Positions 1 through 64,000 of a stretch of DNA of 64,000 nt are shown here, piece after piece. Every line of letters starts with the position of its first letter. Position 1 is the stretch's first letter. The DNA lies in the IMG/VR virus record IMGVR_UViG_3300029309_000010, positions 21,137 through 85,136 of that record. One strand, 5' to 3'. This DNA is from a virus. The notes below the pieces were generated by a model that was not told where the DNA came from, did no database searches, and saw only the letters and a list, made by a program, of their open reading frames with translations. The translations under genes were made by a program, and so were the position numbers.

Positions 1-1005
1 AGAGATCTAGAAGTATCTTTATATCCTGTCGGAGATCAAGGTAACTTTGATGCATATGATAAGATTGGTGAAGAATTCAAGCAGTGGGTGGCTAATATAG
101 CTACAAATAGATTAAAAAATCTTAGTCCATCTTCAAAATCATTAAAGGTTTGGCACATCAATGGATCAGAAAAGGTTTTGCCAAATCAATATTTATACAC
201 CTTTTATGAAACAGACTCTCCGACAGAAGAGGAGGTGAATATTGTTAATCTTCAGAAACACACATTCTTTTCTTGTTCTGAAGCAGCAGAAATTTTTAAA
301 GATAAAGGGTGTGATAATGTATCATACGTCCCTTTAGGGTTTGATGAGGATTTTCACGTTACAGACAAAAAGTATCTAGAAGATACGATACACTTTGGTC
401 TAGTTGGAAAATTTGAAAGAAGGAAAAATACACAAGCTATCATTCAACTCTGGACAGATAAGTTTGGGAACAACCCCAAGTATCAGCTTTCTTGTTTAGT
501 TCATAATCCATTTCTTAATGAAGATCAGATGAATCAAGCAATACAGTCTTCTCTTAGGGGTCAAAATTGGTCAAATGTTAATTTTTTGCCTCATTTGAAG
601 ACAAATTCTGAAATGAATGACTTCATAAACTCTATAGATATTGATCTCTCTGGTCTTTCTAATGGAGAGGGATGGAATCTACCTTCTTTTAACGCTACAG
701 CTTTAGGAAAATGGTCAATAGTTAGTAACTGTTCTGCCCATAAAGATTGGGCCACAGAACAAAACTCTATCCTTGTTGACCCAGTAGGCAAGCAACCATG
801 TTATGATAATTTCTTTTTCAAAGAGGGTAATACATTTAATCAAGGTCAGTATTATAAATTGAATGGAGATTCTATACTAGAATCCTTTGATAAAGCTATT
901 GATAAAGTGGGTCAAATCAACACAGAAGGGACAAAACTTCGTGACAGTTTTACATACTCAAAGACTATGGATGCGATTTTTTCACACATGTATAGCGATT
1001 CTTGA
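1..1005 (+). CDS. Glycosyltransferase, GT-B type (5' partial)
   Basis: The reading frame is open from the first base, so the gene begins upstream of the window; a GTG at 88 is in frame but is probably internal. The visible ~335 residues look like the second half of a GT-B glycosyltransferase: a stretch containing FSCSEAAEIF and SYVPLGFDEDFH (acceptor-to-donor domain junction), then FGLVGKFERRKNTQ, typical of the start of the donor-binding Rossmann domain, and SNGEGWNLPSFNATALGKW, where an EGWNLP segment stands in the donor-phosphate loop position. Two further glycosyltransferase genes lie downstream, so sugar transfer is a theme of this arm. Substrate cannot be told from sequence; possible targets are phage DNA, virion proteins or host surface glycans. 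Confidence 0.75.
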   Translation, partial: RDLEVSLYPVGDQGNFDAYDKIGEEFKQWVANIATNRLKNLSPSSKSLKVWHINGSEKVLPNQYLYTFYETDSPTEEEVNIVNLQKHTFFSCSEAAEIFKDKGCDNVSYVPLGFDEDFHVTDKKYLEDTIHFGLVGKFERRKNTQAIIQLWTDKFGNNPKYQLSCLVHNPFLNEDQMNQAIQSSLRGQNWSNVNFLPHLKTNSEMNDFINSIDIDLSGLSNGEGWNLPSFNATALGKWSIVSNCSAHKDWATEQNSILVDPVGKQPCYDNFFFKEGNTFNQGQYYKLNGDSILESFDKAIDKVGQINTEGTKLRDSFTYSKTMDAIFSHMYSDS

Positions 1006-1033
1006 TTGGTATAAAAATTGATAATAGATTATT

Positions 1034-1357
1034 ATGTATTATAAACTTAATAAAAAATTCATGGACTACTTTGATCAATTTGAAACTACTAAACACGCTA
1101 AAGTTAAAGATAGCGGTGATGTTTACGTTGGTGAATTTGAACTAGCTGGCTTCTCAAAAGATGATATTGAAATTTTAGCTACTGATGAAGAACTAAAAAT
1201 TCATGCAAAGAATGAAAAAAGAGAAAAAAGATTTAATTTAACATTGTATAGCGCTGTATCTATCTCTGATATCTCCTCCGAGACAAAAGATGGATTACTT
1301 ACAGTTACCATGCCTAAAAAATGTGTTAGTGAGCGAATAAAAATTAAAGTAAAATAA
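1034..1357 (+). CDS. Hsp20-family small heat shock protein
   Basis: A 107-residue protein with an alpha-crystallin domain. It has the VYVGEFELAGFSKDDIEI beta-strand region, a DEELKIHAKNEKREKRF segment and the hallmark GLLTVTMPKK near the C-terminus. Family members bind unfolding proteins without ATP. Hsp20 genes are frequent in marine T4-like cyanophages, where they are thought to assist particle assembly or host protein quality control. The stop codon overlaps the next start by one base (TAATG), so the two genes are probably translated together. No strong Shine-Dalgarno sequence precedes the ATG. Slightly shorter than most bacterial Hsp20 proteins because the N-terminal arm is brief. Confidence 0.88.
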   Translation: MYYKLNKKFMDYFDQFETTKHAKVKDSGDVYVGEFELAGFSKDDIEILATDEELKIHAKNEKREKRFNLTLYSAVSISDISSETKDGLLTVTMPKKCVSERIKIKVK

Positions 1358-1737
1358 TGCCAATTTACGTCTACAAACACCCAACTGAGGAGAGATATGA
1401 GGAAATCATTCAGACTATGAGTGAGCCTCATGTCTTCTCCAAAGACGGGGTAGAGTGGAAAAGAGTATTTTTACCAACTCGTTGTTCAATATCAGCAAAT
1501 GCTGATCCATTTAATTCAAACTCTTTTGTAGAAAAAACTGCAAACATGAAAGGCACGTTTGGAGATATGATGGATTATTCAAAAGAACTTAGCGAAAAGA
1601 GGGCTGAGAAAGCTGGGGGAGAAGATCCTATTAAGAGACAACACTTCAATAGGTATGAGAAAGAAGTTGGCAAAAAACACATTGCCGATAAAAAGACTTC
1701 TTACGAAAATAAATCAGTTAAGATTGATTTTGATTGA
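1357..1737 (+). CDS. FmdB-like phage protein without zinc ligands
   Basis: The N-terminus MPIYVYKHPTEERYEEI resembles the FmdB putative regulatory family (MPxYxYxC...), which many cyanophages carry next to hsp20. The usual CxxC zinc-ribbon pairs are absent: there is only one cysteine, in LPTRCSIS, so this copy probably does not bind zinc the usual way. The C-terminal two thirds is charged and likely helical or disordered. It overlaps the Hsp20 gene by one base and ends tail-to-tail with the fibre-like gene on the other strand. Role unknown; virion-associated or regulatory are both possible. Confidence 0.6.
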   Translation: MPIYVYKHPTEERYEEIIQTMSEPHVFSKDGVEWKRVFLPTRCSISANADPFNSNSFVEKTANMKGTFGDMMDYSKELSEKRAEKAGGEDPIKRQHFNRYEKEVGKKHIADKKTSYENKSVKIDFD

Positions 1738-2526
1738 TTATGCTGGAGAGGTTCCTATTCCAATATAACCCCATAGATGAGTTCCAGTTTGAACTACTAA
1801 ATTTTTTCCAGATATAGCTAAGGCTCCTATAGCAAAATTTTGTGCTGTATTAGATTCAGGAGCTAATCCTGTCCATATTGGAAGTGCGAAGCCTGTTTTA
1901 AAGGTGACTGTATCAGTGAAAATTGATGATCCTATAACATCTAAATTACCACTAAAAATACCAGAGCTATTAAAACTGGTATTGTCGCCAAAATAACTTT
2001 CGCCACCATTAAAAAAGTGACCGTTTGAAAAACTTGTTATTAAAGAATCTTGTAAACTGACCGATAAAGCAGATGAATCATTAAAATCTTTAATTACAGT
2101 GTTCCCAGTCGCAGTTTTTGTAAAAGTAACAGTGTCTCCAGCTACTAATGTATTATTTTGACCACTTCTTGATACTTCTACTGAACCAGCATTGAACAGC
2201 GCGTTTCCAATACCACTTATGTTACTATCATTAGCTCTAATCGCTATATTATCTCCATCAATTGGACCAGAGGCCAAAGTTGTATTATTGCCTAAAAATA
2301 GAAAATTTCCATCATTAGGGTCAAAACTATTATTACCACTATCAGCTAAACCAAAAACAGTTCTACCCCCTATTTTTAGGCTACCAGTAAATGCAAAATC
2401 TCCTGTTAATCCTCTGGATAAATTTAATTTAACACCAGTATCAGTTTGAGTAACAGATATGTCTCCAGAATCACTAAAAAAAGTAGCTAACTGTATCTGT
2501 TCAGGTTGAATTTTGTTAAATGACAT
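1738..2526 (-). CDS. Tail-fibre-like virion protein
   Basis: A 262-residue protein poor in cysteine and rich in Gly, Ser, Asn, Thr and Asp, as in beta-rich phage fibres. It starts MSFNKIQPEQIQLATFFSDS, a style common at fibre N-termini, and ends HLWGYIGIGTSPA. That ending matches the first half of the VGIGTxxPxxxLxV repeat found about 30 times in the giant fibre at 55516-64000. It may be a separate short fibre or a fibre piece cut at the start of a repeat. It is alone on the - strand between two + strand genes, with its own GTGTAA-type element upstream, which fits late expression. Confidence 0.6.
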   Translation of the reverse strand: MSFNKIQPEQIQLATFFSDSGDISVTQTDTGVKLNLSRGLTGDFAFTGSLKIGGRTVFGLADSGNNSFDPNDGNFLFLGNNTTLASGPIDGDNIAIRANDSNISGIGNALFNAGSVEVSRSGQNNTLVAGDTVTFTKTATGNTVIKDFNDSSALSVSLQDSLITSFSNGHFFNGGESYFGDNTSFNSSGIFSGNLDVIGSSIFTDTVTFKTGFALPIWTGLAPESNTAQNFAIGALAISGKNLVVQTGTHLWGYIGIGTSPA

Positions 2527-2549
2527 AATACAATAGATTATCTTTTATA

Positions 2550-2557
2550 AATTACAC
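2550..2557 (-). promoter_or_regulatory. GTGTAA-type element (candidate late promoter)
   Basis: GTGTAATT on the - strand, 23 nt before the ATG of the 262-residue fibre-like gene. Same core as the elements before tail tube, portal and protease genes, but here it would leave a leader of about 17 nt. Confidence 0.45.
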
Positions 2558-2564
2558 GAATTCA

Positions 2565-3125
2565 ATGAAATTTACTCTTTATAAGCCAAACTCTAAAAAT
2601 ACAGGGGCTGCTTTCAGTTTTGATCTAGCTAAGGACAAGAAGGGGAATGCAGTTATGTATGTCTCTATGATTCAGCAACACAGCTGGAACGATAAGACAA
2701 AAAGTGGCTCTTTTAAGGAAAATGCTAAGAATCCTGAAAAATCTGGCACAATCAAACTATCAGCAAATGAAGCTGGAGAAGTCCTTTCGTCATTTAAGAC
2801 TAGAATCCCTTTTGTCGCTTTTCACAGAAGGAATGACGATACAACTATAATAAAATTCACCCCTTGGGATAAGAAAAGAAAAATCATGGGCAAGGATGGA
2901 GATACTTGGCATGAAACTCCTGCATTTGGAGTCAGCGTTACACGAAATTCATCTATGACATTTAAGCTTCCTTTGGAAGCTGGAGAAACGGAGGTCTTAT
3001 CAGAGTTACTAAAAAAATATATTTTAGAATCCTTTATTGTGGCAGACGCATATAAACCTCAAGCTCCCAAAGAAGAAACTCAAGAAGATACCTTAGATAC
3101 TGAAGATTCAGATGTCCCATTCTAA
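2565..3125 (+). CDS. Putative single-stranded DNA-binding protein
   Basis: 186 residues. The body alternates predicted beta strands (KFTLYKP, AAFSFDL, VMYVSMIQQHSW, TTIIKFTPW, AFGVSVTRN, MTFKLPLE) and ends with a helix (ETEVLSELLKKYILESF), a layout like the PC4/Whirly class of phage ssDNA-binding proteins. It closes with an acidic tail ending DSDVPF, very like the DDDIPF tip through which bacterial SSBs recruit partners. The tail is the best evidence; the fold is inferred from pattern only. The end overlaps the start of the next gene by 14 bases. A possible recombination protein lies 2.8 kb downstream on the same strand. Confidence 0.55.
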   Translation: MKFTLYKPNSKNTGAAFSFDLAKDKKGNAVMYVSMIQQHSWNDKTKSGSFKENAKNPEKSGTIKLSANEAGEVLSSFKTRIPFVAFHRRNDDTTIIKFTPWDKKRKIMGKDGDTWHETPAFGVSVTRNSSMTFKLPLEAGETEVLSELLKKYILESFIVADAYKPQAPKEETQEDTLDTEDSDVPF

Positions 3126-4824
3126 AAAAATAAAGGTATTATTCCACTCTAACCATAGTAGATTGGTTACTGGATTTGGTAAAAATACTAGAAATATTAT
3201 GATGGGTCTTCATAATGACCCAGATATAGAGGTTATTGAGGCTGCTAATGGAGCTAAGTTTGGAGCAGATCTTTTGACACCTTGGAAATCTTATGGAACT
3301 CACCCTAGCGATGCAGCCACCCTTCAAGCTATACAGGGAGATGGCCCAAAAGAAAGAATGGCTCAGTATGGATTTTATACAATAGATAAAATAATAGAAG
3401 AATGTAAACCCGACATATATCTTGGAGTCGAAGATATATGGGCTTTTACAGAATATGAAAATAAACCTTGGTGGAATAAGATAAATAAAATTCTTTGGAC
3501 TACATTAGATAGCTTGCCAATCTTAGATCAGGCCATCAAAATGGAACCTCTTTGTGATAAGATGCTTGTGTGGGCTTCTTTTGCAGAGAAAGAAATGAAT
3601 AGACTTGGGCACAATAACATAGAGACTATACACGGAGCTGTTGATTACACAAATTTTCGTCCTCTTGAAAATAGGATTCAAATAAGAAAGAAATTTGGAA
3701 TAAATGACGATTTTGTAATCGGTTTTGTATTTAAAAACCAGCTCAGAAAATCTGTCCCAAATCTGCTACAGGGATTTAAAATATTCAAAGAGCAAAATCC
3801 AGATGTAAAAACCAAGCTATTGCTACACACCGATTGGGGTGAAGTGGGACAAGGGTGGGATATCCCTAGATATATCAATGAAATGGGGATTGCCCCTGAA
3901 GATGTATTGTCCACATATGTTTGTCATGCTTGTGATTTTTACTTTGTATCTCACTATCAAGGAGAAGAAAAAAACTGTCCCAAATGTAAGGCTGAAAAAA
4001 CATTTAAAACAAAAAACAGCAACAAGGGTATTGGTGAAGTTGAGTTAAATGAGCTTTATAATTGCATGGATGTATACTGCCATCCTTTTACTAGTGGTGG
4101 TCAAGAGCTTCCTATTCAAGAGGCTAAATCAGCTGGTTTAGTAACTTTAGTTACAGAGTATTCCTGCGGGACTGACTCTTGTTATGAACACCAAGGCGGT
4201 ATCCCATTAAAATGGAATGAGTATAGAGAACCTCACACTCAATTCATTAAGGCGTCTACATGCCCAGAAGATATAGCAGATAAACTTAAAAAAGTTTACA
4301 GGATGGATGACATAGAAAAACTTTCTATAATTTCATCTGGAATTAAATATGTAAAAGATTCTTACTCTATTAGTAGCATTTGCAAAAAACTTAAAAAGGT
4401 CTTCTTTAGTTTAGATAAACCAAAATTTGAAGAAAAAGAAGAAGATAAAAATACACAGAATCTAATTAGTCTAGATGATGTTTTAGATGATGAAGGGCCT
4501 ACAAATAGAATAGCAGTAGTGTTGCCAGAATCTGCTGGAGATATTCTCATATTGAATTCTTTAATGGAAAACTTGAAATCTTTGTATCCAGAAAAAAATA
4601 TCTATATCTTCACTAAACCAGAATACTATCAAATGATTGAGGATAATCCCGCAATACACAAACTTCTTCCATATAACCCTCAAGTAGAAAATCTTTTATT
4701 CTTAGAGGGTAGAGGTGATCACGAAGGATATTTTGAAATGGCCTTTCTACCTAACATTGGAACACAAAGACATTTGAATTATCTTCACAACGGAAAAGAT
4801 AAAACACAATTTGAATTAAGATGA
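3112..4824 (+). CDS. GT4-like glycosyltransferase fused to a GT9-like N-terminal half
   Basis: 570 residues in at least two parts. Residues 1-430 are a GT-B enzyme: KVLFHSNHSRLVTGFGKNTR at the start, FVIGFVFKNQLRKSVPNLL opening the donor domain, and SGGQELPIQEAKSAG at the donor loop. The first Glu of the GT4 EX7E motif is not conserved. A small zinc ribbon, CHAC...CPKC (residues 271-292), is inserted in the donor domain. Residues ~464-570 (RIAVVLPESAGDILILNSL) look like the first Rossmann half of a GT9 heptosyltransferase-type enzyme; the second half is in the next gene. The stop overlaps the next start as ATGA, so the two are translationally coupled. Acceptor and sugar unknown. Confidence 0.75.
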   Translation: MSHSKKIKVLFHSNHSRLVTGFGKNTRNIMMGLHNDPDIEVIEAANGAKFGADLLTPWKSYGTHPSDAATLQAIQGDGPKERMAQYGFYTIDKIIEECKPDIYLGVEDIWAFTEYENKPWWNKINKILWTTLDSLPILDQAIKMEPLCDKMLVWASFAEKEMNRLGHNNIETIHGAVDYTNFRPLENRIQIRKKFGINDDFVIGFVFKNQLRKSVPNLLQGFKIFKEQNPDVKTKLLLHTDWGEVGQGWDIPRYINEMGIAPEDVLSTYVCHACDFYFVSHYQGEEKNCPKCKAEKTFKTKNSNKGIGEVELNELYNCMDVYCHPFTSGGQELPIQEAKSAGLVTLVTEYSCGTDSCYEHQGGIPLKWNEYREPHTQFIKASTCPEDIADKLKKVYRMDDIEKLSIISSGIKYVKDSYSISSICKKLKKVFFSLDKPKFEEKEEDKNTQNLISLDDVLDDEGPTNRIAVVLPESAGDILILNSLMENLKSLYPEKNIYIFTKPEYYQMIEDNPAIHKLLPYNPQVENLLFLEGRGDHEGYFEMAFLPNIGTQRHLNYLHNGKDKTQFELR

Positions 4825-5945
4825 GTCACCTAGCAGAAGAATATGCAAAATCATGTGGTGTCAAAATAGGAAATCCTGTTTTAAAACCCCACTACTTTCC
4901 GATTATGTATGACAAATACATAACTATCCATAATGACAAAAAAGTTCAATCTAAAGAATATAACATGTGGCCCGATGTTATAGAGTTACTTAAATCTAAA
5001 TTAAATGACATAAAGATTATACAGATTGGATCTCACGGAGAAGAAAGAATACAGGGTGTAGATGATCATGTCCCAACAAACTCATTAAAACAATGCTCTT
5101 ACATTATAAATAATTCTTTAGGTCATGTAGGTATTGATAGCGTCCCCGTGCATATAGCATCTGCACTAGATAAACCTGTTGTTAGTATATATGCTCATAC
5201 CTATGCTGATACCTGCAATCCCTTGTGGAATAAAAATTCTAAATTCATAACCATTGAATCTGATCGAGGCGGTAAAAAGCCATCCTTTTCATTGGAAGAG
5301 CATCCTAAAACAATTAATTTTATTAAACCAGAAACTATAGCTCAAGCTGTGCTTGATGTATTAGACATAAATAAAACAATAAAACACAAAACGATATACA
5401 TCGGAGATAGATATACGAGTAATTTTGTAGAAGTGATACCCACAATTCAAACAAACGTAATAGCTCCCTTGATAGATGTTAGAATGGATTACGCTCATAA
5501 CGAAAGCGTATTAGAAGGAATCCTACAGAAAAATGAAGTCGAGGTTACTACCAAAAAACCTATAAACGAAAATATTATAAGGTCTGGTAGAATTAAAAAA
5601 ATTGTTTATCAGGCAGATTCTTTTGATCAAGATTTTTTAAAATTAATAAAGTCTTCTGGAATATCTCACGTTATAATCTGCACATCTCAAAAAAATCTTG
5701 CAGAAGAAAGATCTAAAAATTTTGATACTTTGATAAACCATCTTGATCTGAAACATTTAATCAACACTAATAAAAGTAAAGTAAATCATAAAGATCCAAG
5801 CTCTCTTAAAATAAAAAGCAATAAAAAAGTTGTTTGCGGAAACAAGATTTACGACAGTTTCTTTGATTTAAACAGCAGGAAAAACTTAGATCATTTTTTC
5901 ATTGACCTAGAGTTCTTTAGGGTTTATACTGATTCAAATGAGTAA
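4821..5945 (+). CDS. GT9-like glycosyltransferase C-terminal half plus unknown domain
   Basis: 374 residues. Residues 1-180 resemble the donor-binding half of a GT9 (heptosyltransferase-like) enzyme: YITIHNDKKVQSKEYNMW, IIQIGSHGEERI, then NNSLGHVGIDSVPVHIASAL and DKPVVSIYAHT, which is the usual GT9 active-site region. There is no N-terminal Rossmann half; that lies at the end of the preceding ORF. Residues ~190-374 contain a second Rossmann-like stretch (SHVIICTSQKNLAEERS) of unknown function. The upstream gene's stop and this ATG overlap in ATGA, and this frame is closed by a TGA at 4812, so re-initiation is more likely than frameshifting. Confidence 0.65.
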   Translation: MSHLAEEYAKSCGVKIGNPVLKPHYFPIMYDKYITIHNDKKVQSKEYNMWPDVIELLKSKLNDIKIIQIGSHGEERIQGVDDHVPTNSLKQCSYIINNSLGHVGIDSVPVHIASALDKPVVSIYAHTYADTCNPLWNKNSKFITIESDRGGKKPSFSLEEHPKTINFIKPETIAQAVLDVLDINKTIKHKTIYIGDRYTSNFVEVIPTIQTNVIAPLIDVRMDYAHNESVLEGILQKNEVEVTTKKPINENIIRSGRIKKIVYQADSFDQDFLKLIKSSGISHVIICTSQKNLAEERSKNFDTLINHLDLKHLINTNKSKVNHKDPSSLKIKSNKKVVCGNKIYDSFFDLNSRKNLDHFFIDLEFFRVYTDSNE

Positions 5946-6708
5946 GAAAAAGATCTACGGACCAGATATCTACAAGCGTAACGAGCACGGATTGCTTGAG
6001 AATGTAGACTACGAATTTAATGAAGATGGCTCTGTAAACTGGAGAGCTATGATCAAGGAGGAGTTCTTATATCCAAACAAAGACTGGTTTGTCTCAAGAA
6101 AAAAAGATGTTCCTAATTCTGTAGAGGGCCTTTCTGATAAACAGCTTCTTATCATGCTTGGAGGCATCAAAGAGTTAGCTAAAATGAGAGGATACTCCAC
6201 GGTAGCTTTTGATGTGACTCAGCCTTCAGATGGATATGTAACTGCTAAATGCACGATAAATTGGTATAAGAATTATGAGACACAAGATGAAGTCGCATAC
6301 CAAGACTATGCTAATGCTACTCTTGCAAATACAGACAACTTCTGCGCTAAGTTCTTAGAAACAATAGCTTGTAACCGAGCTTTTGTGCGTTGTGTTCGTA
6401 ATTATCTAAATATCCACATTGTGGGTGCAGATGAGATTGATAAGTCAAAAGGCGCTAATAATTCAAACACCGTAGAACATGACTCTTCTAGTGATGCAGT
6501 AATGCTCCCTCTGACTCCTTCAGGGGCGCTACAGAAGGCTTTGGGAGATAAGTTGGGTGACAGCTCATTTGATAGCTTCAAGACGTTTCTGAGGCAACTG
6601 TGGAAGGATGATTCCTACAGGAATGAAGACGCAAAGGATTGGTCTTCTTATGAGGATCTACCCGCAAAAGAATGTAGAAAAATAATTTCTATAATAAAGA
6701 AATTATAA
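5938..6708 (+). CDS. Phage protein, possible single-strand annealing protein
   Basis: 256 residues, starting within the end of the previous gene (8-base overlap). The central part (GYVTAKCTINWY, then DNFCAKFLETIACNRAFVRCVRNYL, NIHIVGADEID) has the beta-strand-then-helix look of phage Rad52/ERF-type annealing proteins, where a repeated A/E-R-A-x-R-A helix follows a core sheet. The C-terminal 70 residues, after a Ser/Asn-rich linker, form a small helical domain. Sharing an arm with the ssDNA-binding-like gene fits a recombination role, but I do not recognise the family with confidence. It converges on the tail gene on the other strand, overlapping by 6 bases. Confidence 0.35.
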   Translation: MSKKKIYGPDIYKRNEHGLLENVDYEFNEDGSVNWRAMIKEEFLYPNKDWFVSRKKDVPNSVEGLSDKQLLIMLGGIKELAKMRGYSTVAFDVTQPSDGYVTAKCTINWYKNYETQDEVAYQDYANATLANTDNFCAKFLETIACNRAFVRCVRNYLNIHIVGADEIDKSKGANNSNTVEHDSSSDAVMLPLTPSGALQKALGDKLGDSSFDSFKTFLRQLWKDDSYRNEDAKDWSSYEDLPAKECRKIISIIKKL

Positions 6709-9306
6709 TCCCAGTCTATTTCTCTGAGAGGCTGACAATAGAGTTGGTATACTAGATTTTGGAGTAAGTGCCTCCATACCCTGAACCAATAAGAAATTTT
6801 GGTCTGGTGGTATAATCTTTATTGTAGACTCATCTATAGTTGTTCTAACCCCATTAGAGGTAATAGATATGGATATTCCATTTATAGTCGGTTTAAATTT
6901 AGGAATTTGAAGACCGTAAACTGTCCTGCTTGATGATTTTGGAATATCTAAAACATCATTAAATTTTCCTCTAATAGATTGCAACACTTTCATCTCTGCG
7001 GTTGAACCAGACAAACTAGATAGTGTTAATTTATTTAAAATACTGTGAGGTGGTGATTCTACAGATTTAAATATTAAATCAAACCTGTCACTAAGGTCGA
7101 TATTTTGTTGTGCTCCAGTTGAAGATGCTGCTATATCATCATCTTCTTTTTCTTCTCCTTCTTCATCATCTTTAACAACTCTTGTTTTGCTTCTTCTAAA
7201 ATTTAACTTTATTGTATTTTTTGTCTCAGTGGCTTTTTTGTAGTAACCGTTAGATTTTAATACCAGAGCCATTATAGCATCCACCATATCTTTTTCTTTT
7301 TCAAATCCCAATTCTCCACCAGTTGCAATAGGGCCTCCTAAAAATAAATCATTATGGTGTTCAAAAAATTCAAAACTTTGAGTTATGAATGTATTGTAAT
7401 CAACCTTATCTTGAACTTTAGCTCTATCATTGACTGGATTTGCTTTTTTAAGCTTAGGCAATGCTCTTATACCTATAAAATAATTATTATGGACACTCAC
7501 AGCTGGAGTAACTCCCTTTTTTCCTTGTGTTAATTCAGCGAGCTTGTTAATTTTTGGATCTAAATCTTTATCTAAAAGCTTAAACATACTGGATATAGGT
7601 TCCAATTCATCATGGTTTGATATTTTATCATCTCCATTAAAAGGCCCTAAAACATCAATACCATTTTTGTTATCAAAGCTCATTCTATCAGCTTTGTATT
7701 TAGAGTAACCATTTGATATATAAATACCACCAGCTATTGAAAAGTAAGTTTCTAGAAAAGGATGTAGTGCTGTTTCCTTTGCTTTAGGCATGGGTTTGGT
7801 GGCTCTATTTTTTAAATGGAAATATTTAAACTTATTGGTTATTCTGTTAGCTGGCACTTTTTTATTTTCATCATTTTCGTCAATTACTTTTAGCTTTGTT
7901 TTTAACGCTTGGTCTTTTGCAGCTTGTTTAGTAGGGTCATCATATATAGTTAATAGTCTCGCAAAATCCTCTAGATCAAGTCTTGCATATGGCCTCAACT
8001 CAACTATGTCTTCTGCGCCTTTGCGGACTAGTGCTATTAGTCCTTTGTCATCTTCAAATTCTTCAAGATATAAATTATTTACATTAAATGGGCCATTTTC
8101 CTCTAAATCATTTTCTTCGAAATAATCTTCGAACTTCGCCTCTGGGTAATCACCTGATGCAAAAATAGACATCAAATATGTAAATTTGTTAAAGACTTCT
8201 TCGCTTTCATTTTGATCAAAAATGCTGAAGTAAGCACCCATAACAATTCTACTGCACTTTTGTTGTAATAAAGGTTTAGCATTATCATCATCCTCTTCTC
8301 CCTCTTTTTTAAGTCTTTCAAATCTAACTCTTTTTAAAAATACTGATTTTAAACGATCATCCCCATCAGATGATTCTGAACCCCGATCTTTTTCAGAGGT
8401 TCCACTGTAGCTATTTACAATCTTGTTAGATAATTTGCTTTCTGAGAAAGAAGCGTTAAGAATATTAGGGTCATTGGTTTCTGTGAAATTTTCTATTTCA
8501 AGCTGGCTAGCTATACTGGTATTTATAAATTTTATAATTCCAGTGTCAGGGTCAGTAAACCAAAAGTAACCTAGATAACTAGCTATTGTTGAAACTACAC
8601 TATTTAAAGTCCCGCTTGCTTCAAATAACACATCCTTTTCATTTTCATCTGGCAAACCCTCTATTCCAAGACCAGCCAAATTAATTATTTTTTTAAAGTC
8701 TCCTAAATTATATCCGAACTTTAAATCATACTGTGATAAATCAGGCTGGCTTTTGTATTGCGCTGAAACAAAATCTGTATTCAAAGATAGTTTTTCTATC
8801 AGCTCTTTGTTATTATAAACTAAATTCATTTTAACGCCTTTTTCAGTCGATGCTGACTCTGCATTAAATATTCTACCAGCTTCTATTATTGATCCATTTC
8901 TTTTTGGTTCCAAAACTTGAAACGAATCTAAGGGACTATTTGAAACTTCTGAATAAAAAGGCATCCCTCCTTCGAAATTCAGACCTCCCTCTGGTCCTAA
9001 ATGCATTCCCCTTAAAAGAACTATATAAGAATTTAAAATTAAAGATGTCCTATCTACATACTTTCTAGATATTGTTTTTTTAGTTGGATCAGAAGATTTT
9101 GTGATTTGAGTGCATATGAATCTACTCATCATTTTTGAAATATTTTCATTAGAAAAATCATTTACCTCTCCTAGATCTCCAATGACTATTCCTAAATCTT
9201 CTCCAGTTTGAATTTTTTTAGGATTTAAAACTGACCTAATTGATGCTGAATGACCACCTCCAGAATTAGTAAAATTTAATTCTATATTTGTTATAGACTC
9301 ACTCAT
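6703..9306 (-). CDS. Large tail-tip / tail-hub-like virion protein
   Basis: 867 residues, last gene of the rightward-to-leftward structural operon. The stretch NSVVSTIASYLGYFWFTDPDTGIIKF resembles tail-hub or baseplate-hub proteins (gp27/gpD-like beta barrel domains), and the N-terminal half alternates short strands. Highly acidic linkers (GEEDDDNA; DDEEGEEKEDDD) divide the chain into modules. In siphoviruses such a large protein downstream of the tape measure usually forms the distal tail or central tip. It overlaps the preceding gene by 4 bases (ATGA), showing translational coupling. No lysozyme or peptidase motif is visible. Precise function is inferred from position. Confidence 0.5.
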   Translation of the reverse strand: MSESITNIELNFTNSGGGHSASIRSVLNPKKIQTGEDLGIVIGDLGEVNDFSNENISKMMSRFICTQITKSSDPTKKTISRKYVDRTSLILNSYIVLLRGMHLGPEGGLNFEGGMPFYSEVSNSPLDSFQVLEPKRNGSIIEAGRIFNAESASTEKGVKMNLVYNNKELIEKLSLNTDFVSAQYKSQPDLSQYDLKFGYNLGDFKKIINLAGLGIEGLPDENEKDVLFEASGTLNSVVSTIASYLGYFWFTDPDTGIIKFINTSIASQLEIENFTETNDPNILNASFSESKLSNKIVNSYSGTSEKDRGSESSDGDDRLKSVFLKRVRFERLKKEGEEDDDNAKPLLQQKCSRIVMGAYFSIFDQNESEEVFNKFTYLMSIFASGDYPEAKFEDYFEENDLEENGPFNVNNLYLEEFEDDKGLIALVRKGAEDIVELRPYARLDLEDFARLLTIYDDPTKQAAKDQALKTKLKVIDENDENKKVPANRITNKFKYFHLKNRATKPMPKAKETALHPFLETYFSIAGGIYISNGYSKYKADRMSFDNKNGIDVLGPFNGDDKISNHDELEPISSMFKLLDKDLDPKINKLAELTQGKKGVTPAVSVHNNYFIGIRALPKLKKANPVNDRAKVQDKVDYNTFITQSFEFFEHHNDLFLGGPIATGGELGFEKEKDMVDAIMALVLKSNGYYKKATETKNTIKLNFRRSKTRVVKDDEEGEEKEDDDIAASSTGAQQNIDLSDRFDLIFKSVESPPHSILNKLTLSSLSGSTAEMKVLQSIRGKFNDVLDIPKSSSRTVYGLQIPKFKPTINGISISITSNGVRTTIDESTIKIIPPDQNFLLVQGMEALTPKSSIPTLLSASQRNRLGL

Positions 9307-10148
9307 AATATTAGATTTTCTACTTTTGATGTAACTTCAAAGTTTGGTCCAGCTATTCCTCCACTAATTAAACATGGTTTTCCTTCTTGTATAATATTTA
9401 CACCTGTATACAGCTCTAGATAACTAGATGGAAGTTCAACCATTCCATTTATATAGAAATTAGTTCTACCCTCTATAAAACCTGATCCAGTTAGATCAGG
9501 CGATGAACCTGTTATTGAGTTAGATCTAAATCGTTTCTTGTAAGCTGTGTAAACAAAATTTGATTTGTTATCTGCTGTGACAATACCATTAGCCGTAGCA
9601 GAATTATTAAACAAGGGAGTTTTAACAGTGGCGGCTTCAACCCCAACACCATCACCAGAGTAAACTTTTTGACCATTTAAAAAATAGTCCATGTCTTCAA
9701 ATATATAGTCACTGCCTATGGCAGAGTTAATGCTAGCTACTAAAGTTTGTCCAAAATCACCACGCGCAGCTATCATCGCAGATCCTGAAATTATATTATA
9801 TAAAATATTTGAAGTAGATTTCGCAGGGACAGTGTTGTGAAAAAATACTCTATTAATATCAATTATGTCTGCTTCTGTTCCTTTCACAAAATAATCACCA
9901 GTATTAATTTGATAGGATATTTCATTTGCAGCTTGTCCAGTTATAGGGACTTCTTGTAAAAGAGTTTGTGAGTTCAGGCTTAATTGCAATCTTTTGTCAC
10001 CCGTAGAATTTGCCCTATCATAATAAAATAAACCAGCGCTACCAACAGCTTCTCTGTTTAGCTCTAAAAAATTATCTGTGTGGAAAAAATCAGAGGAACA
10101 TCCTGATAAACTACTCTCTCCAGTAAAAATTACAGAATCATATATCAT
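9303..10148 (-). CDS. Distal tail virion protein, unknown
   Basis: 281 residues, rich in Ser, Asn, Gly and Thr, few Lys; predicted to be beta-rich. Motifs such as YFLNGQKVYSGDGV and NFYINGMVELPSSYLELYTG look like repeated small barrel or lectin-like strands, as often found in tail-tip and receptor-facing proteins. Overlaps both neighbours by 4 bases (ATGA), so it is part of one coupled tail operon. No family recognised. Confidence 0.5.
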   Translation of the reverse strand: MIYDSVIFTGESSLSGCSSDFFHTDNFLELNREAVGSAGLFYYDRANSTGDKRLQLSLNSQTLLQEVPITGQAANEISYQINTGDYFVKGTEADIIDINRVFFHNTVPAKSTSNILYNIISGSAMIAARGDFGQTLVASINSAIGSDYIFEDMDYFLNGQKVYSGDGVGVEAATVKTPLFNNSATANGIVTADNKSNFVYTAYKKRFRSNSITGSSPDLTGSGFIEGRTNFYINGMVELPSSYLELYTGVNIIQEGKPCLISGGIAGPNFEVTSKVENLIL

Positions 10149-11569
10149 GGCCTACCTCCTAAGTAATAAATATAGTCTTTTTTAAACTTTTCAGAATTTA
10201 CACCGAGAACTATTCCAGAGCTACTAATCGCAGGTGTATTTACTATGGTTTCATACAAAGGTTCTTGCAAAACCCCGCTAACCCTACTTAAAGCACCCAC
10301 CTGCATTTTTGAACCAAATAGCTTTACAGCTATGCTCTCCGACCCAGATATTCCTCTATGCTCTGAAAATTCTTGAACTGCTCCATCTACATCTCTTAAT
10401 CCTAAAGTTGCAAATGCATCGTCTCCAGTAGGTAGATATTGAAGTGTTCCATCTGGTTTCAAATATCCCACCTCTTCTTTTACAAATGTCTTAATACCAC
10501 TAGCTGATAAATTGTTATCAAAAGATCTATATATAAAATACCTATCTCCTTCTCCAGTGTTTACACTGCTGGAGTTAAAGAAGTTTCCTGTTAACATATC
10601 TCTACCCGTAGCAAAATCAATGTCTCCTGTTATTTCATATCTATATCCTGTTATGCCAGTTTGATATACTGTTGTTTGGCTATATCCAGTTATTCTCTTT
10701 TCTGTCTGCTCAGATGTAGATGACTCAGAGTAATCTCCTATCATTCCACTACCCAAAGCAAACATTGCTGATGGTGACGCATATCCAGAAACTAAAGCAA
10801 AAGAATTCAAACTAACATTTGATGCTCCAGATTTAAAATATTGCGCCTGATCAACTTCAAGTGTGCCATTATTAGATGGCCTTTCTATAGGCGACCCACC
10901 TAGATAAAATCCTGTATTACTTGAGATAGCGGAGGTGTCTACAAAGAACTCATCTTTTTGTATTTTGTTATTTAAGTAATCATACCTACACATTGAAAGC
11001 TGATTTGATCCAATAGAAAAAGATACCAAGTTTCTCTTAGATAACTCTAAAGAACTAGATGTATATATAAAATCACCCTGCTGATTAAATCCTTGATAAA
11101 AAAGCTTGCCTCTATCTGTTACTCCAAAATTATAACCTTTTGCTCCAGTTATAACATTTCCATTTATGGAAGTTGATGTTTTTTCTAATGATCCAAATAA
11201 AACACAGTTTTCTACGTTTGTATTAAAATCAAAATCAATAATAACAGATTGATTTGAATACGGCAAATTACTTGTTCCTGTTACTTTTATATTAGAACCA
11301 GTTAAATTTGCGCTATCTTCTTTTAATATAGTTCCAGTTGCAAATTTTTTAGATGAAGCTGGCGTTGATCCAAAAGCAATAAATATACCACTATATAATC
11401 CAGTATCTTTTGATGGCTCAGAATTTTCTATAACACTAAAATTTAATGTGCTTATCTGCCTGTTTCCCAAGTGTCTTCCACTCATTCCAGAAAATTCATA
11501 ATGAATCAAGAGTCTTTCACTGCCTCCGAAAGACTCCTGCATTGCATATTGTATACCTGACTGACTCAT
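10145..11569 (-). CDS. Tail virion protein with lectin-like beta-rich middle
   Basis: 474 residues with start MSQSGIQYAMQ. I chose this ATG at 11569 because it sits one base after the upstream stop (TAA-T-ATG), as in other genes of this operon; a farther ATG at 11611 would overlap by 41 bases. The region with VIIDFDFNTNVENCVLFGSL, GYNFGVTDRGKLFYQGF and NLVSFSIGSNQLSMCRYD reads like a LamG/concanavalin-type jelly roll that may contact glycans. The C-terminal third is rich in SSG and TG turns. Likely at the tail tip by position. Confidence 0.5.
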   Translation of the reverse strand: MSQSGIQYAMQESFGGSERLLIHYEFSGMSGRHLGNRQISTLNFSVIENSEPSKDTGLYSGIFIAFGSTPASSKKFATGTILKEDSANLTGSNIKVTGTSNLPYSNQSVIIDFDFNTNVENCVLFGSLEKTSTSINGNVITGAKGYNFGVTDRGKLFYQGFNQQGDFIYTSSSLELSKRNLVSFSIGSNQLSMCRYDYLNNKIQKDEFFVDTSAISSNTGFYLGGSPIERPSNNGTLEVDQAQYFKSGASNVSLNSFALVSGYASPSAMFALGSGMIGDYSESSTSEQTEKRITGYSQTTVYQTGITGYRYEITGDIDFATGRDMLTGNFFNSSSVNTGEGDRYFIYRSFDNNLSASGIKTFVKEEVGYLKPDGTLQYLPTGDDAFATLGLRDVDGAVQEFSEHRGISGSESIAVKLFGSKMQVGALSRVSGVLQEPLYETIVNTPAISSSGIVLGVNSEKFKKDYIYYLGGRP

Positions 11570-11570
11570 A

Positions 11571-13160
11571 TTAATAATATCTACTTGTGTTAAATGATAT
11601 AGTATCATCATTTAGAGTGCTGCTTTCACTAAAGGTAAATATCCCCGTCAGATGACCGCTTATTACTTCTTTCAACTTATCTAAATTGCCAGTATCACCT
11701 TCACAATTTGCGGATACTTGAAATTCACCAGCTGTCCTATTGTTTATTTTTTGTTTAGCGAAACCACCTAAACTTGGAACAATCCCGCTTAACTCAAGTG
11801 GTTTTTTGTCAGTTATAGAAACTTTAAGTCCAGATAATGTTCCAGAAGACAAATCAACTCTATTGTCAAACTGAACTTCATATGTTATAGAGCTTTGGCT
11901 AGGTTTTTTATTTATACTTCTAGATAAAGGCTCTGGATTAATATAGTCTCCACTAATGTGATATCCAGTAGCATCTCCAGTAAAGTCTTGTAAAGCCTCT
12001 ACTGCTAAATTTAAAAATCCAGAACCCACAGATAACCCACTAAATTGTTCGTCTACTTGTAAAAATCTACTACCAGTAGCTGGATCACCAGTTCCTAATA
12101 CATCAAAAGGAGAATTGTATATAAATTCACCATTTACTGTTACATTTACTTTTGAGCTATCTTTGCTCGCTGAAACAGAAGAAGATCTCTTATGTAATAC
12201 GTTCCCAACTTGATCAATATTTTCTGGATCAGAAAAAACATAATTAAAATCAACTTTATTCGCTCCGCTGTCTATTGTAAAAGATGCTGTTTTAGGTCCT
12301 CTCTCTATAAAGGTATAAGCACCACTTTCATAATTTGATAAAGATGAAGCTACAGAATTTATCGCTAATTCTGTTGCTTGAGTTGCTGTGAAAGCCCCTG
12401 TATCTATTAACCCATCGTTTTTGACAGCTCCCATGTTCCCCTGAACACTCGCTGTAACATTAACAGTTATACCATTTTCTTTCTCAAATGCTATTTGAGT
12501 ATTTGAAGTTAAAATACCCTCTGCACCACTTCTAGTGTTGTATTTATATACTTCTGATATCTCATATGAGCTTTGAGCCTTATCTATATTCTCTGATCTA
12601 GAAGTTAAATAACCTGTTTGCCCAGTCAAAAATAAAGATAAATTTTGATATCCTCCAATTCTTGAGTTTACAAAATTTCTAGCATTCAAAAGGGCATCAT
12701 TTCCATCTACCTTCAATCCTTTTGCTGACACCCTATGAGAAGCTTCAACTACATTTCCATCAGACTCACTGAATGACCAAGTATCAATTGGGTCTGATAT
12801 TCCAAAAAACTCAGAAAATGTTCCAGAACTATATGATTGAAAATTAACAGAATAAGGTAATACGGTTGTTAAGTCTGAATCTGAAAAAGAAATTGATTGA
12901 GGTTTTGATTTTAAAAAAACTTTATCTTCTACTGAGTTTGATATTGTTAATGTTTCAAAAGTTGATAAAAGACCACTAATCATTTGCATTTTTTGCAAAT
13001 CTAATGCTTTTAAATCTTCACCAGTTAAATTTCCAACTAATTCTATCGAGTCAACAAAGTTGTCTACTTTTCCTTTGGCATAGACAGGCTCTACTCCCTG
13101 ACCAACAAATGGAATTGGCTTTGGGAAACTATAAGATCCATATGTAATTGATTCAGACAT
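11571..13160 (-). CDS. Tail virion protein, unknown
   Basis: 529 residues starting MSESITYGSYSFPKPIPFVG; the MSESIT start is shared with the 867-residue hub-like protein. The chain is almost entirely alternating strand and turn segments (for example GNLTGEDLKALDLQKMQ then SFSDSDLTTVLPYSVNFQSY), with no helical domain. Start and stop overlap or abut neighbours. Probably a repeated-barrel tail-tip or baseplate component. No named family recognised. Confidence 0.5.
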   Translation of the reverse strand: MSESITYGSYSFPKPIPFVGQGVEPVYAKGKVDNFVDSIELVGNLTGEDLKALDLQKMQMISGLLSTFETLTISNSVEDKVFLKSKPQSISFSDSDLTTVLPYSVNFQSYSSGTFSEFFGISDPIDTWSFSESDGNVVEASHRVSAKGLKVDGNDALLNARNFVNSRIGGYQNLSLFLTGQTGYLTSRSENIDKAQSSYEISEVYKYNTRSGAEGILTSNTQIAFEKENGITVNVTASVQGNMGAVKNDGLIDTGAFTATQATELAINSVASSLSNYESGAYTFIERGPKTASFTIDSGANKVDFNYVFSDPENIDQVGNVLHKRSSSVSASKDSSKVNVTVNGEFIYNSPFDVLGTGDPATGSRFLQVDEQFSGLSVGSGFLNLAVEALQDFTGDATGYHISGDYINPEPLSRSINKKPSQSSITYEVQFDNRVDLSSGTLSGLKVSITDKKPLELSGIVPSLGGFAKQKINNRTAGEFQVSANCEGDTGNLDKLKEVISGHLTGIFTFSESSTLNDDTISFNTSRYY

Positions 13161-14707
13161 TATGCATCTAAAAATAAATAATTTATAGTTCTAGTAGCAG
13201 AACCCTCTCCTAAATTAACCGAAAAAACATCTGAAGTTATATGAATAATGTTTTCATCTACTAATTCATTTAAAGATGATGTTTTTGATTCTAATATTTC
13301 TTTCGCTCTATTTATTCCAGCAGTTTGACTAACAACTGCATCTGCCCTAACGGTCGCTTTTCCTACAGTTTTTAAATTACTCTGGACTATTTGATCTTCA
13401 AGAGTTTCCAAAGCAAGGAATTTATCTATTCTTTTTATTTGGTGATTTTTAGTTAAAGTCTTTTTTAATTTCAGCAAGCCATCATCTGTAGAATTATATG
13501 AATCATCAGTAGTAAATACAACTGACTCATTTATTTTCCCATCTGATTTTAAAAAACTAGTTTGTCTGCTTTTTTCAAAATATGGAACTGTAGGGTGGAA
13601 TAGTCTTTGTATCTTATCTATGTAGGTAGTATTTTCATTTATCCAAGACTGCCTAGAGTTTTTAAATTTTTCCAAAATATTTTTTCCATTAGAATTATAT
13701 TCTACACTTAAAGTAAACTCATTAAATTTTCCTTTCTTTACTTTTTGACCAGAATAATCAATAATATCTGATTGAGATTTTCTTGGGTCAGTAGAAAATG
13801 AAATGCTTAAATTAGCTTTGGTGTTATCTCTAGAGATACCTTTTGTTATAGAAAACGGAGTTCCAAATTCAGCTTCTTCTTCTGATATTTTTAGATCAAT
13901 GATTGCAGATATGGCTTTAGATAAAATATTTTCAGAATCTAATCTAAGAGCTGTTAAATCTATATTAAATATTTTTGTTAAAAATCCTTTATCATCAATT
14001 TGCAAATTTACAGTTTCTTTTTTTCCTACATTTAGAGTCTGATTAATAAAGGAAGTGTCTATTTTCTCAGATAAAGAAACACTTAAATTAATAAGATCAT
14101 AAGTTTCTGTAATTATTCCTCTAAAGTCTTTATCTATTGTTGCATTTTCTGATATACCATCTTGCTGAAATCCAAAGTTTGGTCTATTAGCAAAATAATA
14201 ATTAGTTAAAAATGTTTTAGCATTATTTAAAAATTGATCTCCAGCCTCTTGTTTATATTGTATACTAATATTTCTATTGGAGCTGTAATCTGGCCCACTC
14301 CTAGAAAAATCATACGATTCAGAAAAGTTTTCTAAAGCATGTGGGTTTGGTATGAATTTAGCGAATTGAGTCCCTGCATATCCATCTAACCTTCTAGATT
14401 CTTCTATAGAAATATTAACATTCTCTGATCCGACTAAAGATCCTGCCTCAAAATTGTAAGATGTTATTCTCCCATTTAAATATTCATCTGCTCCTATTCT
14501 GGCTGTTATGTTTTGTCTGTTGTAAACACTTGAAATAGCGTCTCTTCCTTTTAATAATGTCGTATCATTTTTTACTACATTAATGTCAGATATATTAATT
14601 ACATAATTACCTACTACATTATAAGAAAACAATTCCTCTGTATTTAAATAATTGTAACTTATCTCAACAGATGAGGATAATACATTTGTTACTATTAGTG
14701 AGGACAT
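13160..14707 (-). CDS. Tail protein downstream of tape measure
   Basis: 515 residues starting MSSLIVTNVLSSSVEISYNY, directly after the tape measure. In siphoviruses this slot holds the distal tail protein. Segments such as ARIGADEYLNGRITSYNFEAG and SENVNISIEESRRLDGYAG resemble the beta-sandwich of Dit-like proteins; this is position plus pattern, not a firm match. Its stop and the next gene's start overlap by one base. Confidence 0.5.
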   Translation of the reverse strand: MSSLIVTNVLSSSVEISYNYLNTEELFSYNVVGNYVINISDINVVKNDTTLLKGRDAISSVYNRQNITARIGADEYLNGRITSYNFEAGSLVGSENVNISIEESRRLDGYAGTQFAKFIPNPHALENFSESYDFSRSGPDYSSNRNISIQYKQEAGDQFLNNAKTFLTNYYFANRPNFGFQQDGISENATIDKDFRGIITETYDLINLSVSLSEKIDTSFINQTLNVGKKETVNLQIDDKGFLTKIFNIDLTALRLDSENILSKAISAIIDLKISEEEAEFGTPFSITKGISRDNTKANLSISFSTDPRKSQSDIIDYSGQKVKKGKFNEFTLSVEYNSNGKNILEKFKNSRQSWINENTTYIDKIQRLFHPTVPYFEKSRQTSFLKSDGKINESVVFTTDDSYNSTDDGLLKLKKTLTKNHQIKRIDKFLALETLEDQIVQSNLKTVGKATVRADAVVSQTAGINRAKEILESKTSSLNELVDENIIHITSDVFSVNLGEGSATRTINYLFLDA

Positions 14708-14721
14708 TTTTATTTATGATA

Positions 14722-17700
14722 TTATTCTTTCTCAACTAAAGCCATTCTAGCTTCAAGGTCAGATATTTTACCTTCTATGTTATTTATCATAGTCTCTTGT
14801 CTACCTACAAATTGTTGCTGTGTATCAATTAATGTATTAGTATCTTTTATAGTATCTGTGATATTTGTGCTAAAGTTTTTAAATGTAGCTAAACCTTTTG
14901 ATGCAGTTTGTAATTCTTTTGTTAATTCTAATACAATTGTAGTAACATTACCTGCGTCTTCATCTCCCTTGAACATTTTATTTAGATTTGCAAAATTGCT
15001 TTTCGCCTCTCTCATCTCTGCACCCAAATTCTTCTGTGCTTCTTCTAACTGATCTATAGACTCTGTATCTCTTCCCGATTGAAGATTTTGCAATTCAGTA
15101 ATAGCGCCTCCACCAGCTTGACTTCCAATTATATCTCTTGAAGATTGTGTCCCTATTAACGACCTCTCTATAGTTTGGTCTATTCCCTGTAAAACTTCTG
15201 CCAACCCTTCATCTAGAACCCTTAAACCATCTAATACGTTTACTTTATCAAAACCTCCTTCAGCTAGTGCAGCTTTAACTTTTTCTAGTTCTCTAGCTAT
15301 GCCAAGCGCCTCTTCTTCTGTGAAATCTTCTGAACCTCTCGCCTTTCTTTTGTTTTCTGCGCCACCAATAGCTGAACGTAGTGCTTCAACAGATGGCATT
15401 ATGTTAGATATGTTTGTCCCTCTTTCTCCTTTCGCAATAGCACTGATTTCAGATAGTGTTCCCTTAGTATTACCAGTTCTTATTTCGGCGATTCTTTTTC
15501 TATTCTTCTCCATTTCATCACTGGCCTTAACAACTCTGTTAGCGAAGTTCACCGCCGCATTTTCAACTTTTGCTTTTAAGTTGTCACCAGCTTTATTTAT
15601 ATCTTGTTGAAGTTTTTCTAATTCACCCTCATCTGCGCCCCTCCTTTCTGCTCTATCGAATTCAAGTTGAGCATCAGCTCTGGCTTGTTTAGCCACGTTT
15701 ACGTCTGCTAACATTGCCTTTTGCTCAGAAGCTGCTCTAACAGCATCTCCCATAGGCCCAGTTGCAAAATCTCCCAACTGGGACCTCATTGTTGCTTTAG
15801 ACAATTGATCTGCTGTAATTTGAACCATATCTTTTCTACCATTAGCCAAATCACTTGTTGCCCTTTGTAATTCTAAATTTGCTCTAAATATTTGTTCCTT
15901 AAGAGGGTTTACTCTTGCATTATACTTTCTTTCAGCTTCTGCACTGCTAAACATTTCTCCTGATGCAGCCTTAGCTGCGTCTATTAAAGCTTTTTGTGCA
16001 TCTTTTATTTTTTTAAGACCTACTGTTTCTCCTTTAGCCTGTGCATCAATTTGATCTGCCCTATTTTGCAAAGCTTTATTATATCTATCTAATAAACCTT
16101 GAGCTTGCTCATTTCCTTCGGCAGCAGCTACTTTATTTAAATTCTCTACAACTGATCTATTGAAATCACCCACCGACATCCCAAGGCTTCCTTCTTCTCT
16201 AGCTTTTGTCTTACTTTCTATTTTTCTATTATCGACTTCTATGTCTGCCATGTCAGCAGAACCTTGAAAGACTTTATCTCCAGCAAAGGCACCAATAGCT
16301 CCACCTATCAAAGCTCCAACAATAGGTATAGGAATAGCAGCCTGACCTATAAGTGCGCCAGCTGCTGCCCCGCCCATAGTCGTTGCTGATTCCTTAATTC
16401 TACCGCTCTTTTGTTTGCCCTCTAAATCTTTGTCAAGCAATGTGCTCCCTATTTGAAAAGCTCCAACACCTAGAGTTCCAGCAACTCCCAGTCTTCCAGC
16501 TAGCTTGCCTCCTCCTTGCATTAAAAGTTTGTTCCGTGCGGCTTTCCCCCCGATGCCCTTTTTGCCACTCATAGCACCCGCTCTCTTGGCAGCGCTTAAT
16601 TTTTTTAGATTTCCTTTACCAGCAATCAAATTCCCTGCAAAACCTCCCACTTTTCCTCCAGTAAGCATATTTAAAGTAGCAAATGCTGATAAAGCAATAA
16701 ATGCCTTATTAGCACCATCAGCTAATTTAACTATAGCGTCTGCTCCCCTTTTTTCTTGCTCTGTTTTACGCTCTATTGATTTTATATTATTTTGCAATGC
16801 ACTAAAGCTAGTCTTGTCAATCGCAGCTCTTTCTTTTAGTGATTGTATTCTTGATTCAGATTCGTCCTGAATCACATTGTCACTTTGCTCAACACTCGAA
16901 GTAAAAGTATTTAACGCTCCCTGTAATAAACCAATCCCCATAAAAAGTCCAATTCCAGCTCCACCTCCACTTCCAGACCCACTCCCGCTTTTACTTGTAG
17001 CGCCTTTAGCAAACTTCGGCATAAATCCTCCAGCAAAACCTTTTTTACCTGCTGTAAGTCTCCTCCTTGGTTGTATAGTAAATTTTTTATCATTAGCTAA
17101 TTTTTTAGCAAAGCTAGCTACACTATTAGCTCCAGCGTTTTCTTTATAATCAAATATGTTTGCCGATTTAGGCGTGACCCCAAAAAGTTTTACTGTATCT
17201 GCTCTTTTTTCAGCAGAAACTCTTTTTATATCAAAATCTCCACCATCTACTTTTCTTGCTGGACTTATGCCAAGACCAACATTAACAGCAGCTTCAAAAG
17301 CAGCACCAACAGCCCCTCTTAACGCGCCCTTCCCCCCTCCTTGCCTTTGCAGCATTCTTCTTATTTCAGAAGGTTTTGGCTTGCCCAAAAGAGGACGCAA
17401 TAATCCTGCATAATTTGCTGCACTTTTACTTATGCTATCTGTTACGTTTTTTCTTAATCTTTCATCTTGAGGATCAGCTGCTTGATCAACAGCTTTAGGA
17501 ACTTTTGGCCCAAATACACCTAATTTTTTACCATACTCAAAGCCCATTGGCTTCCCCCTAAATTTAAATCTTCCGCGAGTTCCAGCAGGTATGCTTCCAC
17601 TAAATCCAATGCTTGGCACAAGCATCGCAGAGTTTTGTGGGTTAACTACAGCCACATCTTCCATGTCTTGTCCTTTAAGAGATCTTTGTCTTCTTAAAGC

Positions 17701-19620
17701 AGCAGCTTTCGCATCTCTATCCGACTGTGCAGAACCTCTTCCTATGCCAGCGAATTTTTTAGTGCCCATAAAACCCTTCAAGGCAGAGCCGCTCATTTGA
17801 CTAATTTGAGCAGGATTTTTTCCTAACATTCCCCCTATAGCATATCTAGGCAAATTTCCTCCTGCATACATAGGTATAACGGCAGAGTTCCCACCAGCAA
17901 AGTTGGGTATCTCCATCTCTGCGTTATTCATAACGAATCTTTGCCCGTTTATTCTGCCTTTTCCAAAATGAGCCTGAACATTAGGTGGCGCTCCAAGCAT
18001 CCTAGCCGTTGCTTCTTCTTCTAAAAATCCTGTTGCAAAAGCCCTGCCTCTTCTACCTCTAGTAAAAACACCTGAAGCAGATACTCCACTAACCCCTCTT
18101 GAAGCAGCAGCTGCGGCCAAAGATCGCATTAAAGTAGCTTGAGTTTGCAGAAGAGCATTTTCTCTCTGTATAGCTTGTATAACAGCTTGTTCTTTTTGAG
18201 CTTGACTGGCTGTCGTGCTTGCGATCTGCTTCCTTAAGTTTCCATCTCTTTGCAAAAGCCCAACTATTCCAGTTTCAATATTTTTTATTCTTTCGCTTTG
18301 TGTTCCTATAGTGAACAAAGATTTAAGGCCATCTCCAGCAAACTTAGCTACTAATTTAAATATTTTAATAAAAGCTCCAGTAAATATAACAATAGCAGGA
18401 CCACTTAAAAATGATCCTATAGTTTTAAATAAACCTTTTACAAATACATTTCCCTTCTCTGGATCTAGAGCAGAGTCTAAGGCTTCTGTGATCTTGCTGG
18501 CTATGCCGACTAAACCCTCAACAACAGGACCGAATGTTATGCTACCTATTTTTTCAGATAAGCTAGTAAGCCCTTGAACTAATGAATTTATTTGAGCCGA
18601 AATTGTTTTGTTTAGTGCCGCATTTTTTTCAAAAGCTTCATTCGTTGCATTTGCAGCAGTTTGAGCCGCACCTTTAAATATAGAGGTCTCACTACTTAAA
18701 TCTTTTAAGGCAGCACTGACTACGTTAATTTGAAAAACCCCACCAGCTAGCTCTTTTATTTTAGATACAACAGTTGGATCTGATATTCCCTCTATGGCTT
18801 TTGAAAGAGCATTTAGCTTTTGAATTCCTGTCTGACTAGCATCAATCGCAACTCCTAATTCTTTTAATTCTTCAATTGTTGTTCCGCGCTGTAATCTTGT
18901 AAAAATTGATTTAAATGCGTTACCAATAACAGCACCACCTCTGGCCGTCTTCTGTTCAACAGCTGTAACAAGACCAAGCAATTGGTCAAAACTTACTCCC
19001 GCATCCTCTGCCGTAGATCCAGCCCGACTAAATGCCTCTGCCAAATCTTGAGCAGAGACAGCAAATGCTGTATCAACAGCAACTAATTTATTTACAATTT
19101 GATTAGCACTCAGTCCAGCGGAAGCAAATCCATTGATGGCAGCAGTTAAAGCTTTAACAGATTTTTCTGCATCTAATCCAGATATTCTTGTTAATACCAA
19201 AGACGCTTTTAATCTTTTAGCTGTTTCCTCTGCACTTAAACCCTGCCTAGCTAATTCAGCAGCACCATCAGCTACAGTCCCAAAAGCTTGACCAGTTTCC
19301 TTGGCTACTGCAAAAATAGAGTTTCTAAATTTGTTAAACTGAACATCAGTTGCTTGGAATATAGAGTTTATCTCTACCAGCTTTTTTTCTACCTCAATAG
19401 TGGTCGAAACTAATTTTTTAAATGATTGGGTGACACTGTTCAGAACAGCGGTTGTTGCTCCGAAAGCAAAAACACGCGCAGTAGAGGCGTCTAGAGATTT
19501 TTGAAACTCAGAAGCCTGTCCTGTAATTCTTCCTAGAGCTTGCTGAACCTGCTTTGTAGAGGCGTTTAAACTCTGTGGATTAAGACTTACATTTAAAGAA
19601 GCATTTAAACTAGTGGGCAT
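14722..19620 (-). CDS. Tail tape measure protein
   Basis: 1632 residues. The first ~330 residues match the TP901-type tape measure core: AKETGQAFGTVADGAAELAR, then LTAAINGFASAGLSANQIV, SRAGSTAEDAGVSFDQLLGL and NAFKSIFTRLQRGT. Hydrophobic segments lie near 405-425, 888-902, 970-990 and 1080-1110, as expected for a protein that enters the host membrane. Residues ~765-830 hold an unusual island with an E, a D cluster and DYK (see findings). It is flanked by linker motifs of the IPNFAGG / FMPKFAKG type. Long helical, coiled-coil-prone stretches fill the C-terminal 500 residues. Length implies a tail of roughly 200 nm if most of the chain sets length (inference). A GTGTAAAA element lies just upstream. 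Confidence 0.93.
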   Translation of the reverse strand: MPTSLNASLNVSLNPQSLNASTKQVQQALGRITGQASEFQKSLDASTARVFAFGATTAVLNSVTQSFKKLVSTTIEVEKKLVEINSIFQATDVQFNKFRNSIFAVAKETGQAFGTVADGAAELARQGLSAEETAKRLKASLVLTRISGLDAEKSVKALTAAINGFASAGLSANQIVNKLVAVDTAFAVSAQDLAEAFSRAGSTAEDAGVSFDQLLGLVTAVEQKTARGGAVIGNAFKSIFTRLQRGTTIEELKELGVAIDASQTGIQKLNALSKAIEGISDPTVVSKIKELAGGVFQINVVSAALKDLSSETSIFKGAAQTAANATNEAFEKNAALNKTISAQINSLVQGLTSLSEKIGSITFGPVVEGLVGIASKITEALDSALDPEKGNVFVKGLFKTIGSFLSGPAIVIFTGAFIKIFKLVAKFAGDGLKSLFTIGTQSERIKNIETGIVGLLQRDGNLRKQIASTTASQAQKEQAVIQAIQRENALLQTQATLMRSLAAAAASRGVSGVSASGVFTRGRRGRAFATGFLEEEATARMLGAPPNVQAHFGKGRINGQRFVMNNAEMEIPNFAGGNSAVIPMYAGGNLPRYAIGGMLGKNPAQISQMSGSALKGFMGTKKFAGIGRGSAQSDRDAKAAALRRQRSLKGQDMEDVAVVNPQNSAMLVPSIGFSGSIPAGTRGRFKFRGKPMGFEYGKKLGVFGPKVPKAVDQAADPQDERLRKNVTDSISKSAANYAGLLRPLLGKPKPSEIRRMLQRQGGGKGALRGAVGAAFEAAVNVGLGISPARKVDGGDFDIKRVSAEKRADTVKLFGVTPKSANIFDYKENAGANSVASFAKKLANDKKFTIQPRRRLTAGKKGFAGGFMPKFAKGATSKSGSGSGSGGGAGIGLFMGIGLLQGALNTFTSSVEQSDNVIQDESESRIQSLKERAAIDKTSFSALQNNIKSIERKTEQEKRGADAIVKLADGANKAFIALSAFATLNMLTGGKVGGFAGNLIAGKGNLKKLSAAKRAGAMSGKKGIGGKAARNKLLMQGGGKLAGRLGVAGTLGVGAFQIGSTLLDKDLEGKQKSGRIKESATTMGGAAAGALIGQAAIPIPIVGALIGGAIGAFAGDKVFQGSADMADIEVDNRKIESKTKAREEGSLGMSVGDFNRSVVENLNKVAAAEGNEQAQGLLDRYNKALQNRADQIDAQAKGETVGLKKIKDAQKALIDAAKAASGEMFSSAEAERKYNARVNPLKEQIFRANLELQRATSDLANGRKDMVQITADQLSKATMRSQLGDFATGPMGDAVRAASEQKAMLADVNVAKQARADAQLEFDRAERRGADEGELEKLQQDINKAGDNLKAKVENAAVNFANRVVKASDEMEKNRKRIAEIRTGNTKGTLSEISAIAKGERGTNISNIMPSVEALRSAIGGAENKRKARGSEDFTEEEALGIARELEKVKAALAEGGFDKVNVLDGLRVLDEGLAEVLQGIDQTIERSLIGTQSSRDIIGSQAGGGAITELQNLQSGRDTESIDQLEEAQKNLGAEMREAKSNFANLNKMFKGDEDAGNVTTIVLELTKELQTASKGLATFKNFSTNITDTIKDTNTLIDTQQQFVGRQETMINNIEGKISDLEARMALVEKE

Positions 19621-19628
19621 ATAGTGTA

Positions 19629-19636
19629 TTTTACAC
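19629..19636 (-). promoter_or_regulatory. GTGTAA-type element (candidate late promoter)
   Basis: GTGTAAAA, 8 nt before the tape measure ATG, in a 19-bp intergenic gap. GTGTA-AAA-TACAC is also a perfect short palindrome. Confidence 0.55.
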
Positions 19637-19639
19637 CTA

Positions 19640-20512
19640 TCAGCTTAAAAAGTCCTCTGCTTTCAGTTCGCCACCCCTAGCTTTTGCTTTTGCTTTTAAA
19701 TCACTTACTCCATGACTAACTTTTGCATCATTATGCTCTTTTTCCTCATAATCAATCATTTTTACAGGGTCTCCATATATTTCATCTGGAATCCTAGTAT
19801 TTTTCATCTTTTGAAATAATGCGTTGCTCAATATTAATAAATTTTTTTGAAAAGATGTAATTGTTGAAAAATTCTTACCTATCATTTTCATGCCCCCACT
19901 TTTTTCAGCAACAAATAAATCAAAAAACCCCCCGTGATAAGATGCATTTAGTATGCATTCTTTACTATTGAGTTCGTTGTATTTTTTAAACAATTGTATT
20001 GTAATCAAAACCTCATGATCTTCATCATATTCTTTTTTAGTCAAAGACTCGTTAGAATAAACAGAAGAATCAACCATTCTTTTTATTTTTTTTACTTCTG
20101 CTGCATGTTCCGCACTATATGAAGTTATTTTAGACCTATCTTCTTTTATGCTCTTGAGTTCATCTTCTTGATTTTTAATCTGCTGCAAAAAGAACTTTTT
20201 CTGATTTACATCTTGTATTTTAGATAAAGCACTATTGGATTTTTTTAAAGTCCAACTCAAAGACTTTAATTTCTCTTCTTTGTTTATTGACCAAAATCCT
20301 TTTTTTATAGCATGGTCAATTAATTCTTTCTCTGATTTAATTCCAGAATTAATAGATTTTTTTATATCTATCTCAGAAAGATACTCTAATTCAAGCATCC
20401 TAACAACTGTAAAATGCTCAAAATAATAGTTTTTATCTTTACATTCTAGGATGCTTTTTCCTTCTATTATTTCAAATAGATTTCTTGAGTGACTAAGATC
20501 ATTGGCCTTCAT
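19640..20512 (-). CDS. Tail assembly protein, chaperone position (second gene)
   Basis: 290 residues, lysine- and glutamate-rich and mostly helical, lying directly upstream of the tape measure gene. That slot belongs to tail assembly chaperones (lambda gpG/gpT or equivalents). It begins inside the end of the preceding gene (14-base overlap, different frame). Its frame is closed by a TAG directly before the ATG and no slippery heptamer is seen at the junction, so the two appear to be separate proteins rather than a frameshift pair. The C-terminus SDLKAKAKARGGELKAEDFL is basic and probably flexible. Confidence 0.5.
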   Translation of the reverse strand: MKANDLSHSRNLFEIIEGKSILECKDKNYYFEHFTVVRMLELEYLSEIDIKKSINSGIKSEKELIDHAIKKGFWSINKEEKLKSLSWTLKKSNSALSKIQDVNQKKFFLQQIKNQEDELKSIKEDRSKITSYSAEHAAEVKKIKRMVDSSVYSNESLTKKEYDEDHEVLITIQLFKKYNELNSKECILNASYHGGFFDLFVAEKSGGMKMIGKNFSTITSFQKNLLILSNALFQKMKNTRIPDEIYGDPVKMIDYEEKEHNDAKVSHGVSDLKAKAKARGGELKAEDFLS

Positions 20513-21308
20513 CTAAAGACTTTTCGTTATCTACATCAAATAAATCTTTCATAGCTTTATCAATAGATTCCTGATCAGTCCCTAGTTTATTATAGTATAT
20601 GCTAGCGACCTTAATTAATGTATCAAAACAGTCTTCATACAATTTTTGAGACCTAACAAAAATTGCATCTTCAAGCTGATCGTCAGAAGGGTCTTGCAGA
20701 CTTATCATATACCTTCTTTTTTGCTCGTAGGAGTCTCCTTCAAATATAGGGAATAATTCTTTTTTTTCATTCAAGGTTTGCTCAAAAAAAGAAAAGTTAA
20801 GAACAATCCACTCTATTACTTTAACTTCTGCTTTTGCATCTGCTGTTTGACTAAACTGTGCCCTCATGTTAGTCTCATAATCATGTATAGCAGTCTTTGT
20901 AGCAGCGAATATTGCTTTTGCCTCTTTTAGTTGCTCTTCTTGTGCTTCGGTTAAATCTTTAGCTCCTGCAAAAAACTCTATGGTTCTAGAAGCCTCGATA
21001 TTATCCATAACAGTTTGTTCCATGCCCTCTTGTGTTGTTTTTGAAGTGATACCTCCTATATCACCCATTTTTTTAGACAACATTGCTTTTGTTAAAAAAC
21101 CAGCATTTATAAATTCATTGAATTTTTGACCGTAGAAAAATTCAGCATCTTCTAAATCCATGATGGAAGGCTTTAAAAAAACAATCTTGTTTTTAAGGGT
21201 TTCCTTAACTATTTTGGTTGTTTCTACTGAACCTTTTTTAGTTTTTTTTATATGAGGAACCTCTTTTTCTATAGTCCTTTCGGAGTCGAATGAATACAAT
21301 TCTTTCAT
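20499..21308 (-). CDS. Tail assembly protein, chaperone position (first gene)
   Basis: 269 residues, acidic and helical (long AEEAQKEAKAIF-style helices around residues 105-150). Second gene upstream of the tape measure, where gpG-type chaperones sit. The start is supported by a perfect sigma70-like promoter (TTGACA, 16 bp, TATAAT) ending 6 nt before this ATG. The gene may therefore be transcribed earlier or separately from the rest of the tail genes, and its mRNA would be leaderless. No family recognised from sequence alone. Confidence 0.5.
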   Translation of the reverse strand: MKELYSFDSERTIEKEVPHIKKTKKGSVETTKIVKETLKNKIVFLKPSIMDLEDAEFFYGQKFNEFINAGFLTKAMLSKKMGDIGGITSKTTQEGMEQTVMDNIEASRTIEFFAGAKDLTEAQEEQLKEAKAIFAATKTAIHDYETNMRAQFSQTADAKAEVKVIEWIVLNFSFFEQTLNEKKELFPIFEGDSYEQKRRYMISLQDPSDDQLEDAIFVRSQKLYEDCFDTLIKVASIYYNKLGTDQESIDKAMKDLFDVDNEKSLDEGQ

Positions 21309-21314
21309 TTATAT

Positions 21315-21342
21315 ATTATATAAATAAAAGCATAAATGTCAA
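21315..21342 (-). promoter_or_regulatory. Sigma70-like leaderless promoter (consensus)
   Basis: TTGACA (21337-21342), 16-bp spacer, TATAAT (21315-21320), then 6 nt to the ATG at 21308. Both hexamers are full consensus. The -35 overlaps the stop codon of the upstream gene. Confidence 0.75.
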
Positions 21343-21743
21343 CTTATAGAGCCACTAGCGTTTAGAGATAAAATTGAGTTCCCATGCTTTGTAAAAGAAA
21401 TGTGGCTTATCTTATTATGATCTAAGTCTATACCAGTGGTATCGAGACTATTTGCGATGAGTATTTTATCTGAATAGTAAGAGAATGTTTTATTTGTAAA
21501 ATCATGATGGATCTCTAAATTGAATGGTTCTCCACTTCTATAGCCACCAAAAAAATTTCCACTTTGATCAAATAAATAACCCTCTTTACCAGAAAAAGAT
21601 ATTAAATTAGATGTTTTTAAAGTAGAGCTGTCCAGACCAGTGCTCAATATACTAAATTCAAAACCACTCTCAGGTGAATCCACAGTCAAATCAATATTGT
21701 AGATACAGTTTTCATATTCTGGCAGATTTCCAGTTGTAATCAT
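21339..21743 (-). CDS. Small beta-rich virion protein, unknown
   Basis: 134 residues starting MITTGNLPEYENCIYNIDLT. Alternating strands and turns (SGFEFSILSTG, LISFSGKEGYLFDQSGNFFGG) suggest a jelly-roll or lectin-like fold, similar in feel to the middle of the 474-residue tail protein. Overlaps the upstream tail-tube-like gene by 4 bases (ATGA). Role unknown; tail decoration or tube-associated protein is plausible. Confidence 0.45.
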   Translation of the reverse strand: MITTGNLPEYENCIYNIDLTVDSPESGFEFSILSTGLDSSTLKTSNLISFSGKEGYLFDQSGNFFGGYRSGEPFNLEIHHDFTNKTFSYYSDKILIANSLDTTGIDLDHNKISHISFTKHGNSILSLNASGSIS

Positions 21744-22591
21744 GTTATTATCGGGAAATAGTAAGAAAAACTAACTACTGTATTATCGTCTAAAGATGTT
21801 GATTCATCAACTGATTCTAAACAGCAGCCGCTTGTAACGAAGTCTATGACAGATTCATCATCTGTATTTTTCAAATCAATTGTGATTACCCCGCTTTCAC
21901 AAATTAAACTAGAGATATCCACACCTGTAACTTTATTCTTTACCACATCAAAATTTAAACTTCCTTGAGCTGGCATAATAGGATATCTAAATCTAGGAGT
22001 TCTTGTTCCCATTCTTGTGACAGGTTCTCTTTCTATAGAGGTCGAAATGCTAAAGCTCTGTATATTTAAACTAGATGAAGAAATTCCTTCTTTTCCATTT
22101 GTAGATGTCGTTATTTCTATATCTTCAGGTCTAAAAAAACCATCAAAGTCATCTGTCGATTGATCATCTTGTGTTAAAGCGCCAGCGTCTGTAAAGGATG
22201 CTGCATCACCCTCATATGTAGTTGAACCTCTAACTAAATCTCCAACTGATCCATTTATTTCATAAGAAGTTAATGAAGCTTTAGGTATTGTTGTTACTCC
22301 AACATTATCTTTTATTTTAAATTCAAAAAAACCTGTAGATAAAAAACCTGAATCTTGATTTTGATAGGAATATGTTGGGTCAATACCAGTAGCTCCAGTT
22401 GATACAATTAAATCATAACTTAATGTAGTTGATTGATTAGAAGTAAGAACTCTATCTACAATATGAGCAGCTCCCAGTCTAGGTATATCAACTAAAGATT
22501 TATTAGTAGAAATATTAGCTGATGAAATTGCGGGTATTCGCTGATCATTTACGAAAAGCTGAATATCACTGGAATGAACCCTATCTGCCAT
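21740..22591 (-). CDS. Second tail-tube-like protein
   Basis: 283 residues. The segment SISTSIEREPVTRMGTRTPR followed by PIMPAQGSLNFDV aligns in order with the larger protein just upstream (SIEVPLSRTPIEALGSAKAV, then FPINVTMSVSALL). This is the strand, R-x-P, lxxG(S/T), strand pattern of tail tube proteins. It therefore looks like a tube paralogue, perhaps a minor tube, tail terminator-proximal ring or decoration. Expression is probably late: a GTGTAAAG element lies exactly 6 nt before the ATG, right after the terminator of the upstream gene. Confidence 0.55.
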   Translation of the reverse strand: MADRVHSSDIQLFVNDQRIPAISSANISTNKSLVDIPRLGAAHIVDRVLTSNQSTTLSYDLIVSTGATGIDPTYSYQNQDSGFLSTGFFEFKIKDNVGVTTIPKASLTSYEINGSVGDLVRGSTTYEGDAASFTDAGALTQDDQSTDDFDGFFRPEDIEITTSTNGKEGISSSSLNIQSFSISTSIEREPVTRMGTRTPRFRYPIMPAQGSLNFDVVKNKVTGVDISSLICESGVITIDLKNTDDESVIDFVTSGCCLESVDESTSLDDNTVVSFSYYFPIIT

Positions 22592-22597
22592 ACTTTA

Positions 22598-22605
22598 CTT
22601 TACAC
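22598..22605 (-). promoter_or_regulatory. GTGTAA-type element (candidate late promoter)
   Basis: GTGTAAAG, 6 nt before the ATG of the second tail-tube-like gene. It directly follows the T-tract of the terminator at 22606-22637. Confidence 0.6.
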
Positions 22606-22637
22606 AAAAAAGCCCCGCATTTCTGCGAGGCTTTTTG
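22606..22637 (-). terminator. Rho-independent terminator after the major tail tube gene
   Basis: On the - strand an inverted repeat AAAAAGCCTCGCA / TGCGGGGCTTTTT (one mismatch, loop GAAA) is followed by a T-tract. It sits about 20 nt after the stop of the 457-residue gene and insulates that abundant transcript. Confidence 0.85.
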
Positions 22638-22658
22638 TGAGATACATTAGATTCAATA

Positions 22659-24032
22659 CTAGCTGCCATCGGCAGAAGAGTATTGACCCTTGCTAGGATC
22701 ATCAGCAGCTTGATTTTTGACATAGTAATATCCTCTTTCGAAGTTCTTACCTCCAAAGCTACCTCCTGCTGTTGTGCCATAATGATCAGGAAGAGTAGTA
22801 GCTCCCCCATTGGTGCAAGCACCTGAATAAAAGAATCCTTGATCAGTTTGGTTATCTCCACCAATTTGAGTAGAGAAGGTAAGTTCAATAGTTTCATTAT
22901 CATCAAGACCTTGAGCGAATCCTTGTGAATCCATAACAGCTTTTTGCATAATATACCTATGCTTATCAGCTCCATCTTCGCCTTTGACATTTAATGTAAT
23001 ATTGGTTGTCTCGTTTCCAGCAGCACCTGTCAAAATTTTATCAACTTGTCCTTCACTGAAATTTTTCAGTAATGCGCTAACTGACATTGTAACATTGATT
23101 GGAAAGTCCAGAGGCTTGGCTACAGCTTTAGCAGAACCAAGAGCTTCAATTGGAGTCCTTGAAAGAGGGACTTCGATAGAAGCACTTTGAACATGCATGT
23201 CGCCTAAATCAGTTCCACCAAAAGTAAACTCTTCATCACTGAAGCTAAGAGTCACATCTTCTGGACGAAGAACTAAAACATTCATATTACCAGTGCTGGG
23301 GACACCAAGCAAAAGCTGACCAGTATCAGCCCTACCACCACCTTTATTTAAGGATGGGTTGTAAATTCCAGAGTTTCCAGTTTGAAAGGCGATGTTTTCA
23401 GCTGTTCCTTCAATATCAACTCTTGGGATTTCTCCAACAGCAAAATTGACCGTATAACTCTCAAAGTTGCAGTTTCCTAAAGCAACAACGTCTTGAGAAC
23501 GCATTTCCGCAGTTGTGAATACTCCAGTAGGATCATTAATAAAAGATCCATTACAAACACCTTCATTACCCAGAGGCCCACTCTGGGTGGTTCCTGCTGT
23601 CGCAAAGGCGTCTTTTCCTTCTGCGTTTGTCAGAACAAACAAATTCTTTTCTCTTTTGTCTGGATCTTCCGCAAGAATACCAGAAATAAACTGATCTGCT
23701 AAGACATTCGCTCCTGCAATTCCCTCTGTATTGAACCCTAAATTGAATTCATTTTCCCCATCACCTAAGAAATAGCCAAGTGAAAAAGAAGGATTTAAAT
23801 CACCAAGCGTGATTGTTCCGATTCGTGCTAACTGACCAAATTCTCTTATATCTTGCCGTCCACCAGCAATATCAATATCAAAAGAAAAATTGTCTACACG
23901 ATGAAGTTGAGGCGGTTTAACTCCCGATTGAGCTTGGAGGCCCGCAGGTAAGTCACCAATTAGGCCAGTGTTTGAGACATATACCGCTTTGCTTTGAGAG
24001 ATTACTCTCGTTCTAGATTGATTAGAAGCCAT
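22659..24032 (-). CDS. Major tail tube protein
   Basis: 457 residues, Gly/Asn/Thr-rich and acidic. The SIEVPLSRTPIEALGSAKAV then FPINVTMSVSALL arrangement is typical of long-tailed phage tube proteins with the tube beta-sandwich, here enlarged by insertions. Gene position (after neck genes, before chaperones and tape measure) agrees. It is a stand-alone transcription unit: tandem GTGTAA elements upstream and a strong terminator downstream, which fits the high copy number of a tube subunit. Codon use looks more G+C-rich than in its neighbours, again as expected for a highly expressed gene. Confidence 0.75.
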   Translation of the reverse strand: MASNQSRTRVISQSKAVYVSNTGLIGDLPAGLQAQSGVKPPQLHRVDNFSFDIDIAGGRQDIREFGQLARIGTITLGDLNPSFSLGYFLGDGENEFNLGFNTEGIAGANVLADQFISGILAEDPDKREKNLFVLTNAEGKDAFATAGTTQSGPLGNEGVCNGSFINDPTGVFTTAEMRSQDVVALGNCNFESYTVNFAVGEIPRVDIEGTAENIAFQTGNSGIYNPSLNKGGGRADTGQLLLGVPSTGNMNVLVLRPEDVTLSFSDEEFTFGGTDLGDMHVQSASIEVPLSRTPIEALGSAKAVAKPLDFPINVTMSVSALLKNFSEGQVDKILTGAAGNETTNITLNVKGEDGADKHRYIMQKAVMDSQGFAQGLDDNETIELTFSTQIGGDNQTDQGFFYSGACTNGGATTLPDHYGTTAGGSFGGKNFERGYYYVKNQAADDPSKGQYSSADGS

Positions 24033-24056
24033 ATTAATTTATGTTTAAAGTGAAAT

Positions 24057-24074
24057 GTTTACACTTTCTTACAC
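24057..24074 (-). promoter_or_regulatory. Tandem GTGTAA elements, 10 bp apart
   Basis: GTGTAAGA (24067-24074) and GTGTAAAC (24057-24064) repeat in phase with one DNA turn, 24 nt before the tail tube ATG. The same tandem spacing occurs at 54772-54787. Probably a strong late promoter. Confidence 0.6.
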
Positions 24075-24078
24075 AAAT

Positions 24079-24963
24079 TTAAAGTCTAGGGAAACGATAA
24101 GTGCATAATTCAAAGTCTAAATATCCTATTGAAATGTTCTTATTTAGATTTTCTCTAATTCTTTCTGATACTATTTTTGAAGCATCAACTCTTTTAATAT
24201 GAGATTTTGTTGGGCTTGCCTGATTTGAAACCAAAGTGTCATAACTGTAAGGATAGTCTTTTATAGAAAAAGAAAATCCATATGGAAAACTCTCATAGGG
24301 GATATGGGTCATATCTTCCCTAACCGTATCTCTAAATAATGACAAAACTGAATCTAGAGTATAATTATCGAAAGATAAAACCATTACTCTAACCATTGTT
24401 CTAGTATCTTCCTCTCCTCCAAAAGAAAATTCAGTATTATCTGAAGATGCTAAAGATATAAAACAAGCAGGTAAAAAATACGTTGTTTCATCATATTCAC
24501 TTGTTTTACCATATTGATATGGCAAAGCTGTAGCACTATCTTTAAAATCAGAGTGAATTATGATTTGTGCATCAGTGTCATTTGTTATGTAAGTATTAAC
24601 TTCTTTTACAGTAGAATTAGCTGTTAAAGGATTGCTTGCAATATCAACACCTGATTCTTGTGGGAATATTAATCTTCCGTTTTCATAATCCGTCAAGACT
24701 CCTCCATTAGAATCAGAGTCTCCTGTAATAAAATGGTCGCCTAGAAAAAATCCAGAATTTGGGTTATCGACATTATATTCACCAACTAAAGATCTATATT
24801 TACCCTGAAACGCAATATGACTTGATGGTATGTCAGGAAACGAACCAGAAGTAAAAGCATTATCTAAATTAATCTCATAGGCTTTTGACCTATCATTTAG
24901 TAGTTTGTTTTCAAACCATAGATAAAAGCTTGATAAAATATTTTGATCAAATTGTGATTTCAT
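24079..24963 (-). CDS. Tail completion / terminator-position protein
   Basis: 294 residues starting MKSQFDQNILSSFYLWFENKLL, directly upstream of the tail tube gene, where the tail terminator or neck-closing protein usually lies. The C-terminal half (RTMVRVMVLSFDNYTLDSVL, then KDYPYSYDTLV and SIGYLDFELCTYRFPRL) has the alternating strand and helix order of gpU-like terminators, with a long insertion in the N-terminal half. Family not firmly recognised. ATGA overlap with the upstream gene. Confidence 0.45.
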   Translation of the reverse strand: MKSQFDQNILSSFYLWFENKLLNDRSKAYEINLDNAFTSGSFPDIPSSHIAFQGKYRSLVGEYNVDNPNSGFFLGDHFITGDSDSNGGVLTDYENGRLIFPQESGVDIASNPLTANSTVKEVNTYITNDTDAQIIIHSDFKDSATALPYQYGKTSEYDETTYFLPACFISLASSDNTEFSFGGEEDTRTMVRVMVLSFDNYTLDSVLSLFRDTVREDMTHIPYESFPYGFSFSIKDYPYSYDTLVSNQASPTKSHIKRVDASKIVSERIRENLNKNISIGYLDFELCTYRFPRL

Positions 24964-25601
24964 CTATCCAACTTTAGCAATTTAGTTTTAAACTCTTTTA
25001 ATAATTTATTAATATATGGAGTTCTAGTAAAAGTTACACCAGAAGACCTACTTTTGACTTGTATACCTGTTCCAGCTCTTGATTGACCGAAACCAGTAGA
25101 ACTAAATAAGTATTGTCCTAAGTTTGTCAATCCCCCATCCTCAACACTTTTAACCCAACTTTTTCCTGTCATCCAAGGAATTGGAGTTAATCCATATATC
25201 TCTTCAATACTCGGAATAAAAAAAGTTACCACATATAGACCAGCATTGTTTCTCCTTCTGACTTTAAATCTTATTTTTTGATTAAATATTTCAGATATAA
25301 CATTAGTTGGATCATCACTTGAGGAAAACCCTATGAAAGAAAAAAGGTTTCCATACCCACCCAAAGTTCCACTAGTATTGCTTGCTCTTGGCCCAGCGTT
25401 TAGCTCTACTGTTATAGGATGGGCTTTAAATTGCTGAACTAATTCTTTTTGTCTTTGTTCTATTTTAGGCTCTATGACTCCTCTAATAGCCATAGCCATG
25501 CTTCTACTATTCGGTGAATCAACAGTTAATTCTCTGAGAAGCTCTTTGGCATTAATTGTTACTACTGGTCTTGATACAGATATAAAATTTTTTTTAGCCA
25601 T
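24960..25601 (-). CDS. Neck / tail completion protein
   Basis: 213 residues, basic. The N-terminus MAKKNFISVSRPVVTINAKEL leads into a long helix (residues ~30-60) and then a sheet (IRFKVRRRNNAGLYVVTFFI). The sequence IPWMTGKSWVKSVEDGGLTNLGQYLF is distinctive and may be family-specific. By place between head-tail connector genes and the terminator-position gene it is a neck or tail completion (gp10-like) protein. Overlaps both neighbours by 1 to 4 bases. Confidence 0.45.
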   Translation of the reverse strand: MAKKNFISVSRPVVTINAKELLRELTVDSPNSRSMAMAIRGVIEPKIEQRQKELVQQFKAHPITVELNAGPRASNTSGTLGGYGNLFSFIGFSSSDDPTNVISEIFNQKIRFKVRRRNNAGLYVVTFFIPSIEEIYGLTPIPWMTGKSWVKSVEDGGLTNLGQYLFSSTGFGQSRAGTGIQVKSRSSGVTFTRTPYINKLLKEFKTKLLKLDR

Positions 25602-26047
25602 TAGTTCTCACGTTTTAAAAATATAGAATAAAACTGAGCATCAAATGGGCCTATAACTTTAGCATCTCCATCAACAATAAATAATTCTTCATCAACCTCT
25701 ATTCTAGAACAAATTTTTATCTTTTCGTATGCGTCAGATTTTACTTTGATCCTTATTTGACCTTCTGACCCAATAAGATTCATTTGACCATTTCCATCAA
25801 TAATATCCTCTTTTTGCTCATTTTTATAAAAAATACGAGCACTAAAAGAATGTCTTGTTAATGTTTCCTCTGAGGAAATCTTAGATACATTTTTATTTCT
25901 TCCGTAAAGTGGATTGAAATTTAACTCAGCTGGAACGCTACTAGCCTCCTTTACATAAACATATATTGTTCTTGCAAAAGTATCATGAACATCATTCAAT
26001 GCTGCATTTATAGCTGTCTTTTCAGCATCTGTTAATAATGAAGCCAT
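25601..26047 (-). CDS. Small head-tail joining protein
   Basis: 148 residues with start MASLLTDAEKTAINAALND. This ATG at 26047 lies one base after the preceding stop, as at 11569; the longer version starting at 26086 would overlap by 38 bases. An N-terminal helix is followed by strands (FSARIFYKNEQKEDI, QIRIKVKSDAYEKI, ELFIVDGDAKVIGP), the usual layout of small stopper or adaptor barrels at the head-tail interface. Function inferred from position. Confidence 0.5.
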   Translation of the reverse strand: MASLLTDAEKTAINAALNDVHDTFARTIYVYVKEASSVPAELNFNPLYGRNKNVSKISSEETLTRHSFSARIFYKNEQKEDIIDGNGQMNLIGSEGQIRIKVKSDAYEKIKICSRIEVDEELFIVDGDAKVIGPFDAQFYSIFLKREN

Positions 26048-26048
26048 T

Positions 26049-26543
26049 TTATGTGAGCTTTCCTGACAAGGTAAATGTTCCGTCAATACCTGCTACTTGA
26101 ACGGGGGAAGATTTTTGATAGTTATATTGAAATACAAGGCTATCTAATCTTTTCGAGGTTTCCTCAGATAACTCTCTATATGTCTTAGCAACAGAATTTT
26201 TATTTTGCCTTTGGATTGTAGTATCACCTTCTTTCAAGGTAACCCAGTCCACAGAATCAGAGTAAGTAAAAGATCTTAAAGATTCTCTAGCTGATTTTTG
26301 ATAATACCACAGCTCATAAAGGGTAGTAAAAATATTCTTCTCTATAGGAGCCATGCCTGAATCTGTTCCCTCTAGAACTATAGCTCCAGTGCTATTTACC
26401 TGAAAATGTTCATGAGTTAATCCATTTAGCTCACCAATATTTGTTTCCAACCATCCTGATACAAAACCTATATTATAGTTTCCAGTATCATTAGGAAAAT
26501 CAAATGTTACTATTTCATCAGCTAAACTACCCAAGTCATTCAT
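26049..26543 (-). CDS. Head-tail connector-like protein
   Basis: 164 residues. Mostly helical after a short strand region: FTTLYELWYYQKSARESLRS, then AKTYRELSEETSKRLDSLVF. It sits a few genes downstream of the capsid gene, where helical adaptor proteins that dock under the portal are found. Three bases separate it from the upstream gene. No family recognised. Confidence 0.45.
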   Translation of the reverse strand: MNDLGSLADEIVTFDFPNDTGNYNIGFVSGWLETNIGELNGLTHEHFQVNSTGAIVLEGTDSGMAPIEKNIFTTLYELWYYQKSARESLRSFTYSDSVDWVTLKEGDTTIQRQNKNSVAKTYRELSEETSKRLDSLVFQYNYQKSSPVQVAGIDGTFTLSGKLT

Positions 26544-26546
26544 TAT

Positions 26547-26984
26547 TTAAAAACCTTCTTTAAATAACTTTACAGTAGATTCGTAATCTGGGGAACTTGG
26601 ATCTAAAATTGGTTTAGCAGAACCCTGAACAGTGACGTTGTGTTTTTGCACATAAAAGTCAAAAGATTTCATTAAAGACTTCCTAAGTAGGTGCATATTC
26701 CTTTCTCTTGGAATACCTACTCTTGCAGCCAAATCTGTGAGATCTGAAGCCGCCATGCTCTCAAGCTTTGTCTTAAATATATCTCTATGTAATGTTCCAT
26801 ATGGGTTCATTCTAGGCATCCCCAAAAGATCTTCCAGCTCTTTAACTTTCTCAATTTCTTTCTCTTTTTTACTGCGATCCTTGCCATCAGTAACATCAAA
26901 TTCTTCTAAATGCTTTTTTTCAACACCCTTTGATACTGGCATTTCAGGAGTTGCTTTTTTCTTTGATGGTTTCTTCTTACTCAT
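26547..26984 (-). CDS. Basic/helical head-associated protein
   Basis: 145 residues. The first 50 are a Lys-rich tail (MSKKKPSKKKATPEMP); the middle LTDLAARVGIPRERNMHLLRKSLMKSF looks like a SAP- or HeH-type helix-extension-helix that could bind nucleic acid. It immediately follows the capsid gene and its terminator and has its own sigma70-like leaderless promoter, so it opens a new unit. Could be a head completion or DNA-contacting protein. Confidence 0.45.
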   Translation of the reverse strand: MSKKKPSKKKATPEMPVSKGVEKKHLEEFDVTDGKDRSKKEKEIEKVKELEDLLGMPRMNPYGTLHRDIFKTKLESMAASDLTDLAARVGIPRERNMHLLRKSLMKSFDFYVQKHNVTVQGSAKPILDPSSPDYESTVKLFKEGF

Positions 26985-26989
26985 ATTAG

Positions 26990-27017
26990 ATAATATGTAA
27001 AAGTGTTAAAATATCAA
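26990..27017 (-). promoter_or_regulatory. Sigma70-like leaderless promoter
   Basis: TTGATA (27012-27017), 16-bp spacer, TATTAT (26990-26995), 5 nt to the ATG at 26984. It begins just after the capsid gene terminator. Confidence 0.6.
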
Positions 27018-27020
27018 TAA

Positions 27021-27053
27021 AAAAGAGCCGCCCCTTTCGAGGCGGCTCTCTTT
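27021..27053 (-). terminator. Rho-independent terminator after the capsid gene
   Basis: GAGCCGCC / GGCGGCTC stem (27025-27032 and 27041-27048) with an 8-nt loop, followed on the - strand by a T-tract. It lies about 25 nt past the capsid stop codon. Confidence 0.88.
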
Positions 27054-27071
27054 ATGAGTAGCGTAAGCTGA

Positions 27072-28208
27072 TTACACAGCCAAGCCAACCAGAGCCTTAT
27101 TGTTGATACAAATACGACCCTCTTCGACTTTACCGTAGTAACCAATCTTGTTCTGACGAACAGAGAACTGATCATCGACAAGAACTTGCAGCTCAGAAGG
27201 CGATCCCTCGCCAACAACCACAGGACGGATAAGAGCTTCCTTAGCGCGATCAACACCGATGAGAATCTCATCAGCTGCTTGCGAGAAGGTTCCGCCGCCA
27301 CCACCAGCGACTGTAGCTCCCTCAGAAGTAACAACTGCTGCGAACAGCTTGTTGAACCTCTGGTTAACTCCCATTTCATTAACCTCAGTGATGTTAATTC
27401 CATAGAAGCTTGGAAGACCAGCTGCGCTGAAAAGCTCTTGACGAAGAGCCTCTGGTGCCATCTGCCCATCAGCAGGAGTTCCACCCGCAGGGGCAGCAGC
27501 CGTGTTGATTGGGTTGTAAGCCATTGCACGAAGCTCCTCAGTCATTTCTGGAGAGACCAGAAGGTCAGTAATTCCAGACTTGATGCCACCAACAGGGGTG
27601 CCACCGCTGAACGAGCTATTCATGCGCTTACTAAGCGTGATTAAGTTATTGAAGTCTGCAAGGACAAAACGATTCTCCGTGTCAGAAGCGATAATGCTTC
27701 CACCAGCGGTAGATCCAGTTCCAGTTCCCTTGACCAGAGCGGTCGCAAGGACGTTGAAAGCGGTAGTCGTTTGCTTAAGTAAAACTTCTTGAGCCATCCG
27801 AGTAAAGGTCTTGCTAACAACGTCAAGACGCGCCTTACGGACATACTTGCGATCAAACGCAAGAGCACTGTCCAAGTTGTAAGTCGTGAACTTAAGCTCG
27901 TTGTGAGCAGGAAACACTTGACTGTAAGGAAGGCCACCAGCAACCTGCTGAGAATACACCTCGATGTAGTCCTCATCAGTAATGTCGTGGAAAAGATCCA
28001 AAGGCAAGGATGGGTTATCATCTTCACCATAAGAAATCGTGGTATACAGATTTCCAATGGTAGGAGCGTTATTGATAACTTCAGACACTACAGGTCCAAG
28101 CAGTTCTGCAACTGCCGCCTGTGCCTCATAAGCCTCTTCACGATTATTAGATCCCATAGCTCTGATAAGAGCCAACTGATCTTCAGTTCTTTTAATTGTG
28201 ATTTTCAT
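27072..28208 (-). CDS. Major capsid protein (HK97 fold)
   Basis: 378 residues. The order is an N-terminal helical segment, then APTIGNLYTTISYGEDDNPS, DLDSALAFDRKYVRKARLDV-type spine helix region (LDSALAFDRKYVRKARLDVV), a P-domain helix with NNLITLSKRMN, ITDLLVSPEMTEELRAM, and an A-domain end FNKLFAAVV...DEILIGVDRAKEAL. This matches HK97-type capsid proteins. Codon use is distinctly G+C-richer than the flanking genes, typical of the most highly expressed phage gene. It follows the protease/scaffold and a small head protein and ends in a strong terminator. No Shine-Dalgarno sequence is evident. Confidence 0.87.
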   Translation of the reverse strand: MKITIKRTEDQLALIRAMGSNNREEAYEAQAAVAELLGPVVSEVINNAPTIGNLYTTISYGEDDNPSLPLDLFHDITDEDYIEVYSQQVAGGLPYSQVFPAHNELKFTTYNLDSALAFDRKYVRKARLDVVSKTFTRMAQEVLLKQTTTAFNVLATALVKGTGTGSTAGGSIIASDTENRFVLADFNNLITLSKRMNSSFSGGTPVGGIKSGITDLLVSPEMTEELRAMAYNPINTAAAPAGGTPADGQMAPEALRQELFSAAGLPSFYGINITEVNEMGVNQRFNKLFAAVVTSEGATVAGGGGGTFSQAADEILIGVDRAKEALIRPVVVGEGSPSELQVLVDDQFSVRQNKIGYYGKVEEGRICINNKALVGLAV

Positions 28209-28220
28209 GATCGTAAAATA

Positions 28221-28850
28221 TTAGCAGCGTAGTTTAAGAATTGCGTAAGCACCAGCGAATGCATCAGTAGTGCCTCCTTGTGATTCCCTCAAGCCAGTGG
28301 CAATGAAGGTTCCAATAGAATGTGCGTGATGAACATGATGGTTTGCTGCTGTATCAGCAAGACCAGTGATAGTTCCGTCAACTGCTGGCATAGCATGAGA
28401 GTTGATCGCAGGAGCAACTCCGTTTGAAAGACCTTTTACGTTAATCGTAAACAGACCCCGAGTTGCCACGGGGACGGCCTCTCCAGATACAACAGCCTGA
28501 AGCTCTTCTTTTTTCTGAGGATAATACAAAAGATTCTCCCCATTTTCATCTTTGTTGCGAACATCGCGCAACATGATTCCCAACGCCTTGACGCCAGCAC
28601 CTGTATCATCACATTTGGTAACCTTATAGGGAACCTCTGGATACAGCGAAAGCGCTTTAGCTTGCACGTTAAGGAAGGAATCAGAATCCCCCCGCTCAAC
28701 ATACTTGACAGGATCATCAGTAAGATTAGCAGCACTAATCTTAACGACAGTTCCCGCCGCGCCCGTTTCATCATCGAGAGAATAGAAGTTGATAACATCA
28801 TTCTCGTCGTATTGACGAAACGGCAGTAAACGTGTAATTTCGTTAGCCAT
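28221..28850 (-). CDS. Small head protein, possible capsid decoration
   Basis: 209 residues between the protease/scaffold and capsid genes, the classic place for a head decoration or stabilising protein. Predicted beta-rich with many small residues. A histidine cluster (HHVHHAHSIG) near residue 165 could bind a metal or line an interface. The high-GC codon use is like the capsid gene, which suggests similar expression. Family not recognised. Confidence 0.5.
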   Translation of the reverse strand: MANEITRLLPFRQYDENDVINFYSLDDETGAAGTVVKISAANLTDDPVKYVERGDSDSFLNVQAKALSLYPEVPYKVTKCDDTGAGVKALGIMLRDVRNKDENGENLLYYPQKKEELQAVVSGEAVPVATRGLFTINVKGLSNGVAPAINSHAMPAVDGTITGLADTAANHHVHHAHSIGTFIATGLRESQGGTTDAFAGAYAILKLRC

Positions 28851-28866
28851 AATTTGTTTTAGTTAG

Positions 28867-30369
28867 TTAGTTAGTAACTTCTACAGAGAAGTTCTTCTTG
28901 AGTCTCTCGACAAAAGAAATCTGTTCGCTTGCGTCAGCATTGTTGTTGGGAATAGAGGCTTCTGCCTCCTCTGCCTCAACTTCAAGCTCTTCTTCACAAC
29001 ACTCTTCTTCTTCAGCTGCCTCTTCTTCGCCACCCTCTTCAGGATCACGGCTAGCTACAGCTTCATCAATGCGAGCTTTAATCTCAGCCTCTTGAGCTTC
29101 GATATTGCTTTTAAGCTTATGTGCAAAAATGACCTCAAGCTTTTCCTTATAGGAATTAAAATCTTCTTCAGAAGAACCGAGTCCTTTCACTTCAGCAGTA
29201 ACCAGAGCGAGTTCTTTCTCGTTCAGGTCGTAGTCGCTGTCGATGAAGTTCATGCGATCATTAAAGAGATCAACCGCAGCTTTAGCTTCGACTTCATTCT
29301 TAAGAGCATCTAGTTCTTCTTTTGTTTCCTTAAAAGAGCTTTTAAGCTCCTCAAGCTCTGCCTCGGCATTAGCCTTGGCTTCCTGCTCAACTTTAATCTT
29401 GGAGGTCCAAGACTCGTTGTGCTGGACGAGAGTATCACGAATGCTCTCGCCCACCGATTTAGCCTCAGAGTCCTCCTTCACAGCGGAAGCAACACTCTTA
29501 GTTAACTTAGTAATAAGTTCTTCGAATTGTTCGTTATCCATATTAAAAATGTTTTTTAATTTGTCTGACTTTACATTAATATTAGCGTTTCGGGAAATTT
29601 TTTCTAATTTTTTATTATTAGATTCATCTTCCTCAACATATATACCCTTCACAGCAGCAGCAGGGTTTCTAGTTAACGCTGCTCCTAGAGGGAATGTTTT
29701 GCCTACAATTAATCTGTTAACAGGGTTACCTTTAGGGTCTACGCCCTTACCACCTAAACCCCTGATATATTGTTTTAGGTCTTCTTTTTCGGCACCCGTT
29801 GCAATGGTTGAATCTTCTAAAAACTTTGATCCAACGGCGACCTCAAATTCTTTGAATGCCAACTCCCAACTTGTCGATATGCTTTGATATGATTGATCGT
29901 CTTCTTCTGAAGCTGCAACAATCGCATCAGCAAGTTTTGGGTAAACAGATTTATAAATTAAACCTGCTGCATTCATAAAGAATGGCTCCTTCTTGTCGGC
30001 AAAGGATTCAATATCGTTATTTTTAAAGTCAAACTCTCGTTCTGAGAAGGACGCATTAATCATGTGGCCGACGATCTTATCTTTTTTATGCTCAATATTA
30101 ATTGGCTTATTGATAAATCTTTTTATAGCAGCTATAGCAGTCTTTGCATCAATGCCATCGCCATTTTTGTTGAACTCATTAACTTTTGCTAAGTTAAAAA
30201 CAACTGGCAATACATCAATATTCTGATCTGGATCGAAATCATCTGGAAGCAAGTTAGCTGCCGTCTCTTGAATATTACCTTGAGACAGGCCAAATGATTC
30301 AAACTCCTCGTCTTTTATCTTTCTTACCGAGGCTTCAAATTGGCAAATTTTAAAATCATCCAATGACAT
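28867..30369 (-). CDS. Prohead protease fused to scaffold
   Basis: 500 residues. Residues 1-240 look like a head maturation protease: INIEHKKDKIVGHMINASFSE supplies a candidate catalytic His94, and SYQSISTSWEL a candidate Ser at 163 or 165, in the His-then-Ser order of herpes/gp21-type proteases. Residues ~300-430 form a long Glu/Lys coiled coil, and the tail holds an acidic run (GGEEEAAEEEECCEEELE), both typical of scaffold or core proteins cleaved during maturation. Position before the capsid gene agrees. A GTGTAAGA element lies exactly 6 nt before the ATG and overlaps the portal stop codon. Confidence 0.6.
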   Translation of the reverse strand: MSLDDFKICQFEASVRKIKDEEFESFGLSQGNIQETAANLLPDDFDPDQNIDVLPVVFNLAKVNEFNKNGDGIDAKTAIAAIKRFINKPINIEHKKDKIVGHMINASFSEREFDFKNNDIESFADKKEPFFMNAAGLIYKSVYPKLADAIVAASEEDDQSYQSISTSWELAFKEFEVAVGSKFLEDSTIATGAEKEDLKQYIRGLGGKGVDPKGNPVNRLIVGKTFPLGAALTRNPAAAVKGIYVEEDESNNKKLEKISRNANINVKSDKLKNIFNMDNEQFEELITKLTKSVASAVKEDSEAKSVGESIRDTLVQHNESWTSKIKVEQEAKANAEAELEELKSSFKETKEELDALKNEVEAKAAVDLFNDRMNFIDSDYDLNEKELALVTAEVKGLGSSEEDFNSYKEKLEVIFAHKLKSNIEAQEAEIKARIDEAVASRDPEEGGEEEAAEEEECCEEELEVEAEEAEASIPNNNADASEQISFVERLKKNFSVEVTN

Positions 30370-30375
30370 ACTTTT

Positions 30376-30383
30376 TCTTACAC
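30376..30383 (-). promoter_or_regulatory. GTGTAA-type element (candidate late promoter)
   Basis: GTGTAAGA, 6 nt before the protease/scaffold ATG. The TAA inside it is the portal gene's stop codon. Confidence 0.6.
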
Positions 30384-32333
30384 AGAAATTTGAGTTGAAT
30401 GATATAAAATTGCAGAAGATAGATCATCTAGTTGATGTTGACACCCTAGCTCAAGAACTTTGGAGTGAACTCCAAGCTCAGTAATTTTATCTAAATCACC
30501 TACAATCTCAGCTAAAGCTGGCTCCCATTCATCTTTTTCTTTTGCTATAACAATTGATTCACAAACTTTTGTAACCATCTCTTTTTTCTGCTTGGACATT
30601 CTTTTAAGTCCAAACTTAGAAGCAAATTCTCTAAATGCTAAAAGCTCGAATTCACCTAGCATCTTGGTAGCCTCTACAATATTTTTCTTAGAGTAGGATG
30701 AGTTAGAGACTCCTATTGGCCTACCACCAGATGGCGATACAGGCTGATCTTGTTTTGGCTCTGGCGCATCATCATTTGCTTCGTTATAAAGGTTGATAGT
30801 ATTAACTAAGGGCATGTAATGACCTTTTTCTCTATCATCTACAAATTTTGTTTGTGCTGCATCCATGTCCTTAGACTCTGGGAACACGCCTGTATGAACG
30901 ACCTGCATACCTTGCTCTGGAGTCAACACACCAAGCTCCATGAGCCTTGTGGCGAGCTTAGAAAGGTTGTTGTCATCCATTGTGTCAGTTTTAGCAAACC
31001 TAGCTTCAGGAAAGTTTCTAAGGCCAGCAGCCTTACAAACTCTTCTTATCTCTGGATTGATAAAATCATTTAAGAACGCTCTACGAGATTCTTCTAAACG
31101 CTGAAAGAAAACTTTCATTTTAATTTGCGTATCAGAATATTTAGAGTCTCCAATAAGAACATTCTGCAAGCCCTCTTCGATATCTTTGTTAATTACAGCA
31201 TACTTTTCAGGTCCAACAACCTTACGGATATCTGGAATGATAAAATCAGCTTTTGTTGTATAGTCAGATACAAGAACTCGACCCACACTTTGATTTTTAA
31301 ATATTTGCTGCATTGCTGCCAAGTTCCTGTGGTTTACCCCACCCTTGTCTGGTTCGTTGCCCATAGTCACAAGCAACACAACATTTTCAATGGATCTGCT
31401 AATAGCCTGATCAATATTTTTAAGCTCTATCTTTCTGTTAAGGTCATCAAGGACAGAGTATCCAACTGGTATTGCTAAAGGCTCATAGTCTTGTTTCTTA
31501 GAGAATATTACATGAAGTAACTGTGGATCTAATTTTATTTGAATCCTAGTCATAGAATAGGAGTTCTTACCTGATTGTAGGGCCACTTGAATGTCTGGAG
31601 GCAATGACTCAAACATTTCTTGTTCATGCTCTGTCTCTGGCTTCTGTAGCCTAGAAATCTCAAATGGAGTTAAGACCTTGAAATACTCATAACCACTAAA
31701 CGATACAGACCCTTTTGTAGCAATGTCGGTGGGATTAATCAGTAGGTATCTGATTGGTATTTCTTTTCTGACACTAGCCCCGTAAGCCTCTAACATTTTT
31801 TGTGAGTTCTTCAGTGGGATCTTCCCGTCCATCCTGTAAAAGAAAACATTGCCAGACCTGTAATACTCTCTAAAGTATTGTTCTTTTAAGTTGTGTATTC
31901 TGATTCTTTTGAACCAAGCATCAATAAACCTTCTTGATTTGTCATTACCGCCCTCAAGATAAATTTCAGAATCTGCGAACTCAGAGAGAAGATCTACAGT
32001 CCCTCTAAAAGATGAAATATTAAAGTAAGCTTTCTGACAAAGTTCTACCGCTTCTTTAGCATCGGCAGAATCTTTTTCATAATTAAACGGCAGGATTCCA
32101 TTTTTAATATTTTCAAACTTATTCCCTAACCCATTAACTGCTACAGAGTTTGTTCTTGCTTGAGTCCTAGATGTAGGCCCATCTAATCTTGAAGCTTTGC
32201 TAGAGCTAAATATAGGCTCACCTATGAGTTCTGGGATGAATTCATCCTCTTGATTTAAAAGTCCTTCAATTGGAGATTCTTTCTTGTTGAACTTTTCCCA
32301 GTATTCTGATCTTTTGGTATATTTGCGAGCCAT
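30378..32333 (-). CDS. Portal protein
   Basis: 651 residues from MARKYTKRSEYWEKF. I prefer this ATG to the one at 32387, which overlaps the terminase, because a GTGTAAAC element stands exactly 6 nt before it. Portal features: LLSEFADSEIYLEGG, the wing strands, the long helix-rich stem region (YSVLDDLNRKIELKNIDQAI, SRSIENVVLLVTMGN), and the LTPEQGMQVVHTGVFPE crown-side segment. Gene order TerL, portal, protease, capsid is standard. The C-terminal 130 residues form an additional helical domain after a Pro-rich linker. It makes the 12-subunit ring through which DNA is packaged. Confidence 0.8.
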   Translation of the reverse strand: MARKYTKRSEYWEKFNKKESPIEGLLNQEDEFIPELIGEPIFSSSKASRLDGPTSRTQARTNSVAVNGLGNKFENIKNGILPFNYEKDSADAKEAVELCQKAYFNISSFRGTVDLLSEFADSEIYLEGGNDKSRRFIDAWFKRIRIHNLKEQYFREYYRSGNVFFYRMDGKIPLKNSQKMLEAYGASVRKEIPIRYLLINPTDIATKGSVSFSGYEYFKVLTPFEISRLQKPETEHEQEMFESLPPDIQVALQSGKNSYSMTRIQIKLDPQLLHVIFSKKQDYEPLAIPVGYSVLDDLNRKIELKNIDQAISRSIENVVLLVTMGNEPDKGGVNHRNLAAMQQIFKNQSVGRVLVSDYTTKADFIIPDIRKVVGPEKYAVINKDIEEGLQNVLIGDSKYSDTQIKMKVFFQRLEESRRAFLNDFINPEIRRVCKAAGLRNFPEARFAKTDTMDDNNLSKLATRLMELGVLTPEQGMQVVHTGVFPESKDMDAAQTKFVDDREKGHYMPLVNTINLYNEANDDAPEPKQDQPVSPSGGRPIGVSNSSYSKKNIVEATKMLGEFELLAFREFASKFGLKRMSKQKKEMVTKVCESIVIAKEKDEWEPALAEIVGDLDKITELGVHSKVLELGCQHQLDDLSSAILYHSTQISV

Positions 32334-32339
32334 ATCAAA

Positions 32340-32347
32340 GTTTACAC
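32340..32347 (-). promoter_or_regulatory. GTGTAA-type element (candidate late promoter)
   Basis: GTGTAAAC, exactly 6 nt before the preferred portal ATG at 32333. Confidence 0.55.
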
Positions 32348-32376
32348 TAAAGTTATAAAAGTAACTTTTAAACTTT

Positions 32377-34269
32377 TCAAATCGCAAATGGAATAAATGT
32401 TCCTTGAGGTTTTTCTTCTACCGAGGCGTTTTCTGAATCAAAAAATACTTTCGCATACCAATTGCCTAAAACCAAAGCAGAATAAGAGTCTTTTCTAGCT
32501 CTATTAGGCCCTTTCTGTCTTCTGAGATTTTGAGGCAAGTTAAATGACTGAGACCCCTGTGGGTTAGCTATGACTTCAATGTTGGCACATTCTGACTTTG
32601 TAAGTTCAACAACATACTTTTGATGGTCAAGCAGGTCTATCATCATTGCACCTTTAGAAGCTTTGGGCGCTTTTATGTCCCATTTTAATTTATCAATAGG
32701 TATATTCTTTTTTCTCTGCTCATCAAAGTGAGAGTCTATCGCTCTAGAGGCAAATAATATTCTTCTATGGTCTATCGCTGCTTGTAACATCTCATTAGCG
32801 TTTCTAATCCAGTTGGATGTAGGTTTTCTGAGTATGCAGTAATTTTTTTCTCTTACGTTATATTGATTCTTAAATGAGATAACATCTGAGTTCCAGTTTT
32901 CTGGTTTTTCTAAATCAGCCTCTATAACCCCTATCTTAACACTTTTGGATTTAAATAGTGCGCTTTCGTTACAGGAGTTTATAAACTGGACTCCTCCATT
33001 ATAGTCACCGCATATACCAACAATATTAAAATGTTCTATTAGATATAGGAAATACTCCATGTGGTGCTTTAGAGAAACACCAGCTATAGCATAGCTGTGA
33101 ACTAAGCAGATCTTTTGAGTGTCTCTGTCTAACTTGAAAACGTGCATCGCAAAATGATCAGCACTTGTGTTACCCGCCCAGTTGGGGTCAAACGATAACA
33201 AATATTCATCACTAGGATTACCCACCACCTCCACTGCTGGAAGTTCCCCATCAGGTATCGTGCAAGCCGCCATCTTTGATAATCTAAAGTAGCCATCACT
33301 TTCATCAATAAATTGTGCTCCAAACTCACGCTTGAACTGCATCTCGCTCATTGTAGCCTTCGCCTGTTTAAGCAGGTTTTGATCATACAATCTTGGCGGG
33401 GCGCAGTCGTAACTAAGCTGCATTATTAGTCTATAAGCATCATCTTTAAATGAGTCCTCCTCTTCACCTTCTTTTACAGATAATCCATGAATTAAGTCCT
33501 CATATTTTTTATATAACTTATACATATACTCAAACTTAAATGATGGAGATGAAAGAATTATTAACTTGTTGTTAGGCCAAATATACCGATCATCTTCTGT
33601 CATCTCGCCTTTGTCGATTAATTTGGATTCTAAATTATACAACTCTTCCCTTTCGATAGGATTCTCTACCACACCAAGGAAAGGTATGATAACTTCATTG
33701 AAAATCTTTTCAGGGATTGTCAAAAACTCATCCAAGACAATTCTGTTGAATCGAAATCCACGCAACCTCTCACCGTTAGCTAACGGCAGAGCTATCGCTC
33801 TAGCTTTGCCTAAAGTTAATGTCCATTGGTCAGTTCCCTTCTGTATTTTAAATCCACACTCTTTAATTAGGCTGGCTTCGGGTTTGCTAACAATATCCTC
33901 CATCTTTTGGAAGATTTGCTTTGATTGCCTAAAGCTACCTGCAATAACACCTATATTTGAATTAGGATTGAGTAGACACTCCAGTAGGACATAGATCGCG
34001 GTAGAGAACGTCTTAGACATACCACGCGAGAAAACGAACATGGAATAGTCTGACACCATCATGCCCTTGATAGCCATCGCTTGAAATGGGAATAGCTTAA
34101 CTCCTAAGAATAGCTCAGAAGTAAATGCTATGTTGTTGCGTAAGAATTTGTATAGCAAATACTTCGCTTCTTCTTCTTTGATACCGCCATCAATCTCTTT
34201 TAGAAAATTGTTAAGCTCTTGAGAAGAATGCTCAAGACGATATCCTTGTTTTCCTTTTGTCCAAGACAT
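32377..34269 (-). CDS. Terminase large subunit
   Basis: 630 residues. The ATPase part has FVFSRGMSKT (residues 78-87, Walker A variant of terminases), coupling region VIAGSFRQSKQIF, and RIVLDEF (176-182, Walker B with catalytic Glu). The nuclease part has the RNase H-like acidic triad: LLSFDPNWAG, VGICGDYNGG and MIDLLDHQKYV. It packages DNA into the prohead through the portal, encoded next. The 5' end overlaps the C2H2/ERCC4 nuclease gene by 38 bases. No small-subunit gene is certain, but the 353-residue protein two genes upstream is a candidate. Confidence 0.93.
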   Translation of the reverse strand: MSWTKGKQGYRLEHSSQELNNFLKEIDGGIKEEEAKYLLYKFLRNNIAFTSELFLGVKLFPFQAMAIKGMMVSDYSMFVFSRGMSKTFSTAIYVLLECLLNPNSNIGVIAGSFRQSKQIFQKMEDIVSKPEASLIKECGFKIQKGTDQWTLTLGKARAIALPLANGERLRGFRFNRIVLDEFLTIPEKIFNEVIIPFLGVVENPIEREELYNLESKLIDKGEMTEDDRYIWPNNKLIILSSPSFKFEYMYKLYKKYEDLIHGLSVKEGEEEDSFKDDAYRLIMQLSYDCAPPRLYDQNLLKQAKATMSEMQFKREFGAQFIDESDGYFRLSKMAACTIPDGELPAVEVVGNPSDEYLLSFDPNWAGNTSADHFAMHVFKLDRDTQKICLVHSYAIAGVSLKHHMEYFLYLIEHFNIVGICGDYNGGVQFINSCNESALFKSKSVKIGVIEADLEKPENWNSDVISFKNQYNVREKNYCILRKPTSNWIRNANEMLQAAIDHRRILFASRAIDSHFDEQRKKNIPIDKLKWDIKAPKASKGAMMIDLLDHQKYVVELTKSECANIEVIANPQGSQSFNLPQNLRRQKGPNRARKDSYSALVLGNWYAKVFFDSENASVEEKPQGTFIPFAI

Positions 34270-35182
34270 TTATTCTATCGTTTATAAAAAATTGTAAATC
34301 AACATCCCATAGCTTATCGCCATGATATAAGATTCGCGGTATAATCTTCTTCGCGCCCGATCTATTGTGCGCAAATATGATTTGTATGTTTTTGGGGTAG
34401 TCTATAATTAAGCTTCTTATGTTGTGCCATAGATAACCAAGATTAGACTTAAACTTGGAAGTCTTATTGTCTGTTTCTAGTTTGTCTATGGTTGTTTCTG
34501 CTACAACAAACATATATGACCCAAATTGAACACAACGATCCATCTCTCTCCTAAACCTCTCGATGTCCTTGCCAAAGGTTTGCCTAAAGTCATCCTGTGA
34601 CTTGCGGTCAACAAATGTTTTTGTATATAGGTCACCTCTGGCTGTATAATCGCCAAAGTCTAACTTATTGGTAACAGAGTCCTTAAACTTGAGGGGAGCC
34701 TTCTCTCTAGTGTCTGTAAACAGAGGAATGGTAGAATAATCATACTTCCAGAAATCTTTTGGTAGATTTGACTTAAAGTAATTCTCTACTCCAATGTCAT
34801 CCAAGAAACTAGAATAAGAACCCCAAATCTTCTTGTAGTCTGCTATGTTAGCCATATTGCACAAATCATAATAAAGGTTCGGGGGCGATACCTTTATTTC
34901 TTTTAGCTCAAACTTTTCTTGCGCTTTCGCTTGTATGTATGTTTTGACATCCTCTCTTGGAGACTCGTCAATCCAGAGCTTAAAATTACGGTGACTATTA
35001 AAGTCATCCCTAAAATACCTATCATAAGATTTGAAAGCAAGTTTTTCACCAGTGTATAAATCCTCCTTGTTATAATGCTTAACATAGTAATCACCTATGG
35101 TAAGCGTGTGAGCTTTTAGGTGCGCGTGGAAACTACGCTTGTTATCAAACTGTTTACCACATTCTAAACAAGTAAACTCCAT
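34232..35182 (-). CDS. C2H2 zinc finger plus ERCC4-type nuclease
   Basis: 316 residues. The N-terminus is a classical C2H2 finger: C5, C8, H21, H25 (C-x2-C-x12-H-x3-H). Residues ~150-300 form an ERCC4/XPF-like PD-(D/E)XK nuclease: FTDTREKAP (157-160 DTRE), LDFGDY (174-179), VDRKSQDDF (191-199, the ERK-type motif with D in place of E), then a long helix and FVVAE. Such nucleases cut branched or flapped DNA. Overlapping TerL on one side and the next gene by one base on the other suggests a packaging or recombination-linked job, for example resolving branches before packaging (inference). Confidence 0.78.
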   Translation of the reverse strand: MEFTCLECGKQFDNKRSFHAHLKAHTLTIGDYYVKHYNKEDLYTGEKLAFKSYDRYFRDDFNSHRNFKLWIDESPREDVKTYIQAKAQEKFELKEIKVSPPNLYYDLCNMANIADYKKIWGSYSSFLDDIGVENYFKSNLPKDFWKYDYSTIPLFTDTREKAPLKFKDSVTNKLDFGDYTARGDLYTKTFVDRKSQDDFRQTFGKDIERFRREMDRCVQFGSYMFVVAETTIDKLETDNKTSKFKSNLGYLWHNIRSLIIDYPKNIQIIFAHNRSGAKKIIPRILYHGDKLWDVDLQFFINDRINVLDKRKTRISS

Positions 35183-36243
35183 TACAGCATCTCCTTTTTA
35201 GATATTCCCAAAATACGAGCTTTGTATTCGTCCATAGACTCAAGACGGTCAGCTTCTTCCTCGATCAGCTTGTTCTGCATCTCTGCCATCATAATCATGC
35301 GATCACGCTCTTCCTTCTCTTGGAATGCTTCAACTAACGCAGCGATACTCCCGTTCTGCTCTCCTCTTGCCTTTAAACGCGCCTGACGGCTTCCGTTGAG
35401 GTCTTTAGTCAAAGATTCGATTCTCTTCTCACATTGGTTCAGCTCCTCACTGGTGACCTTTATAAGCTCAGTAAGACGCAATGTCATATCACGCTCATTA
35501 TCAGTGTCGTTGAGCATTGTGTTCAGTCTGTCTATTCTTTGTTGAATATGTTTCTGTCTAACATAGTTTGTGCAGACAGTAATATACAAATTTAACTCAT
35601 CATTAGTCAAATCAGGCTTATCCCAGATTGTTCTGACAAATTCACTCTCAAATAAGTCTCTGTCAGCTATTATTGAGTATTGATTTATAAAATGCACGAA
35701 CCTCGGACTCTTCAGGTAGAAGAGCAACTTCTCACACATCTTTTTTTGTTTTGTTTGTATTGTTATTTCATCGAAGGTTTGACCAGCCCAGTCATTTACC
35801 TTCTTAATAGCTCTAGAAAGCGATTTGGGAGGCGACCACTTGTCGTTGGTTATCATCTCATTGTCATCGACTATCTCGGGTCTGTATCGACGTAGGAACT
35901 CCATTACGGTCCTATGCTGTTGAGTAAGAGGTTGTATATCTCTGTCTTTAAATGTTAGCCTCGTAATCTCTAGAGCATTCATGCCTCGCTCTACGTTGTT
36001 ACCCATCAAAAATTGTTTCTGTTCGGGTGTTAGATCAATTTCTTCGACTCTAGCTACTAAAGTAGTAGTAAAATCTAAATTATTTTTAATTAAAAACGCT
36101 CTAACAGCTCTTCCTTCTTTAGATCTGCCGTCTAACGACGAATTTTTAAACACAGTTTGCGTAATGTGCTTCAAATCTGGATTTTTATCGAACTCATCGG
36201 CGATTTGCTCCTTCTGATCCTCTGTTAACTCAAAATCACTCAT
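35182..36243 (-). CDS. Helical protein, possible terminase small subunit
   Basis: 353 residues, highly helical. Three related N-terminal stretches (LTEDQKEQIADEFDKNPDLKHI; LTPEQKQFLMGNNVERGMNA; ALEITRLTFKDRDIQPLTQQ) suggest repeated helix-turn-helix units. Residues ~230-345 are a coiled coil. A DNA-binding N-terminus with a coiled-coil oligomerisation region, located just before the large terminase, fits a small terminase subunit, but the family is not recognised. ATGA overlap with the sigma-like gene upstream. Confidence 0.4.
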   Translation of the reverse strand: MSDFELTEDQKEQIADEFDKNPDLKHITQTVFKNSSLDGRSKEGRAVRAFLIKNNLDFTTTLVARVEEIDLTPEQKQFLMGNNVERGMNALEITRLTFKDRDIQPLTQQHRTVMEFLRRYRPEIVDDNEMITNDKWSPPKSLSRAIKKVNDWAGQTFDEITIQTKQKKMCEKLLFYLKSPRFVHFINQYSIIADRDLFESEFVRTIWDKPDLTNDELNLYITVCTNYVRQKHIQQRIDRLNTMLNDTDNERDMTLRLTELIKVTSEELNQCEKRIESLTKDLNGSRQARLKARGEQNGSIAALVEAFQEKEERDRMIMMAEMQNKLIEEEADRLESMDEYKARILGISKKEML

Positions 36244-36917
36244 AATATATCGTTATCCTTCATTATCTTAAGGGCGATTATATAAAATTTCTTTTTTAAA
36301 TTCGCCATTTGTTTATATCTTGGTTTTTTTCTCTTGGAAGAGTCGGCTTTGAACCCAAATTTCTTTGCAACATCATTCTCATCAATGTTTTCGATGTATA
36401 ACATAAAATATATCTTCTTGTGCTTTTCACTTAACTGATCCATAACAAGATTATGCAACTTCATCGAAGAACCCTTATAATCTACAAAATCCTTTATTGT
36501 AGCAGTCCCCGTCGATACTCCTTCCTCTAAAGCAAGTGGTAACTTCAAATTGTAAGCTTTTTCTTTTTTCTTCTTCCACTTAGCGAATTCTGCACAAGTT
36601 TCATCTTGTTCCTCACTTTTTGTATAATCACAAAATGTTGCCCCCATATTATGAGGACATCTCAAACAAGGCTTGGCGAAACTAGAATAATTATTACGAA
36701 TCAGATTCTTTATCTGATTTGATATAATCATCGAAGCCCAAGGCTTGAATGGTCGAGACTGATCCCAAAGGTGCCACTTCTTAAATATATGTAAGCGTAT
36801 TATTTGACAGACATCATCATAGTCCATCCACGCCAAGGCGCTTAATTGCCACTTAGGTCTATATTTTTTTAGAAGTTCTTCTAGATCATCACGTTGACTG
36901 TCAAAATTATGACTCAT
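36240..36917 (-). CDS. Sigma-factor-like protein (candidate late sigma)
   Basis: 225 residues from the ATG at 36917 (an in-frame TTG precedes it). Residues ~28-79 resemble sigma70 region 2: WMDYDDVCQIIRLHIFKKWHLW is the D-(L/V)-x-Q-x-x-x-L helix, followed by FKPWASMIISNQIKNLIRNN, the region that normally contacts and melts the -10 element. A cysteine group (C84, C87, C96) follows. Residues ~170-220 (QLSEKHKKIYFMLYIENIDE, then DVAKKFGF) look like region 4 with a helix-turn-helix. T4 gp55 is a short phage sigma that drives late transcription; this protein could play that role at the GTGTAA elements (inference). Confidence 0.6.
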   Translation of the reverse strand: MSHNFDSQRDDLEELLKKYRPKWQLSALAWMDYDDVCQIIRLHIFKKWHLWDQSRPFKPWASMIISNQIKNLIRNNYSSFAKPCLRCPHNMGATFCDYTKSEEQDETCAEFAKWKKKKEKAYNLKLPLALEEGVSTGTATIKDFVDYKGSSMKLHNLVMDQLSEKHKKIYFMLYIENIDENDVAKKFGFKADSSKRKKPRYKQMANLKKKFYIIALKIMKDNDIL

Positions 36918-37272
36918 CAATATCTCTCATACGAGATGAGGCACAATCCTGAATAGTTTTGTCTAACAGAGCTTGACCATCTGGATCTTTAGATGCTGGT
37001 CGCTTATAATCACCTCTAGGCATATTTGCCTCTGAAGAAGTAACGGAACTCCAAAGTTGTCCTAAATTAGTTTTCTGAGTGGACACTTCTGCCACAATCC
37101 CCCTCTTCAACTTATTTAAATCTAAATCCAACTCATTTTCCTCTTCAGGCTCTTGTTTTTTGGAAGAGGTCGATAATGAAGCTATGCCTTGCCCACAACT
37201 TGAGCAAAATTTTGGCTTCGTGACCTCATACAAGATTTTAAATCCACATGATACACAAAAAAGTTTGTTCAT
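36907..37272 (-). CDS. Zinc-ribbon protein
   Basis: 121 residues. FCVSCGFKILYEVTKPKFCSSCG gives two CxxC knuckles (CVSC and CSSC), a compact rubredoxin-like zinc ribbon. The rest is acidic then Ser-rich and probably flexible. Overlaps the sigma-like gene by 11 bases, so the two proteins are made together; an accessory transcription factor (compare T4 gp33-type co-activators, which are not homologous) is possible but unproven. Confidence 0.6.
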   Translation of the reverse strand: MNKLFCVSCGFKILYEVTKPKFCSSCGQGIASLSTSSKKQEPEEENELDLDLNKLKRGIVAEVSTQKTNLGQLWSSVTSSEANMPRGDYKRPASKDPDGQALLDKTIQDCASSRMRDIDES

Positions 37273-37277
37273 GGCTA

Positions 37278-37306
37278 ATTTTATTAATATATATCGCTTT
37301 TTTCAA
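37278..37306 (-). promoter_or_regulatory. Weak sigma70-like promoter
   Basis: TTGAAA (37301-37306), 17-bp spacer, TAAAAT (37278-37283), 5 nt to the ATG at 37272. It lies within the end of the PhoH gene. Less regular than the other members. Confidence 0.4.
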
Positions 37307-37961
37307 TTTTATCTACTAAGTAGCTTATGATCTTATCTCTCATAACGTCATCCTTAGTAAACTTAAGATGATGAATGCCATATGAACGGCTTTCCTCATC
37401 ATCGAACACCTTGCAGAATTTACTGAACCCAGTAGAGTATATATCACTCTGCATTGTATCCCCGCATACAAACAACGTAGTATTCGTGCTGATTCGCGTT
37501 AATACTGTTGTTAGTTCTTTTACTGTCATATTTTGCGCCTCATCAACTATAACAACCTTGTTCTTCCAAGTCGCACCCCTTAGAAAGTTAATCGGGGCCG
37601 CATCTACCGCATCCCGCTGGTCTAATTGATGTCTCTCATGGTCACTTAAAAGTTCACTCAACTTATCTTCCAACGGACCAATATAAGGATTAAATTTATC
37701 ATCCATGCTTCCTTTCAGAAAACCCATCCCCTTCTCCGCACTCTCAGCCAAACTCCTTAAATATAGGATCTTAAGCAGAGTGTCCTGATTGTGTTTATAT
37801 ATTGCTGTATACACTGACAAAAATGTCTTAGCCGTCCCAGCTGGTCCACTAATAAATACTACCCGCGTATCGGGGTTCCTCATGATCTTATGGAATTGAC
37901 TCTGTTTTTCTGTAAGTTCTATATGACCTAACAAAAAAGAGTTTTTATATTTATATGACAT
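37284..37961 (-). CDS. phoH: PhoH-like P-loop ATPase
   Basis: 225 residues. VVFISGPAGTAKTFLSVYTA carries the Walker A GPAGTAKT (39-46), and NKVVIVDEAQNMT the Walker B (VVIVDEAQN, 136-144); FVCGDTMQSDI follows as sensor region. This is the PhoH domain common in marine phages and related to superfamily 1 helicases. Its cellular role is unsettled; RNA helicase or phosphate-stress functions have been proposed. It is the first gene of the leftward operon and has a GTGTAAAA element 10 nt upstream. Confidence 0.92.
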   Translation of the reverse strand: MSYKYKNSFLLGHIELTEKQSQFHKIMRNPDTRVVFISGPAGTAKTFLSVYTAIYKHNQDTLLKILYLRSLAESAEKGMGFLKGSMDDKFNPYIGPLEDKLSELLSDHERHQLDQRDAVDAAPINFLRGATWKNKVVIVDEAQNMTVKELTTVLTRISTNTTLFVCGDTMQSDIYSTGFSKFCKVFDDEESRSYGIHHLKFTKDDVMRDKIISYLVDKIEKSDIY

Positions 37962-37971
37962 ATATGTTCTT

Positions 37972-37979
37972 TTTTACAC
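37972..37979 (-). promoter_or_regulatory. GTGTAA-type element (candidate late promoter)
   Basis: GTGTAAAA, 10 nt before the phoH ATG. It marks the right end of the structural module. The ~175 bp beyond it up to 38154 hold no gene, only a GC-rich patch and the divergent promoter of the next gene. Confidence 0.55.
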
Positions 37980-38120
37980 GAATAACTGAATGGGTGCCTA
38001 CTTGTTTATAGAATTCGCCACCCCCCTGCGCGTTGCGCGTCAAGTCAAAAAGTCAATATTCTAAAAAAACCCTACCCTGCCTGCCCTGCAAAAAAAAATC
38101 ACTTTTTATGCGATTAGGGC

Positions 38121-38148
38121 TTGCGCTCAACAGGATCTGTAGTATAAT
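38121..38148 (+). promoter_or_regulatory. Sigma70-like leaderless promoter
   Basis: TTGCGC (38121-38126), 16-bp spacer, TATAAT (38143-38148), 6 nt to the ATG at 38155. An A-tract lies upstream. Confidence 0.72.
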
Positions 38149-38154
38149 GCTCAC

Positions 38155-38421
38155 ATGACTAAGACAAAGACCACCTACAGAACCACCATCGACTTCCTCA
38201 ACGACTGCGACACAGTGATCTTCGAACACGAAGGTGTCGAGCACGAGGGAGAAGTCACCTTGCACGATCCTGAGATCCACGAAGATGACTGCCCAGAGGG
38301 GCACGTTTACATTCTGTTTCCTGCCATCGCAGGACAAGAAGAGTATCCCTTCGGGATGCCAGTCCACGAGGACGACATAGTCGCTAAGATCGACGAGGAC
38401 GGCGAGAGGATCGAGCTGTAG
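38155..38421 (+). CDS. Small acidic protein, unknown
   Basis: 88 residues, with many Asp, Glu and His (for example LHDPEIHEDDCPEGHVYILF). No family recognised. First gene of the GC-rich island; start set by the leaderless promoter. Strong acidity and early-type promoter suggest a host-takeover or inhibitor protein, but that is speculation. Confidence 0.65.
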   Translation: MTKTKTTYRTTIDFLNDCDTVIFEHEGVEHEGEVTLHDPEIHEDDCPEGHVYILFPAIAGQEEYPFGMPVHEDDIVAKIDEDGERIEL

Positions 38422-38456
38422 GCGCTAAAAAAAAAGAAAAAAAAGCGCGATTCCCC

Positions 38457-38484
38457 TTGCGCCCACGCTAAAATCAGCTATAAT
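38457..38484 (+). promoter_or_regulatory. Sigma70-like leaderless promoter
   Basis: TTGCGC (38457-38462), 16-bp spacer, TATAAT (38479-38484), 6 nt to the ATG at 38491. It is preceded by an A-rich tract between GCGCT and AGCGC arms. Confidence 0.72.
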
Positions 38485-38490
38485 ATCCCC

Positions 38491-38739
38491 ATGACTCAGG
38501 AAGACATCATGACCCGCCCGACTGACAACTACTACGTGGTGACCGCTGCCTCACGCGCCGACTCTATGAGTCGCGTGCTGGTGGGTGGCACCGTGAACAA
38601 GCCGCTTGCCCTCGCTATCGGAGAGCAGCAGATCGCTGGGATGGTGAGCGGTTTCGCCTCCCGCGCCGAGGCACTTGAGACATACCCCGAGATGCGCGGC
38701 GACCTCATCCCTCGCCCTCTCCCTCTTCCTACCCTGTAA
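38491..38739 (+). CDS. Small protein with FASRAEA motif (paralogue 1)
   Basis: 82 residues. The segment GFASRAEALETYPEM is nearly the same as AFASRAEAVEAYPDW in the 66-residue protein at 39303, also near its C-terminus, so the two are small paralogues. The N-terminal part (DNYYVVTAASR) also corresponds in position to FFMVIRPSR. Function unknown. Start defined by the promoter 6 nt upstream. Confidence 0.65.
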   Translation: MTQEDIMTRPTDNYYVVTAASRADSMSRVLVGGTVNKPLALAIGEQQIAGMVSGFASRAEALETYPEMRGDLIPRPLPLPTL

Positions 38740-38757
38740 TCACTAACAAGTAATCAA

Positions 38758-39051
38758 ATGAAACTCACATTCCAATACCTCAAACAGTTCACCATCACCG
38801 CCATCGTGTTCACTCAAGCCATCTCCCTCATCATACTTGGGTTGATCTGGTGGTTCAGTGGTTCAGCAGCAGCAGTCAACTACATCAAGACGCAATACGT
38901 GGGCGACTACATGAATCAGGAGGGCCTAGTTCTCTGGCTTACAGTGTTCGCGCTTCTTGGGTCGCTCTTCTGCGCCCCCATCGCTGCCTTTTTTCACTGG
39001 CGCTCTGATCTAGCCCCAATCCCTACCCACAAAAAAAAAGTGCGTGGCTAG
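38758..39051 (+). CDS. Small membrane protein, two TM segments
   Basis: 97 residues. Two hydrophobic spans: ~12-32 (TITAIVFTQAISLIILGLIW) and ~58-80 (LVLWLTVFALLGSLFCAPIA), ending in a basic tail THKKKVRG. Lies 18 bp after the preceding gene, so it is probably co-transcribed. An inner-membrane early protein is likely; no family recognised. Holin function cannot be excluded, but the island's early-type promoters argue against it. Confidence 0.6.
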   Translation: MKLTFQYLKQFTITAIVFTQAISLIILGLIWWFSGSAAAVNYIKTQYVGDYMNQEGLVLWLTVFALLGSLFCAPIAAFFHWRSDLAPIPTHKKKVRG

Positions 39052-39099
39052 GTAAAAAAAATCTTGACATCCGTCTGTAGGGTGTCGCTGTCATGGGAG

Positions 39100-39127
39100 G
39101 CCCCGTTCCCCGCTTGGGGGGCGGGGC
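39100..39127 (+). terminator. GC-rich hairpin, possible terminator
   Basis: GCCCCGTTCCCC / GGGGGGCGGGGC with loop GCTT, 48 nt after the membrane protein gene. It resembles the two true terminators at 42283 and 43324 but lacks a T-tract, so termination is uncertain. Confidence 0.4.
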
Positions 39128-39153
39128 TAACCCGTTGCCTCAAGATCACAAGT

Positions 39154-39235
39154 CATAACTCGTTGACACTCAAGGACTTACGAGGGCGCGGCCCCCGCAA
39201 ACTCGTAACTCGTTGACGCTCAGTCAGTTACGAGG
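39154..39235. repeat. Double-palindrome repeat R1
   Basis: Two copies of a ~33-bp palindrome (consensus CTCGTAACTCnTTGA, TAC, then the complement) separated by a GC-rich core GGCGCGGCCCCCGC. First of seven such blocks in the island. The inner arms GTTACGAG / CTCGTAAC can also pair, so rival folds exist. An A-rich tract and a promoter follow directly. Confidence 0.85.
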
Positions 39236-39268
39236 GTAAAAAAAAGAAATAAAAAACGCATTTAGGGC

Positions 39269-39296
39269 TTGCGGTTAGGCGCAGCTGTGCTAGTAT
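39269..39296 (+). promoter_or_regulatory. Sigma70-like leaderless promoter
   Basis: TTGCGG (39269-39274), 16-bp spacer, TAGTAT (39291-39296), 6 nt to the ATG at 39303. The flank TTAGGGCTTGCG is shared with the promoter at 38121. Confidence 0.68.
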
Positions 39297-39302
39297 TCCC
39301 CC

Positions 39303-39503
39303 ATGACAGTAACTGAAACTACCCCTCGCCCCCGCCCGTTTTTCATGGTGATCCGCCCGAGCCGCGTTCACGCGGGCTTTTGCCTCCTCTGGTGTGGCGA
39401 GGACCGCCATGATGCCCCCTACGGCCACCCGATGGCTTTCGCTTCCCGCGCCGAGGCGGTCGAGGCGTATCCCGATTGGGAAGAGGAGATCATGACCTCC
39501 TAA
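39303..39503 (+). CDS. Small protein with FASRAEA motif (paralogue 2)
   Basis: 66 residues. AFASRAEAVEAYPDWEEE near the C-terminus matches the 82-residue protein at 38491. Contains two cysteines (FCLLWCGED). Its stop codon TAA is the first TAA of repeat R2, so the repeat abuts the reading frame. Function unknown. Confidence 0.62.
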   Translation: MTVTETTPRPRPFFMVIRPSRVHAGFCLLWCGEDRHDAPYGHPMAFASRAEAVEAYPDWEEEIMTS

Positions 39504-39579
39504 GTCACTAAGCCTCAATGAGTTATGAGGCGCGGCCCCCCGCCGCCTCGTAACTCGTTGATACTCAAAGAGTTATGAC
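39502..39579. repeat. Double-palindrome repeat R2
   Basis: Left palindrome degenerate (CTAAGTCACTAAGCCTCAAT...), right one well kept (ACTCGTTGA-TAC-TCAAAGAGT), core GCGCGGCCCCCCGC. It supplies the stop codon of the upstream gene. Confidence 0.82.
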
Positions 39580-39630
39580 TTAAGTTCTAAAACCGCATCT
39601 TTTACTATAGGCTGTCAAGTCAAATATTTG

Positions 39631-39665
39631 GCTATTTGCTATTTGTTGTTCTAACCTGCAACCTG
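39631..39665. repeat. Small shared element E, copy 1
   Basis: GCTATTTGCTATT followed after a short gap by CTAACCTGCAACCTG. Similar strings occur at 41474 and 45545. It lies between repeat R2 and the next promoter; role unknown. Confidence 0.5.
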
Positions 39666-39696
39666 AATTAAAAATGATTTTTTAATGAAAAAAATG

Positions 39697-39724
39697 TTGC
39701 GTAGTCTGCGGTTCTGGCTATACT
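39697..39724 (+). promoter_or_regulatory. Sigma70-like leaderless promoter
   Basis: TTGCGT (39697-39702), 16-bp spacer, TATACT (39719-39724), 6 nt to the ATG at 39731. This fixes the start of the next gene. Confidence 0.7.
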
Positions 39725-39730
39725 GTGGAC

Positions 39731-39940
39731 ATGACAGTTGATCAGGCACTAGCCAAACTAATGAAAGCAGAAGCTGCACTTGAGGTTGAGCGCAATAAGC
39801 ACAACGCCCTTCGGATGGACATATCGGGAGTGCAAGGCCAGCTCAGTGTTGTTACTATGTTCTGCAAGGACGAGTCTGCTAAGTCAGACCTAAATGACTC
39901 CATCAAGAAAATCCAAACTGCATTAAACAATGATCAATAG
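39731..39940 (+). CDS. Small coiled-coil protein, unknown
   Basis: 69 residues from the ATG at 39731; an in-frame GTG at 39725 would fall in the promoter's discriminator, so the ATG is preferred. The sequence (LAKLMKAEAALEVERNKHNA) is heptad-like and probably forms a short coiled coil. Overlaps the next gene by 11 bases. Function unknown. Confidence 0.62.
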   Translation: MTVDQALAKLMKAEAALEVERNKHNALRMDISGVQGQLSVVTMFCKDESAKSDLNDSIKKIQTALNNDQ

Positions 39941-40121
39941 AATAGACCAGATTCTCTCGAATCTCCAGTGCGCCGCCGTCGATGGTGGCTTTAGCCTGTC
40001 CGTCAAAGACGGGGAAATCGTTGCCAAGGATCTGATCTCTGAGCAGCCTCTTGAGTTTATCGTCCGCTTCACTGGGGACGACATCTCTGATGTATCAGTA
40101 AAACCACTAACAAAAAAGTAA
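39930..40121 (+). CDS. Small protein, unknown
   Basis: 63 residues; a helix then strands (FSLSVKDGEIVAKDL, LEFIVRFTGDDI). Starts inside the end of the preceding gene and ends just before the next ATG, so it belongs to a coupled operon. No family recognised. Confidence 0.55.
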   Translation: MINRIDQILSNLQCAAVDGGFSLSVKDGEIVAKDLISEQPLEFIVRFTGDDISDVSVKPLTKK

Positions 40122-40122
40122 C

Positions 40123-40515
40123 ATGGGACTCGACCAATACGCCTACAAAGTAAAGCGCAAGTATGCGCCTACCACTAAGACTTCAACCGTAAGAACTACA
40201 GAGTTCTTTTACTGGCGCAAGCACAACGCCTTGCACGGTTGGATGGAGAATCTATACAACGGAAAAAAACTAGAGGATGGCATCAACATAGACAGCGATG
40301 ACTTCAATGGTGTCGCTGTTAAGCTGGAGGAGAAAGACTTGGATAAGCTGGAGCAGGATGTCATGACCTTCAACTTGCCTCAGACCGCAGGTTTCTTTTT
40401 CGGTCGTGACAGTGTGGGTGATGAATACCAGAAAGAGCAGACTCTTGAGTTTCTCAAGAAAGCTAGGAAAGCACTTGCCGAGGGTTTCGAGGTTGAGTAT
40501 AACAGTTGGTGGTAA
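40123..40515 (+). CDS. Conserved phage protein (MGLDQYAY type)
   Basis: 130 residues. The start MGLDQYAYKV and the segment EFFYWRKHNALHGWMENLY are typical of a family widely spread in phages, often mislabelled as phosphoglycerate kinase; function unknown. The C-terminus has an alternating acidic helix (LEFLKKARKALAEGFEVEY). Stop and next start overlap as TAATG. Confidence 0.7.
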   Translation: MGLDQYAYKVKRKYAPTTKTSTVRTTEFFYWRKHNALHGWMENLYNGKKLEDGINIDSDDFNGVAVKLEEKDLDKLEQDVMTFNLPQTAGFFFGRDSVGDEYQKEQTLEFLKKARKALAEGFEVEYNSWW

Positions 40516-40691
40516 TGGAATCATTCAAAGTATACTTAAAAGAAGTCCACTGGCAGGAGGTGCATGTTCACGCTACCAGTAGACAAGATGCAGTAAAACG
40601 TGCGCGTGATGGGGAGGGTGACTATGTTGGTGCTACAACATACGACCACACAATCGAAACAATAAGTGAACACAGGGTAGAAGAACTGTAG
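40515..40691 (+). CDS. Small protein, unknown
   Basis: 58 residues from the ATG at 40515, chosen because it overlaps the previous stop as TAATG; a GTG nine bases upstream is also in frame. FKVYLKEVHWQEVHVHATSR then DAVKRARDGEG resembles the strand-helix unit of small phage proteins related to DUF-type DpnD/PcfM folds (a weak resemblance). Function unknown. Confidence 0.55.
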   Translation: MESFKVYLKEVHWQEVHVHATSRQDAVKRARDGEGDYVGATTYDHTIETISEHRVEEL

Positions 40692-40718
40692 AAACTCTCA
40701 ACATCACTTTGACAAAAG

Positions 40719-40973
40719 ATGGAAAACCAATACAGTAGTATAACAAAGCAGGTAATCAGGTTCGGCCCAACCGACGAATTCCCCTTCCTCTTAAACTTAA
40801 CTATAACTTCTAATGACAAGCGCACTTGTTCTTTTACTGTTCATACTTTGCAGTCCGATGATACGTGGTCTGCTGCACTTCCCCAATGGCTCTTCACTGA
40901 GGCAAAGCAGAAAGAAATCAGGCTTCTGCTTAATCAGCTATGTCAGAAACATGCTCTGAAAAAGTTCTCGTAA
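40719..40973 (+). CDS. Small protein, unknown
   Basis: 84 residues, no family recognised. A strand-rich first half (FPFLLNLTITSNDKRTCSFT) and a helical end (TEAKQKEIRLLLNQLCQKHA). Its stop codon TAA comes from the first CTCGTAA of repeat R3. No leaderless promoter is seen, so it is probably read from the promoter at 39697. Confidence 0.55.
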   Translation: MENQYSSITKQVIRFGPTDEFPFLLNLTITSNDKRTCSFTVHTLQSDDTWSAALPQWLFTEAKQKEIRLLLNQLCQKHALKKFS

Positions 40974-41048
40974 CTCACTGATACTTAGTGGGTTACGAGG
41001 CGGGGGCGGCGCCGCCCTCCTAACTCGCTGATACTCAACGAGTTATGA
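40967..41048. repeat. Double-palindrome repeat R3
   Basis: Left unit ACTCACTGA-TAC-TTAGTGGGT, right unit ACTCGCTGA-TAC-TCAACGAGT, core GGCGGGGGCGGCGCCGCC. The left arms differ from the other copies on both sides together (CACTGA with TTAGTG), keeping the hairpin. Confidence 0.85.
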
Positions 41049-41074
41049 AAGTGAAAAAAAAAGAAAGAAAACGC

Positions 41075-41102
41075 TTGCACGGTTAGCTGACTGTGTTACT
41101 TT
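41075..41102 (+). promoter_or_regulatory. Sigma70-like leaderless promoter
   Basis: TTGCAC (41075-41080), 16-bp spacer, TACTTT (41097-41102), 6 nt to the ATG at 41109. A-rich tract upstream. Confidence 0.65.
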
Positions 41103-41108
41103 CCCCAC

Positions 41109-41333
41109 ATGACAGATCTACATGACTTCATCACCGTCCGCCCCGAAGAACTCATCGACTCCCTCGCGGACGGCCCCCGCGAAGGGCAGTTCAACCCGTC
41201 ACCCGAGGAGGTGCAGGAGTTGTTCGCGCAGATTCACGCGGAGGAGCACCCCACCCAGTTCTCGACTGACGATGACGAGCGCGACGAGATACCGATGCTC
41301 AACACGGAACTTGCAAAAAGATTCGTTCCGTAA
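41109..41333 (+). CDS. Small acidic protein, unknown
   Basis: 74 residues, strongly acidic (PEEVQELFAQIHAEEHP; DDDERDEIP). Another reading frame over the same stretch is open but Arg/Ser-rich and lacks a promoter match, so I take this one. The stop TAA is contributed by repeat R4. Small acidic early proteins often act as DNA mimics or inhibitors; no evidence here beyond charge. Confidence 0.6.
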   Translation: MTDLHDFITVRPEELIDSLADGPREGQFNPSPEEVQELFAQIHAEEHPTQFSTDDDERDEIPMLNTELAKRFVP

Positions 41334-41409
41334 GTGATTAATACTCAAGGGGTTACGAGCCGCGCCCCGCCGCCCCCTCGTAACTCCTTGATACTCAAGG
41401 GGTTACGAC
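41329..41409. repeat. Double-palindrome repeat R4
   Basis: Right unit ACTCCTTGA-TAC-TCAAGGGGT pairs well; left unit is weaker (AAGTGATTA-ATAC-TCAAGGGG). Core CCGCGCCCCGCCGCCCC. An A-rich tract and promoter follow. Confidence 0.82.
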
Positions 41410-41433
41410 TGAATAAAAAATAATAAAAAAGGT

Positions 41434-41461
41434 TTGCAGATCAGGCGTCTTGTGATAGTCT
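41434..41461 (+). promoter_or_regulatory. Sigma70-like promoter with a leader
   Basis: TTGCAG (41434-41439), 16-bp spacer, TAGTCT (41456-41461). Unlike the others, the gene starts at 41508, leaving a leader of about 40 nt that contains element E. Confidence 0.5.
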
Positions 41462-41473
41462 ATTTGCAAGTTA

Positions 41474-41507
41474 GCTATTTGCTATTAGACCATATATCCT
41501 GTAACCT
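41474..41507. repeat. Small shared element E, copy 2
   Basis: GCTATTTGCTATT then ATCCTGTAACCTA directly before the ATG at 41508. The ATCCTGTAACCTA half is identical to copy 3 at 45545-45580. Confidence 0.55.
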
Positions 41508-41873
41508 ATGATCAAAAAAATGTTCAGATTCAGCAGAAAACCTCTTGCACTCACTGCAAAACCTGTTAAAATCACACCCATGCAACCAACCAATCTTACT
41601 AACGTAATCGTGGATGCTAACCAGCAGTTACCAAGCAATCCAGTTCACCTTGCCTCTGAGCTTACAGGCAAGACCGTTTCCTACACTAACAAAGAGAAAT
41701 CTTCTGTTGTGTCTGGCAAAACCAGAGTCTTCAAGATCAAAGCAGTTGAGGACATCACCGTCTCCAAAACCACGGGCAACGAGTATGTAACCGTGCAGGT
41801 CCAAGACTTGGACGATGGAGGCACCGTCAAGCATCGGAATCTCCTTGTGCAAGGAATCGACGTTGTTGTATAA
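41508..41873 (+). CDS. Small protein, unknown
   Basis: 121 residues. A basic N-terminus (MIKKMFRFSRKPLAL) is followed by a mostly strand-rich body (TRVFKIKAVEDITVSKTTG, EYVTVQVQDLDDGGTV). Possibly a small barrel. Lies in a two-gene unit with the next ORF, 17 bp downstream. No family recognised. Confidence 0.58.
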   Translation: MIKKMFRFSRKPLALTAKPVKITPMQPTNLTNVIVDANQQLPSNPVHLASELTGKTVSYTNKEKSSVVSGKTRVFKIKAVEDITVSKTTGNEYVTVQVQDLDDGGTVKHRNLLVQGIDVVV

Positions 41874-41890
41874 TTCTACCAAACAAAACT

Positions 41891-42115
41891 ATGGCATCTA
41901 AAACCAAAACAGAAACCGTTAGGATCGAAGTGAGAAACTCCGATCAAGCCGCCCTTGTAAGCTATGGCCTCGGCCTAGTCCATCAGGAACTCTCTACCAA
42001 GCTAGTGGATGTGGCAGATGATAAGCTCGACACCTTTGTTGGGAACATCAAGTATCTTCGCAAGAATGCTAATCACTTAAACGAAAAGTTTTCTCTCCCC
42101 GTGAACGATCAATAA
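41891..42115 (+). CDS. Small protein, unknown
   Basis: 74 residues; MASKTKTETVRIEVRNSD start, then predicted helices (AALVSYGLGLVHQELSTKLV). Ends just before the candidate noncoding RNA region. No family recognised. Confidence 0.55.
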   Translation: MASKTKTETVRIEVRNSDQAALVSYGLGLVHQELSTKLVDVADDKLDTFVGNIKYLRKNANHLNEKFSLPVNDQ

Positions 42116-42325
42116 TTTCTAGAAACCTCCCCTCCTGTTCTCTCTGATGGGTAGGTGGTTGTAAAACACAGTGAGGCTTTTAGCGGTGGGCGTATAACCG
42201 TAGGCTTAACGTAAGAGTAGCCGCCCCTCTCCCACTTTTCTAGACAGTGGGTGAGGGAACCACTTTCTGCATGGTGCTAACTGCCCCGTCCCCTATGTTT
42301 GCTCATGTTAGGGGGCGGGGTTTTT
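42116..42325 (+). ncRNA. Candidate structured noncoding RNA ending in a terminator
   Basis: About 210 bases without an ORF between a small gene and a tRNA. Several local hairpins can be drawn by eye: CCCACT/AGTGGG (42234-42254 region), a GCGG...CCGC long-range pair, and a very strong 3' terminator. The combination of GC-rich helices, no reading frame and a terminator suggests a small RNA or a long 3' untranslated region. Secondary structure has not been computed. Confidence 0.4.
42283..42325 (+). terminator. Strong Rho-independent terminator
   Basis: CCCCGTCCCCTA (42284-42295) pairs with TAGGGGGCGGGG (42309-42320), followed by TTTTT. It ends directly against the tRNA's first base. Confidence 0.9.
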
Positions 42326-42398
42326 GGGAGTGTAGCTCAATGGTTAGAGCACACGACTCATAATCGTTAGGTTGCGGGTTCGAGTCCCGCCGCTCCCA
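42326..42398 (+). tRNA. tRNA with CAU anticodon (Met or Ile2)
   Basis: Full cloverleaf: acceptor GGGAGTG/CGCTCCC (one G-T pair), D-arm GCTC...GAGC, anticodon loop CTCATAA, T-arm GCGGG-TTCGAGT-CCCGC. CCA is not encoded. The anticodon arm CGACTCATAATCG resembles bacterial tRNA-Ile2, whose CAU is modified to lysidine to read AUA, as much as elongator Met; the two cannot be told apart by eye. An AT-rich phage using many AUA codons would gain from Ile2. Confidence 0.93.
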
Positions 42399-42478
42399 TA
42401 ACTCACTAAGCCTCAAGGAGTTACGAGTCGCGCCCCGCCCCGCCCTCGTAACTCGTTGATACTCAACGACTTACGACT
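42397..42478. repeat. Double-palindrome repeat R5
   Basis: Begins at the last bases of the tRNA. Right unit ACTCGTTGA-TAC-TCAACGACT, left unit ACTCACTAA-GCC-TCAAGGAGT, core TCGCGCCCCGCCCCGCC. A-rich tract follows. Confidence 0.82.
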
Positions 42479-42510
42479 GAAAAAAAAAGAAAGAAAAAGG
42501 CAAAATAGGG

Positions 42511-42538
42511 TTGCATCAAATCTCTCATGTGATACTCT
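42511..42538 (+). promoter_or_regulatory. Sigma70-like leaderless promoter
   Basis: TTGCAT (42511-42516), 16-bp spacer, TACTCT (42533-42538), 6 nt to the ATG at 42545. Confidence 0.62.
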
Positions 42539-42544
42539 CCTCCC

Positions 42545-43303
42545 ATGCTGATACTAGCTAAGAACAAAGTTGATACCGAGCAGCTCGCAGAAGTTACCAC
42601 CCCGTCTGCAACGGACACTCACACTCCAATCCCTCACGCGCTCCTCGCGGATCGCACTCGCACCGTCATTGATGCGGCTGGTTTGGAGATCGTCGAAGAG
42701 GAACACGCGATTGCGCGTGGTGGTCTTCGCTACTTTGGTGGCTTCGCCCTCAAGGGTGAGGCCATCGACGGAGATGACCGCAAGCTGGTGCTTGGTCTCC
42801 GCAACGCGCACGACAAGTCTTTTGCGGCTTCCGTGTGCATCGGCAACCAGATGATGGTCTGCGAAAATCTTTGCTTCTCTTCAGATGTGAAGCTCGCTCG
42901 CCGTCACACCGTCAACATCCTTCGGGATCTGAACACGGTGCTTTCGTCTGCCGTTAGTCGCGTGACTTCGCACTGGGTTGACATGGGCAATCGGATTGCT
43001 TCCTACAAGGAGAGTGAAATCTCCAAGGAGGCAGCTTCCGACTTGGTTGTCGATCTCGCTGAGATGGGCGCGTTTCCTGCGCGTTCCGTCTACAAGGCGG
43101 TGCAGGAGTTCCGCAACCCTCGCCATGAGGAGTTCAAGGGCGGCACTCTCTGGACTCTCTACAACGGGGTCACCGAGCACCTCAAGGGCGGGGACTTGAC
43201 CAAGCTCCCCCAACGCACGATGACAACGCAAGCTGTCTTTGACAGGCTCGCGGGTCACAGGCCCAAGATCGTCGAGGCCGAACAGGTCGCCATGCCGAGC
43301 TAA
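42545..43303 (+). CDS. DUF932-like protein
   Basis: 252 residues. LGLRNAHDKSFAASVCIGNQ followed by MMVCENLCFSSDVKLARRHT is the hallmark of the DUF932 family (LGlrNSHDkSfa...GnrvfVCdNlaf), widespread in phages and plasmids and of unknown biochemical role. Family members are usually expressed early. Start fixed by a leaderless promoter; a strong terminator follows, so this is an independent cassette. GC-rich, like the rest of the island. Confidence 0.75.
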   Translation: MLILAKNKVDTEQLAEVTTPSATDTHTPIPHALLADRTRTVIDAAGLEIVEEEHAIARGGLRYFGGFALKGEAIDGDDRKLVLGLRNAHDKSFAASVCIGNQMMVCENLCFSSDVKLARRHTVNILRDLNTVLSSAVSRVTSHWVDMGNRIASYKESEISKEAASDLVVDLAEMGAFPARSVYKAVQEFRNPRHEEFKGGTLWTLYNGVTEHLKGGDLTKLPQRTMTTQAVFDRLAGHRPKIVEAEQVAMPS

Positions 43304-43323
43304 TTTGTGTGTGGTAACGCAAA

Positions 43324-43365
43324 GCCCCGTCCCCCCTTTCTTGTTTCGGGGGGGCGGGGTTTTTT
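43324..43365 (+). terminator. Rho-independent terminator
   Basis: CCCCGTCCCCCC (43325-43336) pairs with GGGGGGGCGGGG (43348-43359), followed by TTTTTT. Nearly the same stem as the terminator at 42283, suggesting a duplicated cassette end. Confidence 0.9.
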
Positions 43366-43384
43366 AATGGTTTAAATACGCAAG

Positions 43385-43466
43385 TCATAACTCCTTGAGT
43401 ATCAAGGAGTTACGAGGGCGCGGCCCCCGCCGCCTCGTAACCCATTGAGAATCAATAGGTTATGAA
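43385..43466. repeat. Double-palindrome repeat R6
   Basis: Left unit ACTCCTTGA-GTA-TCAAGGAGT is a perfect palindrome; right unit ACCCATTGA-GAA-TCAATAGGT has changed on both arms together. Core GGCGCGGCCCCCGCCGC. Confidence 0.87.
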
Positions 43467-43488
43467 TGAATTTTTAATAATAAAAAAG

Positions 43489-43516
43489 TTGACCAGAGAG
43501 CGTCTTGTGATATTGT
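43489..43516 (+). promoter_or_regulatory. Sigma70-like leaderless promoter
   Basis: TTGACC (43489-43494), 16-bp spacer, TATTGT (43511-43516), 6 nt to the ATG at 43523. Confidence 0.65.
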
Positions 43517-43522
43517 CGCGCC

Positions 43523-43828
43523 ATGTTAGGAACCATAACAACCAAATCGTTTACGATTAACTATTACCTCTATAAAGGGGAAGGACAGGACAGCGAATGG
43601 CTTTCCACTATTCTAGTCCAAAACAATTCAGGCCAGCCCATGCACACTAGCGATAGAGCAAAACTCTATGCAAAACAATATAATAGTCTTGATGGCTTGG
43701 TCCTTTGGGATATAGAGCCAGCTATGGAAGAGAACGGTGTTGATGTTATCACCATTAATAGTGGATCTGGGGTAATAAAAAAGGTTGCCAACGAGCGCGA
43801 AGCTAGACAAACTTTCGGTAGTAAGTAA
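43523..43828 (+). CDS. Small protein, unknown
   Basis: 101 residues: strands at the start (GTITTKSFTINYYLYKGEG), then VLWDIEPAMEENGVDVITI. Resembles small phage proteins with a DNA-mimic-like acidic body, but no family is recognised. First gene of a six-gene coupled operon; its stop overlaps the next ATG by one base (TAATG). Confidence 0.6.
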   Translation: MLGTITTKSFTINYYLYKGEGQDSEWLSTILVQNNSGQPMHTSDRAKLYAKQYNSLDGLVLWDIEPAMEENGVDVITINSGSGVIKKVANEREARQTFGSK

Positions 43829-49682: not shown

Positions 49683-49903
49683 TATTCTGTTATTTTGAAT
49701 TGAATTGGTTCTGGATCTGTTGTCGGCTTGACAGAAGCATTGATTTCATTAGCTTCCTGCTCGATAATCAGGATGTTCATTTTCTCTAGCCATACCCTGC
49801 TGACAGGGATGTGCTGCTTTGAGCCAAAGTATTCGTTCAATGTCTGCATGTCAACATTAACAAATGACTTTGCTCCTTTCGGTCTTCCTCTTGTCCTTCT
49901 CAT
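49682..49903 (-). CDS. Small protein with AT-hook-like start
   Basis: 73 residues from MRRTRGRPKGAKSFVNVDMQ. I chose this ATG, 7 bases after the upstream stop; an in-frame ATG at 49954 would overlap by 44 bases. The GRPKGAK core is an AT-hook. The SFVNVDMQ strand after it matches the place of GLINVAPYM after the GRP motif at 48628. DNA-binding is likely. Confidence 0.52.
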   Translation of the reverse strand: MRRTRGRPKGAKSFVNVDMQTLNEYFGSKQHIPVSRVWLEKMNILIIEQEANEINASVKPTTDPEPIQFKITE

Positions 49904-49910
49904 TTTTATA

Positions 49911-50114
49911 TTAGTAACCTGCTCTTTCCAGTAGGATTGATTCATCTGGCCCAATGTATTCTAATCTATGATCATCAACTGCAAGTCCTGATGACTTGAG
50001 AACATTCTCAAATAACTCCACTGCGATTATGGTCGAGAAATCCTCCATGTAGATCTCATGTTCAGCTGTATGCTGATTACCATCGCGCTCTATTGTTACC
50101 TTGATCTTACTCAT
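49911..50114 (-). CDS. Small protein, unknown
   Basis: 67 residues, acidic (IEIYMEDFSTIIAVELFENV-like helix after a basic strand). First gene of the leftward small-gene operon that runs to the HNH gene. Its start is fixed by a promoter with a 16-bp spacer ending 7 nt upstream. No family recognised. Confidence 0.55.
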   Translation of the reverse strand: MSKIKVTIERDGNQHTAEHEIYMEDFSTIIAVELFENVLKSSGLAVDDHRLEYIGPDESILLERAGY

Positions 50115-50121
50115 TGCCTGT

Positions 50122-50149
50122 AGTATATATGTAAACTGGGTTGCGTCAA
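50122..50149 (-). promoter_or_regulatory. Sigma70-like leaderless promoter
   Basis: TTGACG (50144-50149), 16-bp spacer, TATACT (50122-50127), 7 nt to the ATG at 50114. It drives the small-gene operon. Confidence 0.68.
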
Positions 50150-50169
50150 CATTTTTTATGAATAAAAAT

Positions 50170-50475
50170 TCATTTTTTATAGAAATCTTTGTAGAGTTCT
50201 TTTACTAATGGTGTTAATATATGGTCGTATGCTCTCACTAGGGCCTCCTCAAGCTCTGGCTGCACATCTTCTAAGATATAACCAAGACCTGAAATATCAA
50301 GCATAGCGTGGAAAGCTTCATGCACAAGGGTATCTAAAAGAACTTCGCCTTTAATTTTTTTAGATATGGAAATTTTTTTGGCATCAGAGTCTAACTCGCC
50401 AAACTCTTTCATATCTTTATAAACTATATCATATTGGATACCCGCGATTACAATATGTGTGGGCTTGTAACTCAT
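50170..50475 (-). CDS. Small zinc-metallopeptidase-like protein
   Basis: 101 residues. LLDTLVHEAFHAMLDISGLG holds an HExxH zinc motif (H52-E-A-F-H56), and ELEEAL a few turns later can supply the third ligand, as in ImmA/IrrE- and SprT-type domains. The chain is short, only the catalytic core. Lies 8 bases after the RuvB-like gene and probably shares its transcript. ImmA-like proteins cut repressors; whether this one does is unknown. Confidence 0.6.
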   Translation of the reverse strand: MSYKPTHIVIAGIQYDIVYKDMKEFGELDSDAKKISISKKIKGEVLLDTLVHEAFHAMLDISGLGYILEDVQPELEEALVRAYDHILTPLVKELYKDFYKK

Positions 50476-50483
50476 ACTAAATC

Positions 50484-51422
50484 TTATGCGATTTCCCTCG
50501 CAAGATCCAGACCTTTTTTGGTAAGTTCTCTTTTTGAATCAATCTTTATCAGACGTTTCTTTACAAGCATCTTTTCATAATCTCTCTGAATAGCAGCTCT
50601 CTGGAATCCAGTGACTGATGAAAGTCCGTTAAGTGTCATAGCTCCACGCTCACCTAGCGCCTTGACAATGATTAGCTCAGATGCCGTTAGGCCATAACGC
50701 TTGACTCCCATAGCATCAGAAAACTCTTTCCAAATTTCTTTGCTTACCTTCTTAACATCTCTTGCTGCAATATAAGTTTTAAGATCTTCCGCTTTGACAA
50801 CAGCATCTCTTGGGTTACCCCTAAAGGAAGAAATAATATCTTCTTTTGCACGATTGTCAATATCAGCAGCATACTCAAGATTATCGTGGAATATATCGTA
50901 AAGTTCTTGACTTTTATATTCCTCAAAGGCAATGTCACGTAGACGATCTCTAAGTGGTTCTGCCAACTTCTGCTGGTCAGTAGTAGCCATGCAAAAGGTC
51001 AGCTCATTAAAATCAAAGCTGTAGGGAACTCCCTCATGCTCCACTGTCCTAACAGGATTCTTGTCCACGTTCAGAACAGACAAAAAGATTTGTTGCAGAT
51101 CCTTGGGAAGATTGTGGCCCTCATCAATAAACAAAAATGCTTTGTGTTGCACCCAGACTGGATATACCTGCTCAAAGAAGCTGGCAGCATTCCTGATTGT
51201 CTTGCCATTGACCTCCAGCATAGGTGGCTTGCTACCATCACTACGACGAAGGGCCTCCCGAAACAGGCGAGCAAAATATGTCTTGCCTCCTCCCTTTCCA
51301 GTAGTAAGATTAATAAATGGCATTCTGTCAGTCTTCTTGTATGCATCAATATAGATGCTCAAGGTCCGCTTGACTGACTCTTGCCCGATGGCTTCGTCAA
51401 ATATGCTATTGATCTTAGGCAT
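50484..51422 (-). CDS. RuvB-like AAA+ ATPase
   Basis: 312 residues from MPKINSIFDEAIGQESVKRT. The ATG at 51422 is chosen because a TTGCAC-16-TATTCT promoter ends exactly 6 nt before it; a frame start at 51440 lies inside the promoter. Order: FDEAIGQESVKRTL (like RuvB 'dfiGQ'), TGKGGGKTYFA (Walker A with T for the first G), FLFIDEGHNL (Walker B), ATTDQQKLAEPLRDRLRD (sensor and arginine finger), and a winged helix (GAMTLNGLSSVTGFQRAAIQ) as in the RuvB C-terminus. Likely branch migration or clamp-loader-like role. No RuvA is seen. Confidence 0.82.
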   Translation of the reverse strand: MPKINSIFDEAIGQESVKRTLSIYIDAYKKTDRMPFINLTTGKGGGKTYFARLFREALRRSDGSKPPMLEVNGKTIRNAASFFEQVYPVWVQHKAFLFIDEGHNLPKDLQQIFLSVLNVDKNPVRTVEHEGVPYSFDFNELTFCMATTDQQKLAEPLRDRLRDIAFEEYKSQELYDIFHDNLEYAADIDNRAKEDIISSFRGNPRDAVVKAEDLKTYIAARDVKKVSKEIWKEFSDAMGVKRYGLTASELIIVKALGERGAMTLNGLSSVTGFQRAAIQRDYEKMLVKKRLIKIDSKRELTKKGLDLAREIA

Positions 51423-51428
51423 GACGCT

Positions 51429-51456
51429 AGAATACAGCACTTTAATGGTAGTGCAA
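51429..51456 (-). promoter_or_regulatory. Sigma70-like leaderless promoter
   Basis: TTGCAC (51451-51456), 16-bp spacer, TATTCT (51429-51434), 6 nt to the ATG at 51422. Divergent from the promoter at 51483. Confidence 0.7.
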
Positions 51457-51482
51457 GCACTTTTTAAGAAAAAAAATACCTC

Positions 51483-51510
51483 TTGACTCGCGGTGTTTTT
51501 TGGCTATAAT
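51483..51510 (+). promoter_or_regulatory. Sigma70-like leaderless promoter
   Basis: TTGACT (51483-51488), 16-bp spacer, TATAAT (51505-51510), 7 nt to the ATG at 51518. Confidence 0.75.
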
Positions 51511-51517
51511 AAAGAAG

Positions 51518-51772
51518 ATGAAGAGATCTACACACATCTTCAGTAAATTAATCATAGGCACGTTTGCCATAATTATTGGGATACCTCTTGGAATAATCAC
51601 AGGTGTCACCTGCATGATTAGAATAATTGTATCTTATCCATTTGACATATACAGAATAGCCGTTACAAAAATCGAGCAGCGAGCAGCATTGGAAGAACTT
51701 CTTGATAACCAAGATCAAGACATTTGGGATAAGCATATCGCTAGAACACAACAAAATCAAAAACAAAACTAA
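51518..51772 (+). CDS. Small membrane protein
   Basis: 84 residues from MKRSTHIFSKLIIG; an upstream in-frame TTG at 51500 lies inside the promoter and is rejected. The first 45 residues form one long or two short membrane spans (LIIGTFAIIIGIPLGIITGV), then a charged helix. Stop and next start overlap by one base. No family recognised. Confidence 0.62.
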   Translation: MKRSTHIFSKLIIGTFAIIIGIPLGIITGVTCMIRIIVSYPFDIYRIAVTKIEQRAALEELLDNQDQDIWDKHIARTQQNQKQN

Positions 51773-52146
51773 TGGACATACAGGAGTTGTTAAAAATACA
51801 TGATGAAACTTGCGATAAGTGCAAGGGAATAATGCAAAGAAAAAACAGTGATTATACTGGTGGCAAGAAAGCTACAGATGTTTTTGCTAATTTTAATTCA
51901 TCTATAATATTAAATATTAATCCAGTCCAAGGTCTACTTCTTAGGGTAATAGACAAAATTAAAAGAATCTATTCTTTCACTAATGATAAGCAATTACAAG
52001 TTTCAGATGAGTCGGTTGACGATGCATGTGAAGACATTGTAAATTATGCGATTCTAGCAAAGGCTATGCTAATCGAAGAAAGAAAAAGAATCAAACAAAA
52101 TCAAGAAAAACAAAAGAAAGAAAAAATTTTTCCATTGGCTGAATAG
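51772..52146 (+). CDS. DUF1599 / nucleotide-modification-associated domain 1 protein
   Basis: 124 residues. CKGIMQRKNSDYTGGKKATD then FANFN, LLLRVIDKIKRIYSF and VSDESVDDACEDIVNYAILA follow the DUF1599 (Nmad1) layout, an all-alpha family related in look to MazG-type nucleotide hydrolases: KNxDY, DKxxR, ESxxDxxxDxxNY. Family members are linked to phage nucleotide or DNA-base chemistry. Inorganic pyrophosphatase encoded in the same operon would remove PPi released by such reactions (inference). Confidence 0.68.
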   Translation: MDIQELLKIHDETCDKCKGIMQRKNSDYTGGKKATDVFANFNSSIILNINPVQGLLLRVIDKIKRIYSFTNDKQLQVSDESVDDACEDIVNYAILAKAMLIEERKRIKQNQEKQKKEKIFPLAE

Positions 52147-52150
52147 CTAT

Positions 52151-52222
52151 TATTTGGCCTTTTTTTGCACATCCTAGCCTCTCTCTATATTTGGCCCCTT
52201 TGCTCTCAACCTAGCCTCTTCC
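52151..52222. repeat. Imperfect tandem repeat, 37-bp unit
   Basis: TATTTGGCC...CCTAGCCTCT occurs twice (52151-52187, 52188-52222). Pyrimidine-rich, noncoding, upstream of the next gene. Role unknown. Confidence 0.45.
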
Positions 52223-52230
52223 AAAAAACG

Positions 52231-52238
52231 GTGTAATT
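52231..52238 (+). promoter_or_regulatory. GTGTAA-type element, + strand
   Basis: GTGTAATT, 9 nt before the GTG start at 52248, within GGTGTA...TATACC partial dyad. Confidence 0.4.
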
Positions 52239-52247
52239 ATATATACC

Positions 52248-52466
52248 GTGCTATTTAAAAAAGCTGCTACATTATTAGAAACATCTCTTGTAATCTTGTT
52301 TATATCAATATTATCAGTATGTTTATTCAAAGCTGGTCATGGTGTTTACAGGATATTTGTAAGAATGGCAGAGAGTGAATACGATAAAGCTTACTATGAA
52401 AATGATCCAAAGGGGCTGCTAAAGAGAGAAAGCGATAATATGATGTGGCATAGAGGTTTTAAATAG
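52248..52466 (+). CDS. Small membrane-anchored protein
   Basis: 72 residues, GTG start. KKAATLLETSLVILFISILS begins with a basic patch and a Leu-Glu-x-Ser-Leu-hydrophobic run that looks like a type IV pilin-like leader, then a TM span. The rest is charged (YDKAYYENDPKGLLKRESDN). Function unknown. Confidence 0.5.
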   Translation: MLFKKAATLLETSLVILFISILSVCLFKAGHGVYRIFVRMAESEYDKAYYENDPKGLLKRESDNMMWHRGFK

Positions 52467-52469
52467 TTT

Positions 52470-52715
52470 ATGAAAGTAAAAGAAATATTAGCTAATTGTT
52501 CTATATTACAGAACGGTTCTTATTATTTGGGTTGTGCTTACCCAAACTTTAAAGATCCTATAGTTGAAAAAGTTAGGGTTTTGGTAGATAATGGTTATGA
52601 ATTTAAGTTAAAAGAAGTAAGCATCTTTGGAGAAGAGACTTATTTCTGCAATAAATTAAACTTAAGTTATCAAACAGATTATAACGGAGATTCAACATTA
52701 CATTATTCAGGATAA
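52470..52715 (+). CDS. Small protein, unknown
   Basis: 81 residues. VKEILANCSILQNGSYYLGC contains two of three cysteines; the remainder is strand-rich with many Tyr. Three bases after the preceding gene, so same transcript. No family recognised. Confidence 0.52.
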   Translation: MKVKEILANCSILQNGSYYLGCAYPNFKDPIVEKVRVLVDNGYEFKLKEVSIFGEETYFCNKLNLSYQTDYNGDSTLHYSG

Positions 52716-52718
52716 TTT

Positions 52719-52859
52719 ATGAAAAAGAAATCAGGAAGCTCCTATGAGGGGAGCAAAAAGAAAGGCTACAGAGGCTTTAATTCTAGAAAGAAAACTTCTT
52801 TCAATAAGAATAGTAAGCATTACAAGAAGAAGTATCGGGGTCAAGGCAAGATAAGGTGA
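52719..52859 (+). CDS. Small, highly basic peptide (46 residues)
   Basis: MKKKSGSSYEGSKKKGYRGF then a run of Lys, Arg, Asn, Ser and Tyr ending KKYRGQGKIR. About 45 percent Lys/Arg, no hydrophobic core, so probably disordered and nucleic-acid-binding. AGGA lies about 9 nt before the ATG. Its stop overlaps the GTG start of the pyrophosphatase gene (GTGA), supporting real translation. Confidence 0.55.
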   Translation: MKKKSGSSYEGSKKKGYRGFNSRKKTSFNKNSKHYKKKYRGQGKIR

Positions 52860-53407
52860 ATCTGGTAGATGACATCCCCATAAGCAAAGATGGATTCCAT
52901 CACGTAAATTGTATTATCGAGATCCCCAAGGGGACTAATACTAAATACGAGTATGATGAGGATTTAAATATATTTAAATTAGATAGGTGCTTGGTATCTT
53001 CTTTGCAATATCCTATCAACTATGGTTTTATTCCACGCACCATAGCATTAGATGATGACCCCTTAGATGTCTTGGTATTTAACCATGATCCGATTGACAG
53101 AGGTGTCTTAGTATCTTGTAGAATTCTTGGTGTCTTAGGGTTTACAGATGGTGGTAAGATTGATAACAAACTTATTGCTGTTCCTCACTGGTCACCAGAA
53201 GAAAAATATAAAACAATTAAAGACATTGAGTCATCTCACTTGAAAATCTTTAGAGAGTTCTTTAAAATATATAAAATAGATAGAGCCTCTGAGACAGAAG
53301 TAGGACGTTGGACCAGTGTAGCAAAAGCTAAAGAAATATTACTAGACGCACACAAAAGATGGTTAAAAAAAGGTGGAGAACGAAAATTGTGGAATGACCC
53401 AAGATGA
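52856..53407 (+). CDS. ppa: Inorganic pyrophosphatase, family I
   Basis: 183 residues, GTG start overlapping the preceding stop. EIPKGTNTKYEYD, QYPINYGFIP (51-60) and the signature DDDPLDVLV (66-74) give the metal- and PPi-binding Asp/Lys/Tyr set of family I enzymes; GGKIDNKLIAVP follows. It hydrolyses PPi to phosphate in the cytosol, pulling DNA synthesis or nucleotide reactions forward. Phage-encoded PPases are uncommon. The C-terminal part (FFKIYK...EVGRWTSVAKAKEIL) matches bacterial enzymes, so the protein looks complete and active. Confidence 0.95.
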   Translation: MNLVDDIPISKDGFHHVNCIIEIPKGTNTKYEYDEDLNIFKLDRCLVSSLQYPINYGFIPRTIALDDDPLDVLVFNHDPIDRGVLVSCRILGVLGFTDGGKIDNKLIAVPHWSPEEKYKTIKDIESSHLKIFREFFKIYKIDRASETEVGRWTSVAKAKEILLDAHKRWLKKGGERKLWNDPR

Positions 53408-53565
53408 ACCCAGACTTAATAACTAAATATGTTCCTTTGATTGCTGGCATCATGTATACAGCAGTAGGAGCAGCTTACATTATGAAAAAAGATGTGGGCT
53501 GGGCAATTATTTGGCTGTCTTACGCTACAGCTAACTTTGGATTAATGGTAGTGGGGAACCCATGA
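53404..53565 (+). CDS. Small membrane protein (53 residues)
   Basis: Starts ATGA-coupled to the pyrophosphatase. Two hydrophobic stretches (YVPLIAGIMYTAVGAAYIM and GWAIIWLSYATANFGLMVV) separated by KKD, so a two-TM hairpin. Ends in ATGA overlap with the cupin gene. Function unknown. Confidence 0.58.
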   Translation: MNPDLITKYVPLIAGIMYTAVGAAYIMKKDVGWAIIWLSYATANFGLMVVGNP

Positions 53566-53891
53566 AGTTTAACATAAAAGATATCCAAGGAGAGATTATT
53601 AAAGATAACGATACTTATCTTTTGAGAGACAATCATACTTTAAATAATCTTATATTAAGCAGCACTAGATTAAAGCCCTACAAAGAAACAAGAGGTCATA
53701 GTCACAAGGGCAAAGAAGAAGTTTATTATTTTGTAGAAGGAGAAGGCGTTATGATTCTCCGCTACGATAAATTTGAAGTTAAGGCTGGAGATTTAGTATT
53801 GATTCCTGATGGTGCATTTCATCAGGTTCAAAATCCAACAGACAAAGACTTGTATTTCGTCTGTGTATTTGAAGGAAGTAGAGATCATTAA
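53562..53891 (+). CDS. Cupin-domain protein
   Basis: 109 residues, a single cupin barrel. Motif 1: RGHSHKGKEEVYYFVEGEG gives H46, H48 and E52/53; motif 2: LIPDGAFHQVQN gives H87. This is a full metal-binding set. Small stand-alone cupins act as sugar isomerases, epimerases, oxygenases or sensors; substrate unknown. With glycosyltransferases elsewhere in the window, a sugar-related role is possible. Confidence 0.85.
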   Translation: MKFNIKDIQGEIIKDNDTYLLRDNHTLNNLILSSTRLKPYKETRGHSHKGKEEVYYFVEGEGVMILRYDKFEVKAGDLVLIPDGAFHQVQNPTDKDLYFVCVFEGSRDH

Positions 53892-53903
53892 TTACATTTA
53901 TTT

Positions 53904-53911
53904 GTGTAAAA
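53904..53911 (+). promoter_or_regulatory. GTGTAA-type element, + strand
   Basis: GTGTAAAA, exactly 6 nt before the GTG start at 53918. Same geometry as the - strand virion genes. Confidence 0.5.
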
Positions 53912-53917
53912 ATAAAT

Positions 53918-54250
53918 GTGAACCTAATTGTCGTATCTGACTTAACTCTTAAAGAAGGTTTATATTTTAGGCATCTGACGATGCTAATGAAATCTAATTT
54001 GAAAATAAATGTGCTTATAGAAGCACAAAGAGATCAAATAGATTATTACTACAACATACTAAAAAAGAAGGGTTACTACGATTTTGTAACGGATATGTTG
54101 TCTATTGATGAGAGAGAGGCTGGAGTCAGGTTAGATACAGAATACAATTATCCATCAACTGTAATAGCTGAAGAAATAACTTCACAAAATGTTATCTCCC
54201 TTTATTTGCAGATAAGAGCACTAGCTAGTATGGAAGCTAGATTAAAATAA
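53918..54250 (+). CDS. Small protein, unknown
   Basis: 110 residues, GTG start supported by the GTGTAAAA element 6 nt upstream. NLIVVSDLTLKEGLYFRHLT then LKINVLIEAQRDQIDYYYNI, LKKKGYYDFVTDML alternates strand and helix like a small Rossmann or HAD-like domain (VSDLT may correspond to the nucleophile loop). Family not established. A terminator follows at once. Confidence 0.55.
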   Translation: MNLIVVSDLTLKEGLYFRHLTMLMKSNLKINVLIEAQRDQIDYYYNILKKKGYYDFVTDMLSIDEREAGVRLDTEYNYPSTVIAEEITSQNVISLYLQIRALASMEARLK

Positions 54251-54275
54251 AATAGCCCCCTAATTGGGGGCTATT
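54251..54275. terminator. Bidirectional terminator
   Basis: AATAGCCCCC / GGGGGCTATT perfect 10-bp stem, loop TAATT, between converging genes. T-rich flanks on the two sides allow both directions. Confidence 0.85.
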
Positions 54276-54278
54276 GAT

Positions 54279-54740
54279 TTAAATTTCGTCATCGTCTTCT
54301 TCGACTGGATCTGGCTCAGGCTCAGGCTCAGGTGTAGGTTCTGGCTCCACTGGTGGATCAGGATCTGGCTCTGGCTCTGGTGGAGCAGTGTTTGCCCACT
54401 CTCTAATCGCAGGGATTGCAGCGATGATTGCATCCATAGCTTCAGCAGCTTCTGGGACCTCATCCATCATCTGCCAAAATGGTTTCCTGCCATTCACACG
54501 ACTAGGGATGTTGATATACTCAACTCCTTCATTGTCAGCGGTGACAAGAACTTTTTCACTGTCTCCATCATAAGGAAGCATTTCAATGTTTACGCTACCT
54601 TGGCTTGGATCAGCTTCTGCTGTATTTGGCACAAAAATGTTAATACTACGCAGCCAGACAGAATCAAAAGTCTCTTCTGGCTTGGCTGGGACTACGAAAG
54701 GTTCGTCCCGTGGGATTGGATCTCCTAAGTTATCTGGCAT
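54279..54740 (-). CDS. Acidic protein with Pro/Glu-rich tail
   Basis: 153 residues. The first ~100 form a folded part (FDSVWLRSINIFVPN; VLVTADNEGVEYINIPSRVN; WQMMDEVPEAAEAMDAIIAA), the last ~45 are PEPEPDPDPP-type repeats ending EEDDDEI. Such tails are common in virion-associated or periplasm-spanning proteins. It lies next to the fibre and glycosyltransferase and has tandem GTGTA elements upstream, which fits late expression. No family recognised. Confidence 0.55.
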   Translation of the reverse strand: MPDNLGDPIPRDEPFVVPAKPEETFDSVWLRSINIFVPNTAEADPSQGSVNIEMLPYDGDSEKVLVTADNEGVEYINIPSRVNGRKPFWQMMDEVPEAAEAMDAIIAAIPAIREWANTAPPEPEPDPDPPVEPEPTPEPEPEPDPVEEDDDEI

Positions 54741-54771
54741 GACTAATTATATTTGTTAGTGTTACTATTTA

Positions 54772-54787
54772 CTACACTTTTTTACAC
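54772..54787 (-). promoter_or_regulatory. Tandem GTGTAA-type elements, 10 bp apart
   Basis: GTGTAAAA (54780-54787) and GTGTAG (54772-54777), about 35-40 nt before the ATG at 54740. Same tandem spacing as before the major tail tube gene. Confidence 0.5.
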
Positions 54788-55474
54788 AAAAAAGGATTTT
54801 AAATGTCCAACTCTCAGCTTTGGAACAACAAGAGGCTTTATTTGTAGTTTATCATAAACATTCCTACAAAAACTGACATCTTCAAAGCTCATGTCAATTA
54901 CATCAAATTTTTCTCCCTTCTTATGTGGATGGTCGCAATCTGGTATATTTGCATCTCTGAGCGGGTAGTAGGGATAGTCCATTTGCTCGTAGATTGACCT
55001 GTGAACCTTCGTAAAGCCAAATCCGCACCAATCTACCTGAACCAACTTATTTGGCTCCTCCTCGGCCATTTTTGTGAGCCATTCAACAGATGTAAATGGC
55101 ATGTGGAGATTCTTCCTAAAGAAGTCTTCGTTCCAATCACCAACCATAGCTTTATCAGAGTAATCTGATCTATACCACCCAGTAACAAACTTTTTATCTG
55201 GCGGTATACTAAGCATATGTTCTATCTGCTCAATATTGAATTGAACATCTGAGTCAATCCAAAATAACCATTCAGCGTCAGGAGGATTTGTGTCTGCAAA
55301 ACCACCACCACCTGATGCCAAGAAGTTACGGGCGAAGTTCAGGAACAATCCATTGCAGGTATAAATGGTAGAATTATTCTTATCACACCAAGACTGTAAT
55401 CTAAGATACTGCTCGAAACACTTGCCTTGAATGCCACGATGATCAATCGGGATTAAAAATATACAGTTAAGCAT
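54782..55474 (-). CDS. GT-A glycosyltransferase
   Basis: 230 residues. FLIPIDHRGIQGKCFEQYLR at the N-terminus, LNFARNFLASGG, and WLFWIDSDVQFNIEQIEHML, which contains the DxD metal motif (DSD), give a GT-A fold typical of phage GT2-like enzymes. Later FVTGWYRSDYSDK and DVIDMSFEDVSFCRNV match the family's C-terminal acceptor half. It stands next to the fibre and could glycosylate a virion protein (inference). A TTGATT-16-TATAAT promoter ends 6 nt before the ATG. Confidence 0.75.
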   Translation of the reverse strand: MLNCIFLIPIDHRGIQGKCFEQYLRLQSWCDKNNSTIYTCNGLFLNFARNFLASGGGGFADTNPPDAEWLFWIDSDVQFNIEQIEHMLSIPPDKKFVTGWYRSDYSDKAMVGDWNEDFFRKNLHMPFTSVEWLTKMAEEEPNKLVQVDWCGFGFTKVHRSIYEQMDYPYYPLRDANIPDCDHPHKKGEKFDVIDMSFEDVSFCRNVYDKLQIKPLVVPKLRVGHLKSFFV

Positions 55475-55480
55475 CTATTT

Positions 55481-55508
55481 ATTATAGGTGCCTTGTGTAT
55501 TTAATCAA
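55481..55508 (-). promoter_or_regulatory. Sigma70-like leaderless promoter
   Basis: TTGATT (55503-55508), 16-bp spacer, TATAAT (55481-55486), 6 nt to the ATG at 55474. Confidence 0.72.
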
Positions 55509-55515
55509 ATTTTAA

Positions 55516-58500
55516 TTAGCCTATCCTCCAAATAGATCCGTCAGAGTAGACGGGTATAGCGTTGTAACCACCAGCGTAAGAAGTTACGCCAGCTCCTACT
55601 GTAGTAGAACCAACTCCTACTGTAGAGTTATTTACAAATGCTCTTTGTCCAGCAGGAGAAGCTGATGGTAGAGATCCTATTGCATAAACAGCGCTTTTAA
55701 TTGTGCCATTTACATCTAGTTTTGTTTGTGGACTAGCTGTTCCTATACCAACATTTTGATTAGCATCAATTCTAATAGCCTCTACAATAGATCCACCAGC
55801 TTGTCTAGTCTCAAAAGACATGCTTGAGTTTGGTTTACCATGATTAGAAATTTTGAAATTATTAGTGCTTGCTCCTTGGTATAATAAAGAAACACCATTA
55901 TCAATTGGCGCACTAGTGGGACCAGTTCCAATTTTAAATTGAACATCAGCATCATTAGTGGTAGAGTTAAGTATGACACTCATATTGCCAGCATCTTGCA
56001 TATGTAAGATGCCCTCTGGCGCAGTCGTTCCTATACCAACAGCTAACGACTTTACGAAAACCTCTGGAGTAGTGTTATTTGTAGAACCTGCCCATATCCC
56101 CATACCACCAACACTGCCATTTCCGTAACCACCTACGGCACCAAAGTAACCGTCAGAAGTTCCTTTAAATGATATTGCTTGAGAGCTTCCAGCAACAGTG
56201 TGATTTTGAGTGTGACCATCAATAATCAAAGGCTCATGAGCAGTGCCATTTACAGAGTCATTTAGTATATGAAGTTTCTCTTCTGGCGCAGTTGTTCCTA
56301 TACCTACTTTATTTCCAACCAAACTTAAAATATCAGACCCTCCTGCACGGAGATCCATTCTATCAACTGCATGATAATATCTTACATAGCCTTGGTTAGC
56401 TGAAGCTGTATCGCCAAAAGCTAAATATTGGAAACTGCTTGCTGGACTTGATAATTGAATACCGACATTGCCATTATTTTCTATTATTAAATCATCATGA
56501 CTTGCATTTGTGGCTATGGTTCCACCTGCATCTGCTGTGTAAATATGAGTAGTTCCAAGGGGATCAGTTGTTCCTATACCGACATCACCTGCATGTGTAA
56601 ATCGAGCTAAGTCTACTCCATTATTATTCTTAATGGTTATGTCACCATTAGCAGTAGCAGCGGTTACTTGATTCACAATAGCAGCGTTAGCTACCAAGCT
56701 TGTGGATGTCTTTATAATTCCCGCAACCTCTAATGGGACAGATGGATTAGTCGTTCCTATACCTACACTATTAGAGGCAACAATATTTTTTGCTTCAAAC
56801 TTTTGATTTTGATTGACAACTGTATGAATAACAGTTGAAGTAGAAGTTGATGTAGCTAAAGATGATGGTAAACTTACGGGATGGTCAGTGCTTCTAGCCG
56901 TGACTGAAACATCTACAATTGGTCCCGAACTAAATTCTAATTTTATTTCAACTGTTCCATCAGCTCTTACTCTTACAGCTGTTATATTCGCGTAGCCGCT
57001 ATTTGCGCTTACTATAGAACTAAGTAAAGTTATGTATCCAAATTCATGACCAGAAAAACCTTCGCTAACAATAAAGTCCATAGAACTATGTGCGTAAGTG
57101 TTGACACTGAAATGAACAGGACCAGTATGTTGATCGGTAATAGTTCCTATTGGGAAGAAATCTTCATCGCTTCCACTTAATGAAGTATATCTTTTTGTTC
57201 GAATTTGATCAGAGGATATTAGTCCATCAGCTTTAATATCTCCTCCTACATCAAGCTCACAAGTTGGAACTGTCTTTCTTATTCCAACATATGCAGTGGT
57301 GTGGGCTACGGAGATACCGACAAGATTTGCGTGGGGATCTTCTACTCCCCAATAACTAGAGGGGATATTTGAATTTGTCGAGCTACCGCCGCCTATACCA
57401 GCTCGAAATGAATAACTATCGCCTCTTCTGAAGCGAATAGTGCCGCCATAGCTGGCGTTACCCTTTAGGTCTAAAACTTCTCCGTTCTGATCACTATTAT
57501 CAAATACTGATAATTTTCTGACTGGATCAGTTGTCCCTATACCGATTTTACCATCACTTTCAATTCGTATAGCTTCTGTTTTCGCGCCATTAAATTCAGT
57601 TACTCCGATAGCACCATAAGGAACTGTTCCTGTTCTGCCGCCTTCAAAGTAGATGCCTCTGTCGTTTGAGGTTCCTATTCTTACAAGCGCACCAGCACCA
57701 TTAGCGTCACTTGTTCCTTCAAACCTCGCTACTTCACATACTGCACTACCAGCATGTCTTACATGAAATCTTGTTGGCGTTGTATCAAAAGCTAAAGGCA
57801 CTTGTGTCCCTACGCCTACATGGCCGTTTTCTGTTATGGCAATGAATCCATTTTCAATTAATGAGCTATTTAGATAATGACCAAACTTAGCGACATTATT
57901 ACTTCTATCGAATCTTAAACCAGCATACCTAAAGTTACTATCAGTCGCTTGGACCCCAGCAAGAGAGTATCTATCACTTCCATCTGTGCTAAATGACAGA
58001 ATGTTTCCTGTTACATGAAGAAATGCATTACTAGCAGGACTGTGTGTTCCTATACCTACTTTACCTGCTTGGGTAATAATAAATTCTGCACTAGTATCTA
58101 TACCATAATTAACATTACTAATACCAAAATACTCTCCATTAGAATTATCCATCCCTAAAGACCAAGCATTTCCTCCCGCTAATAATCTTAACCCCGCATC
58201 ACCAGCACCATCTTGTTGGATAGTTAGTTGCGGAAGAGTGTCTGTCCCATTAGAATATAAATTTAATTTAGTATCAGGACTGGTTGTTCCTATACCGACC
58301 TTGCCGTCTCCTTTGAACACTATTTTTTGAGACCCCCCATCGGCTGTCGTGAAGAAATTGAAATCCCCAGCCGCTTTAAAGTTCATTCCAAGTCCCTGAC
58401 CTTGAATGGTATTGTTTACACTCCCACCTAATGTTACTTTACCCTCTAATCTAGAGGTTCCTGCATTATGAAGTTTATAAGCTGGATTATTTGTTCCTAT

Positions 58501-61500
58501 GCCTACATTACCACCCGCTTCAATTACCATCTGAGTAGAATTATTTTCACGGAAAAATATACTTTTACTTGATGACCTATTAATATAAAGATTTTTATCA
58601 GCAGAGGAACTAATGAAGTTATAGTCATTTTGACTAGTGCTGCCATTCAATGTGATAGCATTATAACTTGGATATATCCCACTACCCATTAATATAGACC
58701 CCTTGCCTTCTGGGCCGTATACCTCTAGAGAAGCACTTGGGTCTGTTACCCCTATACCAACTCTAGGACACTCTGAACTATAACGAAGCATTAAGCTCGG
58801 TTTATAATCATATAAGCTAAATGCTACTGCATTAGCTGTGCTACCACCCTGACGGAAACGGAATGAGTTGGTTACACCATTATAAGTTCCGTATATAAGA
58901 GATAATGCTCTTGAACCTGCATTAGATGTAGCTCCATAAAATATGGTTGATCCATCAAGTTGAGTGTTGCCATGAACATGAAGTCTTTGACTTGGAACAG
59001 TCGTTCCTATACCTACGTTACCAGCAGAGCTTATAACCAAATGGTCAGTCATGGCCTCATGACCAACTTGATTCCTGCCTATCGCAAATTGAGTCGCATT
59101 ATTATCATGTATGCCAACACCCCAGTAATTACTGCTATCATTAGAACCATTAAATACGATTCTGGGGACAACATTTCCACCGACAGTAATACCCCCATAT
59201 GTTGTCGTGGGTTTTACGTCTAATATTGCTGATGGACTATCTGTTCCTATACCAACATTACCAGCAGAGTTGATTTGCATCCTCTCTGTGCCATTAGTAG
59301 TGGCATCATTGGCGGCAGTTTTAAATACAATTTGTGTAGCTGCATTACCCGCACTTGACCCACCGCCTATGTTAACTACATTGCTAGTGCCATTAGAATC
59401 ACCTACCATTAAGATAACAGGCTGCTCTGCATTATGGTAATGAGGCATCCCAATACGCGTAAATTTACGAGTATCATTAGTAAGTGATTGTGCGGTCACA
59501 TCAGCACCTGCGACTATAGTAAATCCACCATTGTCTTGGAGAACTTGTAATTTTCCATCATCTGGACTATTTGTTCCTATACCAAAGTTGCCAGCAGAAA
59601 TGTGGTTGTTTGTTCCATCACTATAGAAAGCTATTTTTTCAACATTACCATCATACATGTGGAATCTAGCTCCATCAGTTGCCTTTTCTGCTATTTTGAC
59701 AATAGGATTAGTATTGCTGTTTCCCTGTATTGTTAAAGCAGAGTCATTTGAGCTAATGCTGTTTGATTTTATAGTTAAAGGCGATGTCGGACCAGTCGTT
59801 CCTATACCTACATTTCCAGCAGCATTAACAACTAATTTTTCTTGAGATGCTGTGGTTTTACTAATCGCTGAACCACCGTTTAGAACAATTGAAAATCTAT
59901 TGGCATCTCCACCGAGATTATCCCCATCATACATTAAAGCACAATGAGAATTTGAATTGTCTGTTTCAGAGAATAAGATTGTAGGTTTGCCATCACCAGC
60001 TGTAGCTTGATCGCTAGTAATTCTTAAATCACCACCAAAAACATGTAATGGGTTCAATGGATTGTTTGTTCCTATACCTACATTACCATCTCCCCTCACC
60101 CTCATGAGGCTTGACCCAGCCTTACTGTTTACTTCCAATGCCACATCTGAGCTATTACTACCTGCTTCAATTTTTACTCCAAAATTATCACCAGCAGTAG
60201 CCTCATCATTTTCAAACAATGCAACGTAGGTGTCCGCGCTAACACCATCAGCGGCTTTCACATGTAGTAGGTTTTGTGGATCATTGTTCGATATACCAAC
60301 ACGACCAACCGAATCAATTCGCATTCTCTCTACACCCGCTGTCAAAAATCCAAGTTCATTATTGCCGAGCCTAGACATGCCCATATTGACATTATCATAG
60401 AAACCATAATCAGCCTCACTAGAAGATGCACTACTAACAACAATTCTACCTTTGTTAGTAGAATTTCCGACAACTAATGTTGTATCTGCTTCACCAGTAA
60501 TATGGAAAGAAGCTCCTCCACCTTGTGATTGAGAATCTGCGTGTCTGTAAGTTATGTTACCATTTTGAAGAGAGGAGGAATTGTCGTTAAATTGTATAGT
60601 TGCTCCCTTGCCATTATTAGTGTTGTGAATCCTTAATACAGGAGCATCATCTGTCGCAGAACCTCTTACGTCTAATGGTGCATTAGGACTAGCTGTGTTA
60701 ATACCTACTTTTTGAGCATTTCCATCTCCTCCAAAATAAATTCTATTACTAGATGAAATGAACTTCAGATCTAGCGCACCATTATCGCTAGATATTTTCA
60801 TAGCAGTCCTGCTATTCGCTGTCGCGGGACCAATACGGAAATTACCGTGTGTCGTAGTATTTATACCAAATAAATTACTACCTACAGATCCTTTAATTTC
60901 AAGGGGCACGTTAGGACTAGTTGTTCCTATACCGACGAAGCTGCCGTTGCCATCGCCTTGCCCTTTGATGTTTATTCCCACGCCTCCCGCTGTTCCTAAC
61001 GCCAAAAGACTGGTGAAAGCGCGAGTGTTCGTGATTCTAACATCATCAAAACTAATCCGTTCAAATTCCAAGGCACGGGAAGGTCCATGCATGAATCCCA
61101 CACTGTCTCCGTTCGCCGCCAAATTAACCGTCAGATTGTCAAGAGGGTTGGCTGTTCCTATGCCTACTTTACCTGCGGAGGTAATAATCGCCGCTTGATT
61201 GCCATTATTAGGTCTAAAATTTATGTCTTTACCAGCAGCTGCATCAAGAAACAAATGACTAGTTATATTTTTTATTACAAAATTACCGTCTAAGAAGAGG
61301 TCTTGTTTTGTTCTTATCCTGCCATTTACATCTAATGTAAAAGTTGGATTAGTCATGTTAATGCCGACTCTATCAGTCGAAGCATCAACATATAAGGTAT
61401 CCGTATCGAAATAGCTGTCACCATTTGGATCTATCTTTAAAGTCTTCGCTCCTCCGTCACCTGCAACGGTGCCATATTCATAACCACATATTTCATGATA

Positions 61501-64000
61501 TATATTACCGCCATTTGTGGTGACAAATGGTCCTTCTAGATTAGCCATTCTTTTACCCACATATGAGACCTGTGTGAAAGAGGTTGTATTATTAGGATTA
61601 TTTTTAAGAGTAAATTGAATTTCTGTTAAATAATTACCCGCTAAATTACAGAATACTTGATGTAAGCCGCCGTAACCTTTGGTTTTGTATGGTCCCTGAA
61701 CATGTGGAGAGCTAGTCCGTATGTTCCCATCTTTATCTTTCCACTTAACATCTGTAATCTGTCCCGTGTTGACATGATAAAAATCAAGCACTAAAACTCC
61801 ATCAACATAAGTATATCCATTAGTTGGCTGATACCCTTGAGAAGATTGAGGATTATTGCCAGTTACATTAATATTGAAAACTATATCGCCCCTATTTGCA
61901 GCAACTGCTACAGCAGTCTGTTCATTATTGCCATCTGTAAATTTTTCTGATTGAGAGGTGCCAACTGTAACTTGATTATTTATATCAACCCCAGATGTTA
62001 TAATAAACTGACGACCCCTACCAAAGAATCTATTATTGGCAAGCTGAGAGAGAATTTGTTTATTTCCAAATACGCCATATGGATTTAAAACATCATTATG
62101 TATAATTGCTGATGTATCAGTAGCATGCCCACTTATGTTAGGGCTGCTAATAATTTCATTTGCTTTATAAGGGGCGTTAGATACAAACCTACCAGTTCCT
62201 CTTACATCAAACCTAGCTTGAGCGACATTTGTTCCAACTGATATATCACCATCAGAGGCAATACGCATTGCTTCTGAGCCAGCTGTAAGAAATCGTTGGA
62301 AATTTAATGCACTAAAACTTATATCCCCTCCCGATTCCTCATTATTAATTTGAAAACTGTCACTGGTTCCAGCAAAGCCAACGAGAGCATGTCTATCGCC
62401 AGCTCTATCAAAAGCTATGTAGATAGGGCCACTATCAGTGGCATTAAGATGAAGCATATCATCTACAGAAGATTCAATTTTTAACTGACCATGAACCTCT
62501 AATTTAGACTGTGGATTAGTTGTTCCTATACCTACATTGCCACCATTAGGTGCTAAAAGAGTTTCTCCATCATCATCTATTTGGAATCTAAGATTCTGGG
62601 TGCCTCCTTCTGAAGCAGCTTCTTTTAATTGGAAGCGAGCAGAGGAATCAATAGATTGAGTCCAAACTTGACCATTTGATGCTCTGCTTATTCTGAATTC
62701 TGGTGCGTTAGATGCCGCATAAACATGTAGGTTGGACCTTGGTATGTTGGTTCCTATACCAACAAACCCATTATTTCTGATACGCATCCTCTCCGCAGAG
62801 TTAACTGAGAATTGTATACTACTAGGAGTGGAAAAAGACAAAGCCCCTGCTGCATCAGTATTGTTAATACTAAAAATAGCATTTGATGATGAATCAAACC
62901 CCATGAGAACCTTAGTAGTTCCAGCTCTATCAAAATTTATAAAGTTGGCACCAGCATCAGTAGAATTAAGAGTTAGTAATTCACCAGCAGTTTTGTTAAT
63001 AACAATTCTATTAGTTGTAGTAGCGCCACGATCTGTGACAGTCTGTAAGGTGTCAGTATCTAGATCACTAGCCCCTGTCATTACAGGGTTGCCATCAACG
63101 AACAGTCCTTGGCTAAATTTTCCACTTCCTAACACATCTAGTTGAGCAGTAGGACTATCTGTTCCTATGCCTACATTGCCGCTTCTTATATTAAGATCAG
63201 ATATTGAGTTGTTGCCGCCTAATCTTAAATAGTCTTGATCATTTGTGATCCCACCTCTAGCTCTAAGTCTGCCATTACCGTTACTACCAATATAAGCTCC
63301 TTGTGAAGAAGATGCCCAAAAGTAATTCTTGCTGACTTGGACGACTCCATCATTTCTTACATAAAGCATTGAAGAATTATTACTATCACAAACATTTAAG
63401 GATTGGGTTGTTGCATCTGCACCTACCCCTCTTATTTTAAGACTAGCATCTGGATTAGTTGTCCCGATACCAACTTTGCCATCTGATTTTATAATAACAG
63501 CATTACCCGCTGCATTTTTAAATTTAAGATCATCCACTCCAGCGTCTCCAAACTGAATGCTATCCGTAGAAGCGGGGGAAACAGCTCTTTGTAGAGTCCC
63601 ATCAGTTATTTTAACTCGTAACCCATCCTCTAAAGCACCCTCTCCATCTACATGTAACTTATAAGATGGACTCTCTGTTCCTATACCTACATTGTGAGTT
63701 AAACCATCTATAGCGAGAGCAGTGCTTGTAACTCCACCTTTATTAGTTTGGAACCTCATGTCGTGGTTTTGACCCAACTGTCTAATAAACATGGTGCCAC
63801 CACCACCTACATTTAGTTTGTCAAAGTTTCCAACAGTAGATATATTTCCAGATAAAAGAGTATCTCCTCTGACATCTAATTTTTCAGATGGATTATCTGT
63901 TTCTATACCTACATTGCCATTATCAAGGACGGTAATTCTTTCAGAGGAATTAGTTGATATACTGACCTTCCCAAGCGCATTTAAAAGTAAATTATTACTA
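55516..64000 (-). CDS. Giant tail fibre with VGIGT repeats (5' partial)
   Basis: At least 2827 residues; the frame is open to the window edge (a Met codon at 63792 is internal, since the repeat NVGIETDNPSEKLDVRG continues upstream of it). About 30 copies of the motif (N/K)VGIGTxxPxxxLxVxG recur every 50-110 residues, separated by Asn/Ser/Gly-rich segments such as RMRIxxxG. Similar repeats occur in large adhesive fibres and bacterial surface proteins; they probably form a trimeric beta-helix. The end (PVYSDGSIWRIG) lacks an S74 chaperone domain. One insert near 62000 (VFNINVTGNNPQSSQGYQPT) and one near 57000 are non-repeat and may be receptor-binding heads. Confidence 0.85.
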   Translation of the reverse strand, partial: SNNLLLNALGKVSISTNSSERITVLDNGNVGIETDNPSEKLDVRGDTLLSGNISTVGNFDKLNVGGGGTMFIRQLGQNHDMRFQTNKGGVTSTALAIDGLTHNVGIGTESPSYKLHVDGEGALEDGLRVKITDGTLQRAVSPASTDSIQFGDAGVDDLKFKNAAGNAVIIKSDGKVGIGTTNPDASLKIRGVGADATTQSLNVCDSNNSSMLYVRNDGVVQVSKNYFWASSSQGAYIGSNGNGRLRARGGITNDQDYLRLGGNNSISDLNIRSGNVGIGTDSPTAQLDVLGSGKFSQGLFVDGNPVMTGASDLDTDTLQTVTDRGATTTNRIVINKTAGELLTLNSTDAGANFINFDRAGTTKVLMGFDSSSNAIFSINNTDAAGALSFSTPSSIQFSVNSAERMRIRNNGFVGIGTNIPRSNLHVYAASNAPEFRISRASNGQVWTQSIDSSARFQLKEAASEGGTQNLRFQIDDDGETLLAPNGGNVGIGTTNPQSKLEVHGQLKIESSVDDMLHLNATDSGPIYIAFDRAGDRHALVGFAGTSDSFQINNEESGGDISFSALNFQRFLTAGSEAMRIASDGDISVGTNVAQARFDVRGTGRFVSNAPYKANEIISSPNISGHATDTSAIIHNDVLNPYGVFGNKQILSQLANNRFFGRGRQFIITSGVDINNQVTVGTSQSEKFTDGNNEQTAVAVAANRGDIVFNINVTGNNPQSSQGYQPTNGYTYVDGVLVLDFYHVNTGQITDVKWKDKDGNIRTSSPHVQGPYKTKGYGGLHQVFCNLAGNYLTEIQFTLKNNPNNTTSFTQVSYVGKRMANLEGPFVTTNGGNIYHEICGYEYGTVAGDGGAKTLKIDPNGDSYFDTDTLYVDASTDRVGINMTNPTFTLDVNGRIRTKQDLFLDGNFVIKNITSHLFLDAAAGKDINFRPNNGNQAAIITSAGKVGIGTANPLDNLTVNLAANGDSVGFMHGPSRALEFERISFDDVRITNTRAFTSLLALGTAGGVGINIKGQGDGNGSFVGIGTTSPNVPLEIKGSVGSNLFGINTTTHGNFRIGPATANSRTAMKISSDNGALDLKFISSSNRIYFGGDGNAQKVGINTASPNAPLDVRGSATDDAPVLRIHNTNNGKGATIQFNDNSSSLQNGNITYRHADSQSQGGGASFHITGEADTTLVVGNSTNKGRIVVSSASSSEADYGFYDNVNMGMSRLGNNELGFLTAGVERMRIDSVGRVGISNNDPQNLLHVKAADGVSADTYVALFENDEATAGDNFGVKIEAGSNSSDVALEVNSKAGSSLMRVRGDGNVGIGTNNPLNPLHVFGGDLRITSDQATAGDGKPTILFSETDNSNSHCALMYDGDNLGGDANRFSIVLNGGSAISKTTASQEKLVVNAAGNVGIGTTGPTSPLTIKSNSISSNDSALTIQGNSNTNPIVKIAEKATDGARFHMYDGNVEKIAFYSDGTNNHISAGNFGIGTNSPDDGKLQVLQDNGGFTIVAGADVTAQSLTNDTRKFTRIGMPHYHNAEQPVILMVGDSNGTSNVVNIGGGSSAGNAATQIVFKTAANDATTNGTERMQINSAGNVGIGTDSPSAILDVKPTTTYGGITVGGNVVPRIVFNGSNDSSNYWGVGIHDNNATQFAIGRNQVGHEAMTDHLVISSAGNVGIGTTVPSQRLHVHGNTQLDGSTIFYGATSNAGSRALSLIYGTYNGVTNSFRFRQGGSTANAVAFSLYDYKPSLMLRYSSECPRVGIGVTDPSASLEVYGPEGKGSILMGSGIYPSYNAITLNGSTSQNDYNFISSSADKNLYINRSSSKSIFFRENNSTQMVIEAGGNVGIGTNNPAYKLHNAGTSRLEGKVTLGGSVNNTIQGQGLGMNFKAAGDFNFFTTADGGSQKIVFKGDGKVGIGTTSPDTKLNLYSNGTDTLPQLTIQQDGAGDAGLRLLAGGNAWSLGMDNSNGEYFGISNVNYGIDTSAEFIITQAGKVGIGTHSPASNAFLHVTGNILSFSTDGSDRYSLAGVQATDSNFRYAGLRFDRSNNVAKFGHYLNSSLIENGFIAITENGHVGVGTQVPLAFDTTPTRFHVRHAGSAVCEVARFEGTSDANGAGALVRIGTSNDRGIYFEGGRTGTVPYGAIGVTEFNGAKTEAIRIESDGKIGIGTTDPVRKLSVFDNSDQNGEVLDLKGNASYGGTIRFRRGDSYSFRAGIGGGSSTNSNIPSSYWGVEDPHANLVGISVAHTTAYVGIRKTVPTCELDVGGDIKADGLISSDQIRTKRYTSLSGSDEDFFPIGTITDQHTGPVHFSVNTYAHSSMDFIVSEGFSGHEFGYITLLSSIVSANSGYANITAVRVRADGTVEIKLEFSSGPIVDVSVTARSTDHPVSLPSSLATSTSTSTVIHTVVNQNQKFEAKNIVASNSVGIGTTNPSVPLEVAGIIKTSTSLVANAAIVNQVTAATANGDITIKNNNGVDLARFTHAGDVGIGTTDPLGTTHIYTADAGGTIATNASHDDLIIENNGNVGIQLSSPASSFQYLAFGDTASANQGYVRYYHAVDRMDLRAGGSDILSLVGNKVGIGTTAPEEKLHILNDSVNGTAHEPLIIDGHTQNHTVAGSSQAISFKGTSDGYFGAVGGYGNGSVGGMGIWAGSTNNTTPEVFVKSLAVGIGTTAPEGILHMQDAGNMSVILNSTTNDADVQFKIGTGPTSAPIDNGVSLLYQGASTNNFKISNHGKPNSSMSFETRQAGGSIVEAIRIDANQNVGIGTASPQTKLDVNGTIKSAVYAIGSLPSASPAGQRAFVNNSTVGVGSTTVGAGVTSYAGGYNAIPVYSDGSIWRIG

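Follow-up and report, generated by a model that had tools for sequence, protein, structure and literature searches.

Sigma-70-like promoters placed flush with start codons predict leaderless mRNAs in a large group of aquatic phages

The phage record and its relatives

The 64-kb stretch analysed here (the window) covers positions 21137 to 85136 of an 85,136-bp IMG/VR virus record. It carries genes for a terminase, PhoH, a RuvB-like clamp loader, GP88, a pyrophosphatase, and a protein of the sigma-70 family; a ribonucleotide reductase is encoded outside the window, in the rest of the record. The phage is uncultivated and water-borne. Genes were called with a simple codon model made for this analysis.

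A scan of viral contigs revealed 237 stretches with a related terminase, from which the best 80 were fetched; approximately 1.9 Mb of related contigs were examined. In the protein search, all terminase matches were below 60% identity and no isolate was closely alike. Further protein searches gave no phage match, and nucleotide searches against isolate phages gave no match to the phage.

Promoters adjoining start codons

A recurrent promoter layout is found on both strands (Table 1). It consists of the hexamers TTGC/TTGA and TATA(A/C)T, separated by 16–17 bp, and thus resembles housekeeping sigma-70 promoters (TTGACA-like, TATAAT-like, spacer 16–18 bp), which would fit recognition by a sigma-70-type factor. 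The -35 and -10 elements are accompanied by an upstream A-tract and a pyrimidine at position -1. An earlier, sequence-only reading of this DNA had listed ten genes with TTGNNN-N16-TANNNT ending exactly 6 nt before the ATG, as well as three with a distance of 5 nt (26984) or 7 nt (50114, 51518). All of these are present. Four additional sites were absent from that list: 41580 on the plus strand, and 37272, 45923, and the site in G000 on the minus strand. The C that commonly precedes the ATG is missing at 21308, 26984, and 55474.

Table 1. Promoters, late-type motifs, and the sigma factor gene. Coordinates refer to the window unless a contig is named. Pairs give the spacer (bp) and the distance from the -10 element to the ATG (nt). 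The starts of some short genes (39731, 41580) were chosen partly by the motif itself.
Feature	Coordinates	Strand	Layout	Remarks
Early promoter flush with gene 38155	38121..38157	+	(16, 6)	
Early promoter flush with gene 38491	38457..38493	+	(16, 6)	Kept in 7 relatives
Early promoter flush with gene 39303	39269..39305	+	(16, 6)	Relatives L008, L093
Early promoter flush with gene 39731	39697..39733	+	(16, 6)	ATG favoured over GTG 39725; relative L008
Early promoter flush with gene 41109	41075..41111	+	(16, 6)	Relative L093
Early promoter before ATG 41580	41545..41582	+	(16, 7)	Within longer frame 41508; layout matched at 8967 of L088
Early promoter flush with DUF932 gene 42545	42511..42547	+	(16, 6)	Kept in at least 6 close relatives
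Early promoter flush with gene 43523	43489..43525	+	(16, 6)	
Early promoter before ATG 51518	51483..51520	+	(16, 7)	Divergent from 51422; also in relatives
Early promoter flush with RuvB/clamp-loader-like gene 51422	51420..51456	-	(16, 6)	Also in relatives
Early promoter before gene 50114	50112..50149	-	(16, 7)	
Promoter before gene 45923	45921..45961	-	(17, 9)	Palindrome ACCACC-GTA-GGTGGT within spacer
Promoter flush with gene 55474	55472..55508	-	(16, 6)	Also in relatives
Promoter flush with gene 21308	21306..21342	-	(16, 6)	No relatives to compare
Promoter before gene 26984	26982..27017	-	(16, 5)	Also in relatives
Promoter before gene 37272	37270..37306	-	(17, 5)	Also in relatives
TATAAT 5 nt before ATG 54740, without TTG element	54738..54751	-		Conserved
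Further layout site outside the window	G000 12462	-		
Late-type GTGTAA, 8 nt before ATG 22591	22600..22605	-		Right after terminator-like hairpin and T-run
Late-type GTGTAA, 8 nt before ATG 30369	30378..30383	-		
Late-type GTGTAA, 8 nt before ATG 32333	32342..32347	-		
Late-type GTGTAA, 10 nt before ATG 19620	19631..19636	-		
GTGTAA, 12 nt before phoH ATG 37961	37974..37979	-		Conserved
Phage-encoded sigma-70-family factor, 225 aa	36240..36917	-		Region 2 clear, region 4 weak; start set from relatives

When both strands of the 85,136-bp record are considered, TTGN3-N16-TAN3T is followed by an ATG at exactly 6 nt in 14 cases, at 5 nt in 6, and at 7 nt in 4, compared to a background of about 1.7 per distance bin for this spacer. 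Spacers of 15, 17, 18, and 19 bp show no peak at 6 nt in the whole record. The peak had been proposed as a check against shuffled sequence, and it stands out clearly: dinucleotide-preserving shuffles (n = 200) gave a mean of 1.68 and a maximum of 6 (Poisson P ~3e-9, a value which counts related promoters within one genome as independent). The layout occurs at 2 of 2059 ATGs inside long genes, so the motif is not equally dense before random ATGs.

Within the window, an early or late motif (for the latter, see below) is present at the ATG of 16 of the 21 genes preceded by a gap of 50 nt or more, compared to 5 of 47 closely spaced genes (Fisher p 3e-7, computed with 45 rather than 47 closely spaced genes and likewise treating related promoters as independent). 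Overlaps of 4 or 1 nt are found at the start of 20 of these 47 genes. No motif was found at gene heads 45032, 47038, 52470, 52856, and 53987, and some leadered transcripts may thus exist.

Distribution of the layout among relatives

The 6-nt peak recurs in the related contigs and is much more pronounced there, with 96 (spacer 16) and 80 (spacer 17) non-redundant cases versus about 13 per bin over ~1.9 Mb. Spacers of 14, 15, 18, and 19 bp are flat in the relatives after removal of similar copies. The claim that the spacer is always 16 bp thus holds at the sites originally listed and has to be widened to 16 or 17 bp across the relatives. Orthologues of 38491, 42545, 51422, 51518, and 55474 have a promoter flush with the same ATG, and their upstream sequences differ. 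Clusters of flush promoters are present in both relatives with repeated contig ends, G004 (109 kb) and G006 (134 kb). A distant relative, L227, with a terminase of 33% identity, carries about 20 flush promoters within 10 kb. The 79-kb record L201 is devoid of a related terminase, yet it has 10 promoters at 6 nt.

A search of IMG/VR with TTGC-N18-TATACT-N5-CATGAC, a pattern derived from the phage's own group, returned at least 119 stretches, versus 8 when a 2-nt shift was introduced. Among the 116 loci fetched by this pattern, 73 share less than 5% coding similarity with the group; when the match to the pattern itself is masked in these 73, the 6-nt peak persists (39 versus about 7). The layout is common to a large phage group in aquatic metagenomes and to at least one phage contig without the terminase of the group.

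Predicted transcription starts and translation signals

Sigma-70 polymerase usually initiates about 7 nt past the -10 hexamer, on a purine that follows a pyrimidine. Of the promoters in the 6-nt class, 97% have a pyrimidine at base -1 and 80% a C; pyrimidines occupy this position in 51% of control genes. A second class has an offset of 9 nt, which characterises G006 and is often seen in some other relatives; in 74 of its 82 members the seventh base after the -10 element, at -3, is a purine, mostly G, and position -4 is occupied by a pyrimidine. At offsets of 7 and 8 nt, the counts stay close to background. At both peaks, the -10 element is so close to the ATG that +1 would fall on the start codon or within a few nt of it. 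Because the seventh base after the -10 element is the expected start purine in both classes, leaders of either 0 nt or 3 nt (5'-GYY-AUG) are predicted. For the 6-nt class, the assignment of +1 to the A of the ATG is well supported by these sequence features, and leaderless mRNAs are a strong prediction. The original proposal of a transcription start at the A of the ATG thus applies to the 6-nt class, with a 3-nt leader predicted for those relatives which use the 9-nt offset.

Shine-Dalgarno signals are absent. Tetramers of this type precede 9% of the phage's genes versus a 7% background, and background levels were also found in the relatives tested. The share of genes with a Shine-Dalgarno motif is 64–71% in two pelagiphage-type podoviruses, 51% in T4, 46% in HTVC008M, 35% in the cyanophage S-PM2, and 39–60% in Thermus phages. 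The Bacteroidota phage phi38:1 is likewise without Shine-Dalgarno signals but does not show a 6-nt peak.

The coding starts are also distinctive. ACN is the second codon of 27% of promoter-adjacent genes versus 9% of controls, codons 2–6 contain 71% versus 59% A+C, and the first 40 nt fold with a mean energy of -2.0 versus -3.5 kcal/mol. Leaderless translation has been reported to benefit from CA repeats and weak structure downstream of the AUG (PMC9031893).

A second promoter motif and a phage sigma factor

The motif GTGTAA, often followed by TATA, is found 8, 9, and 10 nt before the ATG in 21, 20, and 15 non-redundant cases, respectively, versus about 4.5 per bin. In several genomes, it directly follows a terminator-like hairpin. 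We refer to this motif as late because the genes concerned are located together with the terminase and likely structural genes. T4-type late promoters were also considered and rejected: no distance peak was obtained for TATAAATA, the peak being that of GTGTAA instead.

Among the fetched relatives, 59 distinct forms of the phage-encoded sigma-70-family factor were found. Sigma70 region 2 (PF04542) is matched by all 47 aligned relatives of the protein; region 4 (PF08281) gives weak matches in 12 of the 47 (best E 0.0026). The nearest folds to a structural model (pLDDT 74) are those of sigma factors (best E 1.6e-3); when PDB sequences were searched with the sigma profile, no sigma factor was matched. 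The GTGTAA motif is presumably read by this phage sigma factor.

Host clues

The terminase also turned up in a single MAG contig, which is labelled Flavobacteriaceae. Promoters of the Bacteroidota type (sigma-ABfr, TAnnTTTG at -7) were considered and found at 0 of 165 promoters. A phage tRNA resembles tRNAs from actinobacterial plasmids. GP88 homologues are found in phages of Mycobacterium, Pelagibacter, and others. A WhiB-like gene is a marker of freshwater actinophages (PMC10202952); no such gene was found in 23 related records, many of which are fragments.

Proposed mode of expression and alternatives

We consider it very probable that, taken as a whole, these features are best explained by leaderless entry at 5'-terminal AUGs combined with reinitiation, in genomes devoid of Shine-Dalgarno signals and equipped with a second, late promoter type. 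A sigma-70-like promoter flush with the first codon would yield an mRNA which begins at the start codon; in the relatives, transcription would start either at the A of the AUG or at a purine, mostly G, 3 nt earlier, in both cases at the seventh base after the -10 element. Ribosomes would bind the 5'-terminal AUG directly, aided by the lack of structure and the A/C-richness at the beginning of the coding sequence. For downstream genes, most of which overlap the preceding gene or directly adjoin it, translation by termination-reinitiation is likely, as suggested by the lack of a Shine-Dalgarno signal in the genome. AUG entry followed by reinitiation is the simplest model. Several late genes would be transcribed from a GTGTAA promoter, often with TATA, located 8–12 nt before the ATG, so that their leaders, too, may be at most a few nt long. 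The leaderless reading, which had been proposed from the window sequence, gains support from the distance peak, the pyrimidine before the ATG, the conserved layout, the A/C-rich and weakly structured 5' ends, and the absence of Shine-Dalgarno signals, all of them sequence features.

The boxes might instead be secondary, with the true mRNAs starting further upstream and having ordinary leaders. Some gene heads do lack the motif, and intergenic gaps of 135–429 nt leave space for other promoters. We nevertheless regard upstream starts as unlikely, as they explain neither the exact 6-nt (or 9-nt) register, nor the pyrimidine before the A of the ATG, nor the absence of Shine-Dalgarno signals in the would-be leaders. 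Duplication of a single ancestral promoter-plus-start cassette, in which case the fixed distance would reflect ancestry rather than function, is a shade less probable still. Long flanks are indeed common to some promoters (GCGATT..GGGCTTGCG), L227 contains copies that are almost identical, and one and the same gene can carry different promoters in different relatives, as though these had been exchanged. However, once similar copies are removed, there are still 165 promoters at 6 nt whose spacers have diverged, and this distance is held by both 16- and 17-bp spacers, which indicates that the spacing to the ATG is conserved independently of the rest; moreover, copying and function are mutually compatible. 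A regulator-binding site that spans promoter and start codon, making leader length incidental, would be in keeping with the conserved palindrome between -35 and -10 in one promoter family (45923). This we consider very improbable, as the -35 and -10 elements, the A-tract, and the -1 pyrimidine were the only recurrent motifs seen, and no palindrome was shared by all promoters.

Leaderless entry with reinitiation may extend further, although here we lean slightly to the side of doubt: in a large aquatic phage family, essentially all genes, early and late, might be Shine-Dalgarno-free, with ribosomes entering exclusively at 5'-terminal AUGs (leader of 0 nt, or 3 nt as 5'-GYY-AUG) and then reinitiating. 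Leaders of 0 or 3 nt, and not 1 or 2 nt, would suggest that the ribosome accommodates, ahead of the AUG, a single complete E-site codon or nothing at all.

Leaderless translation is usually seen as a side route, demonstrated for individual phage genes, lambda cI among them; in this large group of uncultivated aquatic phages, it appears to be the principal mode of entry into the mRNAs. If this is true, the layout provides a precise start-codon rule for such phages, the host is predicted to translate 5'-terminal AUGs efficiently, and hundreds of natural promoters are available for testing how ribosomes accept leaders of 0 or 3 nt.

Comparison with known systems

Lambda cI, transcribed from PRM, is a leaderless phage gene read by host sigma-70. 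It is a single gene, whereas the layout described here is a genome-wide design. The Thermus phages phiYS40 and P23-45 reportedly have leaderless middle and late transcripts (Sevostyanova et al., 2007). Unlike the phage studied here, they have Shine-Dalgarno motifs before 39–60% of their genes and show no 6-nt peak with the same matrix. In Actinobacteria, leaderless genes with a -10 box adjoining the start codon are known. According to a study on Deinococcus-Thermus, genes with a "-10 region adjacent to ORF" have the -10 box immediately 5' of the start codon, resulting in leaderless mRNA (PMC12340547). The cases from both of these bacterial groups are cellular genes, while a clear -35 element, a fixed spacer of 16 or 17 bp, and a phage without Shine-Dalgarno signals are found here.

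Three leaderless promoters have been predicted in cluster O mycobacteriophages (Corndog group; PMC4351075). They represent 3 of 8–9 predicted promoters per genome, compared to about 14 per 85 kb, plus the late class, in our phage. A paper on AR9 describes the transcripts of phages in general as often lacking a leader (PMC5312081). The gp55-dependent late transcription of T4 likewise combines a phage sigma factor with a second, late promoter type, but the T4 motif is TATAAATA and that found here is GTGTAATATA, and the sigma factor found here may in addition have a region-4-like end. Leaderless phage genes as such are thus known. The usage had been described as unusual for a phage: its systematic character is indeed new, but it is not peculiar to one phage, being shared by a large aquatic group. 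What is new is the extent, the absence of Shine-Dalgarno signals, the existence of two quantised offsets, and an additional promoter class.

Early promoters outside the terminase group

The 79-kb phage contig G026 (locus L201, GC 0.50), in which the group's terminase is absent, carries 10 early promoters built to the group's design, with a 16-bp spacer and 6 nt to the ATG. Shine-Dalgarno sequences are retained there at genes other than those with early promoters.

Elements associated with promoters

In the promoter of gene 45923, the palindrome ACCACC-GTA-GGTGGT is placed precisely between the -35 and the -10. Its outer bases covary on both arms in relatives (TACC..GGTA, CCCC..GGGG), and the arms read GCC..GGC in L093, a related locus. 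The palindrome is a candidate operator or hairpin; the gene downstream is conserved and encodes a product of ~97 aa (YPLPTVHLNGT).

Genes 51422 and 51518 are read from divergent early promoters with a single A/T-rich tract in common between them, and relatives keep this tract. Upstream of the 39930 orthologues in L039 and L041, the inverted repeat CTTGCCCTTCGGGGCAAG contains the -35 TTGCCC, as if a terminator overlapped the next promoter.

Coordinates of promoter-associated and other features
Feature	Position	Strand	Remarks
Palindrome-bearing promoter	45923-45961	-	relatives L085, L088, L089, L091, L092, L133-L135, L137, L141, L148, L149
Divergent promoters	51420-51520
Sigma factor	36240-36917	-
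tRNA	47054-47129	-	76 nt, anticodon UAA, CCA encoded

Sigma factor and tRNA

Between regions 2 and 4 of the phage sigma factor lies a cysteine cluster (CLRCPH...C...C), mostly kept across relatives and possibly a metal site. The tRNA, kept by relatives in 13 distinct forms, is without a long variable arm, which is atypical of tRNA-Leu; its nearest plasmid tRNAs are actinobacterial.
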